In this document: in pieces, positions 1 to 64,000 of the stretch | Layout of the letters: the number at the start of each line of letters is the position of its first letter | Numbering within the stretch: the stretch's first letter is position 1 | Virus record (IMG/VR): IMGVR_UViG_3300047198_000026 | Span: 38,593-102,592 of that record | Reading direction: 5' to 3' (one strand) | DNA from: a virus | DNA length: 64,000 nt | Notes under the pieces: model-generated | Seen by the model: only the letters and a program-made list of their open reading frames with translations | What the model was told of the DNA's origin: nothing | Database searches by the model: none | Translations under genes and position numbers: made by a program

Positions 1-195
1 AATTTACCTGAGTGTCAAGGCTGTGAATTTATAACCTTTTGTCAAGGTGGTTGTCCTTATAGTCGTAAGTTGACTTACGGAACTTACGACAAGAGAACTC
101 CATTTTGTGAGGAGCTGAAAACTCTTTACCCAAGGGTGCTTGAATTGGCTAAAAAATGGAAAGAATACCAAGAACGTATAATGAAAGGAGAATAA
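1..195 (+). CDS. Radical SAM/SPASM protein, C-terminal fragment (cut by window edge)
   Basis: The open frame enters from the left edge and encodes the last 64 residues of a SPASM protein. It has the cysteine pattern CQGC, FCQGGCPY and PFC typical of the auxiliary Fe-S cluster domain. It closely parallels the C-terminus of the radical SAM gene at 4279-5313 (NLPECQGC, GTYDK, TPFCE), so the two are paralogues. The N-terminal catalytic half lies outside the window. The next gene starts three bases after the stop, so they probably share a transcript. Substrate unknown. Confidence 0.85.
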   Translation, partial: NLPECQGCEFITFCQGGCPYSRKLTYGTYDKRTPFCEELKTLYPRVLELAKKWKEYQERIMKGE

Positions 196-197
196 AT

Positions 198-1373
198 ATG
201 TTAGTTTCCAATGCGTCATTAAACTTGACTCAAGAATGTAATTTAAGATGTGAATATTGTTTTACGTATGGGCACACATCTAAACGGATGAGTTGGGCTG
301 TCGCAAAAAAGAGCGTAGATTTTCTTTTCAATAATGCTAAACGTACAAAAGAAAATAAAATGGTTAGAATAGATTTTTGGGGAGGGGAGCCACTATTAGA
401 ATGGAATTTGTTGAAGAAGATAACTTTGTATGCAGAAAGTGTATCGAAAAGAACCACCATTCCTGTGCATTTTGGTGGAACGACCAATGGTACACTCCTA
501 ACTGAAGAGAAATTTACATTTTTGGGAAAACATGGTATTAAGTTTTTGGTATCTCTTGATGGCACGGCAGAAAGTCACAATAAATATAGGGTATTTAGAT
601 CTGGTAGGGGGTCTCACGCTCTAATAGTAAAAAATATGAAGAAGGTTTTGAAGAAATGGCCTGATTATGCTGTAAGATTATCCCCTTATCCAGAAAGTAT
701 TAAACGATTTTATAACGACATTAAATTCTTAATAGATCTGGGTTTTAGGAATGTAATGTATAGTCCTGTATTTGAGGCAAACTGGAAAGAGAAAGATTGG
801 AATAAATGGGAAGATGAAGGTTATAAAGTAGTGGATTTATTATCCGAAAAGAAGAGAGAAGGGATCAATATTTTTATTCATCAGTTTGATGAATTTTGTG
901 GTCAGGAGTTGGATCAAAAATACCCTTGTGGAGCGGGGAGGCATTATATTGGGATTGACATAGATGGAGGAATATATCCTTGTCATCGATTTTGTAAATT
1001 TGATGGAAAATCTTGGAAAGAAAAGGAAACTTGTATCGGTCATGTAGACTTGGGTATCATTAATCTTGAATTTATAGATAGGTTTATTAATTTTAAAACC
1101 TGTGAAGGATGCGAGTTTGCTAACACTACTCCTTGCTGTGGTGGTTGCCCAGCGACTAATTATGATCTCACAGGAGATATAAATACACCCACAGATAAGA
1201 ATTGTAGATGGATTAAGGTACAAACCAAAATTTCCAGATACATGATGGAGAAAGAAAATCTGAAAAGAACAACCCCACAAGCGGTTATGGATTTATTAAG
1301 ACGGCTTGAAATGCGGGTGGAGCAAATAGAAAAATATATCGAGGATAAAAACAATTTATCCACGGTTACTTGA
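198..1373 (+). CDS. Radical SAM/SPASM enzyme (391 aa)
   Basis: The N-terminus has the radical SAM [4Fe-4S] motif C14-x3-C18-x2-C21 (ECNLRCEYC), followed by WGGEPLLEW, the glycine-rich AdoMet motif. The C-terminal third has a SPASM-type cysteine set (YPCGAG, IYPCHRF, CEGCEF, CCGGCPA, NCRW), expected to bind auxiliary Fe-S clusters. Such enzymes usually modify peptides or proteins. The ATG at 198 is preferred over one 42 bases upstream because AAAGGAG lies eight bases before it. The last 45 residues look like an amphipathic helix. It is a paralogue of the next gene, with two almost identical DNA stretches. No RRE domain is recognised. Target unknown; the Cys-rich tail protein is a candidate. 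Confidence 0.93.
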   Translation: MLVSNASLNLTQECNLRCEYCFTYGHTSKRMSWAVAKKSVDFLFNNAKRTKENKMVRIDFWGGEPLLEWNLLKKITLYAESVSKRTTIPVHFGGTTNGTLLTEEKFTFLGKHGIKFLVSLDGTAESHNKYRVFRSGRGSHALIVKNMKKVLKKWPDYAVRLSPYPESIKRFYNDIKFLIDLGFRNVMYSPVFEANWKEKDWNKWEDEGYKVVDLLSEKKREGINIFIHQFDEFCGQELDQKYPCGAGRHYIGIDIDGGIYPCHRFCKFDGKSWKEKETCIGHVDLGIINLEFIDRFINFKTCEGCEFANTTPCCGGCPATNYDLTGDINTPTDKNCRWIKVQTKISRYMMEKENLKRTTPQAVMDLLRRLEMRVEQIEKYIEDKNNLSTVT

Positions 1374-1416
1374 GCTTGCTGAAAAGTGGAAGAGATATCA
1401 GGAGCATATGTTGTAA
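1369..1416 (+). pseudogene. Relic of a SPASM gene 3' end
   Basis: Read from 1369, this stretch encodes LELAEKWKRYQEHML followed by TAA. It aligns with the end of the truncated SPASM protein at the left edge (LELAKKWKEYQER). It overlaps the stop codon of the preceding gene and has no start of its own. The simplest reading is the leftover 3' end of a former paralogue, marking an old duplication or deletion junction in the radical SAM array. Confidence 0.7.
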
Positions 1417-1487
1417 GGAGTCATGAAACGGTAGAATTTATTCCTCCAGATGGGAGCTTTTTCAATTATTTTAATTAGAGAGGGAAT

Positions 1488-2738
1488 ATGACTGAATTTC
1501 CAATTACCAGATGTAGTATTAATTTGACTAGGGCCTGCAATCTTAAGTGTGCCTTTTGCTTTACCTACGGATGCCGTCCTGGCAGAATGGGATGGGAAAC
1601 GGCCAAGAGATCGGTCGACTTCCTATTTCACAATGCCGAGAAGGCCACCATCCAAGAAGGAAAGACTGTTGAGATAGGATTTTGGGGAGGGGAGCCACTA
1701 TTAGAATGGGAATTATTGAAGAGGATAACCCTGTATGCGAAGAAGACGAAACCCCCATCAGTGAATCTGATGTTTGGTGGAACGACCAATGGTACACTCC
1801 TGACCCCTGACAAATTTGCCTTCCTGGATGAACACAAGATATTCTTTATGGTCAGTATAGACGGGCAAGAGAAGAGCCACAACCTATACCGTAAGTTCCA
1901 TGATGGAAGGGGTTCACATTCAGTGGTAATGAAGAACCTGGAGTCCATCCTAAAGAAATGGCCTTTCTATAGAGCCCGGTTGTCTCCCAGTGTGGAAACA
2001 GTCCCTGACTTCTTTGAGAATATGAAATACCTCTTTGACTTTGGATTCGAATATGTTATGTTCTCTCCTGTCTATGAAGGCAATTGGACTCCTGAGGTGT
2101 GGAAGACATATGAGGACCAATGTAAGTTGGTAGTGGATTACATGGTGTCAGAGAAGGCCAAGGGAAGGAATTTGAAAGTAGAACACTTCGAATCCTATAA
2201 GGGTTCTGACAATTCTAAATGGCCATGTGGGGCTGGAAGGTTCTATGCGGGAATAGACATTGATGGGGCCATCTATCCTTGCCACAGATTTAACAAGTTT
2301 AATGACATGCGACCATGGACTGAAAAGGAAGTTTGTATTGGACATGTGGATGTTGGAATCACCAAACCAGACTTTAGAAAGTTATTCACCACAGACTGGA
2401 AGCCTGAATGTGGAGAGTGTCCAAGACTTAAGGACACACCTTGTCATGGGGGATGTTACGCAGTGAACTTCGACTTTACAGGAAAGATTAATACACCCCA
2501 TCTAGGACTTTGTTCCTATGTTGAGATGCAAAGAAATGTCTCAAAATACTTGGAAGAGAAACTTCCTTCCCCACCCCAACAGGGAACAAGGGGTTGTATT
2601 TGTTATAATATGTGTTACGCTGAGGGAACAGACCAAGAGATTACTCATAGGGACAAATCGAATGATATGACGTGCGTGTGCTATAACGCCCAATATAATG
2701 GGCCTTTGGATGAGAAAATTGCTAGGAGGCTTATATAA
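1488..2738 (+). CDS. Radical SAM/SPASM enzyme with repeat-like C-terminal tail (416 aa)
   Basis: It has radical SAM cysteines C17-x3-C21-x2-C24, FWGGEPLLEW near residue 70, and a SPASM region with WPCGAG, IYPCHRF, CGECPR, CHGGCYA and LCSY. Unlike its neighbour at 198-1373, it ends in about 48 extra residues carrying two Cys motifs: C370-I-C-Y-N-M-C-Y377 and C396-V-C-Y-N-A-Q-Y403. These match the repeat unit of the tail protein at 7193-9058 (unit 12 has CYNTCYG; the last unit ends in QY). I infer that the tail is a substrate mimic, docking element or self-modified segment, and that this enzyme modifies the virion repeats. AGAGGGA precedes the ATG. The next gene starts immediately after the stop. 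Confidence 0.93.
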   Translation: MTEFPITRCSINLTRACNLKCAFCFTYGCRPGRMGWETAKRSVDFLFHNAEKATIQEGKTVEIGFWGGEPLLEWELLKRITLYAKKTKPPSVNLMFGGTTNGTLLTPDKFAFLDEHKIFFMVSIDGQEKSHNLYRKFHDGRGSHSVVMKNLESILKKWPFYRARLSPSVETVPDFFENMKYLFDFGFEYVMFSPVYEGNWTPEVWKTYEDQCKLVVDYMVSEKAKGRNLKVEHFESYKGSDNSKWPCGAGRFYAGIDIDGAIYPCHRFNKFNDMRPWTEKEVCIGHVDVGITKPDFRKLFTTDWKPECGECPRLKDTPCHGGCYAVNFDFTGKINTPHLGLCSYVEMQRNVSKYLEEKLPSPPQQGTRGCICYNMCYAEGTDQEITHRDKSNDMTCVCYNAQYNGPLDEKIARRLI

Positions 2739-3545
2739 GTGATAGCCATTCTTATTCAAAAAGAGCCCTATCCTATCCATGAGGGCCATAAGGCCGTAAT
2801 CAACTATGCCCGGTCTTTGGGTGATCCGATAGTTATTATGCCCCCTCACGCAGGTATGTGGCATAAATACCTAAAAGGGGGAATAGAGGAAGTAGGAGAA
2901 GAGAATATTGATGTTAGGATAAACTCTATAAAAGAATTAGGTATTCCAGTTGAGCGAATGCGCCCTGTCTCGGTTCACAAGGATATAAGACAAAAGGCAT
3001 TAGATTTTGCCTCTGCCTTTATGGAACCTTATAAAGACACATTAATTTTAGACAGGTATATTCAAGTGGCAACCTTGCTTGTGGCAGGGACACACCTAAG
3101 ACGTAAGATATGGAAAGACCAGATGTTGAAGTCCAAAATCCCCATTGAAGCCGCGGCTAGGGGTCCGTCAGTGATATCCTTCTTTCTTGCCCAAGTAAAT
3201 CCCAAGTTGGGTAGGCCCCCTTGTTATGTGTACCCTAAAATAGTTAAAGACCCTCGTACAGGAATTCAATTCCAGAGTTCTATAAATCAGATTTTGGGTT
3301 CACACAGGCCAGCCTTAGAAAGACTTCCCATGGTGCTTGGAGAATTTAAGGATAGGTTGAAAGTGGGAAGAAATTTAGAATTAGAGAAGGAGATTAATGG
3401 ATCTTACTACTATACTCCCTGGAAAATCCAGGAGATTGCTGTGTTTGAAGGGGGTATGGTTCCTGGAAGATTAGAAGTTGTATCCTTTAGGTTTCCCTGT
3501 TTAAGAGGGAGTATACTAATTGAGGTAACTGAGTATTATCAGTAA
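2739..3545 (+). CDS. HxGH nucleotidyltransferase-fold protein, pantothenate-synthetase-like
   Basis: The beginning (AILIQKEPYPIHEGHKAV) fits the nucleotidyltransferase Rossmann fold with H14-E-G-H17 as the HxGH signature. The 268-residue length is close to pantothenate synthetase (PanC). PIVKD-like and TGIQFQSSIN segments sit where PanC has its RE-GLAMSSRN loop. PanC ligates pantoate to beta-alanine through an adenylate. The match is partial, so another adenylate- or cytidylate-forming ligase is possible. The start is GTG directly after the upstream TAA, with GGAGG inside the previous gene. Its place between radical SAM genes suggests a role in the same pathway (inference). Confidence 0.6.
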   Translation: MIAILIQKEPYPIHEGHKAVINYARSLGDPIVIMPPHAGMWHKYLKGGIEEVGEENIDVRINSIKELGIPVERMRPVSVHKDIRQKALDFASAFMEPYKDTLILDRYIQVATLLVAGTHLRRKIWKDQMLKSKIPIEAAARGPSVISFFLAQVNPKLGRPPCYVYPKIVKDPRTGIQFQSSINQILGSHRPALERLPMVLGEFKDRLKVGRNLELEKEINGSYYYTPWKIQEIAVFEGGMVPGRLEVVSFRFPCLRGSILIEVTEYYQ

Positions 3546-3565
3546 CAGGATGGAGGAACTAAGAG

Positions 3566-4282
3566 ATGTTTCAGTTAAAGGGTTGTTCAAGGTTAATACC
3601 TAGGGGAGGAGTTGTCATTCGTGGGATGTCCTATATAGACGTCAATGATGTCCTTCTTGAAGACAGGATGGCAACTAAGAAGTTTTTCGCTGAAGATTAT
3701 GAGTACGGTGAGGCCGTTAGGAGAGGGTTAGCTCATTATAGAACTATGGAAATAGGTAGGCAATTTATTGTTTACGTTTATAAAAATCTGGACCTTCTAG
3801 GATGCCTCCTAAGTTTTGAACTACTTAATAACATGGATGGATATGGTAAGGGAGACTTTAATCATTCCCAATTAATCTATCCTAAATACAGGCATACCCA
3901 ATTTTCTAGGTACTCATCACTAAACTTTAGGCACATGATGTTCCGGTCTGGAGTAGCCAATAAAATATATGTCTATGCTCCCTCTTCTAGATCAAAATCG
4001 CATTCCTTTCTAGATGCGATGGATGTGTCTAAAATGCCTTGTGCATCAGGATTACCATTTGAATTTATTGATATCCGATTTTCGGAGCACATCTCAGTTT
4101 CAAAAAGATTACATCTTGAGGGAGTCCCTTTTCTTATTCTGGAATTTGATGGTGAGAAATATAGGAAGCTGACTTTAGATGATTTTGCAGAGAGTGTCCC
4201 CAATAAGGGTAAGGAACTTGTAGCCCAGTGGTTATCTGAGGCCGACCATGCGTCTGAATTGGTCAGAGGAGAGGTAAAATGA
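3566..4282 (+). CDS. Hypothetical protein in the radical SAM cluster
   Basis: A 238-residue soluble protein with no family I can name. Features include an IRGMSYIDVNDVLLEDR segment, a central YPKYRHTQFSRYSSLNFRHM stretch and a VPFLILEFDG strand. There is no signal peptide or membrane segment. The alternation of strands and the YRH...LNFRHM motif could fit a GNAT-like acyltransferase fold, but no acetyl-CoA loop is clear. GGAGGAAC lies upstream of the ATG. The 3' end overlaps the next radical SAM gene (ATGATG), implying translational coupling and a shared job. Confidence 0.75.
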   Translation: MFQLKGCSRLIPRGGVVIRGMSYIDVNDVLLEDRMATKKFFAEDYEYGEAVRRGLAHYRTMEIGRQFIVYVYKNLDLLGCLLSFELLNNMDGYGKGDFNHSQLIYPKYRHTQFSRYSSLNFRHMMFRSGVANKIYVYAPSSRSKSHSFLDAMDVSKMPCASGLPFEFIDIRFSEHISVSKRLHLEGVPFLILEFDGEKYRKLTLDDFAESVPNKGKELVAQWLSEADHASELVRGEVK

Positions 4283-5313
4283 TGCCTGCGTTGATGCTAT
4301 ATATAAATATCTCTAATGCTTGTAATCGGCAGTGTGATCATTGCTATTCCTCCAATACTGGTGAGAAGATGAGTAAAGAAACAGTTGGGGAAGTGGTTAA
4401 GTGGGCTAAAGGTATTTGCGAGGAGGAGAAAGTTAAATATCTCAAATTAATTTTCTTAGGAGGGGAACCTCTAAATAATATAGATAACCTTTTGCTGATG
4501 GTTGACTTATTCAATAAGCACCTTCCTCAGCTTCAAGATCCTTTTTGGGATACTAAGTATATGTTGTCCACGAATGGTGATTTGATCACTGATTCTATTC
4601 TAAGAGAACTGAAGAGCAGGAGAATTTGGGTATCGCTGAATCCGTCAAACAGTAGTATGGGAGACCTTGAAGATAAGATATTAAAGGTTAAAGAAGTGAA
4701 TGGAGGGTGTGCATTACTTACGGTGTTAAACGACGCGAATTTGCCAAGAGCCGTGGATCTGGCTAAATTGGCAGTTAGGCATGCCTGTTTTATTAGAATG
4801 AATAGGATGTTTCAAGGGTCATCAGATCCAGAATACATTAGAGAGTACGGTAGTCAATTGGGCAAAATGATGGACATCTTCCTTGCTGCCAAGAGGGTAG
4901 CCTGGCCTAACTGGATGGTAGATTCTACTATGCCTGTAAGGTTTGCTGACATTTATTCCCAGACAACCAGAAATTGTTATTCTTGTGGTGAGTGGCTCTT
5001 TACCATCGATTGGGATGGGATGATAAGAAGTTGTAACGCTGATCCTGATACGGTTATTGGGTATATTAGAACTCACAAGCATAGGAAGGATTTTAAATTC
5101 CCCCATAGGTGGAGTGCTGCAAATCTTCCAGAGTGTCAAGGCTGTAAGTGGATTGTTTTGTGTCAGGGTGGATGCCCTTACTGTAGAAAAGTAGCGTATG
5201 GTACGTACGACAAGAAAACTCCATTTTGTGAGGTGCACAGGGATATCTGGCCTAAACTTATGGAACTTACGGAGAGATGGAAATTAAGTCATAGTGGGTT
5301 GTTTACACGATGA
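4279..5313 (+). CDS. Radical SAM/SPASM enzyme (344 aa)
   Basis: C15-x3-C19-x2-C22 (ACNRQCDHC) binds the catalytic cluster, and FLGGEPL is the AdoMet-contacting motif. The C-terminus has CYSCGEW, RSCNADP, CQGCKW, CQGGCPYC and PFCEVH, a full SPASM set. It belongs to a different subgroup from the genes at 198 and 1488 and is the paralogue of the truncated gene at the left edge. The start overlaps the previous stop. It is followed by a homing endonuclease and then the tail protein genes, making it the nearest radical SAM gene to the Cys-rich tail protein. Substrate unknown. Confidence 0.93.
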   Translation: MMPALMLYINISNACNRQCDHCYSSNTGEKMSKETVGEVVKWAKGICEEEKVKYLKLIFLGGEPLNNIDNLLLMVDLFNKHLPQLQDPFWDTKYMLSTNGDLITDSILRELKSRRIWVSLNPSNSSMGDLEDKILKVKEVNGGCALLTVLNDANLPRAVDLAKLAVRHACFIRMNRMFQGSSDPEYIREYGSQLGKMMDIFLAAKRVAWPNWMVDSTMPVRFADIYSQTTRNCYSCGEWLFTIDWDGMIRSCNADPDTVIGYIRTHKHRKDFKFPHRWSAANLPECQGCKWIVLCQGGCPYCRKVAYGTYDKKTPFCEVHRDIWPKLMELTERWKLSHSGLFTR

Positions 5314-5323
5314 GAGGAAAAAT

Positions 5324-5743
5324 ATGGACAATAAATATGTAGCAGGCTTGTTTGATGGAGAAGGGTACATAACAATATCTAGGTATAAAAGACCAGAAAC
5401 CGGTACCATGCACTATAGTCCTCAAATTGGAATATCAATGTGTTGGAAACCAACTCTAGAAGAGATGAAAGAACAGTTTGGTGGGTCTCTTCGTAAGCAC
5501 AAGTTGTTGAAAGGGAAGACGATCTGGAGATGGGTAATCTATAATGGACAGGCCAAGAACTTTTTAGAAGTCATCCTACCTGAACTAAGGGAAAAGAGGT
5601 CTCAGGCAGTTCTAATTATGGATTATTATATAAATCTTGAATCTAGGGGTAAGTCTAAAATTCGGTTATCCGAGTCTGAAGTTGGAACTAGAGAGAAGTA
5701 CTATCGCGATCTCAAAGGTCTAAAGAAAATGGAGTGGGTGTAA
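5324..5743 (+). CDS. LAGLIDADG-type homing endonuclease
   Basis: The N-terminus YVAGLFDGEGYI is a canonical LAGLIDADG helix with the catalytic acidic residue. At 139 residues with a single motif, it should act as a homodimer. It is freestanding, with no intron signs around it. GAGGAAA precedes the chosen ATG; an in-frame upstream ATG lacks a good site. It sits between the radical SAM cluster and the tail genes, and its stop overlaps the next ATG. Such genes are selfish elements that cut intron- or gene-less alleles. Confidence 0.85.
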   Translation: MDNKYVAGLFDGEGYITISRYKRPETGTMHYSPQIGISMCWKPTLEEMKEQFGGSLRKHKLLKGKTIWRWVIYNGQAKNFLEVILPELREKRSQAVLIMDYYINLESRGKSKIRLSESEVGTREKYYRDLKGLKKMEWV

Positions 5744-6465
5744 TGTCCTGGCAGAAGGCATGGCCAAAGGTCTGGGCAGCGGCTGCCACATGTGCTGTTG
5801 ATGTAGTTAGTGGAAGCACAGAGCAGATACGGGCCAACTGGAAAGCAATAGAAGACTGGACTAAGAAGGGTCACTATAATATGGACAACGTGACCAGCGC
5901 TGGAGCCCACGTATTGGGACAAGTAGGAACTCTGGCAGTGTCCTCTACCTCTCAAATTGCTACCATATCAGCCCCGGGAACGGGAGCATGGGCTTGGGAT
6001 ACAACGAAAGGGGAATTACAGATTCTAACGTCAGGAGGAGTTTGGGAAAGTGCCACCGCTTCAGCCTTCTCAAGAGTGAGAAAAGTCCATACGGGGATTT
6101 CAATACCAGATTCAATTTGGACATCAGTACCTTGGTATGACTCTACTGCTCAAAGAACCTACGACGGACTATCCGAATTTGGAAGTTATACAGTATTTAC
6201 TGCAATTAACGCTGGTTACTATTTAGTTCGAGCATCTGCCCACTGGGCTGCTGCTACAACCGATTACCAAAAAGCTATTGGGATTTTTAATGGTGCCTAT
6301 GCTACTGCAATAGGAAGACGGTTTAGTAGGTGGAAGAGGACCACTTCGGTAGTTGATGTTGTTCAGATGGCTGTAGGTGACCAACTCTCAATAAAGTGTT
6401 GGCAAAATAGTGGGGTAGCCTCTAGTATTGATGAGGCTAAATTGAGCATCACGAGGTTGAGTTAA
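5743..6465 (+). CDS. C1q-like virion/tail protein 1
   Basis: A 240-residue protein sharing its N-terminal layout (NWKAIEDW, then GAHVLGQVG) with the next two genes. Its second half has F-x-A-x-x-A-GYYLVRASAHW, the strand signature of C1q/TNF-like beta-sandwich domains common in phage fibres. It ends in a strand (KLSITRLS) like its paralogues. The ATG overlaps the previous stop (TAATG) with GGAG eight bases upstream; a GTG nine bases earlier is less likely. Likely a trimeric tail or fibre component. Confidence 0.75.
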   Translation: MSWQKAWPKVWAAAATCAVDVVSGSTEQIRANWKAIEDWTKKGHYNMDNVTSAGAHVLGQVGTLAVSSTSQIATISAPGTGAWAWDTTKGELQILTSGGVWESATASAFSRVRKVHTGISIPDSIWTSVPWYDSTAQRTYDGLSEFGSYTVFTAINAGYYLVRASAHWAAATTDYQKAIGIFNGAYATAIGRRFSRWKRTTSVVDVVQMAVGDQLSIKCWQNSGVASSIDEAKLSITRLS

Positions 6466-6466
6466 A

Positions 6467-7183
6467 ATGAGCTGGGACGCAAGTGTACCTATTAGTGGAA
6501 CACGAATTGTTGATATCCCTACTGTACATGGAGCTAATTGGACTGCCATTTCAGACACTTGGGGATTGGAGCATCAAGTATGGTCAGTGGTTGCATCAGG
6601 ACGACATAAGCCAGGAATATCTGGGTTAGTTGGTTCTATAGCATCTTCGGCATTACCCCTAACTGCTGAGGAAGGATGTGTGGTTCTTGATGATGCCTCC
6701 TCTGGAGTGGGATGGGTTTATTCTGGGGGCAAATGGCAAATGCCCTCCTCAGGATTTGCCACCGTTCGTGTACATGTTTATAGAGGAACTAACCAGACCA
6801 TATCCGCGGGAACTACTGCCACAGTGGGATTTTCCACCTCAGGAGTGGACAGTATGGCATCATTTAATACTACAACGTTTACCTTTACATCTCCCGCAGA
6901 CGGCTACTATCTAGTGAATCCCGTAATCAGTCTCACTCCAGATGTGGCAAACAAAGCAGTTTACCTTCAGGTTCAACATCTGGATTCTCTAGGTACTATT
7001 CGGTATACAGTAACAGAGAGCAAAGGGACTTTGTCCACAGATGAATTCAGCATGGAGGTTTCACCCGTTCTTTATCTATCAGCAGGAGATTTGATTAAGA
7101 TAACATTCTATCATAATTCAACGTCAATGGCCATTCAGGGAGGAGCAGAACGCACCTTCCTTGATATTTACCGTATGTCATAA
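6467..7183 (+). CDS. C1q-like virion/tail protein 2
   Basis: A 238-residue paralogue of the flanking proteins. The N-terminus has IPTVHGANWTAISDTWGLEH and a GRHKPGISG segment. A C1q-like half follows, with FTSPADGYYLVNPVISL and the LSAGDLIKITFY strand pair, ending FLDIYRMS. The ATG follows the previous TAA by one base. It lacks the Cys-rich insertion of the next gene and so gives a baseline for the uninterrupted fold. Predicted virion surface protein. Confidence 0.75.
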   Translation: MSWDASVPISGTRIVDIPTVHGANWTAISDTWGLEHQVWSVVASGRHKPGISGLVGSIASSALPLTAEEGCVVLDDASSGVGWVYSGGKWQMPSSGFATVRVHVYRGTNQTISAGTTATVGFSTSGVDSMASFNTTTFTFTSPADGYYLVNPVISLTPDVANKAVYLQVQHLDSLGTIRYTVTESKGTLSTDEFSMEVSPVLYLSAGDLIKITFYHNSTSMAIQGGAERTFLDIYRMS

Positions 7184-7192
7184 GGAGTGTAA

Positions 7193-9058
7193 ATGTCCTT
7201 ATTTAGAACAGGATATCCGTCATCTATCCACAAAATATATGAAATTCCTGGTGTAACCCAAGAAAACTTTGATGCTATAGAAGACTGGTCTGGTATTGAG
7301 CATTCAAGTTTGACCTCTGCTTCTTCTGGGCAACATGTGGCTGGGGGAGCAGGAGTCGTTTATGTGGGTAAAACACTGGACATTTCTGAATTATCTCCGG
7401 CCTCTGGGGCTATGGTTAGGAATCGTCAGACGGGTACCTTTGGGAAATACGACGGATTAGACTTCTATGGGATATGGGCAAATAAGTACTCTCGGGCTCG
7501 GGCCACCTTGTCAGGGGCGGTATTTCCCCTAACGGCAGACTGGCAAGGTAGGTTTGACTGTAACCAGATTTTGTGGGACTCCTTACATGAATTTCACATT
7601 GATCCAGCGGACGCATTATCTGGATCATTTACTCCCTGTGCCGATGGGTTCTATCATGTTATTGCTAGTTTTGCCATCTCAGCAGCTAATACACAAGTAA
7701 CAACTAACACATCACGACCCTCTGGAAATGGAACTGTACAGTGGATTCCCAGTGGATATGGGGTAGGTTATAATTATAAGAACGTGTGGGAATATCCTAG
7801 TGTTAGCGACGAAATGCACTATTTTAATGAGTCAGCAACATCTGGAGTATATGATTCCTTTAATCTATCTCCCGCAGCCACTGGAGGACCTGCAGGATCT
7901 TCTTCTGTTGTTATAGGAGCAACTTGGAGAGTTCGGCTTCGGAATGGAAGTTGTGCTTGTAATAATACGTGTTACCATGATATTACCACCTGCACTTGTA
8001 ATAATTCCTGCTATGAAGATACGGCCTGCACCTCCTGTGATATGACATGTTACCAACAGGGAAGTTGCACATGTAATAACTCGTGCTATGGTCAGGCTGG
8101 ATGTACCTGTAATAACACCTGTTATAGCCAAACGTGCACGACCTGTAATGCCACCTGTTATAGTCAAACGTGCACATGTAATTATACCTTATATGGACCT
8201 CATTGTAACACATGCTACATTACGTGCTATTGGTTTGCTTGGTGCAAAGGTGATCAGAGCTGCACCTGTAATAATACCTGTTATGGGGGATTCACCTGCA
8301 CCTGTAATAATTCATGCTATGGACAATCCTGTACCTGTAATAGCACTTGTTATCAACAGCAATGTGCCTCTTGTTATAATACTTGTTATGGGTATAGTGG
8401 ATCTTGCACCTGTAATAGTTCGTGTTATGGACAAGGCTCTTGCACTTGTAATAATTCTTGCTATGGTGATACCCCTTGTTCCTGTGATGTAACCACCTAC
8501 GGGTATTCTCATTCGTGTGAATGTGATGCGTCTCAGTATCTAGGAGTTTTCCAAATTGCTCCTGAGATATATGATTCCGCTTTAGGTTGGGCAAGGGGGA
8601 CACTAACATCCATAGCTGGAACAGCATATGGAGAATATACATATGTATGGGACACTGACCCTTTTAGAACCGCCGACTGGACAGCTGAGACTGCCTCAGG
8701 AATTACAAGTATAGCATATCGCCTGTTTACTCCCTACACGGCTGCCTGTGGAGTGTCGGCTGATGTGAGCCAATTTTATTTAAGCCAATCTTGGTTTCCT
8801 GTAAGACCCGTGTTGCGTTTGCAGATAGTAACGAATGAAGCAAATGCGTCCTCTTCGGTGGTGGCCCAGACTCAAGAGACCATTGCAGAAGCAGGGGCAG
8901 AAAGTTATCAAACTGTCTCTCTATCCACTATAGTTCCTCTCAAAGGCGGAGACAGGCTTAGTTTTAAGGTTAGGAAAACCCGAATTGATGATATGAGTAC
9001 AAATAATTATGCCTATTCCTTTGTGAGTGTGCATCGGTTAGGGGGTCAGTGGATTTAA
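7193..9058 (+). CDS. C1q-like tail protein with cysteine-rich tandem repeat insertion
   Basis: A 621-residue protein. Residues 1-60 match its two upstream paralogues (IPGVTQENFDAIEDWSGIEH, SGQHVAGGAG). A C1q-like segment with CADGFYHVIASFAIS follows, and the C-terminus (about 530-621) has another beta region (GGDRLSFKVRK, SVHRLGG). Between them, residues about 254-449 are 16 tandem units of C-x(1-2)-C-N-N-[ST]-C-Y-G type holding about 46 cysteines, with a Tyr in every unit. This insertion is absent from the paralogues. AAGGAGTG precedes the ATG. I infer a virion-exposed region that is metal-binding, disulfide-rich or enzymatically cross-linked, possibly by the nearby radical SAM enzymes. Confidence 0.85.
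   Translation: MSLFRTGYPSSIHKIYEIPGVTQENFDAIEDWSGIEHSSLTSASSGQHVAGGAGVVYVGKTLDISELSPASGAMVRNRQTGTFGKYDGLDFYGIWANKYSRARATLSGAVFPLTADWQGRFDCNQILWDSLHEFHIDPADALSGSFTPCADGFYHVIASFAISAANTQVTTNTSRPSGNGTVQWIPSGYGVGYNYKNVWEYPSVSDEMHYFNESATSGVYDSFNLSPAATGGPAGSSSVVIGATWRVRLRNGSCACNNTCYHDITTCTCNNSCYEDTACTSCDMTCYQQGSCTCNNSCYGQAGCTCNNTCYSQTCTTCNATCYSQTCTCNYTLYGPHCNTCYITCYWFAWCKGDQSCTCNNTCYGGFTCTCNNSCYGQSCTCNSTCYQQQCASCYNTCYGYSGSCTCNSSCYGQGSCTCNNSCYGDTPCSCDVTTYGYSHSCECDASQYLGVFQIAPEIYDSALGWARGTLTSIAGTAYGEYTYVWDTDPFRTADWTAETASGITSIAYRLFTPYTAACGVSADVSQFYLSQSWFPVRPVLRLQIVTNEANASSSVVAQTQETIAEAGAESYQTVSLSTIVPLKGGDRLSFKVRKTRIDDMSTNNYAYSFVSVHRLGGQWI
7952..8539 (+). repeat. Cys-rich coding tandem repeat, about 16 units of about 36 bp
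   Basis: Successive units read CACNNTCY, CTCNNSCY, CTSCDMTCY, CTCNNSCYGQ, and so on, ending in degenerate units CSCDVTTY and CECDASQY that have lost the third Cys but keep the Tyr. Spacing between units varies by one to a few residues; unit 8 is longest, with an extra CK. At the DNA level many units are near copies (TGTAATAAT cores), so the array could expand or contract by recombination. Adenines are not preferentially varied and no reverse transcriptase is present, so this is not a diversity-generating retroelement target. Confidence 0.95.
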
Positions 9059-10701
9059 TGACTACTTCTAATATTCTAAGTCAATTAGGACAAGTTCTCT
9101 CCCAAGCAGGGGCTTCACAGAATGCCCCCTTAATTATAGACAAATTTAATATAGGGTTGGTGGATGAGGAAGTCCTTTCGAAGTACCAATACAGTCCACA
9201 GGCCTGTGTTGATTGTCAGGATGTAGAGTTATTTCCTAGGGGTACTCTTAGTAGAAGGAAGGGTTTTGATAAATTAAATTCAGCTCCTTGGTATAATGCA
9301 CCCATCAATAAAATATTTCAATGGCAGACTATAGATGGAGTAAGCCTATTCCTTGCCTTTTGTCCAGCATCAGGGTCCACTAGCGCGGATATCGGCTCAA
9401 TTACGATTACAGGCTCTTTTGTCCTTACTCCGATATTATCTGTGTCTTCTGCGTCTGCAAGTTGGGATCCAGAATGGACGGATGTAATTTCAGTAACAGC
9501 CTATTCGGGCTCTGCTGTATTTGTTTATCCAAATACTGAGGTGCCATACGCTTGGAGTGGGCAGGCTGGTTCATTGGTTGAATCCTTATCGGCCTCTTCT
9601 CCAAGTGGAGCAAAATATTGTGCGAGTTATGGAAATCACCTTTTATTAGCTAATGTTTTAGATGTTAACGGAACTCGTCGGGGATCTAGAGTGGTGTGGT
9701 GTTATCCGGGCAATCCCGGTTATTGGCCTGCTACCTACTATCTAGATTTTGATGCCGATGATGGAGACGAGATAACCTCAATTTCATCTTTGGGTAACTT
9801 GGTAGTCGTACAGAAAGAGACAAAGACTTTTGTAATGCACTACACTGGTGATGTGGACATATTTAAAGGGGAAAGGATATCAACATCTACTGGGTGTGTG
9901 GCCCATAATTCTGCAAGAGAATTTAAAGGGGTATTATACTTCTTGGCAGTGGACGGAGTTTATAAATTTGATGGTGTTTCCCCTCCAGTAGAATTGTCAG
10001 GAAACATTAGAAACCACTTTAAGCAGTTGAACAATCAATACCGGCATATGAGCCAGACGACTGTTTTTCCTGATAAGGACCAGGTTTGGGTGTCTGTTCC
10101 CTATGGATCCTCTATATTTCTAAATAGGATCTACGTTCTAGATTTTGTACAATCGGCCTGGACTAAGTTTAACATCTCCTGTGCATCCTTGAGCCTTATT
10201 CGATATGGAGCCAACTTGGCTTATGAAAACTTTCCCTTGGATTATGGAAACTATGACTTAAAGATAGGAGACGCATATGGGGCTCGATCGGAGATCATTG
10301 TTACTGGAACCTATGACGGATTTATCAATAGGTATGGATTATTTAATACGGATAATGGAGTCCCTGTCATAGCCTATTGGACTAGCTGCTGGCTAGATTT
10401 TGGGATGCCCAACTACAATAAGAGAGTTGTCAGGGGGACTGTCTGGTTAGAGAAGGAAGGAGATTATGACCTATCTGTTTTTGTCTTTGCTGACTGGGAC
10501 GATGTCACTCCTATTAAGACATTTACTGTATCTCTGTCAAGTACTGTTCCAACTATCGAGAAAAGACTTGACTTCACTAGGAACTTACGATCCTTTCAAT
10601 TTACTGTCACTACTTCTGGGGCTACGGCCTCTGGATCTCCTTTTAGGATTCATAAGATGGCTTGGGATTGGGTACCCAAGGGGAGGACTCAGGTCAAATG
10701 A
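9058..10701 (+). CDS. Tail nozzle / stopper-like structural protein
   Basis: A 547-residue, mostly beta-strand protein. Residues about 50-75 (ACVDCQDVELFPRGTLSRRKG) resemble the N-rich, G-x-L-x-R-R-x-G segment seen near the start of podovirus nozzle (tail tubular B, T7 gp12-type) proteins. The rest has repeated Trp- and Tyr-rich strands like a propeller. It precedes a series of proteins whose order fits ejection proteins. The ATG overlaps the previous stop; an in-frame GTG nine bases upstream is an alternative. Fold assignment by pattern only. Confidence 0.6.
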   Translation: MTTSNILSQLGQVLSQAGASQNAPLIIDKFNIGLVDEEVLSKYQYSPQACVDCQDVELFPRGTLSRRKGFDKLNSAPWYNAPINKIFQWQTIDGVSLFLAFCPASGSTSADIGSITITGSFVLTPILSVSSASASWDPEWTDVISVTAYSGSAVFVYPNTEVPYAWSGQAGSLVESLSASSPSGAKYCASYGNHLLLANVLDVNGTRRGSRVVWCYPGNPGYWPATYYLDFDADDGDEITSISSLGNLVVVQKETKTFVMHYTGDVDIFKGERISTSTGCVAHNSAREFKGVLYFLAVDGVYKFDGVSPPVELSGNIRNHFKQLNNQYRHMSQTTVFPDKDQVWVSVPYGSSIFLNRIYVLDFVQSAWTKFNISCASLSLIRYGANLAYENFPLDYGNYDLKIGDAYGARSEIIVTGTYDGFINRYGLFNTDNGVPVIAYWTSCWLDFGMPNYNKRVVRGTVWLEKEGDYDLSVFVFADWDDVTPIKTFTVSLSSTVPTIEKRLDFTRNLRSFQFTVTTSGATASGSPFRIHKMAWDWVPKGRTQVK

Positions 10702-10901
10702 AAGTGGCAATACGAAGAGTGTCTGAGTGGGCCTCAGGGAATCTTGACAACCTGAACAGTATTCTTCTTGAGCATGAGCATGCTATTAACGCGAATACAT
10801 TTGGAACCTATGTATCCTGTGCCGGAGCATCTGGTGTGTCTATCGGGTACATTGCTATAAAAGACGATACAGGCACAACTAGGTTTATACCAGTATGGTA
10901 A
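10698..10901 (+). CDS. Small hypothetical virion-module protein
   Basis: A 67-residue protein starting at an ATG that overlaps the TGA of the nozzle-like gene (ATGA). It begins with a helix (RRVSEWASGNLDNLNSILLEHEHAI) and ends with strands (SIGYIAIKDDTGTTRFIPVW). The tight coupling supports a real gene. The helix-then-strand form could be a short adaptor or trimerisation piece; no family recognised. Confidence 0.7.
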   Translation: MKVAIRRVSEWASGNLDNLNSILLEHEHAINANTFGTYVSCAGASGVSIGYIAIKDDTGTTRFIPVW

Positions 10902-10930
10902 GTAATAAAATTTAAAAAAGGGTGATTAAA

Positions 10931-12121
10931 ATGGGAGATTATGATATGGGATCTTGGGATGTGGGTATTGATTATCAACCTCAATATGATTGGAGTCAAT
11001 ACGCTTTCGATCCATATGCTGGATACGGATATGATACAGGAGAGGCTGCTCCAATAGACTGGAGCCAGTATATGAATCAGCCTACAGACACTTCCTCGAT
11101 GGAAAACTACATTGGTGATTATACCGGAGGAGGAGGAACTCCCATTCCAGGTTATGTTTCTACCCAAGGGATTGGTGGGGGTGGAGGAGTGTATGGTGCT
11201 GCTGATGCTGCGGGTGGAGGAATTGGTCAGTATGCCAATTTAGCAACAACCATAGCCGGAATTTTGGCCAAACTAAAGGGTGGAACTGGCACAAAAAGCA
11301 CCGGCACTAACCAAGCTGCCGGTGCTATTCAATACCCTCCCCAGAAGGCTGCCGGATTGCAAGGAGCCCAGCAGGCCATTAGTAATTTGAGGATTCCAGG
11401 AGTTAATCAGGTCGATTTGGCCTCTTTGCTTGGACTAGGTCAAAAGAACCTTACCACTATGCAGCAGCAAGTTATTGATCCAACGACATATTTAGCCCAA
11501 CATGGAGCCCAGTTTGTTGACCCAACCCAGTATCAAAATATGGTTAATATGGCTAACAAGATGTATGGCCCTGATTACTTGAGACAACAGATTGCTCCTT
11601 TAATGAGTAATGCTGGAATTACAGGTGGGGCAGACTTAAGTAGAGTGGTTGATCAATCATCCAATATAAATCAAATGAGAAACCAGGCCATTATGACTGC
11701 CTTACAAAATCAAGCAGGGGCAACAACTCAACAGAATATTCTTAACCAGTCAGCAAAAACAGGAGCCATGGGAGCCCTTCCTGGATTCCTTGGACAACAG
11801 GCTGGTTTAGTTTCAGACCCATATAGCCAAGCTTTAAATATGTCAACTGCTGGGGGACAAATGACCTTGGCTGACTTTTTAGCCTTGGCCAATGCGTCAT
11901 CCCCAACGGGCAGTACCCAAGCCGGAACTCAAACTCAGGCATATGGTCAACAGAATCTTCTCCAACAGTTAGGACAACTTCTGTCTTCAACAGGGGCAGC
12001 AGGTTCAGTTCAGCAACAGGGACAGTGGAATCCAGTAACGGGACAATACCAATATCCCCCACAGCAACAGCAGACTAGTGTAATTAGTTCACTGCTTAGC
12101 GCACTTGGACTAGGGGGCTAA
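10931..12121 (+). CDS. Virion protein, Gly/Gln/Ala-rich (candidate ejection protein)
   Basis: A 396-residue protein. The first 70 residues are rich in Asp, Tyr and Trp (YDWSQYAFDPYAGYGYD). A Gly-rich hydrophobic stretch around residues 85-115 (GGGGVYGAADAAGGG, IAGILAKL) could insert in membrane. The C-terminal half is Gln/Ala/Asn-rich helix (LRQQIAPLMSN, MTALQNQAGATTQQ). Its position after the nozzle-like gene and before two larger proteins matches the first ejection protein of podoviruses (T7 gp14 position). AAAGGG is eight bases before this ATG; an in-frame GTG upstream is rejected. Confidence 0.6.
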   Translation: MGDYDMGSWDVGIDYQPQYDWSQYAFDPYAGYGYDTGEAAPIDWSQYMNQPTDTSSMENYIGDYTGGGGTPIPGYVSTQGIGGGGGVYGAADAAGGGIGQYANLATTIAGILAKLKGGTGTKSTGTNQAAGAIQYPPQKAAGLQGAQQAISNLRIPGVNQVDLASLLGLGQKNLTTMQQQVIDPTTYLAQHGAQFVDPTQYQNMVNMANKMYGPDYLRQQIAPLMSNAGITGGADLSRVVDQSSNINQMRNQAIMTALQNQAGATTQQNILNQSAKTGAMGALPGFLGQQAGLVSDPYSQALNMSTAGGQMTLADFLALANASSPTGSTQAGTQTQAYGQQNLLQQLGQLLSSTGAAGSVQQQGQWNPVTGQYQYPPQQQQTSVISSLLSALGLGG

Positions 12122-12142
12122 TTAAATAGAAGAGGTGTAATT

Positions 12143-13834
12143 ATGGCAAATACAGTACCAACAACTGGAGATAATATGTATGGATGGCCTGGAGTAGGTC
12201 AATCAAACACTCCTTTATTACAAGAAATGCTATGGAATGCCATCAAGGGTTCCCTATCAGAAATGGGGAAACCCCCACAGGGAGGGGCTTATACTTTACC
12301 AGGTCCTCCTACTCCTCCGGTGGCTCCAGTAGCGCCAGTAGCTCCTACTCCGATAGCTCCTCCTGTTATAAAACAACAGGTGAGAACTCCGGCTCAGAAG
12401 ACAGCAGCAGCTGCTCTTGCGGCCCCAGGGGGAGTTCCCTCTACACCTGATAAGCTACCGCCTGCCACTGAAGTACCAAAACCTGCTCCAGCGCCTGAGA
12501 TTCCCTATGGAGGATTGCCTGGTGAACTTCCACCCGAACCAGATGTGGCCGGTAGAATAACCAAGGCCTATGAACAGGCCTATCCAGAGAACCTTGAAGA
12601 CGTCTTGCCCAGACAGTCGAGGCCAGCAGGTGGAATGGGAGATTGGCTTACTAATATGTCTATGGCTGCAGCCGGTCAGGATCCCGTAGCCTATAGGCGT
12701 CAGCAACAGTCAGAGGATGAGGCCAAATGGACTCAGGCAGTTAATTACAAATTGCAAAGGTCCAAGGGGCAATATGACTTGGAAATGAAGAAAGCCGATA
12801 TGGATATGCAAAAATATGAGAGGACGAAGCAGGATGCTCTGGCCTTATTGACCCAGCAGTATAATGCTGATCCCGAGAGGGCTATGAAAAGTGAGAAGTG
12901 GGTTAGCGACTTCTCCAGAATACACATGCCCGGGGCCACTCCTGAACAGATTAAAGACTATGTTAATACCAGAAAGGACCCCAAGACGGGTCAATTAGTT
13001 GGTCCTAGAAATGCTTCTGAGAAATGGGCCGATGATACCTTTGGAAAGTATGTTGCCATGAAGAGCATGTTCCCAGATATGGATGATGGGTCAGTTAAAG
13101 CCTTGGCTGCTGGAATACAGGGATATAATGCTATGGAGCAAGAGTATCAGAAAAGGCGTAAGGAATTAATGAAGCAGACAGATAGTGCTTCTAAGAAAAA
13201 GAAGCTTGATCAGCTTGATGAGGATTATAGTGACTATGTGGAGGCCACGAAGGGATTACGGAATAAAGACCTTTTGGCAATGCAGAAACTTGCTGCACAA
13301 TCTCAGGCCAGTTTTTATAGGGCCCAAAAGGACCTAGCTGATGCCCAACTCAAGCAGTGGAAAGCCCCCCCTGTGAGTGCCCAGATTTTAGCCTTGGCAG
13401 ATCCCTCAATCAAGGATCCTACTATGGGGGCTATGACAGCTCAAACATACATGAAGGGGGCTCAAACAGCTATTCCAAAGGTGTATAAAGCTACAGTTGG
13501 AAAACTGAATTTAAATAAGGAAATTTTTACCCCTACTGAACATGAATCCCTATACACTATGGGAAAAGGGTCGCGTATGTGGTTGATTCAAGGAATGATG
13601 ACAGCCGCGATTCCTCCAGCTGAGAAACAGAAACTTTGGAAGCAGCTTGGATGGCCGGCCAACGATTTCGAATACTATAAATTATCTCAAAAGGATAAAA
13701 ATCTTTATTTGGCTGAGTCTCAATATGCCTATCAATTATTGCAGGAGGCTGATGCCAAGCCTGATGAGGTAATCAGGGGTATTATCAATTATGGACAGGT
13801 ACTCCGAGGGGGTGCGCCCCTCCCAACAAAATAA
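12143..13834 (+). CDS. Virion protein, Pro-rich linker plus helical region (candidate ejection protein)
   Basis: A 563-residue protein. Residues about 45-130 are a Pro/Ala-rich linker with repeated APVAP units. Residues about 180-270 and 320-400 are charged, probably coiled-coil helices (QSEDEAKWTQAV, KKADMDMQKYER). Its length and second position in the series fit the middle ejection protein (T7 gp15 position). AGAGGTG precedes the ATG. No enzymatic motif is visible. Assignment rests on gene order and composition, not on recognisable homology. Confidence 0.6.
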   Translation: MANTVPTTGDNMYGWPGVGQSNTPLLQEMLWNAIKGSLSEMGKPPQGGAYTLPGPPTPPVAPVAPVAPTPIAPPVIKQQVRTPAQKTAAAALAAPGGVPSTPDKLPPATEVPKPAPAPEIPYGGLPGELPPEPDVAGRITKAYEQAYPENLEDVLPRQSRPAGGMGDWLTNMSMAAAGQDPVAYRRQQQSEDEAKWTQAVNYKLQRSKGQYDLEMKKADMDMQKYERTKQDALALLTQQYNADPERAMKSEKWVSDFSRIHMPGATPEQIKDYVNTRKDPKTGQLVGPRNASEKWADDTFGKYVAMKSMFPDMDDGSVKALAAGIQGYNAMEQEYQKRRKELMKQTDSASKKKKLDQLDEDYSDYVEATKGLRNKDLLAMQKLAAQSQASFYRAQKDLADAQLKQWKAPPVSAQILALADPSIKDPTMGAMTAQTYMKGAQTAIPKVYKATVGKLNLNKEIFTPTEHESLYTMGKGSRMWLIQGMMTAAIPPAEKQKLWKQLGWPANDFEYYKLSQKDKNLYLAESQYAYQLLQEADAKPDEVIRGIINYGQVLRGGAPLPTK

Positions 13835-13843
13835 GGGGTTAAT

Positions 13844-16800
13844 ATGTTATCTATAAATTCCTTTGATCAGGCCAGTGTTGCAGAACCCTCCTCAAGATGG
13901 GGAGCCCAAGGTCCTGCTATTCAAGCAGTAGAGCCTGGTTATGCTGAATACGGCTGGGCTAAGATGCGAGAGACTCTTTCAAAGAGATTGGGTACCTTAG
14001 ACTACTATGCAGACAAGATTTCTTCAGGTCTGGGTATCTCTAAACCCGAAGTCTTTGAGAGATGGTCACAAAGCCTTAAACCAGAGGATATGAAGCTTGA
14101 TACCCAATCCTTCGTCAAGAAGCTGATTGGGGCTGCCGCAGGGGCAGCAGTCGATTTACCTGTATACGCAGGGGCATCTGCCCTAGGATCTCTTGCCCTA
14201 GGACCAATTGCTGGCCCAGCAGCTGCCTTTGGAGCCATTGGGGCAGCCGAAGGGGCGCCAGAAGGTGGTCTAAAAGGAGCACTGACACAGGGAGCCTTGG
14301 GTGCTGGAACCGGTGCAGGCTTTGGATTAATGGGAAAGCTTGGACTTGGGCGCCTTGGTAGGTCTTTAGGAACAGGAAGTCTATTTGCTGGTGGTGATAT
14401 AGCTGGTAAGGCTGTAACAGGACAACCACAAAGTTTTGAAGATGTTGCTCAGTCTGGAATATTAGGACTTGGAATGGGGGCTATGGGAAGGGGTAAACCT
14501 CGAGAAGTAGCACGCCCAGGAGAGGCACTACCCAGACCTGGTCCTGGAATACCCGATGAGAGGGCTGGTACGGCTCCTGGTATGGGACTTCTTCCAGAAG
14601 AAGCCCCTAGAGGATTAGGTCCTCGAGCAGGAGCCCCGGGAACTCCTAACCTTTTGGATATTCTTGGGAGATCTCAGCAAGAAGCTCCTATTGACCTTCA
14701 AACAGCTATGGGTCTTCGACCAGGAACCGCAGATATCCTTGGACTTACAGGGCAAGGACAAGTTCCATCTGTCATTCCTAAGGGTATGAAATATGATAAA
14801 GGTACTATAATTAAAGAAGCAAAACTTCGTAATCGGGCTACTTCAGACCAAGTAAAGGATTTAGTTCGCTTTGGGGTAGAGGAAGAGGATGCAAAAACAC
14901 TCACCACAAGGGAAGCTGCCCAAATTATTAAGTCATCCAGGAAGAGCTCAATTATGAAGACAGCCAAAGGCCTGGATGTGTTTGACAAAATGGCAGAAGA
15001 ACCTAAGACAGAAGGAAGATGGGAAAAGCCGTCTGCCTATGGATTTGACGCTGATACTGCTATCAAAGAGGGAATGGACAAAAGAGTAGATGGAGATACC
15101 CTTTGGGCCAGAAGTCAATGGACAAAATGGCAAAGACTGGATAACAGGTTTGAGGCAATAAAGAATAAGAAAAGAGTATCCGACCGGATGGAGAAGGCAG
15201 ACCTTGTCACAAAGATGTCTGAAATCAAACATCAATTGGAAGGTTATGCTGGATTTGAAAAGGAGGCAGAGGGATTTTCTGGGGAGACCAGACTGATGAA
15301 GAAGGAAGTTACTAAGTTACTTAGTGAGGTTGAGAAGGAACTTAGACCCCAAGGTCCAAAGATTTTAGCCCCTATCAGAAAGGCAATACTCGATCGTGGT
15401 TTCACAGAAGAGGATGTGGCCTTAGCAAAGAGAACAGCCCGAGATAAGATTATCCAGAACAAAGGTGTGACCAACCTTACCCATCGCATTTCGCCAGAGG
15501 GCAAACTTGAGGCCCTCTCAGCAGAAGAAAGAGGGAAGATTACCAGCGTTGAGGCCCCTAAAGAACCTCCGGCAAAGGTCTTTGAGAGACTACCGGGAGA
15601 ATCTGACAAAGATGCTGCTGCCAGATTTGAAAAGGAATTTGGGGCAGAGGTAGTAGAAAAAGAGCCCAGAGAACCAACTGTCGTGTCAGAGGAAGTTCCT
15701 GTACCCAGTACTGAATTAGATGCAGAGAAGGTATTACTAGAGTCTGTGAAACGCCGAGCAATGTATGATAAGTTACCCAAAAGGACCAAACAACAGTTTG
15801 ACGCTTTACTCTTACAGAATGCCAAGAAGATTGAACCCACAATAACAAAAGTAGGTCAGGCTTGGGAACTGGCTGATAAGTTATCTGAGTCTAAGGGAAG
15901 GGCCTTCGAAGGAGAAGTTACTGAGAAGACAGTGGCTGCGGAAGCTGGAAAGGCTAGGAAGGAACCTAAAATTGTAGAGCCAGATGAGGAACAGACGAAA
16001 GTTGGGATGGCCAGGACGGCCATAGAACGTAATGTGGCCGAAAGAGAGAGTATTGAATATGCTCAAAAGCCAAGACAAACCCGTAAGGAAAGTCAGGACA
16101 CTATTGCCTCAAGAGGGCGTTCGGCTGCTGACCCCATTGAAGCCACCACGGACCTTACTCCAAAGACCCATACTGGTGAGTGGTTAAAGAGATGGACCGA
16201 TTGGTATTACAGGACTTTTAGGAATGAAGACCCAGATCAACTTAGGGAAAGATTTAATATCGCTTATAGAACACAATTAGAAACTAGGATGCCTGCTATG
16301 ATGGCATATCCAGGAGGTCCTGGAAAGTTGATTCCCTTGAGCGATTTTATGGGTCAGATGATGAATTCACAGGATCCAAATCTTAAGATGATTGGAGAGA
16401 TGGGAGCCCGGAAGCATGTTATGGCCAAGGACAATCTGGTCAAAGACCAAGAAACCGTGGTCACAATGGAGGCCATCAAGAAAAGGGCTTTGGGAAGAAT
16501 GACTCAGGAAGAGTGGACAAAGAAATTATGGGATTTGGAAAAGACCTTTAAGACGGATGATCCTGATGTTGGCGCTTGGAGAGATGTTGTAAAAGCCAGA
16601 GAGGAGTACTATGCAGAATTAAGGGGGATGAAAGCCAGGGGTATTTACCGTCTGGACTACATCATCCCACACAAAATTGACATGTCGGAGGCTTACTTAA
16701 GATTCAGGCAGTCTGTATTAGGGGCAAAGGAATATGAAAAACTTCCTAAGGACGTAAAAGAGTTTGCCAGTGAGCAGGAGATTGGCTTAGTTAAGAGTAT

Positions 16801-18724
16801 TATGCAGACCAAGAAAGAGTACAAATTCCTAACTGATTCAGAAAAGACACTTCTTAATCAGAATATATTTAGGAAGGCAGGCTTCTGGACTTATGATATG
16901 ACTCCTAAGGATATTAAGCAGTTCTTTCCCAAAAAGGTTTTTATAGGCCATGAAATTGAGAGGAAGCCCGGGGTTAAGATGCCCCTGATCGATCCTGAGG
17001 AAGCCGTAAAACAATACTTGACCACAATGAGGTATAAGTCTGCTAATGACTGGTTTTTGAAGAATATCCATGATGTTTACGACAATATGCCTGAGAAGAG
17101 TGTGCCAGGTACGCCAGGATGGCAGGCTGACCAATATGTAAACTCTATGCTTTATGGTAGAGATATGTTTGAGTCTACTGCCAAGAGAATGCTGGAACCA
17201 GTAAATAGACTATTAGGAACCCACCTAGGAGATACAAATCTTATTCAGAAGTCGATATCTTTTACCCGAGGTAGAGTGGTGGCAGGTGTCTTAGGACCTC
17301 AGTCAGCTATGAACCACGTTATCAACTTAATGAATACTTGGGCTGAGTTTGGAACAGGCCCTGTGGTGAAAGCTCTTAAGATGAAGATTACTGGTGAATG
17401 GAAGAGTATTCCTGGTATGACTGAAGCGTGGGATCTTGGAAAGATTGGTGGAGGGTTCTTAGAGCAGGAAGGCTTAAGATTAGATCAGGTTAAAGTTCGT
17501 ATGCCCGATGGGTCAATTGTCAGTGGGAAAGATCTTGGATTAGGTAGGGGAAATGTAACCAGAGCCCTTGACACTATGACCAATTTGGCCCTAAGCCCAT
17601 TGCATGCCATTGTAAACTTCAATAGAGGAGTGGCCTTCTTGGCCTCTTTAGAATCTCAGGCTAAAGCAGGAGTACCTTTTAGAGAAGGGTTGCGTTATGG
17701 ATTGGCAGACAATGTAAGATTAACCCCTGATAGGGAAGTTCCATTTAATGTATACAGGGCCTGGATGGATGTTGGCAAAACTCAATTCCACTTTGGAAAG
17801 GATTTTCAGGCCCCTATCTATAATAACAACCTGGCCAGAATGAGCACGTTCTTCTGGACGTATCCAACCAGGATGGCCCAGTTCTTTTCAAGAGGAATTA
17901 GAGAGGCAGGTTTAATGGGAGACGAGGCCAAATTCTTTAGGTATGTAACCCAATTAGGAATGCAATTATCTTTACTACCATTAGCCATGGGGGCAGCTGG
18001 AATGACAGTAGGACACGTTCTAGGACCAGCTGGAATAGTTCCCTTCAAGCTTGTATCTTATCCCTGGGAAGTCTTAAAGAATGTGTACAATACAACTATG
18101 GGTAATGCTACAGATAAAAGGAAAGCCTGGGATGATCTAAAGGATGAGGCAATGATCTTTGCTATTCCTGGATATGCGGGATGGTTTAAGAGAGCCCAGA
18201 GAGCCATTGATTCGGCCACTGCAGGAGTAAAAGAAACCAAAGGTGGATTTGCAGTTGAGGAAACCAATGGTTGGAGGGAGTTTATGGGATTTCTTGGTCT
18301 TCCCTCAACAAGGGGAGCAAAGGCCTATGAATTGACAAAACAGATGAGAATCGATTCCGAAGAGTATCAAGTGCAGAAGTCTAAGTTTACTGAACAGGGA
18401 ATCCAAGCGATTAATGCAGGTAGTACTGAGAAATTTATGAAGGCTGTTAAGGATGGACAGGATGCGGGGATAGATATTAGCCCCAAGTCCATTATGCAGG
18501 CAAAGACTGACAGGATGAAGTACTCCTACCTAGAAAAGACTATTCAGAGATTGCCCAAGAAACTCCGTCCGATGTACATGGAAAAACTGAAGGCCTTGCA
18601 GGCAGAAGAGCCGGCCTTGGCCATTAGCCCGAGGGCCAAGATGATAGCTGGCAGTAGGCCATTATGGAGCCATGCTCCTATTGAAAATACGATGAATATT
18701 CTAGACCAAATGGGGAATGATTAA
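13844..18724 (+). CDS. Giant virion protein (candidate ejection/internal core protein, 1626 aa)
   Basis: The longest protein in the window. Residues about 85-200 are a Gly/Ala-rich hydrophobic tract (IGAAAGAAVDLPVYAGAS, GAGTGAGFGLMGKLGLG), plausible for membrane insertion during DNA ejection. Residues about 330-800 are charged and helical. The C-terminal third has a conserved-looking region (FWTYPTRMAQFFSRG) followed by a hydrophobic stretch. No lytic transglycosylase motif is seen, unlike T7 gp16, the protein in the same gene-order position. GGGGTTA precedes the ATG. Could also be a polyvalent protein of unknown enzymatic role. Confidence 0.7.
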   Translation: MLSINSFDQASVAEPSSRWGAQGPAIQAVEPGYAEYGWAKMRETLSKRLGTLDYYADKISSGLGISKPEVFERWSQSLKPEDMKLDTQSFVKKLIGAAAGAAVDLPVYAGASALGSLALGPIAGPAAAFGAIGAAEGAPEGGLKGALTQGALGAGTGAGFGLMGKLGLGRLGRSLGTGSLFAGGDIAGKAVTGQPQSFEDVAQSGILGLGMGAMGRGKPREVARPGEALPRPGPGIPDERAGTAPGMGLLPEEAPRGLGPRAGAPGTPNLLDILGRSQQEAPIDLQTAMGLRPGTADILGLTGQGQVPSVIPKGMKYDKGTIIKEAKLRNRATSDQVKDLVRFGVEEEDAKTLTTREAAQIIKSSRKSSIMKTAKGLDVFDKMAEEPKTEGRWEKPSAYGFDADTAIKEGMDKRVDGDTLWARSQWTKWQRLDNRFEAIKNKKRVSDRMEKADLVTKMSEIKHQLEGYAGFEKEAEGFSGETRLMKKEVTKLLSEVEKELRPQGPKILAPIRKAILDRGFTEEDVALAKRTARDKIIQNKGVTNLTHRISPEGKLEALSAEERGKITSVEAPKEPPAKVFERLPGESDKDAAARFEKEFGAEVVEKEPREPTVVSEEVPVPSTELDAEKVLLESVKRRAMYDKLPKRTKQQFDALLLQNAKKIEPTITKVGQAWELADKLSESKGRAFEGEVTEKTVAAEAGKARKEPKIVEPDEEQTKVGMARTAIERNVAERESIEYAQKPRQTRKESQDTIASRGRSAADPIEATTDLTPKTHTGEWLKRWTDWYYRTFRNEDPDQLRERFNIAYRTQLETRMPAMMAYPGGPGKLIPLSDFMGQMMNSQDPNLKMIGEMGARKHVMAKDNLVKDQETVVTMEAIKKRALGRMTQEEWTKKLWDLEKTFKTDDPDVGAWRDVVKAREEYYAELRGMKARGIYRLDYIIPHKIDMSEAYLRFRQSVLGAKEYEKLPKDVKEFASEQEIGLVKSIMQTKKEYKFLTDSEKTLLNQNIFRKAGFWTYDMTPKDIKQFFPKKVFIGHEIERKPGVKMPLIDPEEAVKQYLTTMRYKSANDWFLKNIHDVYDNMPEKSVPGTPGWQADQYVNSMLYGRDMFESTAKRMLEPVNRLLGTHLGDTNLIQKSISFTRGRVVAGVLGPQSAMNHVINLMNTWAEFGTGPVVKALKMKITGEWKSIPGMTEAWDLGKIGGGFLEQEGLRLDQVKVRMPDGSIVSGKDLGLGRGNVTRALDTMTNLALSPLHAIVNFNRGVAFLASLESQAKAGVPFREGLRYGLADNVRLTPDREVPFNVYRAWMDVGKTQFHFGKDFQAPIYNNNLARMSTFFWTYPTRMAQFFSRGIREAGLMGDEAKFFRYVTQLGMQLSLLPLAMGAAGMTVGHVLGPAGIVPFKLVSYPWEVLKNVYNTTMGNATDKRKAWDDLKDEAMIFAIPGYAGWFKRAQRAIDSATAGVKETKGGFAVEETNGWREFMGFLGLPSTRGAKAYELTKQMRIDSEEYQVQKSKFTEQGIQAINAGSTEKFMKAVKDGQDAGIDISPKSIMQAKTDRMKYSYLEKTIQRLPKKLRPMYMEKLKALQAEEPALAISPRAKMIAGSRPLWSHAPIENTMNILDQMGND

Positions 18725-18726
18725 TA

Positions 18727-20367
18727 GTGGCCTATAGTGGAAATACCCTTTCCGATTGGCTGAGTAAACCCACCGGACCAACGGCAGAGGAGTATATTGG
18801 TATGAATTTGAATCCGAATACCTTTACTCCCTTGTATCCAAGTTCTGGGGGCAATCTGAACTCACTTATACAGAATCCAGCTGGCCTTTCTCCATTGAAT
18901 CAGAATACCCAAACGACACAGGGGTATAATCCTCAACCAACCAGCATGTCTCAGAATACATTGACTCCCTCTAAAACTCCCACTCCTACTAGTCAATCTG
19001 GGGGAGGAACTGATTGGACATCTATTCTAGGAGCTCTTGGAGGGGTAGGTGGCCAAGCTCTTTTAAACACATATGGAGGAGATCTAAGAAATCTATTGGG
19101 GTTGAGTAACACTTTAGACATGAGCCAGTACTCAGGGGGTAATTTTGGTTCACCCCTTGCTGGTGGACAGTTGGGTAGTGTTGGAGGTATGGATGTTGGA
19201 AGTATAGCAGGCCTCCTAAAGGGGGTTCTAGGTGGTGTTTTGGGTGGCGGGGGTCCAGACGCCTTTCCAACAGGCCAATTGTTAAGTGCCATTCTACCAA
19301 GCCCCATGAGCCTCTTTAATATTGTTCCAACGGGCCAGGGAAGTCCAAGCGACGCACCTTCTTGGTTTAACTATACAATAGGTGCAATACCATTCATAGG
19401 TGATATTTTAGGTAATCTAATATTTGGAGGAGCAGAACCTGATCCATTGCCACAAGACGTACAATCAAGTTTAAGTATGGATGCTGTACGCCAGAGAATT
19501 CAAGAACAACTTGTGTCAAAGTATGGAAGCACAATACAATTTAGCCCTGAGGAGATCTCTCAATACTATCTTACCCCAGAAGGGGGAGGAAGAAATGCAG
19601 GATGGACATGGGCAGATGTTGCTAATCCACTTTTGACTTCTCCTGCTGGTGCTATTAGTAATTGGGATATGAGAAAATTACCTGCGACATATACTCAAGC
19701 CCAAATGGATCTTGCTTCATATAGTCCACCGTTTTATGACTCAGAATATGGATGGGGGACTGCTGGAGGAAAAGGTTGGCTTCCGGAAATACAGAATATG
19801 ATAGATCAAAAATTGGCAGAAGCTGGTGGAATCCCTAAATATCTTGACCAAGTAACAGGTAAAGAAGATTATAATGCAGCTATCCAAGCGGAGGCGGCTA
19901 AATATGGAGTAGATTTAACTAAACCCCTTACATCCCCAACCATGTCCTATGCTCCAGATCCCTTTTCTGGATCTTCTATGGAGGTACCTGGAGAAGTGTA
20001 TACCCCAGAAGTACAAAAACTATTGGATGCTGTCTTTGGACAATATTCTAATTACTATAAACCTCCTGGAGCTCTCCCATATGAGACCTCTAGGGATGAT
20101 GCCACGGGGTGGGATTGGGTTGGAGATATTGTAGGAGGTCCATCCTATCAAGATCCTAATGTACCATGGTGGCAGAATCCTCCTATAACTCCATTTATGA
20201 CAATGACAGGGCAAGATTATAAACTGGATCCCACAGAGCTAAATGCTACATCGGTTGGAGGATACTGGTCATTTATGACTCCGCAAGAGAAGGCTTGGTA
20301 TGTCAATCAATACCTGCCTATAATGCAGGCCAAAGCTCTAGGACCAGATTATGGAAACGCACAATAA
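18727..20367 (+). CDS. Virion protein, Gly/Pro/Tyr-rich
   Basis: A 546-residue protein with a GTG start three bases after the preceding stop. The N-terminal 110 residues are Thr/Pro/Ser-rich and disordered-looking. A Gly-rich hydrophobic region (about 100-180: LGGVGGQALL, SIAGLLKGVLGGVLGGGG) resembles those in the two preceding virion proteins. The C-terminal half is Trp/Tyr/Pro-rich. It continues the structural series; possibly a fourth internal or capsid-associated protein. No family recognised. Confidence 0.65.
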   Translation: MAYSGNTLSDWLSKPTGPTAEEYIGMNLNPNTFTPLYPSSGGNLNSLIQNPAGLSPLNQNTQTTQGYNPQPTSMSQNTLTPSKTPTPTSQSGGGTDWTSILGALGGVGGQALLNTYGGDLRNLLGLSNTLDMSQYSGGNFGSPLAGGQLGSVGGMDVGSIAGLLKGVLGGVLGGGGPDAFPTGQLLSAILPSPMSLFNIVPTGQGSPSDAPSWFNYTIGAIPFIGDILGNLIFGGAEPDPLPQDVQSSLSMDAVRQRIQEQLVSKYGSTIQFSPEEISQYYLTPEGGGRNAGWTWADVANPLLTSPAGAISNWDMRKLPATYTQAQMDLASYSPPFYDSEYGWGTAGGKGWLPEIQNMIDQKLAEAGGIPKYLDQVTGKEDYNAAIQAEAAKYGVDLTKPLTSPTMSYAPDPFSGSSMEVPGEVYTPEVQKLLDAVFGQYSNYYKPPGALPYETSRDDATGWDWVGDIVGGPSYQDPNVPWWQNPPITPFMTMTGQDYKLDPTELNATSVGGYWSFMTPQEKAWYVNQYLPIMQAKALGPDYGNAQ

Positions 20368-20378
20368 GGAGAAAGAAC

Positions 20379-20687
20379 ATGCCAACTTGGCTATGGATTA
20401 TAATTGTTAATGGGGTTATCTTGGCCTTAATTGGCTATATCTGGAATAATATGGAGGGCAGAGTGAAGACTATGGAACGAGATGAGAAGGCGTATACAGA
20501 CAAACTAATTGACCATCCCCTTCTAACCGCAGATATACATGAGAAAATCTGTGATAAAAGAACAGAGGCTATCAAAATGATTGTGGAAGACTCAGAAAAG
20601 AGGACGGGTCTCTTAATAGAGAATGCTATTCTTAGAGCCTTTAAGAATGGGAAGAATGGAAAGAAAAGTAGGAAAGTGAAAAGGTGA
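20379..20687 (+). CDS. Small membrane-anchored coiled-coil protein
   Basis: A 102-residue protein whose first 25 residues form one membrane segment (WLWIIIVNGVILALIGYIW), followed by a charged helix and a very basic C-terminus (NGKNGKKSRKVKR). AAGGAG precedes the chosen ATG; longer in-frame starts overlap the previous gene. The topology resembles phage accessory proteins adjacent to tail and lysis genes. A similar GKNGxKK ending is found in the holin-like gene at 40880. Confidence 0.75.
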   Translation: MPTWLWIIIVNGVILALIGYIWNNMEGRVKTMERDEKAYTDKLIDHPLLTADIHEKICDKRTEAIKMIVEDSEKRTGLLIENAILRAFKNGKNGKKSRKVKR

Positions 20688-20798
20688 CAGCTGGTAGGAA
20701 AACGAGGAGTTTAAAAAAGCCGGGATTAAAGTACCCCAGGTCGAGAAATTCACGAATTTTCAAACTGTAGCCGAGTAAATAAAGGAGGGCACCCCCAT

Positions 20799-21008
20799 AT
20801 GACCGATATGAAACTTACCGAAGAGGAGACAAAGATAACTCAAAAAGCCTTTGGAGTTTCCTTGGCCAATGAACGATTCAATAGATATGAACTCTATAGG
20901 GGGAAAGAAAACTTTAATGAGGCCGGATCCAAGAAGCGATTTGATATATTGAAAACGGTTATCAAAGACCTAAAAAACTACTGTGTAAACTGTGGGAGTG
21001 ACAATTGA
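20799..21008 (+). CDS. Small hypothetical protein
   Basis: A 69-residue charged helical protein with a C-terminal CVNC motif. The strong AAAGGAGGG about nine bases before the ATG supports the gene. An internal ATG three codons in is an alternative start. The 110 bases upstream hold only a weak inverted repeat (AAATTC/GAATTT) and no gene. No family recognised. Confidence 0.65.
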   Translation: MTDMKLTEEETKITQKAFGVSLANERFNRYELYRGKENFNEAGSKKRFDILKTVIKDLKNYCVNCGSDN

Positions 21009-21033
21009 TCACGATTTTAAGGAGGAGGAAGAA

Positions 21034-21213
21034 ATGAGCGTATTAGAAGAGAAGATTAAGAGGATGAATGCCCTAGTGGAGTCTGATGCCAAAAAGATAT
21101 TGGCAGAATTGCAATCACCTGATGTTGAGACAGCACCAGATCACGAGGCCACAGATCGCGAGGGAAGCAAAGAGGCCCTCTTGAATACTGCCCACGGGGC
21201 AGGGGAAAGATAA
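21034..21213 (+). CDS. Small acidic hypothetical protein
   Basis: A 59-residue protein (MSVLEEKIKRMNALV...) with an N-terminal amphipathic helix and an acidic tail. AAGGAGGAGG lies directly upstream of this ATG, so it is preferred over the in-frame ATG 42 bases earlier. No family recognised. Confidence 0.65.
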   Translation: MSVLEEKIKRMNALVESDAKKILAELQSPDVETAPDHEATDREGSKEALLNTAHGAGER

Positions 21214-21244
21214 ACAAAAAACTGTTGGTTAAGGAGGTAGAAAT

Positions 21245-21601
21245 TTGATATGCCCTAACCTACACCGCCAAAGATGCGCGATTGAGTTTTTGACTGCTTT
21301 AAATTTAGACAATTTTGACTATGCCAAAGAGGTTTTGGAAAACTTTCTATATGACCTTTCGGGGTCATTGGGAATGACAATTTTTATGGGACCCTTCGTA
21401 GGAAATGATGAAGATGAGGCTACAGGAGAAACAGGACCCTCGGCTTTTATCGGATGGACTACCAGCGGGTGCCAAGTACATGTTTGGCCTAGGTCAAAGT
21501 TCATTTCGATTGACGTTTATTCCTGCAAACCTTACTCTGTATCTACAATCCTAGACTCTATAGACCAATGGCTTCAACCAACCCAACTGGAGGTCCTCTA
21601 A
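21245..21601 (+). CDS. SpeD-like pyruvoyl-dependent decarboxylase homologue
   Basis: A 118-residue protein matching the bacterial S-adenosylmethionine decarboxylase proenzyme. Ser74, His79 and Cys94 have exactly the spacing (5 and 15) of the pyruvoyl-forming Ser, processing His and proton-donor Cys of the class 1B enzyme (Ser63/His68/Cys83 in Thermotoga). VHVWP and IDVYSC match HTWPE and DVFTC. The usual ESH triad reads TSG, so the residues flanking the cleavage Ser differ; SpeD relatives with changed substrates (ornithine, arginine) are known. The start is TTG, set by AGGAGG seven bases upstream; the nearby ATG is out of frame and meets a stop at once. Its role in a phage may be polyamine supply or AdoMet diversion (inference). 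Confidence 0.75.
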   Translation: MICPNLHRQRCAIEFLTALNLDNFDYAKEVLENFLYDLSGSLGMTIFMGPFVGNDEDEATGETGPSAFIGWTTSGCQVHVWPRSKFISIDVYSCKPYSVSTILDSIDQWLQPTQLEVL

Positions 21602-22002
21602 TGAAAAAGTTATTCTCAATTCTATTGGCGATTTTCATCCTAGCCTTGGCTCCTTTGGCCATGGCTGCTCCCTCAAAGTCTTTTACACAAGCCAAGGAGA
21701 TAGCCCTAAAAGGACAAAAAGACATCCAAGGAGACTTTTCAGTTACCACTAAGGTAACCAAGGATGGCAAAATGTATACCTTTTATATCGCCTATTTACC
21801 AATTGATAAGTTGATTGGGGGCATGGTTTCTAGTGGAAATAGGAAGTTGGCCGTGGTTTACAACGAAGAGGCGGACAAATACTTTGCGGCTTTATTTGAG
21901 AATATGGAAATTATGGATCAGCAGGAATTAACAGCTGACCAAGCAGATAAATTTATGGAGGAAATTCTGAAGAATATTCAGAAAAGCGGGATACCTGTAT
22001 GA
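21601..22002 (+). CDS. Secreted protein with signal peptide
   Basis: A 133-residue protein whose first 21 residues are a textbook signal peptide (MKKL, hydrophobic core, APLAMA cleavage site). The mature start, APSKSFTQAKEIALKG, resembles that of the next gene, so the two may be paralogues. The ATG overlaps the stop of the SpeD-like gene (TAATG). It is predicted to be exported to the host envelope; a role in superinfection exclusion or lysis control is possible but unsupported. Confidence 0.75.
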   Translation: MKKLFSILLAIFILALAPLAMAAPSKSFTQAKEIALKGQKDIQGDFSVTTKVTKDGKMYTFYIAYLPIDKLIGGMVSSGNRKLAVVYNEEADKYFAALFENMEIMDQQELTADQADKFMEEILKNIQKSGIPV

Positions 22003-22538
22003 AAAAACTTTATATGCTACTGACCCTAATTATGGCCTTTTTCCTCCTGACCCCTATAGCAATTGCCCAAGGGCCAATTAAGTCATTTGACCAGGCTAAG
22101 GATTCGTGTATAAGGGAAGGGGTAGAGGCTGTTGAAGTAATTCAAACCCGGGATCCTGGTGGAAACATAGTTACACTGTCATTTCCCTATAAGGTTATTA
22201 AGAAAGCTGGAATAGGAGTATGGGGATTTTGGACCTTTTACACCTTAAAATACTATCCCTCAGTAGATTCAGTTGTAATCCTAATTTATAAACCTGAGTT
22301 TGGGTCTGTTATCATTCTTCGACGGGATTACGGTTTATACTGGGGTATTTTAGAACAGGAGCATGGCTTGATTGTTTGGGAGTTATATGACCTCTCTAAA
22401 GAAGCTTCTGATGGAATGGTTTGTGTGCTTCTAAAACCCATGGATAGGCTTGTAAACAATCCAAATTGGGAGTTTACTCCCACAGAAGAAATGAGACCAG
22501 ATCTTTGTTGGAAAGTAGAAGGAAAAATAAAAAAATAA
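21999..22538 (+). CDS. Secreted protein with signal peptide, paired with previous gene
   Basis: A 179-residue protein with a 23-residue signal peptide (core LLTLIMAFFLL, cleavage after AIA) and a mature start GPIKSFDQAKDSC similar to its neighbour. The rest is strand-rich (VVILIYKPEFGSVIILRRD). ATGA overlap with the previous gene. Unknown function; expected periplasmic or envelope protein. Confidence 0.75.
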   Translation: MKKLYMLLTLIMAFFLLTPIAIAQGPIKSFDQAKDSCIREGVEAVEVIQTRDPGGNIVTLSFPYKVIKKAGIGVWGFWTFYTLKYYPSVDSVVILIYKPEFGSVIILRRDYGLYWGILEQEHGLIVWELYDLSKEASDGMVCVLLKPMDRLVNNPNWEFTPTEEMRPDLCWKVEGKIKK

Positions 22539-22552
22539 GGGGGTGAAATAAT

Positions 22553-23959
22553 ATGACTAGAAGAATCGTAGAAAGATTAATTGTTGGTGATACTGAACCG
22601 GCAAGTGGACAGTTACATGTAAGTCCAACTACTCCTGATAGCAGAGGATTGGTTTTAACGGGAACCCGAAAGGGAACTCAGACAGCCAACGTATTTGAGT
22701 GGTATGATACGTCGGATGCTTTAAAGGGCTATGTGAACGCAGCAGGTATGTTATCGGCTGCAGTCTTTGAAGTGTCAATTTTGACGTCGGCTGCCACACT
22801 ATCAGCTACCTCTGTATATGCTGGAGACATGAATACGTCAACCTTTTCAGGGGGTACTTGTAGAACTACAAACTTGTCAGCTACAACCCTGTCAGCAGGT
22901 AGTATCTATGCAGGCGCCATGAATACGTCAACCTTGTCAGCTACAACGGCATCAGCTACAACCCAATATGCTACTACTATGTCAGCTAATTCGCTGTATG
23001 TAGGAACATGGTGGAACGTAGTGACCTTGTCAGCTACAACCCTGTCAGCAACTAATGCCTATGCAGGTGCAATGTATACGTCAACCTTCTCAGGTACAAG
23101 TGTGTCTGGGGATAGGATGTTTAGTCCTAGCATGTCAGGTGGATCTATATATGCAGGTGCAATGTATACAGGAACCCTGTCAGGTGTTAGCGTGTCAGCT
23201 ACAACCCTGTCAGCAGGAAACGCTTATGCAGGATCCATGTCTACATCAGTCTTGTCAGCTACCACAGGGTCAGCAGACTCTATGTATGTTGGCGAACTGT
23301 ACACTAAAAACTTGTCAGCATCAGGTATCATCAAAGCAGCATCCTTGTCTGCTACCAGTATGACAGCTACAACCATATCAGCTACCAATTTGACGACAAC
23401 TGGGTTGTCAGCTATCGGTACATTCTATACGGCCACAATGTCGGCTGTAGGAGTGTCAGCTGGCAGTATGACAGCTAGTACTATCCAAGTGGCAAACTTG
23501 GTGGGTACAGTCAAGTTGTCTGCAACAGCTATAGATGTTGCCAAGGCAGGCGGAAGAACGGAAGTCTCTATCGATACTATCGGCACAACGGATGCCACTA
23601 AAACTACACTTGGAAGTTGGGCCTTCGCTGCTGGTGAAACGCAAGTGTTTGATAGTATGGTCTTAGCTAGATGTACTGTAGGAGATGTAGGTTCTGCAGG
23701 TGCTTGGAACTTCAAAGCAGCCTTTACAACTGATGCAGTTACCTTAAGTGCCGTCTTACTAACCGGAAACACGTTTAGTGGAGGCGCAGTCGGAGTAGAA
23801 GCAATTGGGTCTACTGTTTTAACCTGGAGTCCCAGTCTAGGAGTAAAAGCTCCTCCTGGAGCAGGTGCAGGAAACACAGTTCTACTTACCGTAATAGGCT
23901 CTGCAGGAGATACAATTTCCTGGACAGCCCACACGACCAGATTTGTATTAGCAACATAA
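22553..23959 (+). CDS. Repeat-rich fibre-like virion protein
   Basis: A 468-residue protein. The N-terminal 75 residues (IVGDTEPASGQLHV) resemble fibre trailing domains. Residues about 75-325 are an Ala/Ser/Thr-rich periodic region built on LSATTLSA and YAGAMxTSTLSA phrases, as expected of a beta-helical or triple-stranded fibre shaft. The C-terminal 130 residues form a likely globular beta domain (TISWTAHTTRFVLAT). AAGGGGGTG precedes the ATG. It is followed by a strong terminator-like hairpin. Confidence 0.75.
   Translation: MTRRIVERLIVGDTEPASGQLHVSPTTPDSRGLVLTGTRKGTQTANVFEWYDTSDALKGYVNAAGMLSAAVFEVSILTSAATLSATSVYAGDMNTSTFSGGTCRTTNLSATTLSAGSIYAGAMNTSTLSATTASATTQYATTMSANSLYVGTWWNVVTLSATTLSATNAYAGAMYTSTFSGTSVSGDRMFSPSMSGGSIYAGAMYTGTLSGVSVSATTLSAGNAYAGSMSTSVLSATTGSADSMYVGELYTKNLSASGIIKAASLSATSMTATTISATNLTTTGLSAIGTFYTATMSAVGVSAGSMTASTIQVANLVGTVKLSATAIDVAKAGGRTEVSIDTIGTTDATKTTLGSWAFAAGETQVFDSMVLARCTVGDVGSAGAWNFKAAFTTDAVTLSAVLLTGNTFSGGAVGVEAIGSTVLTWSPSLGVKAPPGAGAGNTVLLTVIGSAGDTISWTAHTTRFVLAT
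22783..23520 (+). repeat. Degenerate coding repeats (LSATT / YAGAM shaft repeats)
   Basis: TTGTCAGCTACAACC-like DNA phrases and TATGCAGG-TGCAATG phrases recur with roughly 11-14-residue protein periodicity inside the fibre gene. The units are imperfect and interleaved, which points to a structural shaft rather than to an assembly artefact. Confidence 0.8.
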
Positions 23960-23990
23960 GATAGCCAGATGACCTCTGGCTATCTTACTC
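23960..23990 (+). terminator. Terminator-like hairpin after fibre gene
   Basis: GATAGCCAGA and TCTGGCTATC form a perfect 10-bp stem with a 5-base loop, beginning within the stop region of the fibre gene and followed by TTACTCTC. The T-tract is poor, so it could also be an RNA-processing or stabilising hairpin. A second small palindrome (CACTTAT-TG-ATAAGTG, 24012-24027) sits between it and the next ribosome binding site. Confidence 0.65.
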
Positions 23991-24050
23991 TCATATGAGA
24001 CAAAATACCTACACTTATTGATAAGTGCAGGACTATGGAGGTGATGAATT

Positions 24051-24437
24051 ATGGGAACCGGAACGTATACATCAATGGGAAGTGGTGGTGGCATTCGCCC
24101 CATGAGGATGATAGGAGGCTACGATCTTAAGATCGCAATAGGTAGTTTTACCTTTTCAAGCACCTATGCCTCAGGGGGAGAATCACTACCAGCAACCAGC
24201 ATGGGATTACAGAAGGTGATGTCCTGTGTCTTCTCTCCCTCTCTTTCAGCTGTTCATGCGTTGAACGCAAACAAGGCCCTTTTCGCTTGTTATGACTACA
24301 CAAATGAAAAGGTTATAGCCTTAGGAGCGTCAGCACAGGCAGCAGCCGATGGGTCGGGAGCTGGTGGAATGTCCGAAGTGGCCGTTCCAACAGACCTTTC
24401 AGGCTTTACCGTTAGGTTCATAGCCATCGGTTATTAA
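24051..24437 (+). CDS. Small phage structural protein
   Basis: A 128-residue protein with GGYDLKIAIGSFTFSSTYASGG and a following GLQKVMSCVFSPS segment. This resembles a widespread small phage protein pattern (I-G-x-x-T-F-x-x-S-Y-x-T-G-G-E ... G-L) found among head and tail genes. AGGAGGTGATG lies upstream of the ATG. Ends with FTVRFIAIGY, a typical final strand. Exact virion location unknown. Confidence 0.7.
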   Translation: MGTGTYTSMGSGGGIRPMRMIGGYDLKIAIGSFTFSSTYASGGESLPATSMGLQKVMSCVFSPSLSAVHALNANKALFACYDYTNEKVIALGASAQAAADGSGAGGMSEVAVPTDLSGFTVRFIAIGY

Positions 24438-24516
24438 CCCGCCGTCAGCCTAGAACATTTTAGGCACATCTTGGCATTAATCTACAACAAGTGCCAAAAC
24501 CCACAAAAACACAGAC

Positions 24517-24544
24517 GCCACCTTGGGCGCCAGTCCGAGGTGGC
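24517..24544 (+). promoter_or_regulatory. Hairpin in the gap before the glycan operon
   Basis: GCCACCT and AGGTGGC form a 7-bp stem around a 14-base loop that contains GGGCGCC. A weaker TTGGCA/TGCCAA pairing lies just upstream. The 128-base gap it occupies is the longest untranslated stretch in this part of the plus strand and separates virion from glycan genes. It could be a terminator without T-tract or a 5' leader element. I see no convincing sigma-70 promoter. Confidence 0.4.
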
Positions 24545-24565
24545 AAATGTGTATAGGAGTGTGGT

Positions 24566-25600
24566 ATGAATGATGACAAGAAACTTCGAATTAAGTTCAT
24601 TGCCGGAGACGTCAGTGGACCCGCCTACCACGATATTTTCATTCCTTCCAAATATTTTGAGCAGTATAACCTGCTCTCAATCGACAATAGCCCAACCATA
24701 AGTGATAGTAATGTCAATGACATAGACATCATAGTCTTCCAGAGGCAATACCATCCTGAATCGGTGTTTATGATCAAGCAGTTAAAGGCTAGGGGTAGAA
24801 CCACTATCTTTATCTGTGATGACGATGTTTGGGCCCTACCTAAGGTAAATCCTGCCTATAGCACCTATAAAGGACTAGTCCTCGATCGATACCAATTGAT
24901 TATGGGACTTTGTGATCAGGTCACAACCTCTACAGAATGGTTGCGCAAAAAGTGCCTCCAATTCAACCCCAATGTTTATGTCCAACGAAACCTGGTAGAA
25001 CCAACTATTACTGACTTTTTGACCCCGGGAAGAGACAATCCCGAGGAGGTCAGAATCCTTTGGACTACTACCCCCCACCATGCTGCCGATGCTATAATTG
25101 TCGGACCTGCCTTAAGAACACTCTGCAAAAAGTATAAAAACTTAAAAATCATCTTCTTTGGTTGGCATCCCCCAAAGACCTATGACTGGATTCCAAGTGA
25201 CCAATATGAGCACTACGCCTTTGTCAATGTGGACGCCTTCTATAATAGTGTGGCAAACTTGGATGGAGACATCGGAATTATACCCTTGGAGGATAACGAC
25301 TTTAATAGGGGCAAGACCTGTAGGAAATTCCAAGAATATTCAATTCTTAAGATACCATCTATGGCCTCTCCTGTGGGAAACTATGTGGATATTCCAAACG
25401 ATGTGATTATCAGAGCTTGGAAGAATCAGTGGACAAGTTGGATTGATCAGCTGTCCATTCTCATTGAGAATCCTGACAAGAGGCAAGCATTGGCCCAAAG
25501 AGCTTTTACGTACGTCCTTGAAAATCATGACATCAATCTCCACATTTTTGAGAGAGCTGAAAATTATAAATCTGTTTGGAGGAGGGTGAACGGAAAATGA
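24566..25600 (+). CDS. Glycosyltransferase, GT-B/GT4-like
   Basis: A 344-residue protein. The N-terminal domain has FICDDDVWALP and DIIVFQRQ; the C-terminal domain has RILWTTTPHHAADA, LKIIFFGWHPP and a late GDIGIIPLEDNDFNRGKTCRKFQEY segment that matches the acidic donor-binding region of GT4-type enzymes. It begins the operon, and the HNH gene that follows overlaps its last codons. It would transfer a sugar from an activated donor; acceptor unknown. Confidence 0.8.
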   Translation: MNDDKKLRIKFIAGDVSGPAYHDIFIPSKYFEQYNLLSIDNSPTISDSNVNDIDIIVFQRQYHPESVFMIKQLKARGRTTIFICDDDVWALPKVNPAYSTYKGLVLDRYQLIMGLCDQVTTSTEWLRKKCLQFNPNVYVQRNLVEPTITDFLTPGRDNPEEVRILWTTTPHHAADAIIVGPALRTLCKKYKNLKIIFFGWHPPKTYDWIPSDQYEHYAFVNVDAFYNSVANLDGDIGIIPLEDNDFNRGKTCRKFQEYSILKIPSMASPVGNYVDIPNDVIIRAWKNQWTSWIDQLSILIENPDKRQALAQRAFTYVLENHDINLHIFERAENYKSVWRRVNGK

Positions 25601-26010
25601 GTTGCGAGTTATGTTTGGGTAGGCGGGGAGAAGCACTTAAAATTGTAGGTCACCACCTATCATATAATCCGGAAGTTCTCATGTACCTTTGTACTAAATG
25701 CCATAACTTAATGCATCTATATTCCGAAAGTCCCATGGAAGAATTGAATAAAGTTCAGGAAGTGTGCAAGCAGTATGGTGCTAATTGGACTAACGGAACG
25801 GATAAATACCTTAATTCAGAATCATATAAGGAGAAGCGTAGAGTTAGTGGGCGAAAATGGAGGACGGATAATTTAGAGAAATCGAGACAACTACAGAGAG
25901 ACTGGTATCATAGAGTAAGAAAATTTAATCCTGAGCATAAAATAAAGAGGAAGGAATGGGATTCCAAACGGAGAAAGGTAAATGGGAAAGAAATACAAGA
26001 AGGGACATAA
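25597..26010 (+). CDS. HNH-type homing endonuclease
   Basis: A 137-residue protein with CELC, VGHHLSYNP and LCTKCHNLMH, fitting a zinc-bound HNH (beta-beta-alpha-metal) nuclease. The C-terminal half is Arg/Lys-rich DNA-binding helix (KRRVSGRKWRTDN). It sits as an intruder between two glycosyltransferase genes, overlapping both (ATGA at its start, 29 bases at its end). Likely a freestanding selfish endonuclease. Confidence 0.75.
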   Translation: MSCELCLGRRGEALKIVGHHLSYNPEVLMYLCTKCHNLMHLYSESPMEELNKVQEVCKQYGANWTNGTDKYLNSESYKEKRRVSGRKWRTDNLEKSRQLQRDWYHRVRKFNPEHKIKRKEWDSKRRKVNGKEIQEGT

Positions 26011-28180
26011 GAAGGGTAACAAGCAGAATCGAGAGGCAATGATTACCACCAGTGGGGCCAGTAGTCAGATGGCTATTAAGAAAATTATGCCTGGTCAGGA
26101 TGTAGGACTAATTGGGGCCTCTAAAGAGAATATTAGTGTTCTCCAAACTGCCTTTGATTGTTGTACAGACAAAGTTCTGGTTGAATATGGGCCTTACTTC
26201 CTAAAGGAGAAGTATGGGATTTTTGTTACCCCAGAAGAAAAGTGGAAGGAAATTTGGGATTTAGTTCCCAGTTACATCATTCTATTTAGATGTGGAAACA
26301 AGGATACCTCTCCCATCTCCGAACTGATAGAGTTTTTAAAGAAGTCTAGAAATGATTATGGTATTCCTGTTCATTACTATGCCGATGATTTTATCTTTTT
26401 CTCCAATCATGGAGCCCCTTTGACTCTAGCCCAAATCTGTGACAGTATCATTGTGTCCACCCCTACCTTAAAAGACTGGTTAAAAAAAGAGGCTAAAGTC
26501 CCTAACCGTGTTTCTGTAGTCAAAACCCATATGGATTTGCCCACCTTTGACACCCTCTCCCCATATATGTTATCTGGAGAAAGGAAGGTACGTATCCTTT
26601 TAACTAGTGGGGGACGACTGGGAACCTTACTGATGTATCAGATTGCCGAGTTGATGGAAAAGAATTGGCAGAAGTATCAGAATGTAGAATTAGTTCTGTG
26701 TTCTGAAGGAGTGGCTCAGTTTAGATCCATTATCAATAAATTCAGGCATCTGAACAAGAGGTATTTAGAATGGATGCACCTGCATAATTTTTATGGGCTT
26801 ATGAAATCCGTAGATATCCTTTTGTATCCTCCTCTTCCAGGTGACCTAGATTATATGCTCCCAAAAGAGCTCCAACCCCTCTGGCTTGATAGCAAAAGTG
26901 AGTTGAAGTATTGTCTTGCCGGGGCTGCTAGAATACCCCTCATTGCTACCCCCACGGCCTCTTATGTTAGGGCAATAAAGCACGGAGAAACAGGTTTTCT
27001 TGCTGCTACAGCTGAAGAGTTTCTATTTTTTATTGACCTATTAAAGGATAATCCGGATTTAAGAAATCAGATTGGTCAGGCTGCAAGAGAGCATGTGGAG
27101 GATGAGTATCATATAGCCAAGAGGTATGAGGAGTTTAGGGACTCTATTGTATCTAACAGAGGGTCTGTCCCCTCTCCAAGTAAGAAGCTTTTAATTCCTA
27201 GAATTGATGGGGGACCCGGGGCCTTCGTCGATTCCCTTGAAAGGCAATTGCCCACTGTTAGCTCAGACAAGTGGGAAGTTGTCCCCTTTGTTGTACCCCT
27301 AATTACGAAGGCTAGTGACTCTGCTCCAGGAGAGGCAATTATGGTTATTGCCTATTTGGGGGCCGGGGAGGCTAGAGTCCTGAAAAAGGATTACCCCTCT
27401 ACCAAGGTTATAGTCAGGGTTGATGGGTTGCCAACTGTGTCTTATTTACCTTATCAATTTAAACCAGACCAAAATATTAAGCCAGGGGATATCCATCCTA
27501 ACAACTTAAAACAAGAAGTGGAAGCTATTCAGGAAGCCGATGTGGTAGTCTGGCAGAGTGAGTATTGCCGAAATCTATGGAAACCCTATGTGGATACCAC
27601 CAAGGGTGTTGTCATCCATAATGGAGTGGACTTGGATACCTTTAATACGAAAGTAGTTTCCTATCCTTATTCTAAAGACAAACCCAATCTGCTTCATGTC
27701 AATTGGTCAGTCTTCCCCCACAAGAGGATTGACCTCCTAGAAGAGGCCATTAGAGCCTTTCCAGATATACAATTTACCTTAGTGGGGAATTACTACGGAG
27801 TGGATATGGCCGAAACCATTACGCGGTTTATGCCCTTTGAGAATGTCACCTATGTAGGACCCGTTAAAGATGTATCCTTATTGGCCCAGTTATATAAGGG
27901 GGCCGATGCCCTTCTCTTTACATCAGAGATGGAAGGTAGCCCTAACACAATTCTGGAGGCCACAGCCTGCGGATGCCCTACCATCTATAATGTTAAGACC
28001 GATGTGGTCAAAGAGATGTTGGGAGAATGGTGCTATGGGTTTACTACAATAGAAGACATCCCCACCCAGTTGTTAGCCATTCAAACGAATAAACAGCTTA
28101 TCCAGACCTCCCTGGCCAATTTGGCAGAGAAGTTTAGTTCTGAGAATATGACTAGGAATTATCTTAAGGTGTTAGAATGA
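25982..28180 (+). CDS. Large two-domain glycosyltransferase (732 aa)
   Basis: Two glycosyltransferase modules appear in tandem. Residues about 55-390 resemble a GT-B protein (RILLTSGGRLGTLL, YYADDFIFFSNHG). Residues about 400-732 are a GT4 domain with VIHNGVDLDTFN, PNLLHVNWSVFPHKRIDLLEEAI and the donor-site E-G-S-P-N-T-I-L-E-A-T-A. The start is very basic (KKYKKGHKKGNK), and the ATG lies within the end of the HNH gene. ATGA overlap with the next gene. Probably adds two different sugars or one domain is structural. Confidence 0.85.
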   Translation: MGKKYKKGHKKGNKQNREAMITTSGASSQMAIKKIMPGQDVGLIGASKENISVLQTAFDCCTDKVLVEYGPYFLKEKYGIFVTPEEKWKEIWDLVPSYIILFRCGNKDTSPISELIEFLKKSRNDYGIPVHYYADDFIFFSNHGAPLTLAQICDSIIVSTPTLKDWLKKEAKVPNRVSVVKTHMDLPTFDTLSPYMLSGERKVRILLTSGGRLGTLLMYQIAELMEKNWQKYQNVELVLCSEGVAQFRSIINKFRHLNKRYLEWMHLHNFYGLMKSVDILLYPPLPGDLDYMLPKELQPLWLDSKSELKYCLAGAARIPLIATPTASYVRAIKHGETGFLAATAEEFLFFIDLLKDNPDLRNQIGQAAREHVEDEYHIAKRYEEFRDSIVSNRGSVPSPSKKLLIPRIDGGPGAFVDSLERQLPTVSSDKWEVVPFVVPLITKASDSAPGEAIMVIAYLGAGEARVLKKDYPSTKVIVRVDGLPTVSYLPYQFKPDQNIKPGDIHPNNLKQEVEAIQEADVVVWQSEYCRNLWKPYVDTTKGVVIHNGVDLDTFNTKVVSYPYSKDKPNLLHVNWSVFPHKRIDLLEEAIRAFPDIQFTLVGNYYGVDMAETITRFMPFENVTYVGPVKDVSLLAQLYKGADALLFTSEMEGSPNTILEATACGCPTIYNVKTDVVKEMLGEWCYGFTTIEDIPTQLLAIQTNKQLIQTSLANLAEKFSSENMTRNYLKVLE

Positions 28181-29034
28181 AAATTCTAATAGGTATCATG
28201 GTGATTGACAGGCCTATAATGACAGACAAGTGCTTCCAACATCTGTTTGCCCATACTGATAGGAGCCAGTATACACTAGTGGTCATAGACAATAACTCCA
28301 ATGATCAGACTAAGGATGTATTGCTGAAGTACCAGAAGGATATTGATTGTCTAGTAACCAACCCATTCAACGTGGGAACGGCCTTCGGGGTGAATGAGTA
28401 CATGGCTTTTAGAAAGCCAGGTCAGCATGTTCTAAACGTAAATGTAGATGCCCACATTCTGGTGGACGATTGGCTACAGATTATGCTGCAGGTCATAAAC
28501 TATCCAGACATAGCCACTGCCAGTGGCCGAAGGTCTTCGTATTGGTCTGACCCCAAGCGATTCACATACTTCACAAAGAATATTGGGGTAGTTGAGAGGG
28601 ATGGTGTCATCCTTGAACATGACGTGACCCTAAACCAAACCATTTTCCCATGGACAATGATTAAATCCTCCGTTATTGAGCAGATTGGGTATATGAATGA
28701 GTCTACTTGTATCGATGACCTAGACTATACAGCCAGGATTTCAGGATTGGGTTTAAAGAATGTGTATGTCCCCGACGTGGTGATTTGGCAACCCCATACT
28801 ACTGAACAACACAATGAAGGGCAAAACCACCCTGAATACAAGGCTAATCGAGAAATGGTGGATTCCCATTGGCCTATGCTAATAGCGGCAGAACAAGAGT
28901 ATAAGGTGTTCAAAGTTAAATTGTATAAGGGGAGCAGGTTTGTTCCTGAAAGTATAACAGAGGAGTTTTACCAAAGGGCTTCTGACAGAAACTTTGACTT
29001 CTTTAAAAACTACAAGAGGAACCATGAAAAGTAA
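28177..29034 (+). CDS. Family 2 glycosyltransferase
   Basis: A 285-residue GT-A protein. VVIDNNSNDQTKDVL is the nucleotide-sugar binding strand; NVNVDAHILVDDW supplies the DxD-like metal site; CIDDLDYTARI is the catalytic ED-like region. Typical GT2 length. ATGA overlap upstream and an 11-base overlap with the next gene show operon expression. Confidence 0.88.
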   Translation: MKILIGIMVIDRPIMTDKCFQHLFAHTDRSQYTLVVIDNNSNDQTKDVLLKYQKDIDCLVTNPFNVGTAFGVNEYMAFRKPGQHVLNVNVDAHILVDDWLQIMLQVINYPDIATASGRRSSYWSDPKRFTYFTKNIGVVERDGVILEHDVTLNQTIFPWTMIKSSVIEQIGYMNESTCIDDLDYTARISGLGLKNVYVPDVVIWQPHTTEQHNEGQNHPEYKANREMVDSHWPMLIAAEQEYKVFKVKLYKGSRFVPESITEEFYQRASDRNFDFFKNYKRNHEK

Positions 29035-30361
29035 AATAATCATCCTGTATTATCCAAGACTCAACTGGATGACTGAACTTGACAAAGGTTGGCACCGGTT
29101 TCCATATGCGGTATGGTCCTTGGTTCCCGGGCTGACGGCTGCTGGCTATAATGTGATGGTATTTGATGGAAGGCTGGATGAAAGGGAGAAGTTCCTTGAG
29201 GCCCTAAAAATGAGACCCTTATTCGTGGGCATTAGCAGTCTAACTGGGGTACAGCTCTTAGATGGTCTGTGGGCTGCCAAGAAAGTAAGAGAGGAAGACC
29301 CCACTATCCCCATAGTATGGGGAGGATGGCATGTGACCCTATCACCAGAGGAAAGCCTGAAAGAACCCCTAGTGGACATTGTAGTGGCTGGTAGGGGGGA
29401 AGACTTGGTGGTTGAGGTGGCTAAAGAACTAGAAAGTAGGTCACGTGACCTAGCAAATAGGTTATTCAAACAGGAAAAGGCATTTGACATATTCCCCAAG
29501 ATTCCGTTCCACCGTGTGGACATCAATAGGTATGGTCCCTTATTTGGGTATCTAACCTCCACGGGTTGCGTCTGGGGGTGTACCTTTTGTGCTATCCAAC
29601 AGGTATATAAGCACAAGATGTTTTTTAAACCCATGGATCAGGTAATTGAAGAATTGAAATACATCGTAGATAATTACAAAGGACTCCGCCACATTGATAT
29701 AGATGACGAACTATTTTTTATTAATACTGACAGGGTAGAGGAGTTCTGTGACAGGTGGGGTTTTTATGGAGGGATCCCAATGTCTGTATTGGCCCATGTG
29801 AATATAATGGTGAAATATAAGACCAGTATCTGGAATAAGATAGTGCTGGGGGGATTTTCTCATATTCTCATAGGGGCAGAAAGTGGGAATCAAACCGTGT
29901 TAGATAGGCTCAAGAAGCACCAGACACCAAATCGGATGTTGGAATTTGCAGTCTTGACAGCTAGGCATGGTATAGCTCCTGAATTCTCTTGCATGACCGG
30001 ATTTCCTGATAGTGATGAGTTAGACGATTTTAAAGACACAGTCATGTTTCTAAGAGATGCTGGAAGTCTTAATCCTAGGACCTTATTCAAAATGTTTTGG
30101 GCCCGACCTTATCCTGGTACAGAACTGTTTAAATCCTATGTTGACTTAGGAATTAGGATGCCCCAGAATTTTAAGCAATGGGGGGATTACACTCTACGAA
30201 CAACTCCTAATTGGGTTAGTAGGGAGCTTGAAGATAAGGTTCATTTCTTTACTGGTATGTTTCAGCCGGCTTATGGTTGGAATTATGACTGGGATTTGTT
30301 TATGAAAGAATTTGAAAAAGCGAGGAGTATGGGACCAATACCTGTCCCTGCACAATTATAA
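29024..30361 (+). CDS. Radical SAM protein with B12-binding-like N-domain
   Basis: A 445-residue protein. Residues 1-135 have the Rossmann layout of cobalamin-binding domains (VGISSLTGVQLLDGL, IVWGGWHVTLSPEE, VVAGRGED), although the DxHxxG cobalt ligand motif is not visible. C182-x3-C186-x2-C189 (GCVWGCTFC) binds the radical SAM cluster, and ILIGAESGN is the AdoMet region. Class B-type members methylate unactivated carbons or rearrange sugars. The start is the ATG in GAACCATGAAAAG, not one 30 bases earlier. In a sugar operon it may tailor a nucleotide sugar (inference). Confidence 0.88.
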   Translation: MKSKIIILYYPRLNWMTELDKGWHRFPYAVWSLVPGLTAAGYNVMVFDGRLDEREKFLEALKMRPLFVGISSLTGVQLLDGLWAAKKVREEDPTIPIVWGGWHVTLSPEESLKEPLVDIVVAGRGEDLVVEVAKELESRSRDLANRLFKQEKAFDIFPKIPFHRVDINRYGPLFGYLTSTGCVWGCTFCAIQQVYKHKMFFKPMDQVIEELKYIVDNYKGLRHIDIDDELFFINTDRVEEFCDRWGFYGGIPMSVLAHVNIMVKYKTSIWNKIVLGGFSHILIGAESGNQTVLDRLKKHQTPNRMLEFAVLTARHGIAPEFSCMTGFPDSDELDDFKDTVMFLRDAGSLNPRTLFKMFWARPYPGTELFKSYVDLGIRMPQNFKQWGDYTLRTTPNWVSRELEDKVHFFTGMFQPAYGWNYDWDLFMKEFEKARSMGPIPVPAQL

Positions 30362-30363
30362 AT

Positions 30364-30876
30364 ATGATAACTCCTAATATATGGTGGGGTGTTGATACTC
30401 AACCTCACCCAGCAAACAGAAGACCAGACATAGAAAAAGCCTTACAGGAGATATTTCCCCTAGGGGTATTTACCTATGTAGACTTGGCCTGTGGAGATGG
30501 GGATGTGATTAAGTATTTGGCTAAACAGTTTCCTGAGTCTAGTTTCGTAGGAGTAGATATGAACTGTCCTGGAAGAGAAGACCTGCTTTATACCCCTCCT
30601 AAAAACTTGACCTTTGTTGAGGAGTTGTGGCAAGAACATATTGACACCCACCCTTCTTATGATGTGTGTTCTTTGCTTAATACCTATCGTAATTGGCCTG
30701 ACCAGTATGAAGAAGAAAGAATATTTTTTCATAGTTGGTTAGACGGTTACGTAAAATATTTTATATGTTCTGTGGGTGGGGAGGAAGAGTGGAAAAAACT
30801 TCCTTGGTCTTATCGGGTAATCGGAGAAGACTTTATGTGTCCATTACTGTTATGTAAAATAGGAGAAAAAGAATGA
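30364..30876 (+). CDS. Class I SAM-dependent methyltransferase
   Basis: A 170-residue protein with motif I TYVDLACGDGDVIKYLA, acidic post-I residue in FVGVDMN, and a short C-terminal strand set. Compact for the family, so it may have no separate substrate domain. It is two bases after the radical SAM gene and overlaps the next start by ATGA. Likely O- or N-methylates a sugar or peptide substrate; specificity cannot be read from sequence. Confidence 0.8.
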   Translation: MITPNIWWGVDTQPHPANRRPDIEKALQEIFPLGVFTYVDLACGDGDVIKYLAKQFPESSFVGVDMNCPGREDLLYTPPKNLTFVEELWQEHIDTHPSYDVCSLLNTYRNWPDQYEEERIFFHSWLDGYVKYFICSVGGEEEWKKLPWSYRVIGEDFMCPLLLCKIGEKE

Positions 30877-31811
30877 AAGTTGGCTGGATACTAATAGGAA
30901 ACGAGGACGTCCCCTCAGCAAGAATTATGGGAATCAATGTTCACAAGTGGATGGGGGACAACGGAATTGAATCCACTATCCTTTACAGACCCCCCTCCTA
31001 TAACCCATTTCTTTTTCAGTCACCTCAAATTGAAGAAGTCATTGACACTAAAGGGGTTGATTACCTTATCTTTCAGAAGGTATGTCTGGGAAAGTCTGTG
31101 GAGTATATGAAGAAGGCAAAGGAGAAGGGAATTAAGACGATTTACATTCTGGATGACTTAATCTCTGAGGGAGTTCCTCTTTGTAAGGAGGCCGATATCA
31201 TAGTTTTGGGATCTGCTTACATTAATTTGGCCTTACAGGCTGCCGGGGTGAATCGCGAAGTGGTCATTATGCCAGATGCCTATGAGACCTCTAGAGACCT
31301 TTATAGGAGGGAGTACAATCCCTATCCTAGAAAGGACAGAGTGGGGTGGTTTGGAACCATACTGCATTTGCCCCAAGCTAATGAGATGCGATCGTTGGTT
31401 GAGGGATTGGGGTATGAATACATAACCATTTCGAAGGATCCTAGTGCCAATCGGCAATGGTCATTGGACACCATCTGGACTGACCTTTTGGAAATGGACA
31501 TAATCCTCATTCCATATTTGGGAAAACTTCCCGATTATGAGAAGGCCAAGGGAAACAACAGACTGACCCAATCGATGGTTCTTGGACTGCCAGTTATTGC
31601 TTCACCCATACCAGTTTACTTGGGTATAATCAGTCCCGGGAGGAATGGGTTTATTTCTTTTAACAATGATGCTAAGGACTTTGAGAACTATCTAAAGGTC
31701 TTGAAGAATTGGGAAGTGAGGAAGAAAATAGGTGAGAATGCTCGGAAGGACGTAGTTGACAGATTCTCGATCGATACAATCGGGAACATATGGAAGGAGG
31801 TTTTGAAATGA
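30873..31811 (+). CDS. Glycosyltransferase, GT4-like
   Basis: A 312-residue GT-B protein. The start (GWILIGNEDVPSARIMGINVH) is typical of GT4 relatives. RVGWFGTILHL opens the C-terminal domain, and SMVLGLPVIASPIPVYLG with GRNGFI is the donor-site region. ATGA overlaps at both ends. Together with the other four glycosyltransferase genes it indicates a multi-sugar chain. Confidence 0.82.
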   Translation: MKVGWILIGNEDVPSARIMGINVHKWMGDNGIESTILYRPPSYNPFLFQSPQIEEVIDTKGVDYLIFQKVCLGKSVEYMKKAKEKGIKTIYILDDLISEGVPLCKEADIIVLGSAYINLALQAAGVNREVVIMPDAYETSRDLYRREYNPYPRKDRVGWFGTILHLPQANEMRSLVEGLGYEYITISKDPSANRQWSLDTIWTDLLEMDIILIPYLGKLPDYEKAKGNNRLTQSMVLGLPVIASPIPVYLGIISPGRNGFISFNNDAKDFENYLKVLKNWEVRKKIGENARKDVVDRFSIDTIGNIWKEVLK

Positions 31812-32125
31812 AGATAGTAGGATCTATACTTGCAATTATTATGCTACTTGGGGCTTTTTTTGGTGTCTATCGATTCCTAGAGGGACATTACGCCTTGGCT
31901 ACTGAACTTAAGAATACCCACGAGTATGCCCAGAAGGTTGAAAAGCGCCTTGATTTTAAAATCTCTGATGACCAGAGGATTTCTTTTCAGAAAGAGAGGC
32001 GGGAGATTGAGGAGAGAAACTTGGGACAGCCAATTGAAAAGTGGGATAAGCGGGATAGAATAAGGTACGAGGATTTAGGGGACATGTTGGACAGGGTTAA
32101 GAAAAACATAGAAAAAATGATGTAG
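31808..32125 (+). CDS. Small membrane protein with coiled coil
   Basis: A 105-residue protein: one N-terminal membrane segment (IVGSILAIIMLLGAFFGVY), then a charged helix (KNTHEYAQKVEKRLDFK) and a C-terminal helix. The ATG overlaps the previous stop (ATGA), so the longer in-frame start is rejected. Similar in layout to the gene at 20379. Possible membrane anchor for the glycan machinery or an accessory protein; unknown. Confidence 0.7.
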   Translation: MKIVGSILAIIMLLGAFFGVYRFLEGHYALATELKNTHEYAQKVEKRLDFKISDDQRISFQKERREIEERNLGQPIEKWDKRDRIRYEDLGDMLDRVKKNIEKMM

Positions 32126-32135
32126 GAGGTTTGAA

Positions 32136-32699
32136 ATGAGACCAGAGAGTGAACGTTTAAGACTTCGCTTAATTGATGAAGCCGACATTGAGTGGTTAAG
32201 AGAAACCAGAAATAAAAACCGTAACAACTTCTTTTCTGCAGAAGAGATTACTAAAGAACAGCAGAAGGCATGGTATGAGAGGTACAGAGAATCAAACATT
32301 GACAACATGTTTATTATTCAACTTAAGGATGGAAGGTCTGTTGGAACCATTGCTCTATACAACATTGATATGGGAACTAGGTCTGCCGAGTTGGGTAGAG
32401 TTCTCATTCTTGACGAGTTCCGGGGACACGGGTATGCAGAGGAGGCTGTGAGGGTACTGGCAGAGTGCGCCTTTAACCTCTTTCGTTTGTATAGGATTAG
32501 AGTCCAGACGCATATGGACAATTTGGATGCCATAGCCGTATATGCCCGCGCCGGATTCAAAACTACTACCAGGCCAATCATCCTCCTCGAGAAGATCAAT
32601 CCGAATTACGATCCCAAGAAGCCCTTGGTATTGGAGAGTTATGACGACATGTCTCCAGATGGCCATGAGTCAACGGCAAGTAATGTCAGGGGGGAATGA
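32136..32699 (+). CDS. GNAT acetyltransferase (RimJ/RimL or amino-sugar type)
   Basis: A 187-residue GNAT. ELGRVLILDEFRGHGYAEEA holds the acetyl-CoA pyrophosphate loop (R-G-H-G-Y-A), and NLDAIAVYARAGFK is the family's C-terminal motif. The N-terminal RLRLIDEADIEWLRETRN resembles RimJ/RimL and PseH-like enzymes. With a DegT aminotransferase in the same operon, acetylation of an amino sugar is plausible (inference). AGGAGG precedes the ATG. Confidence 0.85.
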   Translation: MRPESERLRLRLIDEADIEWLRETRNKNRNNFFSAEEITKEQQKAWYERYRESNIDNMFIIQLKDGRSVGTIALYNIDMGTRSAELGRVLILDEFRGHGYAEEAVRVLAECAFNLFRLYRIRVQTHMDNLDAIAVYARAGFKTTTRPIILLEKINPNYDPKKPLVLESYDDMSPDGHESTASNVRGE

Positions 32700-33469
32700 T
32701 GACTCAATGGGGATCTGTATTAGACACAGTAGTCTGTCTACCAAATTATAATTATGGAGAATTTTTAGAAAGGGCTATACAAAGTGCTTTAGACATGAAT
32801 CCCATGCCAGGGGAGATCTCCATTGTAGATGATGGGTCGACAGATAACAGTGTGGACATCATTAAACGATACCACAAGAGGTATCCAAATATCATCAAGT
32901 ATGGTGTTTTAGAACGTAATTCCGGTGGGGGTGAAACACCTCTAAATGAGGCTATACGGATATCCAAGGGCAAATTTATAGCCCCCATGGGCTCTGACGA
33001 TACTATATTTCCTGATTATTTTGCCAAAGTATTACCCCAGTTTACCCGTCCCACGATAGGGGTCGTTAGAACGGGAATGAATGAGATATACCGAGTAGAG
33101 GAGAAAGTAGTATATCCCCGAGCCTGGGTAAGTAATGATAGGGTTAAGGACTTATTAGAAGCCAATCGGGTTTATGGGTGTGCTTGTTATAGAAGGGAAA
33201 TGTGGGAAGACCTAGGTGGATACGACGAGAAAGGAATGTTGGGAGATTGGGATTTCTGGATTAGGGCAGCCATCCGCGGATGGGAGTTTGCTGATTCTTA
33301 CAGCCCGGGGATTAACTATAAAAAGCATGGTAGTTCTTTAGCCGCTAGTCCACGTATATATCCTGCCATGGTGTATTTGGCCAGGAAATATGAAAGTCTA
33401 ATCAGGGAAAAACAAGTAACAGAGGGCCCTCTGGTAGAAATTCTCAATAAACAAGGGAGTCAACAATGA
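32696..33469 (+). CDS. Family 2 glycosyltransferase
   Basis: A 257-residue GT-A protein. VCLPNYNYGEFLERAIQSAL, ISIVDDGSTDNSVDII (UDP-sugar site) and FIAPMGSDDTIFP (DxD-like metal site) are classic GT2 motifs, followed by GMLGDWDFWIRA, the catalytic acidic region. Overlaps both neighbours by four bases. Confidence 0.92.
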   Translation: MMTQWGSVLDTVVCLPNYNYGEFLERAIQSALDMNPMPGEISIVDDGSTDNSVDIIKRYHKRYPNIIKYGVLERNSGGGETPLNEAIRISKGKFIAPMGSDDTIFPDYFAKVLPQFTRPTIGVVRTGMNEIYRVEEKVVYPRAWVSNDRVKDLLEANRVYGCACYRREMWEDLGGYDEKGMLGDWDFWIRAAIRGWEFADSYSPGINYKKHGSSLAASPRIYPAMVYLARKYESLIREKQVTEGPLVEILNKQGSQQ

Positions 33470-34347
33470 AACTAGAAGACAAGGTTGTGATGGTGACAGG
33501 GGGTGAGGGATTTATAGGGAGCCACCTAGTAGAAAGACTGGCCAAAGAAAACCCAAAGGAAATTAGAGTGGCATTCATACGAGACATCGATCTGTCTAAT
33601 CCACCTGAAGTTAGACAGATGTTTAGTGGAAATACTAAGCCAGACGTAGTTTTCAATCTGGCGGTAGTTGGGTTGATGTCATCCTTACAGGATCCTGCCT
33701 GGGTGGTTAGAACGAATGTAAATATGACCCTTAACCTGTGTGAAGCCCAACGAATGGGGTGCTTCAACACCTTAATACAGTTTTCGTCCTCTGAAGCCTA
33801 TGGAACGGCTATTTCTTGTCCCATGAAAGAAGATCATCCAGTTAACCCAACTACTCCCTATGGGGCTAGTAAATTGGCCACTGACTATATAGCCTTGTCA
33901 TACCAGAATACATTTGGTTTAGACACCTCTGTGATAAGGCCCTTCAATGTCTATGGCCCCGGGAAGAACTCTGGATTAATACCCAAAACCATAAAAGGGG
34001 TTCTTGGAGGGGGTCGTATCTATGTTAACGGAAGTGGTGAGCAAACACGAGATCTTACCTATGTAACTGACACTGTTGAAGCTGCCGTAAGAATTTGTGA
34101 AAATGAAGCAACACGGGGGAAAATAATTAATATTGGGTCAGGTAGGGATCTGTCAATAAATTATATAGTAGAGACAATAGCAAAGGAACTGGAGTATTCT
34201 GGACCGATCATACATAGGGAAGAAAGGTTGGGAGAGGTTAAGAGGCTGGTGGCTGATATAGGATTGGCTAAAAGTTTAATTGGTTATGCCCCCTCCGTAA
34301 GTTTCGAAGAGGGGATAAAACAAACAATAGAGTGGTATAAGAAATGA
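33466..34347 (+). CDS. NAD-dependent sugar epimerase/dehydratase (extended SDR)
   Basis: A 293-residue extended SDR. VMVTGGEGFIGSHL is the NAD-binding G-x-x-G-x-x-G; FSSSEAYG gives the catalytic Ser region; TPYGASK is the YxxxK pair; VIRPFNVYGPG and GEQTRDLTYV are typical of dTDP-glucose 4,6-dehydratase and UDP-glucose 4-epimerase relatives. Would remodel a nucleotide sugar in the cytoplasm, supplying the transferases and the DegT aminotransferase. ATGA overlaps on both sides. Confidence 0.9.
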   Translation: MKLEDKVVMVTGGEGFIGSHLVERLAKENPKEIRVAFIRDIDLSNPPEVRQMFSGNTKPDVVFNLAVVGLMSSLQDPAWVVRTNVNMTLNLCEAQRMGCFNTLIQFSSSEAYGTAISCPMKEDHPVNPTTPYGASKLATDYIALSYQNTFGLDTSVIRPFNVYGPGKNSGLIPKTIKGVLGGGRIYVNGSGEQTRDLTYVTDTVEAAVRICENEATRGKIINIGSGRDLSINYIVETIAKELEYSGPIIHREERLGEVKRLVADIGLAKSLIGYAPSVSFEEGIKQTIEWYKK

Positions 34348-34547
34348 AAGTCGATTTGAGTTCCGAAGAGATCACATGCCTTTTGTTCTGGTATAGTTGC
34401 TATCAAGATGAGGTGCAACCAGAACCTGTTGATAAAACCTTACTGGAAAAGCTTAGGAAGTGGCATAATCTAGATAGGGAATTGACTGGGGGAGAGAGGA
34501 AGGCTTACTCTGGAATACCTAAGTACCAGCCGGGAGAAAAACCATGA
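34344..34547 (+). CDS. Small hypothetical protein
   Basis: A 67-residue protein, MKVDLSSEEITCLLFWYS at the start and a charged rest. The four-base overlaps with both neighbours support a real, translationally coupled gene. The helix-rich, acidic N-terminus resembles small phage-encoded proteins; no family assigned. Confidence 0.65.
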   Translation: MKVDLSSEEITCLLFWYSCYQDEVQPEPVDKTLLEKLRKWHNLDRELTGGERKAYSGIPKYQPGEKP

Positions 34548-35224
34548 AGATTATTACTGGGGCTTCTAGGGGAATAGGAAAATATTTACTGGAGAGGTAC
34601 TTAATTGATGGGGAAGTTGTATGTGGTACTTTTTTATCTACCCCTCCTACACCCATTCTTTCCAGATACTATACTAAGGTGGATGTCTCAAACTATTCAG
34701 AAGTTTCTTCCTGGATAGACTCACTCTCCCTGTTTGAGGATACAACGCTTATAAACTGTGCAGGAATAAATTATAATTCCTTTGCCCACAAAGCCGATCT
34801 TGACGAGTGGGAGAAGATCATAAGAGTAAACCTGATTGGAACCTTCAATGTTATCCGGGCTGTACTTCCTGAAATGAGAAAGAAGGGGTATGGAAGGATA
34901 ATCAACTTTTCGTCTATTGTCGATCGGTTAGGGATCCCGGGCACAAGTGCGTATGCAGCCTCAAAGGCTGGACTCCTTGGCTTAACGAAAGTCTTGGCTG
35001 TTGAAAATGCCTCCAAGGGAATAACCATTAACAATCTAAATCTTGGATATTTTAATGTAGGAATGGGGTTTGATGTACCCCCAGAATTGAAACTTAAAAT
35101 TGAGGAGAGGATTCCTACTAAAGAGTTTGGAGACACAGAAGACATCTATAGGGCTGTTAATTTTTTAATTGAGAACAGCTACATAAATGGAGCCAGTCTT
35201 GACATTAATGGGGGCTTACAATGA
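34544..35224 (+). CDS. Short-chain dehydrogenase/reductase
   Basis: A 226-residue classical SDR. IITGASRGIGKYLLERY binds the cofactor, INCAGINYN is the NAG region, and FSSIVDRLG with SAYAASKAG supplies Ser, Tyr and Lys of the active site. SLDINGGLQ is the standard ending. Probable ketoreductase for a keto-sugar intermediate or an acyl group. ATGA overlaps upstream and downstream. Confidence 0.9.
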   Translation: MKIITGASRGIGKYLLERYLIDGEVVCGTFLSTPPTPILSRYYTKVDVSNYSEVSSWIDSLSLFEDTTLINCAGINYNSFAHKADLDEWEKIIRVNLIGTFNVIRAVLPEMRKKGYGRIINFSSIVDRLGIPGTSAYAASKAGLLGLTKVLAVENASKGITINNLNLGYFNVGMGFDVPPELKLKIEERIPTKEFGDTEDIYRAVNFLIENSYINGASLDINGGLQ

Positions 35225-36042
35225 GATTAGAGAATGTTCATAAACACCTTGAAATAGAGGCAAAAGAAATTGACCTGGGGAAGGATGTTCATTTTGGCGA
35301 TAATATCTCTATCTCCCTAAACGGGACCTTTAGTATGGGAGACCATAGCCAGTTGGGAGACGATATACAGGTTAGGGGAAACAATGTAAAGATCGGTAAA
35401 TACCTATTCCACACTTCTGGATTAAGGGTAGGAGGGGGAGGATGTCAGAACCCCACTGCCAACCTGTCCATTGGGGACAGATGTACCCTCCATAATAACT
35501 CTATCAATATAGCTGAACCAGTTAAGATTGGAAACGATGTAGGGTTATCCCATGACGTGACCCTACTGACCCATGGCTATTGGTTATCTGTCCTAGATGG
35601 CTATCCTGCCAAGTTTGCAGGCATTAAGATTGGGAATGGGGTGATTGTGGGATACAGAAGTGTGATAATGATGGGGGTTGAAATAGTAGATAATGTGGTG
35701 ATAGGGGCTCAAAGCGTGGTTACGAATAACCTTAGAATAAAGGGGGTCTATGTAGGGAATCCAGCGAAGTTTATTAGGGGGATCCTCCCTCCAACTAGGG
35801 AGGAGCGGGTAACAATGTTAAGAGAGATTATAGATAGATACCTGCCAGTGGCCAGATTCCATGGTATTGAGCCGGAGATAAGCATTGAGTACCCTCTGAT
35901 CTATTTTAAGGAGTTCTGTTTCAATGTTGAGACTTTTGAATATCTGGGGGAGGAAGACGGAGAGACAGACGACTTTAGGGACTACATTAGGAGATGGGGG
36001 ATCAGAATCTATACTGAAAGGCCATTCAGGAGTATGGTATGA
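35221..36042 (+). CDS. Hexapeptide-repeat acyltransferase
   Basis: A 273-residue left-handed beta-helix protein. Repeats include VHFGDNISISLNG, HSQLGDDIQVRGNNVKIG, KIGNGVIVGYRSVIM and VIGAQSVVTNNL, ending GVYVGNPAKFI, the usual close of sugar O- or N-acetyltransferases. Residue H about 115 in LSHDVTLLTHG could be the catalytic His. The C-terminal 80 residues are extra. Likely acetylates the sugar made by the operon. Confidence 0.88.
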   Translation: MRLENVHKHLEIEAKEIDLGKDVHFGDNISISLNGTFSMGDHSQLGDDIQVRGNNVKIGKYLFHTSGLRVGGGGCQNPTANLSIGDRCTLHNNSINIAEPVKIGNDVGLSHDVTLLTHGYWLSVLDGYPAKFAGIKIGNGVIVGYRSVIMMGVEIVDNVVIGAQSVVTNNLRIKGVYVGNPAKFIRGILPPTREERVTMLREIIDRYLPVARFHGIEPEISIEYPLIYFKEFCFNVETFEYLGEEDGETDDFRDYIRRWGIRIYTERPFRSMV

Positions 36043-37082
36043 AAACTGTTCTGGTTCTTGGAGCCGGCGGACCTGCGGGAATCAATTTTATAGAGAGCCT
36101 TCTATTAACAAAGGACTATAATGTGATTGGGTGTGATGTAAACCCTTGGCATCTAAAGCTGATTGAAAGAAGGTTTGATATTAAAACATACCGTGTGGAT
36201 TACCTTACCTCCCAAGACGCTAGAAGAGTGGCTGACCTCAATTGGGTAATGCGTAAGGAATCCGTTGACTTTGTCCATGCCCAACCTGATTTCGAAGTGG
36301 AGTTTCTCTCCAGAAATAGGGAAAAGATAAATGCGGTAACTTTTTTACCAAGTAAGGGAACTATAGAGGCATGCCGGAATAAGTATACGACGGCAGTTCT
36401 TATGAGGGGACTTGCTCCTCTAACCAGTCTGGTAAATGAGAATACCCTGGCAAGCCAGATAAAAATGATTCAAGACGTATCAGAAGAGAAGAGGGTGTGG
36501 CTTAGAGCAGTGAGGGGGGCAGGTTCAAAGGCAGCTTTGCCTATCACTACTCTTCGGCAGGCACTGGATTGGATACACTATTGGAAGGAAACGAAAAGGC
36601 TGGAGTCAAGTGATTTTATGGTAAGTGAGTTCCTGCCCGGGAAGGAGTATGCTTTCCAGTCAGTTTGGTTGAATGGGGAACTCATCACTTCCATGGCAAG
36701 GGAGAGAATGGAATATCTTATGGGTAACCTATTTCCCTCTGGGCAATCGTCTTCCCCATCAGTAGCAGTTACGGTCCACCATGATAGGGTGAATGTCATA
36801 GCCACTCAGGCCATGTGGAATATTGATAAAAGAGCCCATGGAATCTTCTGTATTGACATGAAGGAAAATAAGTATGGGATGCCTTTGGTGACAGAGATTA
36901 ATGCAGGTAGGTTCTTTACGACATCTAACTTCTTTTCTCACTATGGGGCTAACATGCCCGACACATACATCAAGTTGGGATTTGGGGAGTCTGTGGGAGA
37001 GTTGCCAAAATACAATGCCATCCCTAAAGACATAGTGTGGGTAAGAGGAATTGATACCCTACCTTATGGATTTGAATTATGA
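36039..37082 (+). CDS. ATP-grasp carboxylate-amine ligase
   Basis: A 347-residue protein. The N-terminal Rossmann start VLVLGAGGPAGINFIESLL and NVIGCDVNPWH match carbamoyl-phosphate-synthase-like ATP-grasp enzymes. The central domain has WLRAVRGAGSKAALP (nucleotide-binding loop) and FMVSEFLPGKEYAFQSVW; EINAGRFFTTSNFF is the Mg-binding end. Such enzymes couple a carboxylate to an amine, for example decorating a sugar with an amino acid. Overlaps both neighbours. Confidence 0.82.
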   Translation: MKTVLVLGAGGPAGINFIESLLLTKDYNVIGCDVNPWHLKLIERRFDIKTYRVDYLTSQDARRVADLNWVMRKESVDFVHAQPDFEVEFLSRNREKINAVTFLPSKGTIEACRNKYTTAVLMRGLAPLTSLVNENTLASQIKMIQDVSEEKRVWLRAVRGAGSKAALPITTLRQALDWIHYWKETKRLESSDFMVSEFLPGKEYAFQSVWLNGELITSMARERMEYLMGNLFPSGQSSSPSVAVTVHHDRVNVIATQAMWNIDKRAHGIFCIDMKENKYGMPLVTEINAGRFFTTSNFFSHYGANMPDTYIKLGFGESVGELPKYNAIPKDIVWVRGIDTLPYGFEL

Positions 37083-37834
37083 GATGCCAAATAGAGGTTA
37101 CAAATTACTGTAATTTTAGTTGTCATGGGTGTCTAAGGAATACCATGAAGAGACCCTTGGGTCTAATGTCCATGGGAACCTTTGAGAATTCTTTAAGCTT
37201 GTGTAGGAGGTTGGGTGTAGGAGAAGTCTGGTTACATAACTGGGGGGAACCCCTGCTTCATCCATATCTCGTTAGGTTGGTACGGATTGCCTCAGAAAAT
37301 TTTAAAGTTGGATTTACAACCAATGGATCTCTACTTAATAGTTATATCCTGAATAATCTGGCAGATTCCGGTCTTACCTATCTTGATCTCAGCGTCAATG
37401 TTAACACTCCACCAAACTTGTTATGTCAGATCTTTAAGATGTATGAACTGGGGAATAGGTTGGGCATACAAACATCTTTACGGTGTGTCATTTTTTCAAC
37501 CGAGGAATTCTGGAGGATAAAGGCCATTGTGGATGATATCCTAAAGGTTAAATGGCAGAGGGGAATGGTTCATAGTAAGAAGGCCCTCCGGACTGCCAAT
37601 TGTCCAGCCATAGACACTATGTTTGTAATCTACTGGGATGGGACTGTGGTTCCCTGTTGTCAGGTAGCAGATGGAGAGATGATGTATACAACTGTTTCAT
37701 CTAAATACGCATATAGAGAAATCCTTGAGGGAATCCAAAGTATCTACTGTGATCCCCCAGAGTACTGTAGGACCTGTACTGAGGTCAAGTGTAAAATTCC
37801 TGTGGGTTATAAATTAGGAGAAGAGCATGCATGA
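37079..37834 (+). CDS. Radical SAM/SPASM-like protein (251 aa)
   Basis: C11-x3-C15-x2-C18 (YCNFSCHGC), NWGEPLLHPYL and a C-terminal VVPCCQVADG and YCRTCTEVKC set indicate a short radical SAM enzyme with SPASM-type cysteines. Short for the family, about 100 residues below the SPASM genes at the left end. ATGA overlap with the ATP-grasp gene and an 8-base overlap with the methyltransferase suggest a three-enzyme step. Confidence 0.88.
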   Translation: MRCQIEVTNYCNFSCHGCLRNTMKRPLGLMSMGTFENSLSLCRRLGVGEVWLHNWGEPLLHPYLVRLVRIASENFKVGFTTNGSLLNSYILNNLADSGLTYLDLSVNVNTPPNLLCQIFKMYELGNRLGIQTSLRCVIFSTEEFWRIKAIVDDILKVKWQRGMVHSKKALRTANCPAIDTMFVIYWDGTVVPCCQVADGEMMYTTVSSKYAYREILEGIQSIYCDPPEYCRTCTEVKCKIPVGYKLGEEHA

Positions 37835-38543
37835 GGAATTAGATCGGTTTGTAAGTATCTATTCTAGTGAATTCCAGTCCCTCCACCATAGAAAGTTAAA
37901 GCAATACAGATATAGGGTCATGTGCCCTTTCTTTCTAAACGGAAGATGCTTAGACTTGGGATGTGGTGATGGGACTATAACTCAGTGGCTGGCCAACGCC
38001 TTTGAAGATCTAACGGTGGTAGATGGATCGCAGCAACTTTTGGATCGATTGTCCCCTTTTCCTAACCTCACAAAGATACATGGGTATTTTGAGGACCTTC
38101 CTAAATTGCTTCCTCCCAACAAGCTTTACAATACAATAATCCTATCCCACAGTTTAGAACATATTGAAAAGCCTAGAGATGTCCTGAATGACATTAAGAC
38201 TTTTCTGGATGGTAATGGAAGAGTTATAATTGTGGTCCCCAACGGTAATTCTCTTCATAGACAGTTGGGAGTGAAGATGGGGTTATTGAAGTATAGGTGT
38301 GAACTACATGGTCCAGAAAGGGCCGTGGGTCATAAGAAGGTTTATACTCTGGATGCCTTAAAAAGCGAACTTCAAGATGTGGGGTTTAGTGTGGTGGCCT
38401 CCGGGGGATTCTTTTTAAAAACCTTATCGGCTAAACAGATGGATGAGAGTTGGACGGAAGAAATGATGGATGGTTTCTATGAGTTGGGTAAAGACTATCC
38501 AGAGATGGATGCGGAGATATTTGCCATATGCGAGCTTCGTTAA
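37827..38543 (+). CDS. Class I SAM-dependent methyltransferase
   Basis: A 238-residue protein with motif I CLDLGCGDGTITQWLA, VVDGSQQLLDRL, and motif IV IILSHSLEHIEKP, the His-Glu pattern of the Methyltransf_11/23 type. VIIVVPNGNSLHRQLG and a large C-terminal part resemble sugar or small-molecule methyltransferases in O-antigen clusters. Overlaps neighbours on both sides. Confidence 0.9.
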   Translation: MHEELDRFVSIYSSEFQSLHHRKLKQYRYRVMCPFFLNGRCLDLGCGDGTITQWLANAFEDLTVVDGSQQLLDRLSPFPNLTKIHGYFEDLPKLLPPNKLYNTIILSHSLEHIEKPRDVLNDIKTFLDGNGRVIIVVPNGNSLHRQLGVKMGLLKYRCELHGPERAVGHKKVYTLDALKSELQDVGFSVVASGGFFLKTLSAKQMDESWTEEMMDGFYELGKDYPEMDAEIFAICELR

Positions 38544-39790
38544 AAGACAGGATACTTCTAGTTAATCCACCCTACTCCTTACCATGGACATATGAGGGGG
38601 TTGGCCATTTAGGTCTAGGCTACATTTCCAGTTACCTAAAGTCAAAGGGTTACAGGAATGTAGAGATTATTAGTGGATCGTTCTCCGAGTTGAATTCCCG
38701 ATTAGAAACGTTCCAACCCCACTACGTAGGGATTTCAGTTCCCTTTACCGTATCTTACCCTAACGCCTTGAAGGCTGCCATGCTGGTGAGGATGGCCAAT
38801 GACACTACTATCGTGGTTATGGGGGGATGTCATCCCTCTGCCTGTCCAGAGGAAGTGTCAGAGAATGAATGTGTGGATTATGTGGTGAAGGGTGAGGGTG
38901 AAGAGGCTTTCCTATTGCTGTTAGAAGGAATTGAGAGTCCAATTATAGAACGCCGTATAAAAGACTTGGATGCCCTGCCATTTCCTGATAGACCCGAGTT
39001 TAACAAAGAGCGCGTGGGCATAGTAACCTCAAGAGGTTGCCCATTCAACTGCTCCTTCTGTTCTGTCAGAAGTTCTTGGGGGAGTACTTGGCGAGCTAGA
39101 AGTCCAGAGAACGTGATAAAGGAAATTAAATCCCTGAATGTCCCTTTCATCTCATTTGAGGATGACAACCTGACATTGGACAGAGATAGGTCAGAACGTC
39201 TTTTCTCCTTGCTGAAAGAGTGTAAGGTTCAATGGAACACTCCTAACGGATTATATATTAACTCATTAGATAAGGACCTATTAAAATTGATGAGGGACTC
39301 CGGGTGTGTGTCCGTGAACTTGGCAATCGAAAGTGGAGATGACTTTATTAGAAATAAAGTGGTGGGTAAAAACCTAAAGAGGGGAAAGATAAAAGAAGTG
39401 GTGGCTGACTGTAGAGAACTGGGGATATTGACGTTGGCCTATTTTGTCATAGGGATGCCTCTGGAGACCTTTGATAGTATGTGTAGGTCATTAGAGTTTG
39501 CCCAAGAATTGATGCCAGATGCCATCAACGTTATGATTGCCACCCCCTATCCCGGAAGTAGGCTTTATGACGACTGTGTGGCCAAGAACTACCTTCTATC
39601 CACTGACTATAGTACCTTTAACGTTCAGACAGACTGTGTAATAGAAACCCCTTATCTGAAGGCTGAGGATGTCAAGAAGTTCAGGGGTTTCTTTTTAAAA
39701 GAGTTTGCCCTTTATCATGATGCTCATAGCCCTGTTCCCACGGAGGAGAAGAGGAGGATAATAAGGAGAAGAGATGATTCAACTATTTAA
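38528..39790 (+). CDS. Radical SAM protein with B12-binding domain
   Basis: A 420-residue protein. LLVNPPYSLPW, LGLGYISSYLKSKGY, HYVGISVPFTVSYP and VVMGGCHPSACPEE are the usual B12-binding domain landmarks, though the Dx-His-xxG ligand is missing. C171-x3-C175-x2-C178 (RGCPFNCSFCSVR) is the cluster motif; VNLAIESGDD and TPYPGSRLYDDC follow. Similar layout to the gene at 29024. Probably methylates or rearranges a carbon centre of the glycan or peptide substrate. Confidence 0.9.
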   Translation: MRASLKDRILLVNPPYSLPWTYEGVGHLGLGYISSYLKSKGYRNVEIISGSFSELNSRLETFQPHYVGISVPFTVSYPNALKAAMLVRMANDTTIVVMGGCHPSACPEEVSENECVDYVVKGEGEEAFLLLLEGIESPIIERRIKDLDALPFPDRPEFNKERVGIVTSRGCPFNCSFCSVRSSWGSTWRARSPENVIKEIKSLNVPFISFEDDNLTLDRDRSERLFSLLKECKVQWNTPNGLYINSLDKDLLKLMRDSGCVSVNLAIESGDDFIRNKVVGKNLKRGKIKEVVADCRELGILTLAYFVIGMPLETFDSMCRSLEFAQELMPDAINVMIATPYPGSRLYDDCVAKNYLLSTDYSTFNVQTDCVIETPYLKAEDVKKFRGFFLKEFALYHDAHSPVPTEEKRRIIRRRDDSTI

Positions 39791-40883
39791 ACCAGTATAT
39801 CCGAAAGAAACCGCAGACGCTGTCTGCACAATCTTGAACTCTGGATGGACCGGTCTGGGACCACAGACTCAAGAGTTTGAAGTGGAGTTTGCCAACTATG
39901 TAAGGGCAAAGTATGCTGTTGCCTTTAACTCTGGAACAGCTGCCTTGAAAGCCGCTTTAAATTTCCTTCCCCCATCTTCGAAACTCTATTATGTCATCAC
40001 CTCTCCTCTCACATTCATTAGCGCCGTTCATGTCATCGATCAGGAGTACTTTACTCCATTATTTGCCGATATAGAACCTGCCACTGGTAATATTGATCCA
40101 AACTCCATAGAGAGTTTGTGTAAAGAACATAAAGATCACATAGCAGCCGTGATAGTAACCCACTATGGAGGTCAACCTGTAGATTTGGACGCGATCCATT
40201 ATCTATCAGGGAAATACGGATTTAGAGTTATAGAGGATGCAGCCCATGCTTGTGGGGCTAGGTATCAAGGAAACCTGATTGGAGGAACATCAGAGTTCTG
40301 TTGTTTTTCCTTTCAATCGGTTAAGAACCTTGCTATAGGGGATGGAGGAATGGTGACTACGGATAACGAAGAGGCAAGAGATCACATGAGGAAGTGGAGA
40401 TGGTGTGGGATCGATAAGTCAACTGCTGATAGGACAGGCTCCTCTTACAGTTGGGACTATAATGTCCCCTTCGTGGGAGAGAAGGCCCATATGAATGACA
40501 TCATGGCAGCTATCGGATTGGTGCAACTGGCACATCTGGAGGAAGGAAATATGTATAGGAGGTTATTGGTAAGTTTGTATTACAATGAGTTACACGGGAT
40601 TGAGGGGATAACCCTATTACCCACACTATTTGACAGGCTGTCATCCTGTCATTTAATGCCCATACTGGTAGACAAAAGGGATTTATTGATGGAGAGGTTG
40701 AAGGAGAAGGGGATTCAGACGGGGGTTCACTACCGCCCAGCTTACTACTATCCAATGTACAAACAGGATTCTCTGCCAAATGTGGAGGAGTTCTTCCGGA
40801 AAGAACTGTCTTTACCCCTACATTTAGAACTGACGCCAGAGGATGTGAATTACATTTGTAAGGAAATAAAGGAGGCGATATGA
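39774..40883 (+). CDS. DegT/DnrJ/EryC1-type PLP aminotransferase
   Basis: A 369-residue sugar aminotransferase. FNSGTAALKAAL binds the PLP phosphate; IEDAAHACGARY has the Asp (155) that pairs with PLP nitrogen; FSFQSVKNLAIGDGGMV carries the Schiff-base Lys184. The family transaminates 3- or 4-keto nucleotide sugars, which fits the epimerase/dehydratase and GNAT in this operon. AAGGAG lies upstream of the ATG. Confidence 0.92.
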   Translation: MIQLFKPVYPKETADAVCTILNSGWTGLGPQTQEFEVEFANYVRAKYAVAFNSGTAALKAALNFLPPSSKLYYVITSPLTFISAVHVIDQEYFTPLFADIEPATGNIDPNSIESLCKEHKDHIAAVIVTHYGGQPVDLDAIHYLSGKYGFRVIEDAAHACGARYQGNLIGGTSEFCCFSFQSVKNLAIGDGGMVTTDNEEARDHMRKWRWCGIDKSTADRTGSSYSWDYNVPFVGEKAHMNDIMAAIGLVQLAHLEEGNMYRRLLVSLYYNELHGIEGITLLPTLFDRLSSCHLMPILVDKRDLLMERLKEKGIQTGVHYRPAYYYPMYKQDSLPNVEEFFRKELSLPLHLELTPEDVNYICKEIKEAI

Positions 40884-41215
40884 AAGTGAAACCTAAGGAA
40901 GAACCACAGAAGAATATTGTAGTAGGAACTCCTATAACAAGTGATACCCCAGGAGAGGACCAAGAGGCCTACCTAAAAGTAACCTCTACAAAAGACATCC
41001 TGATTAGGGGGGGTAAGAAAATTATTACAGAGATAACTAGTGTTAAAACTCTAGCCTTGGGGGGGATTTTTGTCTTACTCTTTCTACAAAAGATTGATGC
41101 TATGTGGGGGATTATTGGAATTACAACCCTAACTGGAGTTAGGGAAATCCCAATTGATGCCATTGTAAACCTCTACAAAAACAAAATCAATGGGAAAAAT
41201 GGAGGTAAAAAATAA
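40880..41215 (+). CDS. Holin-like small membrane protein
   Basis: A 111-residue protein with a polar first half, then two hydrophobic segments (LALGGIFVLLFLQ; MWGIIGITTLTGV) and a basic tail (NKINGKNGGKK). Two-segment topology with a charged C-terminus is typical of class II holins. Downstream genes look like spanins. The ATG overlaps the aminotransferase stop (ATGA). Assignment by topology and context only. Confidence 0.55.
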   Translation: MKVKPKEEPQKNIVVGTPITSDTPGEDQEAYLKVTSTKDILIRGGKKIITEITSVKTLALGGIFVLLFLQKIDAMWGIIGITTLTGVREIPIDAIVNLYKNKINGKNGGKK

Positions 41216-41610
41216 TGTTTACATGGATAGGAAATCATTGGAAGCTATTGGCTTTGGGGTTAGCCGTTCTTCTCATTGCCTACGGAGTCTGGAGCCGAAC
41301 AGATAAAACGTTATTCGACATGCTAGCCCGACAATACCAGCAAGTAGAAAGTAAAGTTGTTGCTGATCTCCAGAAGGAGAAGGCTCAATTGAAACAGGAG
41401 AAAGCTACCATCCAAAATCAATTAACCCAAGTACAAAAAGACAGGATCGCGTTACAGGCTAAATATACAGACATAGAAAGGAGGTATCATGAACTGCAGG
41501 ACAAGTTTTCAAAAATTGTTGTTCCCACTGATATTGATGAGCTTATTGCTGATCTTCGCAAACGTGGCTACGGCAGTGCCACCCGTGCCCCCCGTCCTAG
41601 TGGTAAATGA
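41215..41610 (+). CDS. i-spanin-like membrane/coiled-coil protein
   Basis: A 131-residue protein: one N-terminal membrane segment (WKLLALGLAVLLIAYGVW) and then a long charged helix (QKEKAQLKQEKATIQNQLTQ), the Rz-type inner-membrane spanin layout. Its last 122 bases are overlapped by a second gene in another frame that has its own signal peptide, as in Rz/Rz1 pairs. Would join inner and outer membranes in Gram-negative lysis. Confidence 0.6.
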   Translation: MFTWIGNHWKLLALGLAVLLIAYGVWSRTDKTLFDMLARQYQQVESKVVADLQKEKAQLKQEKATIQNQLTQVQKDRIALQAKYTDIERRYHELQDKFSKIVVPTDIDELIADLRKRGYGSATRAPRPSGK

Positions 41611-41947
41611 GGGAGCTTGGTTTAGTTATGAAGACATTCGCCAGATAGATAAGGACAAACAAGAGCTAGACATTCTGAAGGACATTGTAACTACCTTAGA
41701 AGAAGCCAACCTTAATCTAACTAAACAGAATGAGGATCTCATAAAGGAAGCCAAGTACCAGAAGCAGCTTACGGACATAGCTGAAAGAGAAGCAGCTGCT
41801 TCAGATAAGGCATTTCAGCAGATGAAAGAGATCTCTGACAAATGGCAGGAGTTGGCCAAAGCTACGCAAAAACCAAAGATAAGTTTTCCTCAAATACTGG
41901 GGGGAATAATTGCAGGGATTATAGCGGGGATATTCATAGCCAAATGA
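41489..41947 (+). CDS. Exported coiled-coil protein nested in the spanin-like gene
   Basis: A 152-residue protein with a signal peptide (FPLILMSLLLIFANVATA), Pro-rich mature start (VPPVPPV), a long coiled coil and a C-terminal membrane segment (ILGGIIAGIIAGIFIA). AAAGGAGG is five bases before the ATG, inside the upstream gene. No lipobox Cys is present, so it is not a standard Rz1 lipoprotein; with two membrane attachments it may act as a unimolecular or partner spanin. Confidence 0.65.
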   Translation: MNCRTSFQKLLFPLILMSLLLIFANVATAVPPVPPVLVVNEGAWFSYEDIRQIDKDKQELDILKDIVTTLEEANLNLTKQNEDLIKEAKYQKQLTDIAEREAAASDKAFQQMKEISDKWQELAKATQKPKISFPQILGGIIAGIIAGIFIAK

Positions 41948-42330
41948 GACAGCCATTTGTGAGACCTAAAAAAATAACGATTGGGTCCTGGAAGTATAGG
42001 ATCCACTATATAAGTGGGGATAAGAAGAAGAACCCATTGGAGGGACGTAGTTGGGCTGTAGTGGATATTGGATCCAGAGATATCTGGGTTGATAAATCCC
42101 TAACGCCCAGAGAAGTAAGGTTTGTTTTAGTCCATGAGGTACTACATGCAGTTTCAGATGCTATTGAGGGAAGAAATAACAAATTTAGGAAGGAAGAGTA
42201 TTGTAGACCATTTACCTGCTTTTTGATCAATGCCTTGGAGAGTTCAGGTTTATTTCCAGAATATCCTGGAAAGGTTATAGAAAAGGCAAAGGATAAATGC
42301 AATCCAAAGGCCATAGGTAAGATAAAGTGA
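41944..42330 (+). CDS. HExxH zinc metalloprotease-fold protein (SprT/IrrE-like)
   Basis: A 128-residue protein with H64-E-V-L-H68 (LVHEVLHAVSDAI), the zinc site of gluzincin-type small proteases. The fold before it (WKYRIHYISG, GSRDIWVDKSLTPRE) is that of phage SprT/IrrE-like proteins. The ATG overlaps the previous stop. It is the last plus-strand gene, and its final 81 bases overlap the convergent minus-strand gene. A related gene is at 48839-49324. Confidence 0.7.
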   Translation: MRQPFVRPKKITIGSWKYRIHYISGDKKKNPLEGRSWAVVDIGSRDIWVDKSLTPREVRFVLVHEVLHAVSDAIEGRNNKFRKEEYCRPFTCFLINALESSGLFPEYPGKVIEKAKDKCNPKAIGKIK

Positions 42331-42558
42331 GCCCAGAAAGATATGGCCTATCCTTTTATACTCCCACCATTTTCTCTTCTCAAACTCCTTACACCATCCA
42401 AATTCAGGTTCTAGGTGTTCCACATATGTCATGGAAAGACCACTAGGGTTTAGACGTTCTGCAATTCTCAGCTTGTCACATCTCTCCTGTTTCTCATAAG
42501 AAATCCAATATGTACATTTCCGGCAGTTAACGTGGACCTTATTTTTTGAAATTTCCAT
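42250..42558 (-). CDS. Small Cys-motif/membrane protein with MEISKN start
   Basis: A 102-residue protein. The start MEISKN is the shared N-terminal hexapeptide of this strand. NCRKCTYW with later CDKL and WCKEF form a possible zinc site; the last 40 residues include a membrane segment (YLTYGLWIAFILCLFYN). Its end overlaps the convergent plus gene by 81 bases, so the membrane part lies in dual-coded DNA. The upstream stop lies inside its start element. Confidence 0.6.
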   Translation of the reverse strand: MEISKNKVHVNCRKCTYWISYEKQERCDKLRIAERLNPSGLSMTYVEHLEPEFGWCKEFEKRKWWEYKRIGHIFLGSLYLTYGLWIAFILCLFYNLSRIFWK

Positions 42559-42667
42559 AGGGTTTCTTCCTCTTATAAAATTCTGGATACGATTTCCTTA
42601 ATGACTTCAGAATTTCCTCTGCTGTGGCAGGTTCAGCTACATGTACCTTGGGTTTTATTTTTTTCAT
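42539..42667 (-). CDS. Small basic protein (42 aa)
   Basis: MKKIKPKVHVAEPATAEEIL... is 42 residues, basic at both ends. Its ATG overlaps the stop of the SbcC-like gene (ATGA), and its stop sits inside the MEISKN start of the next gene. This double coupling supports reality despite its size. Function unknown. Confidence 0.6.
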   Translation of the reverse strand: MKKIKPKVHVAEPATAEEILKSLRKSYPEFYKRKKPYGNFKK

Positions 42668-44448
42668 ACTATCCTTGAGATTCCATCCTTGTCTCTTCTG
42701 ACAAAAATCTCATGGTCAAAGGAGCTCTTAAAGACGTCCTGATGACTAATAACAACGATCGTTCCAATCTCTTTCTTCATATCCTTAAGAAGGTCAAGTA
42801 AATCCTCCTGCCCACTCTTATCAATCGATATGTCCAAAACCTCATCCAGTAAGAGAAAGTCAAACGCGTTTACCCCAAGATCCAAGGCCCACCGGCGAAT
42901 GGCAAAGAGCATTACTGCATTTATCCTTGCCCTCTGGCCATCTGACAATCCCCAGTAGTTCACCTTCTGATCGTCCATTTTAATAACAATCTCAATCTCC
43001 TCCCTAAAGGCGCCACTCTTTAATTCCTTTTGGGGGGCAATCTCTAAGGAGAGTCTCTCTGATGTAATTTTAGAGAGATACATATTGGCCAGAAATTGTA
43101 AACGTCCAAAGGCCTTCTCAATGATAAAGGACACTACCCCAGCTTTACTGAATACCCACTTTAGGTAGGAAAAGAGATCAATGTCCTTGGCCACCTGGAC
43201 CTTTCTGGCCTCTAGCATTTGCTGTGAGTTGCCCATTTGTTGGAGGTCCTCCTGCTGTTGTAGGAGGAGTTTATCATAGGGAGATACCTTGGCTTGTTCG
43301 TCAGCAATCTGTTTATTAATGGACTGGATACGCTCTTGAGATGATTTGACGTCCATCTCATACTTCAGCTCCTCCATCTCAATAGACTTGAGCTGCTGTT
43401 GGAGACTAAAGAGGGTATTGGTCATTTCTGTAGCCTTGGCTATTCTATCCCTCTGGGATTTAAGCTCCCTATCATACTTGTTAATCATTCTCTTCCAAGA
43501 ATCCAGTTGGGACTGCATAGCAGCTTTTCCCTGTTGTAGGGGCACACACTGGGAACAATCCTCTATGGGGCCTTTACCCTGCATCAGGTTGAACATATTG
43601 TCATGCTGATTCATCAGGACAGCCCGATCGGCGGACACCATGGCTATTCGCTCATTGGCCTCAGTAATGGTGGGTCCACATTGGGATTCCAAAACAGTGA
43701 CTTGGTTCTTAATATTCTGTTTGACAACGCCAGAGGGAGGACTCCCTGTTATTGATGTATCTCTTCCGTCTTCCAACCCTTTGATCTTGAGGGCTTTGGC
43801 TTCGTCGAACTCATCTTGAGCTTTTCTGTAGGTTGACGCTCTTTCAATCCCTTTCTGGATTTCAGATTTGATTGTTGCCAATCGTCTTTCAATATCGCCG
43901 TATTCGAGGTCGAGGGTGTCGTGGTTTTTACCTGCTTTCTTGTAGGCCTCGTCGATCTTGTCAAGGTTGAGGATACCTTTGAAGAGTTCCTTCTTACTGG
44001 TGTCAGTGGAAGCACCGAGAAACTGAACCTGCCCCTGAGAGAAGGCGGTTGACCTAACAAAGGTGAAGTAATCACTTCTAAAGGTGCTTTCAATGATTCT
44101 CTGAACATCAGTCTTGTTACCAAGTTGTGAAACGCCTCCAATTGAAAAAGCAAGGTTTCGCGGTCCTCGTTCGATAATGTAATCTGTTTTTCCATCAGTT
44201 ACCTCCAATTTAACGTAACAACTGTCTGTTCCCCATCGGACAACATCCTGACCAGTTAGTCCTTTGGTGGTCTTGTTGAAAAGGGCCCAGCAGATGGCTG
44301 AAACAATACTGCTCTTCCCTGACCCATTACTATCCCCATTCTTGTCATTGAATCCAGAAATGAAGTACAGCCCGGGCTTTGAGAAATCGATCGTGGCCTC
44401 CTTGAAAGATAGGAAGTCTTTGATAACAAGGGATTTTAGGTGGAACAT
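42664..44448 (-). CDS. SbcC/Rad50-like recombination ATPase (T4 gp46 type)
   Basis: A 594-residue SMC-like ATPase. The N-terminal half has GDSNGSGKSS (Walker A); about residue 297 is the CSQC zinc hook between long coiled coils; the C-terminus has WGLSDGQRARINAV (signature), FLLLDEVLDI (Walker B) and VVISHQ. With the SbcD-like gene directly upstream (13-base overlap), it forms the nuclease complex that processes DNA ends, as T4 gp46/47 do in recombination-dependent replication. Shorter than bacterial SbcC and near the gp46 size. Confidence 0.93.
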   Translation of the reverse strand: MFHLKSLVIKDFLSFKEATIDFSKPGLYFISGFNDKNGDSNGSGKSSIVSAICWALFNKTTKGLTGQDVVRWGTDSCYVKLEVTDGKTDYIIERGPRNLAFSIGGVSQLGNKTDVQRIIESTFRSDYFTFVRSTAFSQGQVQFLGASTDTSKKELFKGILNLDKIDEAYKKAGKNHDTLDLEYGDIERRLATIKSEIQKGIERASTYRKAQDEFDEAKALKIKGLEDGRDTSITGSPPSGVVKQNIKNQVTVLESQCGPTITEANERIAMVSADRAVLMNQHDNMFNLMQGKGPIEDCSQCVPLQQGKAAMQSQLDSWKRMINKYDRELKSQRDRIAKATEMTNTLFSLQQQLKSIEMEELKYEMDVKSSQERIQSINKQIADEQAKVSPYDKLLLQQQEDLQQMGNSQQMLEARKVQVAKDIDLFSYLKWVFSKAGVVSFIIEKAFGRLQFLANMYLSKITSERLSLEIAPQKELKSGAFREEIEIVIKMDDQKVNYWGLSDGQRARINAVMLFAIRRWALDLGVNAFDFLLLDEVLDISIDKSGQEDLLDLLKDMKKEIGTIVVISHQDVFKSSFDHEIFVRRDKDGISRIV

Positions 44449-45416
44449 AACAACTCCTTGGCTACCTTAATAGCCTCATCTTTGTCAATAATGGTGTTAG
44501 ATTCTTTAATAAAATTTTCTACTGTAACCTCAATGGGTTCCGTTGTCTTCTGCTCGAGACGCACGGGCTCTTCGGCCAATTCGTATTTGACTGTGACATT
44601 GGGTCCAAAGTCAGGTAACACAATTCCCCTCTCCTTTACTACAACTTGGAAATAGGCCCTTGGAGAGTCTTGTATATTCTCTAACATAATATCACAGTCT
44701 TCCTGACTTCCCACTAAGGGAAGTGTCCTGAACTGGGGAGAGTCAATAGGAACAAATTTCATCATAAAGGAATCCTTCAACAGATAGACCCCTTTGTCCT
44801 CTCCAGCATCCCCATGGTTATTCTGCATTACTGATCCAAGATACATAGCAGAACCCCACATCTGCCTCTTATGGATATGCCCTAGAAGTGACATGGTATA
44901 CGTTTGAAAAGACGATACGGCGACTCCCTCAGTTAGGGAGAACCCCAGCCCTGTTTTGGCCCCCATCACTGGCACATGCCCTAAAAGCAGATCGGCTTTG
45001 ATAGGTGGTAAAGGTTGTCCCCAAGGCACCATTACCACACGGTAGCTATCAAATACCACTTCTTTTACAGTGTCTACTACCGCAACTCCACTCATAGACT
45101 TAAACGGCTCGAAGAGGTTAATCCCCCTATGGATATCATGGTTCCCCACGATTAGCCAAACACACTTGGTGTGTTGTCTCAATTTGTCTACAATCCTGTA
45201 GGCTGCATCATAGATAACCTTGGGGAGGGTCTCTCCTAACTGATTGAACAGATCTCCCATGAAGACAATCCTGTCAGCCTGATACTCGTCTGCGACCTCA
45301 CAGACCTTATCTATGACCTTTTCTTGCTCTGCTAGTCTACTGTTGCGCCCATCAGGAAGGGTATAGGAATACTGTCTATATAAATCGATGTGAATATCCC
45401 CGAATAGAAGAATCAT
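44436..45416 (-). CDS. SbcD/Mre11-like nuclease (T4 gp47 type)
   Basis: A 326-residue metallophosphoesterase. The motifs appear in order: GDIHIDLY, FMGDLFN, VGNHDIH, LLGHVP and LGHIHKR. These bind two Mn ions and cut DNA ends. It overlaps the SbcC-like partner gene. GGAGAGAG precedes the ATG. Cytoplasmic, with the partner ATPase on the same transcript. Confidence 0.93.
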   Translation of the reverse strand: MILLFGDIHIDLYRQYSYTLPDGRNSRLAEQEKVIDKVCEVADEYQADRIVFMGDLFNQLGETLPKVIYDAAYRIVDKLRQHTKCVWLIVGNHDIHRGINLFEPFKSMSGVAVVDTVKEVVFDSYRVVMVPWGQPLPPIKADLLLGHVPVMGAKTGLGFSLTEGVAVSSFQTYTMSLLGHIHKRQMWGSAMYLGSVMQNNHGDAGEDKGVYLLKDSFMMKFVPIDSPQFRTLPLVGSQEDCDIMLENIQDSPRAYFQVVVKERGIVLPDFGPNVTVKYELAEEPVRLEQKTTEPIEVTVENFIKESNTIIDKDEAIKVAKELLCST

Positions 45417-45426
45417 TTCTCTCTCC

Positions 45427-45621
45427 TTATCCTGGAAACCAGGACAGATTACTCTTTCGTTTGCTGGGCACTTTTAAACTGGGTTCCTTCGTTGGCTTCA
45501 GGGGTTTAATCCCAATGTCTGGAGCCTTCATCCCAAGTTTGGGCATCTTAAAACTGGGAATCTTTAAGTCCTTTGGTTGTTTTACCTTAGGCATCCTTAA
45601 TGATAATCCTTTAGTTTTCAC
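45427..45621 (-). CDS. Lys/Pro-rich repetitive small protein
   Basis: A 64-residue, strongly basic protein made of repeated K-x-P-x-x-K-x-P phrases (KIPSFKMPKLGMKAPDIG). GTG start nine bases after AAGGAGG. The sequence looks disordered and could bind nucleic acid. The likeness to eukaryotic AHNAK repeats is probably compositional. Lies directly upstream of the SbcD-like gene. Confidence 0.6.
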   Translation of the reverse strand: MKTKGLSLRMPKVKQPKDLKIPSFKMPKLGMKAPDIGIKPLKPTKEPSLKVPSKRKSNLSWFPG

Positions 45622-45635
45622 CTTTCTTCACCTCC

Positions 45636-46049
45636 TTATACTATCTCAATAGTAACTTCCCCTTCTTTAAGGCCATCCTGTAATTTGGTCAGGAAGGCAT
45701 TAAATGCATCTCTACTGTGTTCAATGAAGTCATCATCCTCTTTGGTTCCCAAAAGCACGCAACCTTCTGTGTCCTCTGGCCGGTTGCCAATGTGAATTCG
45801 GATACCTTCGAAGCAGGGAACATTTTCTATTAAAGGCATGGCTTTCCCGAAATGAGGGGAATAAGTAATATCAATAGTGTAATTTCCCCTAGGGATACAG
45901 GTTTCCCCATAGACCTTTGCAGAGCAGCCATTGTCCTCGATCTTCCGATCCGTGTCCTCAAGGGTGTGACACTCAAACTCCCCATCTATGGAGAGGTCCC
46001 CCAAGGTGCTCCTATCTGTGAATGTATGTCTCTCAAGTTTTAATTCCAT
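45636..46049 (-). CDS. DUF5675-family protein
   Basis: A 137-residue protein with the family's landmarks: TDRSTLGDLSIDGEFECHTLED, IPRGNYTIDITYSPHFG, GIRIHIGNRPEDTEGCVLLG and SRDAFNAFLTKL. Function of the family is not established; it is frequent in phages and near lysis or tail genes. The ATG at 46049 has GGAG nine bases upstream; one three codons earlier is too close to it. Confidence 0.85.
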   Translation of the reverse strand: MELKLERHTFTDRSTLGDLSIDGEFECHTLEDTDRKIEDNGCSAKVYGETCIPRGNYTIDITYSPHFGKAMPLIENVPCFEGIRIHIGNRPEDTEGCVLLGTKEDDDFIEHSRDAFNAFLTKLQDGLKEGEVTIEIV

Positions 46050-46254
46050 CTTTCTCATCTCCTATCAAAACAGCTAAATCCTCAGATGCAACATGGAATC
46101 CGGAATCGAACCACGAGCCCCCTTCCCTAATGCAGCGTTCAGACTTTGATTGTCCCTTAAGACAAAAAACCCTATTGCCTTTCCTTCCCATGTGCCTACA
46201 CTTAGAGCACTTATCGCCAAAAAACTTCTGAGTCATTTCTACGGTAGCTTTCAT
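46033..46254 (-). CDS. Small Cys-rich protein
   Basis: A 73-residue protein with CSKCRHMGRKGNRVFC and a later C, a likely zinc knuckle. A Met at residue 7 is an alternative start. GGAGGG is 12 bases before the first ATG. Overlaps both neighbours. Belongs to the group of small Cys proteins typical of this strand. Confidence 0.6.
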   Translation of the reverse strand: MKATVEMTQKFFGDKCSKCRHMGRKGNRVFCLKGQSKSERCIREGGSWFDSGFHVASEDLAVLIGDEKDGIKT

Positions 46255-46441
46255 GGTTTCTTGTTTCCCTCCTTATGTCATCAAAGATTCGTAGTGCCCT
46301 GTCGTAGTCTAGATAGAGTTGTTCCCTCTTAAATCGATCTATTTCTTTGACCAGATCAAAGCACATCTTCCAGTTAGGACAGTTCTGGATCCCACAGAAG
46401 ATACAAAAGTCATCAAACCGCTCATTTGGACTTAGTTCCAC
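46211..46441 (-). CDS. Small Cys-rich protein with MELSPN start (GTG)
   Basis: A 76-residue protein. The GTG start is chosen because GGAGG lies seven bases upstream and translation then opens with MELSPN, the common hexapeptide. FCIFCGIQNCPNWKMC forms a CxxC-type zinc site; the rest is a basic helix (RFKREQLYLDYDR). The upstream stop lies inside the start element. Confidence 0.65.
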   Translation of the reverse strand: MELSPNERFDDFCIFCGIQNCPNWKMCFDLVKEIDRFKREQLYLDYDRALRIFDDIRRETRNHESYRRNDSEVFWR

Positions 46442-46538
46442 ACTCAGACCTCCATATACATTCCGAACAGTGGTACGTAAATCCTTGATCAATCCACAGT
46501 TGGTATTTGCACGTAACTAGATTAGGACTTAGTTCCAT
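46422..46538 (-). CDS. Very small Cys protein with MELSPN start
   Basis: A 38-residue protein: MELSPNLVTCKYQLW then YHCSECIWRSEC. GGAGG precedes the ATG, and the shared hexapeptide fixes this start rather than an upstream in-frame ATG. Stop and start codons interlock with both neighbours. Confidence 0.6.
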   Translation of the reverse strand: MELSPNLVTCKYQLWIDQGFTYHCSECIWRSECGTKSK

Positions 46539-46761
46539 CTCGCCTCCACTCTCTCCATCCATACAGGTCAAAGAAAATGTAGAATAGCCAGATGACCGCT
46601 GACCCCCAGTCAGGTCTGAGAAAGATAAAATAATAGGAGAACCCAAAAGCAGTTCCCTCCCAGACTAACCAGCAGTAGTCATTTTTCTTGATGTTCAGAA
46701 AACACCCAAAGATAGATATGGCTGAGAAAAGCCACGGCCAAATTTTAATTATCAAGTCCAT
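46522..46761 (-). CDS. Small membrane protein, PnuC-like fragment
   Basis: A 79-residue protein with two or three membrane segments (WPWLFSAISIFGCFL; GTAFGFSYYFIFL; AVIWLFYIFFDLYGW). FDLYGWREWRRD resembles the terminal YGWxxW motif of PnuC nicotinamide riboside transporters, but it is about a third of their length. May be a stand-alone miniature relative. Role unknown. Confidence 0.6.
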   Translation of the reverse strand: MDLIIKIWPWLFSAISIFGCFLNIKKNDYCWLVWEGTAFGFSYYFIFLRPDWGSAVIWLFYIFFDLYGWREWRRDGTKS

Positions 46762-46765
46762 ATTC

Positions 46766-46864
46766 TTATCCTAATACCCCAAAAACCTTTAGGGCAATTA
46801 AAAGGGTAACTGCTGTGCTCAAGATAGCAGCTAGAGTTCTGATGAGTTCAAGTCTCTTTTTCAT
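46766..46864 (-). CDS. Tiny membrane protein (32 aa)
   Basis: MKKRLELIRTLAAIL followed by a hydrophobic stretch STAVTLLIALKVFG. AAGGAG lies seven bases before the ATG, a near-ideal site. It has the positive-inside N-terminus of a single-pass membrane miniprotein. Stop is four bases before the next start. Function unknown. Confidence 0.55.
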   Translation of the reverse strand: MKKRLELIRTLAAILSTAVTLLIALKVFGVLG

Positions 46865-46875
46865 CACTCTACTCC

Positions 46876-47172
46876 TTACGGCTTGTCGGTGGCCTTAAGC
46901 ATTTCATCCATCACTTTGGCCACTGCGTCCTCTTCAACTGGCACCTTATCACGCGCCATCTTGGCCATATGACCAATAAAGGCAGTGAATAGGATGAAAG
47001 CAGGAATCAACTGTAAGAGGATAATAAATGCTCCTACACAGATGAATATCCACAAGGATACTCCTGCCTTGGATACATCAATACTTCTGGCAAACAGGAT
47101 GTCAACGCCCAGAAGTAGACCAATAACCACTCCCACAATCACGTCTACAAATCTCCTAAGTAACGGGCTCAT
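46876..47172 (-). CDS. Two-segment membrane protein
   Basis: A 98-residue protein with two long hydrophobic segments (FVDVIVGVVIGLLLGVDILF; LWIFICVGAFIILLQLI) and an acidic C-terminus. GGAGGG is upstream. ATGA-type overlap with the gene upstream. Could be a holin or antiholin by topology, but other candidates exist in the window. Confidence 0.6.
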   Translation of the reverse strand: MSPLLRRFVDVIVGVVIGLLLGVDILFARSIDVSKAGVSLWIFICVGAFIILLQLIPAFILFTAFIGHMAKMARDKVPVEEDAVAKVMDEMLKATDKP

Positions 47173-47378
47173 TTTGTCCCTCCTTTGATCTTTGCCATAG
47201 ATTTGCTACGGCTAGCTCTGTTTATCATACAGCCTATGTAGCCTCCTCTGTGAATGAAGAAGCACTTTATGTCATGTGCCTCACCACAGGCATTACACAT
47301 CCGCATCCTGGATTTTTTTGGTTGGATCGTATAGCAATTTGACCAGTCGGTATCCCAGTTAGTTTGTACTGTTTTCAT
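47169..47378 (-). CDS. Small zinc-motif protein
   Basis: A 69-residue protein with MCNACGEAHDIKCFF and a later C, fitting a C-x2-C/H zinc site, and a basic C-terminus (RASRSKSMAKIKGGTK). Directly after the recA-like gene. Function unknown; possibly nucleic-acid-binding. Confidence 0.65.
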   Translation of the reverse strand: MKTVQTNWDTDWSNCYTIQPKKSRMRMCNACGEAHDIKCFFIHRGGYIGCMINRASRSKSMAKIKGGTK

Positions 47379-47385
47379 TTTCTCC

Positions 47386-48393
47386 TCACACCTTAAAATA
47401 TGGCAGGGCCCACTTGGAGTCCTCTAAAACCTCTGGGTGTTCTGCCACTATAACCTCAATGTTATTCTCATAGAAGTTGTTGCCCTGGTAAGTCCACATC
47501 CCATTTTCAATCTGCTCTACAATTCCCAAGTCTTTCATCATAGGAACAAGGCCACTTTCTTTGCTAACCCCCTTACTCCAATACATATCCATCGTACATT
47601 CTCCAAACGGAGGAGTTAGACTGTTCTTAGTGCACTTGCAGGTTAGTGTCACCCCAATAGGTCTTTCCTTACCTTTCAGGGTAATCTTCTTTGGCTTTCC
47701 CATTTCCACCCTAACAGAAGCCTGAAAGAAAACCCCCTTGCCCCCTGTAGTGGTATAGGGCGTCTGGAAGGGATTGGGGTTAGCAATAATGTGGTTCGAA
47801 ACGAGGAAGATGGCTTCGGTATCCCTTATTCGCGTTCTTGCTGCTCGCATTAGGGCTTTAATCCTCTTGGCCCTTCTACCCATATCCTCTGTCTTGCCCA
47901 TTGTCTTCATCTCATCGAGAGTGGACAGGATGGCCAAGCTGTCAAGGCACATGAGGACCCTAGGTATGGGTTTCATCTCCAGAACTCCATCTAGAACCCT
48001 TCCCAGTGAGGTGGCAAACTCCTCAATAGTCTCAGGAACATTCCTTATAACTGAGGTGGGATCTACCCCATGCAGTTTGGCAAAGCCAGCATCCCATCGG
48101 CCCTCGGCATCAAACACAATCACCTGACCTCCCAGCGCCTGCATTGCAGCACAGGCCTTAAGAATCAGTAGTGTCTTGCCTGTACTTGGATCTCCAAACA
48201 GTTCTGAGATCATGCCTCCAGGCCAGCCTTTCTTTGGATCTCCAGACACAATATAGTTTAGGGCGTAATTACCTGTATCTAAAAACCAGGAAGGACCCAT
48301 CTCCCCCTCATTATTCGAGTCCAGATAACCCCGTAGTTGGTCTACCGTTTCCTGTAAGGATGGGGAATCCTTTACCTCTTTCTTTTTTACCAT
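47386..48393 (-). CDS. RecA-family recombinase
   Basis: A 335-residue strand-exchange ATPase. GDPSTGKT at residues 67-74 is Walker A; RVLMCLDSLA is Walker B; FLVSNHII is the switch region; TTGGKGVFFQASVRV precedes the C-terminal domain. It lacks an N-terminal helical domain of full RecA length, like many phage recombinases. AGGAGG precedes the ATG. Works with the gp32-like SSB and the UvsY-like mediator on this strand. Confidence 0.92.
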   Translation of the reverse strand: MVKKKEVKDSPSLQETVDQLRGYLDSNNEGEMGPSWFLDTGNYALNYIVSGDPKKGWPGGMISELFGDPSTGKTLLILKACAAMQALGGQVIVFDAEGRWDAGFAKLHGVDPTSVIRNVPETIEEFATSLGRVLDGVLEMKPIPRVLMCLDSLAILSTLDEMKTMGKTEDMGRRAKRIKALMRAARTRIRDTEAIFLVSNHIIANPNPFQTPYTTTGGKGVFFQASVRVEMGKPKKITLKGKERPIGVTLTCKCTKNSLTPPFGECTMDMYWSKGVSKESGLVPMMKDLGIVEQIENGMWTYQGNNFYENNIEVIVAEHPEVLEDSKWALPYFKV

Positions 48394-48661
48394 CAGCTTC
48401 CTCCTTCAATAGATATCCCCTATGAGCACAGGCAGTTAAAAAGATTCCTATATGACAAGTCTGTGAATACTCGTGCTCTAAAGGACATCCTCTGGGCCAG
48501 TGCTTTGTTTTTCTTGCCCTAGCTGGACAACTAATACAGGCGCATCCTGACTGTAAGTTATGGCATAAGTCATGAGGTTTTACCACCAAGGATCCCAAGA
48601 TGTCCTTCATTACTGTTAGACTGGGTACCGGTATCGCCTCTTTTTTCTTGAATGGACACAT
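48311..48661 (-). CDS. Cys-rich protein overlapping recA start (uncertain)
   Basis: A 116-residue frame whose middle (SGCACISCPARARK, RGCPLEH, CHIGIFLTACAHRGYL) has the regular cysteine spacing of a zinc protein. The last 27 residues are read from the start of the recA gene and look like shadow. GAGG lies 13 bases before the ATG. Either a real gene with a long overlap, or one that ends in a recent stop loss. Confidence 0.45.
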   Translation of the reverse strand: MCPFKKKEAIPVPSLTVMKDILGSLVVKPHDLCHNLQSGCACISCPARARKTKHWPRGCPLEHEYSQTCHIGIFLTACAHRGYLLKEEADGKKERGKGFPILTGNGRPTTGLSGLE

Positions 48662-49005
48662 GCGTATTTTCTAGCCTCCTCTGGCATAAATTCTAATAGA
48701 TGTTGAAGAGCGAGTGGTCTATGCTCTTTTAGCCATATAAATACTCGTAATGGATTTTGATGTGCAGATCTACCAATATAAAATTTATGATGCCCTGCAC
48801 ATAAGGCAATCCCATTATCAATGTCATATCGTAAGGGTTCAAACCTTTTGTCTATGACGTGGTGTGCCTGTACGTACTTTGTTGCCGGGCACCATTCGCA
48901 CTTCCCGTCTGCACGTGCTCGCACGTCTTTTGACCATGCAGCCAACCTCTTTCTTCTTTCCGTTTTTTCCGGATTTCTTTTTCTCATATGTGTACCGTGC
49001 CTCAT
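48616..49005 (-). CDS. HNH endonuclease
   Basis: A 129-residue HNH protein: CEWCPATKYVQAHHVIDKR, then YDIDNGIALCAGHHKFYIG, the standard His-Asn-His with a CxxC zinc pair. AGGA lies eight bases before this ATG; a later in-frame ATG is possible. The first 165 bases overlap the upstream gene in another frame. HNH genes of this form include homing and packaging nucleases; no terminase is nearby. Confidence 0.85.
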   Translation of the reverse strand: MRHGTHMRKRNPEKTERRKRLAAWSKDVRARADGKCEWCPATKYVQAHHVIDKRFEPLRYDIDNGIALCAGHHKFYIGRSAHQNPLRVFIWLKEHRPLALQHLLEFMPEEARKYACVHSRKKRRYRYPV

Positions 49006-49324
49006 TAACAAATTCCTGGAAGATGTCAGGATTTGACATCATCACCTGAAATAGTCCTGCCTCTAATGTTTGTATCTTTTGATGAGGAAGTCTTAGGTCG
49101 TACCGCTTGTTGATGGACTCCAAAAATTCGTGCAACAAGGTCGTCAATAAGTCCCTCGGTTTCAGGGAGTATTCTAGTTGGATCTCGTTTTGGTAATGCC
49201 AGATGGCCCCTAAACTTGACTCTCTTCCCAGTAACTCTGGGTCGAAGTGTAGCGTGTGGGGTACTGACACCAAGTCCACTATCTTCCCCTCCCACTTTTC
49301 CCGTAAGTCCTTGGTAGGCTTCAC
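48839..49324 (-). CDS. HExxE metalloprotease-fold relative
   Basis: A 161-residue protein. LTTLLHEFLESINKRYDL keeps the HE helix but has Glu where the second His is expected, with a downstream HQKIQTLEAGLFQVM segment typical of phage relatives that read H-E-x-x-E. It is related to the HEVLH gene at 41944. The GTG start follows AGGAGG by four bases. The last 50 residues overlap the HNH gene and are basic, so the real end or a frameshift should be questioned. Confidence 0.6.
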   Translation of the reverse strand: MKPTKDLREKWEGKIVDLVSVPHTLHFDPELLGRESSLGAIWHYQNEIQLEYSLKPRDLLTTLLHEFLESINKRYDLRLPHQKIQTLEAGLFQVMMSNPDIFQEFVNEARYTYEKKKSGKNGKKKEVGCMVKRRASTCRREVRMVPGNKVRTGTPRHRQKV

Positions 49325-49412
49325 ATGTCCTCCTTTTCTTTCCACATTTTTCTTTCTCACAGACACTGGTATGCATTCTTTGTTGTCGCTTCTTACACCA
49401 GATGTAGCTCAT
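49026..49412 (-). CDS. Cys-motif frame overlapping the HExxE gene (uncertain)
   Basis: The first 36 residues (MSYIWCKKRQQRMHTSVC, then KCGKKRRTC) look like a real small zinc protein, but the remaining 90 residues are read through the next gene in another frame and look like shadow. No good ribosome binding site. It may be a small gene that lost its stop, or the 5' part of a frameshifted fusion. Confidence 0.4.
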   Translation of the reverse strand: MSYIWCKKRQQRMHTSVCEKEKCGKKRRTCEAYQGLTGKVGGEDSGLGVSTPHATLRPRVTGKRVKFRGHLALPKRDPTRILPETEGLIDDLVARIFGVHQQAVRPKTSSSKDTNIRGRTISGDDVKS

Positions 49413-49413
49413 G

Positions 49414-50088
49414 TTAAATACTCGTATTTGAATGCCGTTTGAACTTGTAGACCTTTAGGTAGAGAGCTTTTAGGTCTTTAACATCCTTCTCACAATGGTC
49501 CATGATATAGGATAGGGCGGTTTTATCTCCTTGGATGGCCCGAATCCAGTATGTGGCAAACCAGTTAGTCTTCATTGAAGCTCCCACAAGAAACCTTGAG
49601 GCATTAACCAAGCGATTGCTACTTAAGGCAAACTTATATTTGATGATGGGCCAAACGTCCTCCATAGCACATTCCCCATATCCTGGAAAGTCTAGATCCT
49701 GTGAGACAGCTCGACTTCTTAAAAATGGGATATCAAACTTTCCATCTGACGAATAGAATCCGATCAGCCTGTCATATTCCCTGACATCCCGACAGAAATC
49801 TTTCATCACCCCATAGTCAGGTTGGTGCTTCTTATCATAGAGCTCCCCTTTCGAAACTATCCTAGAGGTGATCTTCTCTGTATTCAAATCAAGAAGTGCA
49901 TAGCATATCACCACCCCAAAGTCAGCTTTCAAGTTGGACGCCTCTATATCTACGATAGCCGTGCGTTCCATACTTGGGTTTTCTCGTACATAACAATTTG
50001 GGTGTTGGAGATACTGTATCCCATGAGCATGGCAGCGATGGGCTGACATCCACACTATTTCTACCTTCTTTAAGCGCGCAATGTTCAT
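49414..50088 (-). CDS. DEDD-type 3'-5' exonuclease
   Basis: A 224-residue RNase H-fold exonuclease. IVDIEASNL has the first D-x-E; FYSSDGKFDIPFL is the ExoII motif; YIMDHCEKDVKDL is the ExoIII region. The first 40 residues, with CHAHG and HPNC, may add a zinc site. GAGGAG is eight bases before the ATG. Separate from the polymerase's own exonuclease; likely for DNA trimming or recombination. Confidence 0.82.
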   Translation of the reverse strand: MNIARLKKVEIVWMSAHRCHAHGIQYLQHPNCYVRENPSMERTAIVDIEASNLKADFGVVICYALLDLNTEKITSRIVSKGELYDKKHQPDYGVMKDFCRDVREYDRLIGFYSSDGKFDIPFLRSRAVSQDLDFPGYGECAMEDVWPIIKYKFALSSNRLVNASRFLVGASMKTNWFATYWIRAIQGDKTALSYIMDHCEKDVKDLKALYLKVYKFKRHSNTSI

Positions 50089-50270
50089 TAGATTAACTCC
50101 TCTATAAACGTGACCTTTTTGGTTTTGATTTCCTTAAGTTCATAGATGCCAACCTTCTTGTCACTCTCAATGTTTTCCATCCTCTCATTGGCTAACAAGA
50201 ACCTCTCGTCTTTCTCCCCTTCCCAGTTGACATAAATTGTCTTTGGAAATTCCTTTTTAGATATGCTCAT
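50088..50270 (-). CDS. Small hypothetical protein
   Basis: A 60-residue protein starting MSISKKEF, a variant of the shared N-terminal motif. GGAGGAAGAG precedes this ATG, so the in-frame GTG 54 bases earlier is rejected. Strand-rich acidic protein (TIYVNWEGEKDERFLL). The 111 bases upstream contain no other supportable gene. Confidence 0.65.
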   Translation of the reverse strand: MSISKKEFPKTIYVNWEGEKDERFLLANERMENIESDKKVGIYELKEIKTKKVTFIEELI

Positions 50271-50381
50271 AACTCTTCCTCCTTTCATTCTCATATTGTG
50301 ATTGCTTTTCTCTCGTCCATCCACTACTAAAATGTGTCACAGACCATCAACCTCCATTTATATTTTCCCCTTACCCACTCC

Positions 50382-50609
50382 TCAGCTTTCGCCTACATCC
50401 TTTGGTTTAAAACTTCCACAACACCCATCATTCTCTTCCATATAACCAAAATGGTACCTAACCCGATCCCACTCCTGAAAGTGCTCAACAGTTCCCGTCC
50501 GGAGCGTTGTATGCAGTTTAGCTCCACACATAGGGAGAGTATGATAAATTCCAACAAAGTGCCTACATTCCTTACAAGATGTTACGGTCTCATTCTTACT
50601 TATTTCCAT
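50382..50609 (-). CDS. Small Cys-rich protein with MEISKN start
   Basis: A 75-residue protein: MEISKNETVTSCKECRHF, then MCG and GCCGSF, a probable zinc-binding fold with C-x2-C and CC. It begins on the last base of the SSB gene stop. It shares hexapeptide and first Cys spacing with the start of the DNA polymerase and other small genes on this strand. Confidence 0.7.
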   Translation of the reverse strand: MEISKNETVTSCKECRHFVGIYHTLPMCGAKLHTTLRTGTVEHFQEWDRVRYHFGYMEENDGCCGSFKPKDVGES

Positions 50610-51682
50610 TACCTCATTACCCTCTTGGCTGCCTCTCTTCTTGCCTGCATAGCCTTCTTCTCTGCATAAGCGGCTTTACAGGAGTCTAACCACCCGTCAT
50701 CCTTACAGATTACCGTACAGTCGGGGTCATTATCCTCATACTCACCGAAACAAACCGGGGGTTCCTCTGTGGGGGAAGTCCCGATCGTTGATTCTGGGGC
50801 GACTGGTGCCCTAGCAGGGGCATCCTTGGGGGTATTCCAGGCTGCAAATGGGTCTACAGGTGGAGGGGGAGCTGTGACTAATGGTGGTGACACCACTGTT
50901 CCCCACCCATCAGGTGTTGATTTAATCTCATAGGGGGGTGTTGGAGATCCGGGAATCTTCCAGTTAGTCTGTCTGAGTTCTCTCAAGGGATCATATTCAC
51001 CCCTCTGCACTGCCTCAAAATCCTCCTGAGGAATATTGTAGTGGTATCCTACCTTCTCAAAGAACTTTGATGTTTGAGGACCCAACCAGCTAGGAAGGAA
51101 TCTGACTTCTGTCCTCTGGGTAGCCAGTTTGGACTGGTAGAATGTCTTAATCTTTCCAGCCTCCATATTAGCCACTACATTGGTCAGATTGTACCTAGGA
51201 TCATTAATAAGGTGATGTAGTACCTGAGGATCTGGTATTGGAGACATCTGTGCTCTTGCTTCCACATGGTAGGTCGGCCTGGATGACGTCGATCCGGCAA
51301 TCTTTGTGATAAACAGATTCTTACCAAATTGTGGATGCATGAAGTTCTTCCATTCTGACAAGGCGTCCATCTGACCGGCGATCAACTGATCGAAGATAGA
51401 CTTACCATACTCAAATACCACTATCTCACTGGGGTTAGTCATAAAGATGATGTTCGAATAGAACTTCAGACTCTCATTAAGAGAGCTGGCCTTGGCCCTA
51501 ATAGGGGTATCCTTTGTGGATTTGTCGAACAGAATCTCCTTACATAGGGAGCACAACCGGCAAGGCTGTTTGTGGTAAGCTGGGCAGACTATGCCCTTAA
51601 AATCCTCCTTGATTCCTTGGCTCCTGTTGTAGAGCCTCTTCATCTCGTCCTCATACAAATCTCTATTGTGGTTATTTTCCAT
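50609..51682 (-). CDS. gp32-like single-stranded DNA-binding protein
   Basis: A 357-residue protein. C33, H37, C41, C44 and C47 (VCPAYHKQPCRLCSLC) can form the zinc site characteristic of T4 gp32-type SSBs; LKFYSNIIFMTNPSEIVVFEYGKSIFDQL is the OB-fold part. The C-terminal 100 residues are Pro-rich linker and an acidic stretch (EYEDNDPDC), as SSB tails that recruit partners. The gene overlaps the UvsY-like gene by 11 bases. Confidence 0.78.
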   Translation of the reverse strand: MENNHNRDLYEDEMKRLYNRSQGIKEDFKGIVCPAYHKQPCRLCSLCKEILFDKSTKDTPIRAKASSLNESLKFYSNIIFMTNPSEIVVFEYGKSIFDQLIAGQMDALSEWKNFMHPQFGKNLFITKIAGSTSSRPTYHVEARAQMSPIPDPQVLHHLINDPRYNLTNVVANMEAGKIKTFYQSKLATQRTEVRFLPSWLGPQTSKFFEKVGYHYNIPQEDFEAVQRGEYDPLRELRQTNWKIPGSPTPPYEIKSTPDGWGTVVSPPLVTAPPPPVDPFAAWNTPKDAPARAPVAPESTIGTSPTEEPPVCFGEYEDNDPDCTVICKDDGWLDSCKAAYAEKKAMQARREAAKRVMR

Positions 51683-52190
51683 TTTCTTCTCCTTTGCTCT
51701 TTGACCTTTTGCCTCTTGGAATTTGACCTTGAGTTGCTTCGAACTCGCGGGTCATGTTTTCAAACACGTTGCCATAATACTTCTCTTCACCTCTAGTCTT
51801 ATGGAGTTCAATGAGAGCTTGGTGTCTCTGGCGAAAGCCATCCTTGGCCAACTCTAACATTGTCTCCATGTATTCCAATTCAATGAGTCTTCGTTTGGCC
51901 TCTACCCAGCTGGGTTCTTCTGACAAATAGTCATCTAAAACCCTTTCTGTAAGGCGGAGCTTGGGGTCCTCGGTTAGCATCTTTGACCTATAGGATTTGC
52001 ATAGGGAGGCCTCGAGGGCTCTAACCCTTAATTTTTCCTTCCTAACCTTTTTGGAAGCCCTTGCCCATAATGACCCATAGAAGTGGAACTTACTTGGTTG
52101 CCGGGCGATCTCGGCCTCGAGACGGGTCTCGTCGATCTCTAGTTCCTGACCCACTTTCGTCTCTAGGGGTTTTGTTTCTTCGTCTGGCAT
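51672..52190 (-). CDS. UvsY-like recombination mediator
   Basis: A 172-residue helical protein. IDETRLEAEIARQPSKFHFY and KKVRKEKLRVRALEASL match the order of the T4 UvsY N-terminus (ID-x-T-K-L, K-E-x-L-R-I-E-A). LIELEYMETMLELAKDGFRQRH corresponds to its C-terminal helix. UvsY loads the RecA-type protein onto SSB-coated DNA. The SSB and recA-like genes are on the same strand. Match by pattern, not by alignment score. Confidence 0.6.
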   Translation of the reverse strand: MPDEETKPLETKVGQELEIDETRLEAEIARQPSKFHFYGSLWARASKKVRKEKLRVRALEASLCKSYRSKMLTEDPKLRLTERVLDDYLSEEPSWVEAKRRLIELEYMETMLELAKDGFRQRHQALIELHKTRGEEKYYGNVFENMTREFEATQGQIPRGKRSKSKGEENGK

Positions 52191-52308
52191 CTTTTCCTCC
52201 TTTCTTAACTTTCTCCTTTGGAATGAAGTATGCGATACATTGCGTCCTTTCGGGATACCTCACACACATTGGATTACACGTGAAACCACAAGCACATCGT
52301 TCTTTCAT
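52090..52308 (-). CDS. Small Cys-rich protein overlapping the UvsY-like gene
   Basis: A 72-residue frame. The first 40 residues (MKERCACGFTCNPMC, then TQC) are Cys-rich and lie before the UvsY-like start; the remaining third is Arg-rich and overlaps that gene by about 100 bases. AGAGGG is four bases before the ATG. Probably real, but the end may be shadow. Confidence 0.5.
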   Translation of the reverse strand: MKERCACGFTCNPMCVRYPERTQCIAYFIPKEKVKKGGKDARRRNKTPRDESGSGTRDRRDPSRGRDRPATK

Positions 52309-52362
52309 TTATCCCTCTCTATCTTATAGTACTTTCGTCCCTGTAAATTGCCATTCTGACGG

Positions 52363-52824
52363 CTACCTCTTTGTGGAGTAGAACTCTCTAATAATCTCAA
52401 CAGCCTCATCCAATGTGTCAGCCCATGCGTGAACACACCCCGTAATCATTGGGTGTCGGATATAGTATCCAGGACCTCTAATTGCTATCACAGTCTTGTG
52501 CTGCACATAGGCCCAAGCGATCTCCATTACTGTCCCAATTATTGGACGGTCTGTTGGTTCAATGGAGAAATTTACCAATACTATGTCCGCCTTCACCACA
52601 GCCTGAAAAGATTTAGGAAGGAGAATTTCAGACTGATGTTGGTCAACCAGAGCATGAATCTTTCCAGCATCCCCATCGGCCTCTTTTAAGCTTTCCCTAT
52701 CAAATTTGCTGGCACAGGGATCATCAATCTCAAACTTCTCTCCCAACTTCTTACTCACCTCTCGTCTCCACTGGTGGGTCCTGGGATCCTCAGTAATTGG
52801 GCCTGCTAAATACACCCTTTTCAT
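52363..52824 (-). CDS. Nucleoside 2-deoxyribosyltransferase-like protein
   Basis: A 153-residue protein: KRVYLAGPITEDPRT is the N-terminal strand and loop; KADIVLVNFSIEPTDRPIIGTVMEIAWA has the catalytic Glu in the G-T-x-x-E-I-A pattern of this family. It exchanges nucleobases on deoxyribose or hydrolyses nucleotides. Phages use it for nucleotide salvage. ATGA-type overlap with the FmdB-like gene. Confidence 0.8.
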   Translation of the reverse strand: MKRVYLAGPITEDPRTHQWRREVSKKLGEKFEIDDPCASKFDRESLKEADGDAGKIHALVDQHQSEILLPKSFQAVVKADIVLVNFSIEPTDRPIIGTVMEIAWAYVQHKTVIAIRGPGYYIRHPMITGCVHAWADTLDEAVEIIREFYSTKR

Positions 52825-53165
52825 TTTTTCCTCCCCATATCCACGTACTGGCGTCTTTTCTCTTTCCAGATTGTGTTACCCTGCTTATCGTGGGTTCTCA
52901 CATAGTTCTTCAGTTCTGTCCTTGGTAAGTCCTTAAGACCCGTCTCACTTCCTGCCATTGGCTTGGCCTCGGTCAATGGGGGAGTGGGATCTGGCAGACT
53001 ATGCTTAATGGCATCCACGTTCATTGTCACATGGGGAGTGCCAATTAGCCTGTAGATGTTGGTAGATCCACAGAACTTACACTCTGTAGCCTTATGGCTC
53101 TTCCATACCTCAATGCTCTCAAACACCTGCCCACATTCCAAGCATTCGTATTCGTATATCGGCAT
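52821..53165 (-). CDS. FmdB-type zinc-ribbon protein
   Basis: A 114-residue protein. MPIYEYECLECGQVFES and CKFCGSTNIYRL give the two C-x2-C knuckles of the FmdB zinc ribbon. The remaining 70 residues are a polar tail. Upstream AAGGAGG. Frequently regulatory or nucleic-acid-binding; specific role not visible. Confidence 0.85.
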   Translation of the reverse strand: MPIYEYECLECGQVFESIEVWKSHKATECKFCGSTNIYRLIGTPHVTMNVDAIKHSLPDPTPPLTEAKPMAGSETGLKDLPRTELKNYVRTHDKQGNTIWKEKRRQYVDMGRKK

Positions 53166-53177
53166 AATATCACCTCC

Positions 53178-53483
53178 TTAAATGTCTCCGTTTTGTTCCC
53201 TTTTCTCTTCCTCATAGGGTATAACATAAAGCTGGAAAAATACCTGCCATGCCAAATGGTAAGCAACATCCCAATCGTTATGTGTATATGGCTTAACAAA
53301 CCTCAGCATCTCTTTATAAATCTCGTGGGCTGTAGTCCATCTGGGATTGGCCTTCCACTGGTCAACCATCTTCTTATAATAGTAGTAACACTTGTCCCCT
53401 GGCTCCCACTCTCTGTCTTCCGTCCCAAACTTCTTAAGCCTTTTATCCACCATCTCTCGTCTTTCTGGTTTTATAAATGGCAT
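53178..53483 (-). CDS. DUF6899-like small phage protein
   Basis: A 101-residue protein. MPFIKPERREMVD at the start and VIPYEEEKREQNGDI at the end match the MPYIK...PYE-x-K-x-x-NGD pattern of a common phage family. Middle part Tyr/Trp-rich (YHLAWQVFFQLYV). Function unknown. Confidence 0.7.
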   Translation of the reverse strand: MPFIKPERREMVDKRLKKFGTEDREWEPGDKCYYYYKKMVDQWKANPRWTTAHEIYKEMLRFVKPYTHNDWDVAYHLAWQVFFQLYVIPYEEEKREQNGDI

Positions 53484-53484
53484 A

Positions 53485-53757
53485 TTAATCTCCCCACTTT
53501 TTACTTGACTTTCTACTTGGTCCGAAATGTTTCACATCCCACTCCCACATGTCTGTAATTGCTTCCTCAAACTCCCAATCAGCCTGGAGAACGCACTGTA
53601 TTAGGAACACCGGTCCCAAAAACATGACTGCTGCTAATTCTATAATAAGTAGAATTGGAAGGATTAAGAACACGATCCCCAATACCCACCTAAGGATGCT
53701 CTTCTTCCAGTCATACTCCCTCCACCATTTAGGTTCTTGATTTTCACTTATCTGCAT
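53485..53757 (-). CDS. Membrane protein with MQISEN start
   Basis: A 90-residue protein. The start MQISENQEPKWWREYDW resembles MEISENREPTMWRIF at 57703, so they are related. Two joined hydrophobic segments (WVLGIVFLILPILLIIEL; MFLGPVFLIQCVL) and a charged tail follow. The upstream gene's TGA sits within the start element, in the +2 frame. Confidence 0.7.
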   Translation of the reverse strand: MQISENQEPKWWREYDWKKSILRWVLGIVFLILPILLIIELAAVMFLGPVFLIQCVLQADWEFEEAITDMWEWDVKHFGPSRKSSKKWGD

Positions 53758-54094
53758 CTTTCTTCTCCTCATGTAAGTCATCCCACTCATCTCCCATTCC
53801 CCTAAGTTCATAAGTTAAGAGGAAGGTTAAACAACAGTAGGCATGGGCCAAATGGGGAAGTCCCCATTCTTCATCTATCTCTTCTCCCATCATCCAAGCC
53901 AGAAGATGCCTGCGTAGAGCAGCATACACTCTACTATATTTAATCCCCTTCTCCCAGTTTCGATCATCATACTTTTTTGCTCCATGCGTGAGAACCTCGG
54001 CCAGAGCCTCTTCTACTTCCGGAGGAATCAAATCCATCCTGAGCTTTCCTGAATCGTTCTTCTTTCCAAATTTATCTTCTTGTCCTGCTACCAT
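53744..54094 (-). CDS. dATP/dGTP pyrophosphohydrolase-like protein (DUF5664/MazZ type)
   Basis: A 116-residue all-helical protein. GKLRMDLIPPEVEEALAEV, THGAKKYDDRNWEKG, RRHLLAWMMGEEIDEE and GLPHLAHAYCCLTFLL match the family that hydrolyses dATP or dGTP to monophosphates. In Z-genome phages the related MazZ supplies dGMP; here no PurZ is seen. Likely dNTP-pool adjustment. Confidence 0.8.
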   Translation of the reverse strand: MVAGQEDKFGKKNDSGKLRMDLIPPEVEEALAEVLTHGAKKYDDRNWEKGIKYSRVYAALRRHLLAWMMGEEIDEEWGLPHLAHAYCCLTFLLTYELRGMGDEWDDLHEEKKDADK

Positions 54095-54105
54095 ATCCTC
54101 CTCCT

Positions 54106-54330
54106 TTATTCTTTTTTCTCCCTTAAATCTTCCACTACTATCGCTTTTGCTCCCTCTTTCCTCTCATAGGTTATATGCCACTCATCGGTGCGGAGTTCTC
54201 GTATGGAAAATGAGACCATGCTCTCAACTAACCTACCTATTTCATGATTCTCCCCAATGACAATCCTCTTGTAGCTTTCCCAGTCATTACGGTCCTTAAA
54301 GACCCTAATCTTATTCGTAGACTTTTCCAT
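54106..54330 (-). CDS. Small hypothetical protein with MEKSTN start
   Basis: A 74-residue protein, MEKSTNKIRVFKD, a variant of the shared hexapeptide with Lys at position 3. Strand-rich, with charged C-terminus. AAAGGAGG precedes. It overlaps the end of the sigma-like gene. Function unknown. Confidence 0.65.
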   Translation of the reverse strand: MEKSTNKIRVFKDRNDWESYKRIVIGENHEIGRLVESMVSFSIRELRTDEWHITYERKEGAKAIVVEDLREKKE

Positions 54331-54589
54331 CCAAACTTTCCTCCTTCCTATATGACGATTCCCGTGAATACCCCAATCTCCTTAAATACTTCCTCATAGC
54401 GTCCTTCTCAACTGCATATCGGTAGGCAGGATTCTCTATTTCCTTTCTAGACTTAGACATCTCATAGACCTTAATCACCGCTTCCTGGATAAGATCCTCT
54501 CTATGTGACGCAGCTGCTGCATTCTTTCTATAGAGACTTTTGTAGGTTGACCTACATTCTTTGTAAAGACTATCAAGGTCTGTAAGCAT
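54311..54589 (-). CDS. Sigma-70 region 2-like small protein
   Basis: A 92-residue helical protein. SHREDLIQEAVIKVYEMSK is the region 2.1-2.2 helix; YAVEKDAMRKYLRRLGYS resembles region 2.3-2.4, which melts DNA and reads the -10 element. No region 4 is present. GAGGAG is eight bases before this ATG; an in-frame GTG nine bases earlier is less likely. Could steer host RNA polymerase. Confidence 0.6.
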   Translation of the reverse strand: MLTDLDSLYKECRSTYKSLYRKNAAAASHREDLIQEAVIKVYEMSKSRKEIENPAYRYAVEKDAMRKYLRRLGYSRESSYRKEESLDGKVYE

Positions 54590-54687
54590 TTCGAACACTC
54601 CTCACACTTAAACATAACCCCCCTGCTCTTCTTCCACTTTAGTAATTCAGGGAATTCACATTGTCTTAGGTTAGGACTTAATTCCAT
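54475..54687 (-). CDS. Small Cys protein with MELSPN start, overlapping sigma-like gene
   Basis: A 70-residue protein, MELSPNLRQCEFPELLKW then MFKCEECSKC (zinc-like). Its second half is read from the start of the sigma-like gene in another frame, a 115-base overlap. The shared hexapeptide and interlocked upstream stop (TAA in the +2 frame) support the start; the end is less sure. Confidence 0.55.
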   Translation of the reverse strand: MELSPNLRQCEFPELLKWKKSRGVMFKCEECSKCLQTLIVFTKNVGQPTKVSIERMQQLRHIERILSRKR

Positions 54688-54847
54688 TTGTTTCCTCTAC
54701 TCCCCATCCTCGCCTTTTCCTCTCTCCTAACTCACACCCACCTTCTTTCCTATATATGCAGTCCTTACAACTCACTCCGAAGAAGTCAGGGAAAGAACCC
54801 CTTGGATTTTGGACTATACAGAAAACATCATTAGGGCTTAATTCCAT
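54671..54847 (-). CDS. Small Cys protein with MELSPN start (58 aa)
   Basis: MELSPNDVFCIVQNPRG..., then GVSCKDCIYRKEGGCELG, a likely zinc site with CxxC. The start follows the stop of the gene upstream without a gap (TAA-ATG), and its own stop lies inside the MELSPN start of the next gene. Ser4 uses AGC here. Confidence 0.6.
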   Translation of the reverse strand: MELSPNDVFCIVQNPRGSFPDFFGVSCKDCIYRKEGGCELGERKRRGWGVEETNGIKS

Positions 54848-55033
54848 TTAGTACACCTCATTGAATCTTCTACATTCCTTATGTATATAATACTTTCGTG
54901 GGGTGAGGGTTAAAAAACCACCATGCTTTATTATCCAGTCCGTACTCACTGGAACTTTGAACGATGGATCCTCGTCATCCCTCCACGAATTGTCATGGAC
55001 TAAGAAGTATCTTGTGTTAGGACTTATTTCCAT
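54848..55033 (-). CDS. Small protein with MEISPN start
   Basis: A 61-residue protein, MEISPNTRYFLVHDN, basic and strand-rich, ending RRFNEVY. Its start is inside the end of the DNA polymerase gene (17-base overlap; polymerase stop in the +2 frame of the hexapeptide element). No family recognised. Confidence 0.65.
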   Translation of the reverse strand: MEISPNTRYFLVHDNSWRDDEDPSFKVPVSTDWIIKHGGFLTLTPRKYYIHKECRRFNEVY

Positions 55034-57449
55034 TCACTGTCACCAATTCCCCCCAGTTAGGCCCGATGGCCACATCCACTTCCAAGGGCATCTTGAAATC
55101 TGGAAGATAGTCCTGAAAGTAGGACAGCATCACATCTTTGATCTGACCAATAAGATCAAGCTCAGACCTGTGTATGTTACACACAATACTATCATGTACT
55201 TCCAGAGTGAGAAATGACTTTCGTCCAGTAAGCAGAAGGTCAATACCAATAAGGGAATATAAAAGAATATCACTAGCCAAGGATTGAACAGGAAAGTTAA
55301 TAGCTTCACGGAAATTTTTCTCCTCTAACGCTTCCCATGAGGGAAAGCGCCTTCTCCGGCCTGTCATACTATAGACATAGCCATTCTGATTTACATAGTC
55401 TCTAATTTTGTTCATCCACTCTTGGACTTTCCAATAGGCCATAAAGAACTTTGCTAGATAGTTCTTAGCCTGATCTTCCGAACAACCCAGCCGTTCTTTG
55501 ATTCCCCAAGGGGACATCCCATAGATAATCCCAAAGTTGAAGGTTTTACCTATCAACCTCCTCTGCTCGGAAGTTACATTCTGGGGATTGATACCCAGGA
55601 TGTTGGCTGTTGTGGCCGTGTGGACATCTCCAGACAACAAGGCCTTCTTCAAGTTGTCATCCCCACTAAGTTCTGCCATCACTCTCAGCTCATGCTGATT
55701 AAAATCAAACTCTGCCAATACGTAGTCAGGGTCGGCGATGAAACAATTTCTGATGGCCACAATGTCCTTGTCTCCCTTTGGAATGTTCTGGAGGTTGGGC
55801 TTCCTTGAACTGGTTCTACCCGTCACTGTCTCTGTGAGCCAATATTGTGTGTGTATCCTGTTGTCTGGAGTCATATAATCCCGAAGTTCCTTAATAAAGG
55901 TCTTTGACATCTGATTGTATAAGGAGTACTCATACAGAAGTTTACATAGGTTAGAAGTATCCTTATACTTCTCTAAAACCTCTTGGTCAGTGGATGGTTG
56001 CCCCGTCTTGTCTGTAAACTTAAATGGAGTTAACCCCTCATACTTGTAGAGTATCTCCCTGAGCTGTGTGTGGGAATTGGGGTTAAACATCTCCCCAGAC
56101 ACCTTTACGTAGGCGGCCACTGACATCTCCTTCTGGAGTTGAGACAGAAGCGTGGATATTTGGGCTGCCACCAATCCATCGGCTGCATTGACTTTTGCTT
56201 CATCAATCAAGATTCCTTTGGCCTCTAACCTACACAGAACGTCACTAACAGGCATCATAAGTGTCTTCATAACATTCTGTAATCCCGGATCCATTCTCTT
56301 TGACTGCTCTGGTTGTATCCTACTGACAAGGTCAGTATCGATCGCATTGTAGTCCCACAATTCTTGTCCATCTACCAAATGGGGCTTGTCGGGAAGTTTG
56401 TTCTCATATCCTCCAAGTCTTGAATACTTCCAAGCCATATCCTTTAGATTGGTGCTACCTGATTTTGGAAGAAGGAACTCAGCAATCTTGGTGTCCCACA
56501 TAGACGATTTGACATCAATCTTTAGTATCTGCTTCATCCACATATTATCGAACTTGATGTTCTGTCCCATCTTGCCAATGCGTTTGGACTCAAACAGATA
56601 CTTAAGATCAAGGTAGAGCTCATCCCATTCCTTAGCTGTCCACACAGGAACATTCACAGACACTTCATGCTCTTCCATGACCGTGGTCTTAATCTGAGTT
56701 ATAGGAAGGACATATGCTATCCTGGGTGCAGTGGAAAATCCTATACACTTGATGACCATGTCAGGGGCAAAGGGATTGAGCCCATTGGTTTCAATGTCAT
56801 AGGCAAATTTGTTCTTTAAATGAGAATACAAGACAGCACTCTTGAAAGCCCGCCATTGCTCAATGGTCTTTATGACTGTGTATACCCCTTTATCTTTGGG
56901 GTCTGTCAGTTGACCACTAAGGATGATTGGGATCCTGTCAATATGGTCATAGAAAGTCTTAAGCTCCTCCTGATTTCTCAGGATGTAGGCCGGATGTAGG
57001 ATGGGCATAACCTTGTACTTCCCATATGTGAATTCATGCCCACTCTCCTTGGTTATGCCAGTGGTGCCCAGAATTGCCTTCAATGAGATGTTGCCAACTG
57101 CCACTATCAATTTGAGATTGGGCATCTCCCTTATCTCATCTTCGAAATGGGGCCAGCAGGCCTTGACCTCAGATGCCTTGGGATTCCTATTGCCAGGAGG
57201 ACGGCACTTGACAATATTTGTAATCCTGACCTTAATATTCTGAGGGAGCTGTAAGAGTCCCTCTCGCAAAAGTTTTCCAGCCCTACCCACAAAGGGTTTT
57301 CCCTGAGAATCTTCGTCACCACCCGGGGCCTCACCCGCAATCAACACCTCTGCGTCAATAGGTCCGTCTGCCTGAATAAAGGGAGTCTTAACCCCGTTAC
57401 ACAGGTCACAATTGTAACACGATTTGATTACATTTTGAGATATGTCCAT
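55017..57449 (-). CDS. DNA polymerase I-type enzyme with N-terminal uracil-DNA-glycosylase domain
   Basis: An 810-residue fusion. Residues 10-165 are a family 4/5-like UDG: C11, C14, C17, C82 and C98, GEAPGGDED, KCRPPGNRNP and HPAYILR at 152-158. The 3'-5' exonuclease follows with D218-I-E220, NIKFD (297-301) and YNAIDTD. The polymerase domain has motif A D582-F-N-Q-H-E-L-R589, motif B R630, K635, F639, Y643 and motif C H752-D-S754, where family A normally has HDE. The start MDISQN is the shared hexapeptide. It has no 5'-3' exonuclease. Main replicative polymerase candidate, with built-in uracil recognition. Confidence 0.93.
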   Translation of the reverse strand: MDISQNVIKSCYNCDLCNGVKTPFIQADGPIDAEVLIAGEAPGGDEDSQGKPFVGRAGKLLREGLLQLPQNIKVRITNIVKCRPPGNRNPKASEVKACWPHFEDEIREMPNLKLIVAVGNISLKAILGTTGITKESGHEFTYGKYKVMPILHPAYILRNQEELKTFYDHIDRIPIILSGQLTDPKDKGVYTVIKTIEQWRAFKSAVLYSHLKNKFAYDIETNGLNPFAPDMVIKCIGFSTAPRIAYVLPITQIKTTVMEEHEVSVNVPVWTAKEWDELYLDLKYLFESKRIGKMGQNIKFDNMWMKQILKIDVKSSMWDTKIAEFLLPKSGSTNLKDMAWKYSRLGGYENKLPDKPHLVDGQELWDYNAIDTDLVSRIQPEQSKRMDPGLQNVMKTLMMPVSDVLCRLEAKGILIDEAKVNAADGLVAAQISTLLSQLQKEMSVAAYVKVSGEMFNPNSHTQLREILYKYEGLTPFKFTDKTGQPSTDQEVLEKYKDTSNLCKLLYEYSLYNQMSKTFIKELRDYMTPDNRIHTQYWLTETVTGRTSSRKPNLQNIPKGDKDIVAIRNCFIADPDYVLAEFDFNQHELRVMAELSGDDNLKKALLSGDVHTATTANILGINPQNVTSEQRRLIGKTFNFGIIYGMSPWGIKERLGCSEDQAKNYLAKFFMAYWKVQEWMNKIRDYVNQNGYVYSMTGRRRRFPSWEALEEKNFREAINFPVQSLASDILLYSLIGIDLLLTGRKSFLTLEVHDSIVCNIHRSELDLIGQIKDVMLSYFQDYLPDFKMPLEVDVAIGPNWGELVTVNGNKS

Positions 57450-57457
57450 AGTTCCTC

Positions 57458-57703
57458 CTACATATTCCTGCCAATAGCATATGCTATTACATTAAGTAAA
57501 ATGAATCCAATTATATACAATGACCACCATAGGCTGTGGTGAATAGCATACCAAAGTCCGTACATTGCTCCGCCAATAGCGGCTGAACAAAGCAGCACAG
57601 TTCCGACTATTGCCCATCCAGTGCCCAATATAACTAGTTTCTCCTTAAATCCCTCCTTAAATATTCTCCACATGGTTGGTTCTCGATTCTCACTTATTTC
57701 CAT
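57458..57703 (-). CDS. Membrane protein with MEISEN start
   Basis: An 81-residue protein, MEISENREPTMWRIF, then two membrane segments (GTGWAIVGTVLLCSAAIGG; WSLYIIGFILLNVIAYA). The start is ATG, five bases after AGGAGG, overlapping the upstream stop; a TTG one codon earlier is too close. Related to the protein at 53485-53757. Function unknown. Confidence 0.7.
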   Translation of the reverse strand: MEISENREPTMWRIFKEGFKEKLVILGTGWAIVGTVLLCSAAIGGAMYGLWYAIHHSLWWSLYIIGFILLNVIAYAIGRNM

Positions 57704-58341
57704 CAATGCCTCCTGAAAGCAACGTGCTTGACCTTATTTGGTTTTGTCATACAATAGGAACAAGACTCTCCACATTTTGTAAAGTCCGCCTTATGATAGG
57801 GACAAAGTTTTTCACCCCTGTGTCTAACCATCCGATCGTCCAAGACCCGAGCTGTATTACCATTAGGATTAATCAGGTCATCATTATTAGACCCATAGGA
57901 TTGGAAGAGAATAAGATTGGATGGTAGAGGGAGTTTAAGTGACAAAATCTTAAACGACTTGGTGTAAGCATAGAAGGTATTGCCTCTACTAAGGGTAATG
58001 ATATCCAGCCAGTCTTGGAAGTATCTTCGACTATAGAAGTCACCACTCTCATGGATCCGCACGTAATGTTCTGGTCTACCCTCGAGATATTTTATTACCT
58101 TTATCCACCATCCTTTTTGTTGACTAAATTTATAATTCCTCATTCTAGATGCAACCGCCCCTAAATACATCCTCTCAATCTTCTTTTCATAACACCAGTC
58201 CTTACATTCTCCTGCCCCCGGACAGGTTATCAATCTTGGAAGATTCCAGATCAGGATGTCCTTCGACAACTTATGGTTGCCTTTACTAAAAAAGAAATCT
58301 CCCTTTGGCATTGGATATCCCTTAATGTATTTGATTCTCAT
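57703..58341 (-). CDS. GP88-like phage protein
   Basis: A 212-residue protein. ITCPGAGECKDWCYEKK, VRIHESGDFYSRRYFQDW, FYAYTKSF and CPYHKADFTKCGESCSYC match the gene-product-88 family of phages. Eight conserved-looking cysteines could hold metal or Fe-S clusters. Biochemical function not established. AAGGAGG upstream of the ATG. Confidence 0.78.
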   Translation of the reverse strand: MRIKYIKGYPMPKGDFFFSKGNHKLSKDILIWNLPRLITCPGAGECKDWCYEKKIERMYLGAVASRMRNYKFSQQKGWWIKVIKYLEGRPEHYVRIHESGDFYSRRYFQDWLDIITLSRGNTFYAYTKSFKILSLKLPLPSNLILFQSYGSNNDDLINPNGNTARVLDDRMVRHRGEKLCPYHKADFTKCGESCSYCMTKPNKVKHVAFRRH

Positions 58342-58377
58342 CGTACCTCCTTCTCCTTTGGAGACCAGTGATCAAAG

Positions 58378-58560
58378 TTAGTGACAACCACAAAAGGTAT
58401 TGAAGTTATCTCCCTCATCGCCAGCCCATCTTGGTTTTTTATTTCTTTTGTTCTTTCTATGTTTATCTTTCTCAACTCCATTATTTACTTCTTTCCTTAT
58501 CTTTTTACACAAGTTGGCATAGCGGGTATCATATTTTGTATATTCATTCCGTTCTTTCAT
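58378..58560 (-). CDS. Small basic hypothetical protein
   Basis: A 60-residue Lys/Arg/Asn-rich protein (CKKIRKEVNNG, KNKRNKKPRW) ending FCGCH. AAGGAGG is four bases before the ATG, and the start overlaps the end of the lytic transglycosylase gene. Possibly nucleic-acid-binding; unknown. Confidence 0.55.
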   Translation of the reverse strand: MKERNEYTKYDTRYANLCKKIRKEVNNGVEKDKHRKNKRNKKPRWAGDEGDNFNTFCGCH

Positions 58561-59003
58561 TTTACCTCCTTATAGATCTTAAGAACTTTATTGCAGTATC
58601 GTTGGTTTCTTCCTCCTTGAGAGTATCTTGTTTCCCCCATACTATAAGCCTGAATACCCCCCCGAAGTCCATACTTCTGTATCATATCGCTTAGATACCG
58701 ACTTCCGATATGAATGTTTGCAATAGGATCATATAGGTCTGAAATCTGAATCCCATTCTGTCTGGCATGAAATTCGGAAAGTTGCATCAGTCCGTGCCAT
58801 CTGCCCTTACCTCCTCTTGCCCTGTGGTTAAGTTCGGATTCTACTATGGCCACAGCCTTAACCAGTCTCCAGTCGATATTTGATACAGAATGGGCCTCAA
58901 ACAGATAGTCCTGTAACTTCACGTTATAGGTTGGGCAATCCAGTCTGATGGGCAACAAGACAGAGATCAGGCCCAGAGCTCCTAGGACGAGAAGTTTAAT
59001 CAT
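58557..59003 (-). CDS. Lytic transglycosylase (SLT domain)
   Basis: A 148-residue protein. A signal- or anchor-like N-terminus (LLVLGALGLISVLL) is followed by the SLT domain: VKAVAIVESELN with catalytic Glu55, HGLMQLSEFHARQNG, PIANIHIGSRYLSDM and AYSMGETR. It cuts peptidoglycan glycan strands. It is separate from the plus-strand lysis cassette, so may act in virion entry or lysis. Confidence 0.9.
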   Translation of the reverse strand: MIKLLVLGALGLISVLLPIRLDCPTYNVKLQDYLFEAHSVSNIDWRLVKAVAIVESELNHRARGGKGRWHGLMQLSEFHARQNGIQISDLYDPIANIHIGSRYLSDMIQKYGLRGGIQAYSMGETRYSQGGRNQRYCNKVLKIYKEVK

Positions 59004-59308
59004 CTGGTCTCCTCTAGCCGTTCAATCATCTCCTCCTCAGGATCCTCTCCTGCCACATCATATATCTCACCAAAGGACACTATGACCTTACTCCTAGCAT
59101 AGGCCGTCTTGGACAACTTTTTATACATATTTTGTAAGGCGATGCACATCCACTCCTCTGGCTTGTCTGGGTATCTAGAATACAGAGACAGGGCAAATCG
59201 GTATCCATCTTGAACCAAGTCTTCATACTCCAACTTGAGATTCCTCTTCTGGGAAATCCTTCTGGATTTGGCTTTAATTATTGCCTCAACATTTGGGGTT
59301 AATATCAT
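59000..59308 (-). CDS. Sigma-70 region 2-like small protein
   Basis: A 102-residue helical protein. KLEYEDLVQDGYRFALSLY and EEWMCIALQNMYKKLSK resemble sigma region 2; the tail is acidic (GEDPEEEMIERLEE). No region 4. The start MILTPN is a divergent copy of the shared hexapeptide (Thr for Ser). Overlaps the lytic transglycosylase gene by four bases. Confidence 0.55.
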   Translation of the reverse strand: MILTPNVEAIIKAKSRRISQKRNLKLEYEDLVQDGYRFALSLYSRYPDKPEEWMCIALQNMYKKLSKTAYARSKVIVSFGEIYDVAGEDPEEEMIERLEETR

Positions 59309-59320
59309 ACTATATCCTCC

Positions 59321-59533
59321 TTACTTAATCCACTCCGCTATCTTTAGCATCGCTTGGATCTTTTCTCCTCCCATATCCTTATACGCTTTCAGGTATGCCC
59401 TTACGTCTTTCTTACTTCTAAGAAGCATCGCGTTGTTAATATCAAGATCTCCCGCTGTTACTACAATATATTTGTACCGCAGGCGTTCAATCTTGTGGTC
59501 AAAACCAAAGCTGCAATCATATTCTGGTTTCAT
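59321..59533 (-). CDS. Small hypothetical protein
   Basis: A 70-residue protein: MKPEYDCSFGFDHK, a YKYIVVTAGDLDINN strand-turn, then an amphipathic helix (AYLKAYKDMGGEKIQ). Four-base overlap with the end of the primase-helicase gene. No family recognised. Confidence 0.65.
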   Translation of the reverse strand: MKPEYDCSFGFDHKIERLRYKYIVVTAGDLDINNAMLLRSKKDVRAYLKAYKDMGGEKIQAMLKIAEWIK

Positions 59534-61233
59534 GTTATATCCTCCTCTACTCTTGCTATTTCATCATGGAACCTTAGATGACAGGCGCCACCTGCTGCGT
59601 ATCGGATTCGATCCACATTCACCAGACAGGATGGCTCAAAGACTCCTTCGAAGGAGGGGTTGTCTCCCTCTGTTCTATTCTTCTCTTCTCTATGTAGAAT
59701 AATGACAGCATCACTGTCTGCCTCAATATCAGCAGACCACATCAAGTCTTCAGAAGTCATTCTCCTGTTTCTAGCCCTATAGGATGGTCTCGCTATAATC
59801 AAGATGGGAATTGACAATTCCTCAGCCAACAACTTAAAGCTCTGAGTTAAGGCTGAAATCTCCTGTGTCATGGACTCGGCCTTCCTTGCTAAGAAATGCA
59901 GATTGTCAAAGGCTACAAACCCAATGTTATATCTACGAACACAACTCCTGATCGTATCTGCTATGAATGTCCACTCAACCCTATGATAGGGATGGGCAAA
60001 GTAGAAGGGAAGCTCTGCCAAGTCCTTATAGGCAGTTGCCAAATCCTCCATGTTGTTTGAGTCAGACTTTCGGAGGTGTAAGGATACAATTCGGGGCAGC
60101 ATCCTCTCTGGAGGCATTTCTAATTCAAACAGTAATGCTGGTATTCCCTTTTTGGCAATATGATACATTAGATTAAAGGTGAACGTTGTCTTCCCCACCT
60201 TGGGTTTTGAGGCAATACACCACAGGTCTCCCGGCTTCATGCGTCCTGTCAGTTTGGAAAGGGATGGCCAAGGAAACTCTATACCATCCTCCTCTTCTCC
60301 AAGATTCAACTTGCGGATAACATCCTGCATGACTCGAGCTAAGGGTCTTACGGACTCCACATCAAACTTTTCAGCCTTACCTTTTAACTCCTGAAAGTCC
60401 GACAGGCCGTGACTCCTCAGATAATCATTGACATCCTTGAATCCAATTGGAAGTCGGATATTATAGGTTCTCTCAATTCCCAGACGGGAGGCCAGTTTGG
60501 CAGCCCCCATTTGGCCAGGCTCATCTGAGTCATAGGCTATATATATTTTGGCCACCTTATCCAGTTGGACAATCCACTCGGGTTTGATTCCTTGGGCTCC
60601 GATAGGAACCCCGACCACATTGGTTATACCCACTGACCACAAAGCAAGGGCATCTGACTCTCCCTCACAAATGATTATCTCATCGGGATTTATGGCATCC
60701 TCATTAAATAGGATGGAGGGTCCACCAGCATGGCGCTTGAACTGCTTCTCTGGAGGCAATGTCCTCTTCTTTACATTGAGGATTTTATCCTTTCTCCAGA
60801 AAGGATACCATATCCAAGTCTTCTCTTCTTCAATGGATACCCCTAACTTAAAGTAAGATATGGCTTTCTCAGAGAAATGTCTATGCTGTAAGTATCTAAG
60901 AGCTTTTGGTGTGGCAAGTAGATCCTTATGGGCTTCCTCAACCTCTGGCATTAAGTCCACATCCACTTCTGTCTTGGGGATTAGGTCATGAAATGCCTGT
61001 ACCTCTTGGATGTCTTTTAGTAATCCCTTTAGAGTAAACAGGCTTCCTGCCTCCCCACACTTGTGGCAAAACCACTGTCCGGTTTCCATTGCCATATAGA
61101 AGTGTGTTCCCCCCTGATCACCGCAGAGAGGACATCGTTTCAGTAGAGCCTGATCCCCTTTATCTGAGGAGACGACCTTATACTCCCAGCCTTTTCTAGT
61201 TAGATACTCTAAGACTATTTGTTTAGTTATCAT
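59530..61233 (-). CDS. Primase-helicase (T7 gp4-like)
   Basis: A 567-residue two-part enzyme. Residues 34-59 form the zinc-binding domain (CPLC ... FCHKC); the TOPRIM primase core has IIICEGESDALA (E190) and YIAYDSDEPG (235-240). The C-terminal DnaB-type helicase has SKPKVGKTT (342-350), LLFELEMPPERM, FVAFDNLHFLA and IIARPSYRARN. It unwinds and primes the lagging strand at the fork. AGGAGG precedes the chosen ATG; an in-frame ATG 36 bases earlier lies inside the previous gene. Confidence 0.92.
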   Translation of the reverse strand: MITKQIVLEYLTRKGWEYKVVSSDKGDQALLKRCPLCGDQGGTHFYMAMETGQWFCHKCGEAGSLFTLKGLLKDIQEVQAFHDLIPKTEVDVDLMPEVEEAHKDLLATPKALRYLQHRHFSEKAISYFKLGVSIEEEKTWIWYPFWRKDKILNVKKRTLPPEKQFKRHAGGPSILFNEDAINPDEIIICEGESDALALWSVGITNVVGVPIGAQGIKPEWIVQLDKVAKIYIAYDSDEPGQMGAAKLASRLGIERTYNIRLPIGFKDVNDYLRSHGLSDFQELKGKAEKFDVESVRPLARVMQDVIRKLNLGEEEDGIEFPWPSLSKLTGRMKPGDLWCIASKPKVGKTTFTFNLMYHIAKKGIPALLFELEMPPERMLPRIVSLHLRKSDSNNMEDLATAYKDLAELPFYFAHPYHRVEWTFIADTIRSCVRRYNIGFVAFDNLHFLARKAESMTQEISALTQSFKLLAEELSIPILIIARPSYRARNRRMTSEDLMWSADIEADSDAVIILHREEKNRTEGDNPSFEGVFEPSCLVNVDRIRYAAGGACHLRFHDEIARVEEDIT

Positions 61234-61484
61234 TCGTCCTCCTGAACAGAGGTTATGTCTTTTACCCACTGTTTACATTTCAGTAATGCCTCTTGTGAAG
61301 AGGGAACAGTAGCGTCCACCATAACCTCATGCACGCTAAAGTTGGTATCTTCTGTATAGGCCATGACTCTGGCTCCACCAATAAATGAATAGACTTGAAA
61401 GTGGTTGACGCTTGACATGTTAAGGCAATAGGTTCCAGTGGTATCCCAAATCCACTGGATGCGCTTGTTCTTAGACTTTTCCAC
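61230..61484 (-). CDS. Small protein with MEKSKN start (GTG)
   Basis: An 84-residue protein. The GTG start is set by GAGGAGG six bases upstream and gives MEKSKN, a variant of the common hexapeptide; the upstream stop lies in its +2 frame. Mostly strands (FQVYSFIGGARVMAYTED) with a helical end (SQEALLKCKQWVKD). ATGA overlap with the primase-helicase gene. Possible replication accessory. Confidence 0.65.
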   Translation of the reverse strand: MEKSKNKRIQWIWDTTGTYCLNMSSVNHFQVYSFIGGARVMAYTEDTNFSVHEVMVDATVPSSQEALLKCKQWVKDITSVQEDE

Positions 61485-61662
61485 TTGATTCCTCCTCAAC
61501 TATCTTACAATCTCCTCTATACTCTCTTGGTCTATGGGGTCCGTTTGGACAGGATTTTAGACACACCTCAGTGAACTCATGTTCGAACTTGTGTCGACAT
61601 CCCCCCAACCTACAAGTCTCCAGGTTGACACATCGAAACAGCCTATTCCTTGACAGTTCCAT
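61471..61662 (-). CDS. Small Cys-rich protein with MELSRN start
   Basis: A 63-residue protein, MELSRNRLFRCVNLETC, then LGGCRHKF and CLKSCPNGPH, probably zinc-binding. Ser4 is TCA here while most copies use AGT, and the upstream TAG is inside the start element. Confidence 0.65.
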   Translation of the reverse strand: MELSRNRLFRCVNLETCRLGGCRHKFEHEFTEVCLKSCPNGPHRPREYRGDCKIVEEESSGKV

Positions 61663-62197
61663 TCAACTTCTCCTTAAACCGTAATAGGGAATCTGTAGGG
61701 CTCCTTCCAAGTAAGTGAAACTTTGCCAACACATATTCCACATCCTCAAGAAGCTTGGCCCTCTCCTTAGGATCGTTAGGAGCTTTCTGGCCTCGGGCTT
61801 TCAAAAGTAGAGAGTAGGCCCGACTGTCCTCCTGCACTGGCCTCTTGACTTTGTCCAGAGAATATACTCGTCCTGTGGCCACCACATAAAATGAATCTCT
61901 AGCCTCATTAAGGAGGTAAGGTATGGCCATAGCCACTCTCTTTCTGGCATACCTCTTGATAGCATTGTCTGTCACCAAATGCTCTGGTGAGGGAAAGAGG
62001 GGGATACACTTACAGGCGTCTATCTGGCAATTAATGTAACCAGCGTAGTCCCCTCCTATATCGTCCACTATTTGGGCTGCCTTCTCAAGGAGTTCATAGT
62101 CAGGGGTTCCTGGCTTTGGCTTCCTCATATACTTCTGCTTATACCATAGCTTTTTGGCAGTGATATATAAGTGAATAAAATATTCAGTGTCAGGCAT
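61643..62197 (-). CDS. Hypothetical helical protein next to primase-helicase
   Basis: A 184-residue protein, MPDTEYFIHLYITAKKLW, helix-rich, with INCQIDACKCIP and a central ARKRVAMAIPYLLNEARD helix. GGAG is four bases before the chosen ATG; a longer in-frame start is inside the previous gene. Its place in the replication cluster suggests a helicase loader or accessory, without motif proof. Confidence 0.65.
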   Translation of the reverse strand: MPDTEYFIHLYITAKKLWYKQKYMRKPKPGTPDYELLEKAAQIVDDIGGDYAGYINCQIDACKCIPLFPSPEHLVTDNAIKRYARKRVAMAIPYLLNEARDSFYVVATGRVYSLDKVKRPVQEDSRAYSLLLKARGQKAPNDPKERAKLLEDVEYVLAKFHLLGRSPTDSLLRFKEKLNGTVKE

Positions 62198-62417
62198 CTG
62201 ACTCCACCCTTTTACATTTTGATTCTTCACATTCTATTGTTCCACATCCTCTCCGTAATGTATATTTAGGATTGCCATTCACTGGATTGATGTAGGTAAA
62301 ACACCAAGCTGTTGGAAGGTGGACACCCATATGTAGACAATCTTTAAGCTTACCACGAGTCTCTTTGCATTTTCCTGATAAGGAACATCGATATTTGGAG
62401 TTCTTACTTATTTGCAT
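62190..62417 (-). CDS. Small Cys-rich protein with MQISKN start
   Basis: A 75-residue protein, MQISKNSKYRCSLSGKC, then DCLHMGVH, WCFTYINP and RGCGTIECEESKC. Layout matches the protein at 62404-62610, so they are tandem paralogues. The first Cys occurs four residues after the hexapeptide, as in several siblings. Confidence 0.7.
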   Translation of the reverse strand: MQISKNSKYRCSLSGKCKETRGKLKDCLHMGVHLPTAWCFTYINPVNGNPKYTLRRGCGTIECEESKCKRVESDA

Positions 62418-62610
62418 GGGTTACCTTCTTACATGGATGACTCGTACACCTCTCAATTCCGTCCCCTCTCTGGGAAAAGTGAAGTCCGTTTCGAAAACCC
62501 CGAAACCGAAAACACAGATTGTCTGGCGTGTGGGGGTTTCCATGAATGCAAAACTTTCCACAAGTCTTAGATATAGGGCATTGGTACTTAACGTTTTCAC
62601 TTATTTGCAT
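62404..62610 (-). CDS. Small Cys-rich protein with MQISEN start
   Basis: A 68-residue paralogue of the preceding entry: MQISENVKYQCPISKTC, KFCIHGNPH, NLCFRF and CTSHPCKK. Start set by the hexapeptide; the upstream gene's TGA falls 11 bases into it. Likely metal-binding; function unknown. Confidence 0.7.
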   Translation of the reverse strand: MQISENVKYQCPISKTCGKFCIHGNPHTPDNLCFRFRGFRNGLHFSQRGDGIERCTSHPCKKVTHANK

Positions 62611-62719
62611 ATCGTCGCATCCATACGTTATAGTCAGACACAAAGTAACTGGGAAAGGAATGGCTCACCCATCCCATCCTCCAAAAGCTATAGTAGATGT
62701 CATTCTCACTTATTTGCAT
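62597..62719 (-). CDS. Very small protein with MQISEN start
   Basis: A 40-residue protein, MQISENDIYYSFWRMGW, aromatic-rich, no cysteines. Upstream in-frame ATGs exist but the shared hexapeptide and interlocked stop of the upstream gene favour this start. Confidence 0.55.
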   Translation of the reverse strand: MQISENDIYYSFWRMGWVSHSFPSYFVSDYNVWMRRYANK

Positions 62720-62879
62720 GCCGAACCTCATACCTTCTGTCCTTATGTTTAACCCCCTTATATTCCTTCCAAATGCCACTCTCTTGTGTCCACACAAGGC
62801 AGTTGCCACTAGGTCTGCCTTCAGGACATCTAGGTGTCTTTGGCTTAGTGGTCAGTATGTCTTCAATTTTATGGTCCAT
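62706..62879 (-). CDS. Small hypothetical protein (57 aa)
   Basis: MDHKIEDILTTKPKTP..., with RCPEGRPSGNCLVW as a possible metal site, ending in a basic stretch. GGAGGG is 11 bases before the ATG. Its TGA lies inside the MQISEN start of the next gene. Coupling supports expression. Confidence 0.55.
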   Translation of the reverse strand: MDHKIEDILTTKPKTPRCPEGRPSGNCLVWTQESGIWKEYKGVKHKDRRYEVRHANK

Positions 62880-63177
62880 TTTTTAGTTTTCCCTCCTTCA
62901 ATTCCTGTGGTGATGGATGAACAGTTTGCCAACCTTTGCCTGACCATTGGCCAGAAATGGTTGAACAATAGATGTCATGTTTCTCCAATAGGAGACAATG
63001 GAGCTTCATGAGTAGACCATTGGTTTTACACCTCTTGTCACAAGGATTCATCGAAGTTTTGTAACAACATCTTACATATCCCTCAACTTGATAGATCAGA
63101 GGGTGCTCTCCTGATCCTGGAGAAATATAATCGCCCTCATAAAATAACAATTTTCGTCTATTCTTGGATAATTGCAT
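62869..63177 (-). CDS. Small Cys-rich protein with MQLSKN start
   Basis: A 102-residue protein, MQLSKNRRKLLFYEGD, then VRCCYKTSMNPCDKRC and LHCLLLEKHDIYC. Ser4 is TCC, a codon two changes away from AGT, so the hexapeptide is kept at the protein level. It follows the tRNA gene by 16 bases. Confidence 0.65.
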   Translation of the reverse strand: MQLSKNRRKLLFYEGDYISPGSGEHPLIYQVEGYVRCCYKTSMNPCDKRCKTNGLLMKLHCLLLEKHDIYCSTISGQWSGKGWQTVHPSPQELKEGKLKNGP

Positions 63178-63193
63178 AGGATACCTTAAAAAA

Positions 63194-63270
63194 TGGGGTG
63201 ACAGTCGGAGCAGGTTTTCCGAACCTTGGGGGCCACATCCCCACGTGCTACCAATTTACACCACTGTCAC
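63194..63270 (-). tRNA. tRNA-His-like gene, anticodon GTG
   Basis: The 77-base element has a perfect 7-bp acceptor stem (GTGACAG/CTGTCAC) with encoded CCA after C73. The D-arm is GTGT/GCAC with TTGGTAG in the loop. A 5-bp anticodon stem (TGGGG/CCCCA) carries loop ATGTGGC, with T33 and anticodon GTG at 63234-63236. C73 fits tRNA-His, but position -1 is T rather than G. The T-stem TCGGA/TCCGA has an 8-base loop without the TTC motif, so it may be degenerate or unusual. Confidence 0.65.
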
Positions 63271-63287
63271 ACTCTAATTCAATTTGA

Positions 63288-63310
63288 CTGTCAATAGAAG
63301 TCATTGACAG
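63288..63310. promoter_or_regulatory. Perfect inverted repeat before the tRNA
   Basis: CTGTCAAT and ATTGACAG form an 8-bp perfect inverted repeat around 7 bases, between the end of the edge gene and the tRNA. No T-run follows on either side. It may be a regulator binding site, an RNA processing hairpin or a weak terminator. A TTGACA is part of it on the minus strand, but no matching -10 is clear. Confidence 0.4.
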
Positions 63311-63317
63311 AACTTAC

Positions 63318-64000
63318 TTAGTTCTTAAATTCCTGTACAAGGATAAAGAAAACTGTGTACAGATTTGAGGATTTTGATCGGCCAACTTTGGGTAAAATTC
63401 CACCAGTTATCCCACCGGCTGCTGTTCCAACCATCCCAACTGCGTTGGCTGCAACTTCTCCACCAGTTGTCCACGTTTTTGTGCTGGCTGCTTCACGAAT
63501 TTGGTACCGAACAGATTTGGCACGATATTTTTGGACTTCCTTACTTCTCAGTCCCTTAAGAACCTCTGTGTAAAGGTCTTTAAATTTGATGTCGTTGGAC
63601 TGCCAAATTACCTCTATCATGCAGTCTGAAACCTTTATGGGTTTTATTGTACCGCATCCAAATCTTGGTAATTCAGTTTGGACATCTCTTTCATTTGGAC
63701 TTATGAAGTTTAGTTCAGAATCCGTCATGTTTGGAGCAGAACCCACGGCAACCGTTTTGGGAATTTTAGGGGCATTAAAAGTGATATCGGTGTCCTGAAT
63801 AGGAGCAATCACCTGATCATTGTTCTGTCCCTGAATCTGTCCCTGTTTTTGCTGCTGTTTCTGACCCTGCTTCTGTCCTTGGCTCTGATTGGCCTCTGCT
63901 GAGGGAGAAAAACTCTTGTTTCCAATACCAACATTGTTGCCTATATTGGTGTTAATCTCAGGCTTAATCTGAGGATTAACATTGATGGTTGGACTTGGGT
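63318..64000 (-). CDS. Gln/Asn-rich protein with Gly-rich C-terminus (cut by window edge)
   Basis: The frame stays open to the right edge, so at least 226 residues are visible and the true start is outside. The visible N-part is Asn/Pro-rich (NVNPQIKPEINTNIGNN) followed by a Gln/Gly/Lys tract (SQGQKQGQKQQQKQG). A compact domain follows (CGTIKPIKVSDCMIEVIW), then a Gly/Ala hydrophobic tract (NAVGMVGTAAGGITGGIL) that could be a membrane segment. No family recognised. Confidence 0.75.
   Translation of the reverse strand, partial: PSPTINVNPQIKPEINTNIGNNVGIGNKSFSPSAEANQSQGQKQGQKQQQKQGQIQGQNNDQVIAPIQDTDITFNAPKIPKTVAVGSAPNMTDSELNFISPNERDVQTELPRFGCGTIKPIKVSDCMIEVIWQSNDIKFKDLYTEVLKGLRSKEVQKYRAKSVRYQIREAASTKTWTTGGEVAANAVGMVGTAAGGITGGILPKVGRSKSSNLYTVFFILVQEFKN

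Follow-up and report, generated by a model that had tools for sequence, protein, structure and literature searches.

Short terminal peptides as known and possible protein addresses

Encapsulins and bacterial microcompartments dock diverse cargo by means of short terminal peptides, which are usually longer amphipathic helices or located at the C-terminus. In phages, the closest described systems are virion packaging signals. The internal proteins IPI-IPIII of phage T4 are diverse, with the capsid-targeting sequence (CTS) alone conserved (PMC3012670), and DarB of phage P1 carries an N-terminal packaging signal (PMC9024508). Both signals are enough to steer a foreign protein (PMC3012670, PMC9024508). 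Replication proteins can also be gathered selectively in the infected cell, as described for the phage nucleus of the Chimalliviridae and its PicA-dependent import (PMC11087766).

The window analyzed here is a stretch of 64,000 nucleotides, forming part of an IMG/VR record of an uncultured phage (102,592 bp), in which many genes start with a common hexapeptide. Like the T4 CTS and the P1 DarB signal, this tag is a short N-terminal peptide, common to diverse and fast-changing phage proteins, and would be read at the peptide level; its conservation on diverse proteins (44 genes, with bodies in 35 BLAST clusters) is what characterizes the CTS. It differs from both in comprising six residues and in marking about 44 proteins, including a DNA polymerase and membrane proteins, none of them in the structural operon. 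Unlike the CTS, it comes with no recognized cleavage site and, among the ten proteins scanned (mostly head genes), with no recognized prohead protease. By analogy, the tag may be called akin to the CTS in principle, resembling it rather than being a demonstrated member of its kind.

The tag shares with encapsulin and microcompartment peptides a short terminal position on diverse proteins, but it consists of six mostly polar residues, and this phage has no known shell protein. As for the phage nucleus, this phage is half as large as typical nucleus-forming phages, and we know of no common linear N-terminal hexapeptide used in PicA-dependent import. The likeness would lie in the selective collection of replication proteins at one place (PMC11087766). 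The open-access literature on common N-terminal motifs in phage proteins yielded no precedent; to our knowledge, a six-residue N-terminal motif that one virus keeps, with randomized codons, on many unrelated proteins is undescribed within the searchable literature.

The tag and its bearers

An earlier note on this DNA had listed 15 gene starts with the hexapeptide, and M/V-[EQD]-[IL]-S-x-N is found exactly at all of them. The genes lie on the minus strand. The DNA polymerase (55017..57449, MDISQN) combines a family-4 UDG, an exonuclease, and a family A polymerase. A 61-aa bearer (54848..55033, MEISPN) starts inside the polymerase gene, at its 3' end, with a 17-nt overlap, and beyond it lie two Cys-rich proteins starting with MELSPN, of 58 aa (54671..54847) and 70 aa (54475..54687, overlapping its tagged upstream gene by 17 nt). 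Two bearers are membrane proteins, one of 81 aa (57458..57703, MEISEN) and one of 90 aa (53485..53757, MQISEN); the latter occupies the slot after a MazG-like gene, as does an MSVSEN gene in L004. Further Cys-rich bearers have 102 aa (62869..63177, MQLSKN), 76 aa (46211..46441, (V)MELSPN from a GTG start codon), and 38 aa (46422..46538, MELSPN, with a 17-nt overlap with its upstream gene). A CxxC motif is found in a 75-aa protein (50382..50609, MEISKN), and a Cys motif together with a TM-like C-terminus in one of 102 aa (42250..42558, MEISKN). Three bearers belong to Cys/His family A5, with 63 aa (61471..61662, MELSRN), 75 aa (62190..62417, MQISKN), and 68 aa (62404..62610, MQISEN), and one bearer of 40 aa (62597..62719, MQISEN) has no Cys.

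The four variants that had also been listed, again on the minus strand, fared differently. Those of the K3 subtype, with 74 aa (54106..54330, MEKSTN) and 84 aa (61230..61484, GTG start, (V)MEKSKN), retain S4 and N6 and count as tagged, whereas the 102-aa product of 59000..59308 (MILTPN) has T in place of S4 and the 60-aa product of 50088..50270 (MSISKK) lacks N6; these two near-misses were left out of the count.

The set is bigger than first listed, and the observation itself is confirmed. Across the 102.6-kb record, 44 genes (of at least 30 aa) start with M-[EQDK]-x-S-x-N, so that position 3 also admits M, K, R, and T, and position 2 also K, the consensus being M-[EQ]-[IL/K]-S-[K/E/P]-N. In a six-frame scan of the window, every ATG- or GTG-initiated match to the motif is the start of a tagged gene, and the five remaining matches have non-start first codons. 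Matches to the degenerate DNA pattern ATGSANNTNWSNNNNAAY number 14 within the window, all at true starts, where 1.0 is expected, and none of 100 shuffles gave as many. An unsupervised scan of start positions in the 159 automatic gene calls of the record ranked S4-N6 as its top pair (25 of 159 vs. 0.4 expected, p ~1e-36), while three further phage records showed nothing comparable, their top pairs reaching only 1e-5 to 1e-7, uncorrected.

The tag respects the modular layout of the genome. It is found on none of the 69 genes of the structural operon. In the non-structural arms it is carried by 25 of the 88 automatic calls, or by 43 of 99 genes when these calls are merged with the tagged ORFs; its sharp edge is the boundary between the structural and non-structural modules. 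Over the 99 arm genes the tag score is two-peaked, and tag presence is all-or-none. The claim that plus-strand genes lack the tag is true within the window and limited to it, because six plus-strand bearers lie outside it in the left arm (stretch L005, starts at 17483, 17707, 17828, 18377, 18579, and 18896). Likewise, the suggestion of a tag for early proteins was only partly right: RecA, the primase-helicase, SbcCD, and the SSB-like, MazG-like, and AAA+/VWA pair proteins are untagged, and some bearers stand at the front of a plus-strand operon that runs into structural genes.

Among the matches listed, the tag is found in one phage lineage only. DNA-pattern scans of IMG/VR returned 185 stretches, and among the matches listed (about 80 of 106 stretches in one scan) no contig beyond the same phage had more than three loose matches; the isolated matches include some at lysozyme-like or peptidase-like starts (MQISKNGLNLIISFEGL, for instance). 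L026, L051, and L214 are the same phage (two near-identical contigs, 1 SNP in 15,973 bp), and with a single lineage there is no independent replicate of the tag. Two terminase relatives (L027 and L028, 60-67%), covered mainly on their structural side, show no tag, and the sole outcome of one scan of genome contigs was a terminase match of 27% in a Patescibacteria MAG.

A candidate docking or sorting signal

Our preferred reading, to which we give a little less than an even chance, is that about 44 non-structural proteins share, at their extreme N-termini, a short linear tag kept by selection on the peptide, and that one receptor docks or sorts its bearers. Being exactly N-terminal, all-or-none, and apparently unstructured, the tag would fit the targeting, stability, or compartment signal that the earlier note had put forward. 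If the chain is extended, one of its sides would present residues 2, 4, and 6 (acidic or amide, Ser, and Asn), and one cytoplasmic receptor, encoded by phage or host, could read them together with the start-Met terminus. The polymerase might be brought by such a receptor to one place or complex, along with the small accessory proteins rich in Cys and some of the membrane proteins. Phage-encoded candidates for this reader are the AAA+ protein (L005, 9664-10716), the VWA protein (L005, 8275-9456), an orphan of 327 aa (L005, 6728-7711), and the M28 peptidase (L005, 19360-19938). In the tagged membrane proteins a charged segment precedes the TM helix, which suggests an N-in topology and so a cytoplasmic reading of the tag.

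The polymerase indicates how a protein may come to carry the tag. Its orthologue in L004, 49% identical, lacks the tag, which in the tagged protein stands in place of the orthologue's N-terminus; as judged from this pair, the comparison shows that the tag was added to, or replaced, the N-terminus of an existing polymerase. Residues 1-10 of the tagged polymerase have a pLDDT of about 33 beside a well-predicted UDG domain (in a model from 7 sequences), and the tag is accordingly predicted to be a flexible tail. The tag would have spread within the lineage in two ways, as tagged genes were duplicated and as existing proteins had their N-termini replaced.

Taken to its full extent, this becomes a proteome-wide N-terminal address, in which one dedicated receptor recognizes the terminus M-[EQ]-x-S-x-N and the roughly 44 non-structural proteins that bear it, unrelated in other respects, are gathered or processed by this receptor, newcomers acquiring the six codons; we advance it tentatively, as a plausible but less than even prospect. 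If the tag does dock or sort its bearers, bacteriophages would have their own counterpart of the organelle-targeting peptide, and dozens of phage orphans would become accessible at once, since the reader of the tag would show their site and partners.

Besides the single lineage and the partly paralogous, Cys-rich make-up of the set, two observations sit uneasily with docking: soluble and membrane bearers would all have to be fitted at a single place, and the key replication proteins RecA, primase-helicase, and SSB-like protein are untagged.

Relatedness of the bearers

The bearers had been called unrelated, which is true of many; more than half of the 44, however, are Cys-rich and partly remote paralogues, so part of the tag sharing reflects descent. 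It is conceivable, albeit unlikely, that the whole pattern is a paralogous relic, one small Cys-rich gene having been duplicated repeatedly and diverged past recognition with its N-terminus best kept; the tag would then be a functional site of a Cys-rich family and not a general signal. One Cys/His family indeed aligns nine bearers with M1, S4, and N6 invariant, and a CINGSLC family unites four. Neighboring bearers resemble each other more than random pairs do, both in codons (p 0.002) and in their bodies (p 0.018), and bearers contain 5.2% Cys vs. 2.5%. On the other hand, bodies low in Cys, those of the UDG-polymerase and the membrane proteins among them, stand outside the Cys-rich family, and the polymerase orthologue points to a tag placed on a pre-existing protein. 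The excess over random expectation, proposed earlier as the test of the set, also holds after correction for paralogy: even when all Cys-rich bearers are lumped as one family, the most conservative lumping, about 14 unrelated bodies remain (P ~2e-23). A single family homologous along its full length is ruled out as the whole explanation by the BLAST clusters, this lumping, and the polymerase orthologue.

For the most part, the tagged proteins are orphans, small and variable. Pfam, PHROGs, and PADLOC gave only weak single matches on the bearers, and the AlphaFold model of the Cys/His family (mean pLDDT 60) was too poor for use.

Stability, processing, and packaging

Rather than docking its bearers, the tag might set their half-life or be acted on by a protease or aminopeptidase; the phage's own M28-family metallopeptidase and its AAA+/VWA pair are examples. 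We find this improbable. The start Met is part of the tag, and Met-aminopeptidase normally leaves Met in place before E, Q, D, or K, the residues found at position 2. The M28-family peptidase gene follows three tagged genes (at the sensitivity used, neither 50,697 other phage records nor other IMG/VR contigs gave a match to the enzyme), and the AAA+ and VWA/DUF2201 pair is located among tagged genes. Yet gene adjacency is the only link to these enzymes, the motif is unlike known N-degrons, and one fate would be common to very different proteins. Even as a stability or processing signal, a tag with randomized codons on many unrelated proteins would remain without precedent in the searchable literature known to us.

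Packaging, whereby small tagged proteins would enter the head as with the T4 CTS and be injected for immediate action on the host, has the T4 and P1 parallels in its favor, together with the prevalence of small, variable orphans among the bearers, as in T4. It too is improbable, given the tag on the DNA polymerase and membrane proteins, a structural operon without tagged genes, the lack of a recognized prohead protease in the ten scanned proteins (mostly head genes), and the absence of an evident cleavage site in the six residues.

Peptide or nucleic acid

That selection acts on the peptide, as had been argued from the Ser4 codons, is strongly supported. The 18-mers encoding the tag take 43 different forms among the 44 genes, and DNA similarity over codons 2-6 (0.584) is no higher than for random synonymous recoding of the same peptide (0.577 +/- 0.008). 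Ser4 is drawn from both codon boxes (AGY 24, TCN 20) and changes between them even inside one paralogous family. With synonymous sites random and two Ser4 boxes in use, it is therefore the peptide that is conserved and not the DNA.

There is very little probability that the start region is instead a translation element, a stop-start junction, or a cassette recombination joint with the peptide as a by-product, although several features lean that way. Overlaps of 14, 17, or 20 nt with the upstream gene occur in 22 of 43 bearers, overlaps of at least 8 nt are enriched (Fisher p 5e-5), and the 4-nt overlap, seen in 15 of 53 untagged neighbors, occurs in no bearer (0/43). Most bearers have a shifted-frame stop inside the motif. 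Codon bias is confined to codon 3 and Glu (ATA in 17 of 19 Ile3, GAA in 21 of 24 Glu2), and folding is weaker with the actual tag codons than with random synonymous ones (p 0.001). Against this, S4 is retained where the stop needs N6-7 alone and N6 where it needs S4-5 alone, and the peptide is the same in bearers that overlap by 1 nt or stand behind gaps of 77-152 nt. Start-region RNA energy does not differ between bearers and untagged neighbors (p 0.55), and the DNA upstream of bearers has only a Shine-Dalgarno-like peak. Synonymous randomization, the stop analysis, RNA energy, and upstream DNA together reject a DNA repeat, recombination joint, or RNA element as the main cause. A chance origin of the tag is ruled out by the start scan, the paralogy-lumped probability, and the shuffle control.

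Distribution of the tag

The 15 starts that the earlier note had listed are exactly the ATG/GTG-initiated matches of a six-frame search of the window for [MVL][EQDKN][ILVM][ST]xN, the other five matches beginning with non-start codons. A degenerate DNA pattern gave 14 matches in the window, every one a real start, where 1.0 was expected (0 of 100 shuffles reached 14). Throughout the whole 102,592-bp record, of which the window is positions 38593–102592, 44 genes of at least 30 aa begin with the tag M-[EQDK]-x-S-x-N, all starts being predicted ones. Its supposed absence from plus-strand genes does not extend to the left arm (L005), where both strands carry many more bearers. Among the IMG/VR pattern matches listed, the tag was seen in one phage lineage, represented by two near-identical contigs (1 SNP).

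Automatic gene calls, made blind to the motif and missing some short bearers, place the tag on 25 of 88 genes in the non-structural arms and on 0 of 69 in the structural operon. Merging these calls with the tagged ORFs yields 99 arm genes, 43 of them tagged, whose tag scores are two-peaked (47 at 0–2, 43 at 6–7, and 9 between); the tag is thus all-or-none. Untagged genes have S4 or N6 (residues 4 and 6 of the tag) at about background level only.

Bearers are mainly short orphans, membrane proteins among them, with a raised Cys content (5.2% versus 2.5%, p 3e-4). Four tandem paralogues (L005:3708–4823) share C[IV]NGS[LI]C, three also having CTRxxGHxGxHVAC, and are likely small metal-binding proteins. 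The one large tagged enzyme is the DNA polymerase (window 55017–57449), a fusion of an N-terminal family-4 uracil-DNA glycosylase (UDG), a 3'-5' exonuclease, and a family A polymerase; many of the phage polymerases found by search are similar UDG–polymerase fusions. Untagged are the SSB-like and AAA+/VWA genes (identified by Pfam) and those that we read from their sequences as RecA, primase-helicase, SbcCD, and MazG-like genes.

A proposed docking or sorting signal and its candidate readers

We tentatively rank a docking or sorting signal first, as the tag is strictly terminal, all-or-none, sequence-specific, apparently unfolded, and found on different folds. In an extended chain, the conserved polar residues 2, 4, and 6 would face one side. 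The AlphaFold model of the polymerase (shallow alignment) gives residues 1–10 a pLDDT of about 33 and the following UDG domain mostly >80, in line with an unfolded tail.

Candidate readers, linked by adjacency, lie in the same operons as bearers: a VWA/DUF2201 putative metallopeptidase (L005:8275–9456), a MoxR-like AAA+ ATPase (L005:9664–10716), a 327-aa orphan (L005:6728–7711), and an M28-family metallopeptidase (L005:19360–19938, Pfam E 6e-8). The first two lie side by side in the operon of tagged genes, and at the stop codon of each begins a Cys-rich gene with the tag. The M28 gene stands immediately after three tagged genes; it had 0 matches in 50,697 phage records, and its IMG/VR matches were the same phage only.

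Chance, paralogy, and packaging

In an unsupervised scan of all residue pairs at positions 2–10, S4–N6 ranked first (25 genes versus 0.41 expected, p about 1e-36). In three other phage records, the p values of the best pairs, uncorrected for testing, were only 1e-5 to 1e-7; the short relatives gave nothing stronger.

A paralogous relic comes second and is unlikely. Bodies stripped of their first seven residues form 35 BLAST clusters. Remote paralogy goes further: nine bearers are one Cys/His family, four are the CINGSLC family, and several further pairs are discernible by eye. Even with the most generous lumping (all bearers with at least four Cys, polymerase excepted, as one family, and two visible low-Cys pairs merged), 14 groups remain; the bearers are not one homologous family, and the excess over chance survives the correction (P about 2e-23).

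The closest relative covering this region (L004) shares several genes, including a polymerase of 49% identity that starts MATKKVIELTC versus the tagged MDISQNVIKSC. Its one plausible S4–N6 start, MSVSEN (L004:10484, good Shine-Dalgarno), occupies the same slot after a MazG-like gene as tagged window gene 53757, with a different body. The tag or its seed may therefore predate the split, yet have expanded in this lineage.

A stability or processing signal, third, seems improbable, and a virion packaging signal, fourth, marginally more so. The nearest known case is that of the T4 internal proteins, which are diverse and conserve only an N-terminal capsid-targeting sequence (PMC3012670); P1 DarB also has its packaging signal at the N-terminus (PMC9024508). 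The tag may work like the T4 sequence in principle. That the polymerase and membrane proteins carry it and the structural module lacks it, however, speaks against a T4-type signal. In the open-access literature searched, we found no earlier example of a phage that marks a large share of its non-structural proteins with a six-residue tag.

Peptide versus DNA conservation

A nucleic-acid cause ranks last and is very improbable. The 44 tagged genes have 43 different 18-mers, and nucleotide identity over codons 2–6 (mean 0.584) is close to the 0.577 ± 0.008 obtained when these peptides are recoded with random synonyms. Asn, Gln, and Pro codons follow genome usage. Ser4 is AGY in 24 genes and TCN in 20, both occurring within one homologous family (e.g., neighbors 13946, AGC, and 14091, TCA). 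The proposal that selection acts on the peptide is thereby strongly supported. Upstream DNA shows a Shine-Dalgarno-like peak and nothing else.

Two nucleotide-level traces are left in the tag: Ile3 is almost always ATA and Glu2 mostly GAA. With random synonyms in place of the real codons, folding increases (p 0.001), so both biases fit selection that keeps the start region unstructured; start regions of bearers, however, have no less structure than those of untagged neighbors (p 0.55). Neighboring bearers are somewhat more alike in codons and bodies, as expected from local duplication.

Of 43 bearers, 22 overlap the preceding gene by 14, 17, or 20 nt, the stop of the shifted frame falling within the tag; none of the 43 has the usual 4-nt overlap, versus 15 of 53 untagged neighbors. 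This pattern appears to be a by-product of the peptide, since the tag retains S4 and N6 no matter which of them provides the stop, and since the peptide is unchanged in bearers that have gaps >70 nt or overlap by 1 nt. Codons for Ser-Lys/Glu, Pro-Asn, and Asn-Arg/Lys/Glu would be prone to create shifted stops.

Other features of the record

Between terminase and portal (L006:5765–7852) lies an odd 695-aa protein with acetyltransferase-like and tape-measure-like stretches. At 14.4–17.0 kb of L005, a minus-strand operon meets a plus-strand operon, and gene calls cover little of the DNA around 15.3–16.2 kb; this boundary is possibly a control region.
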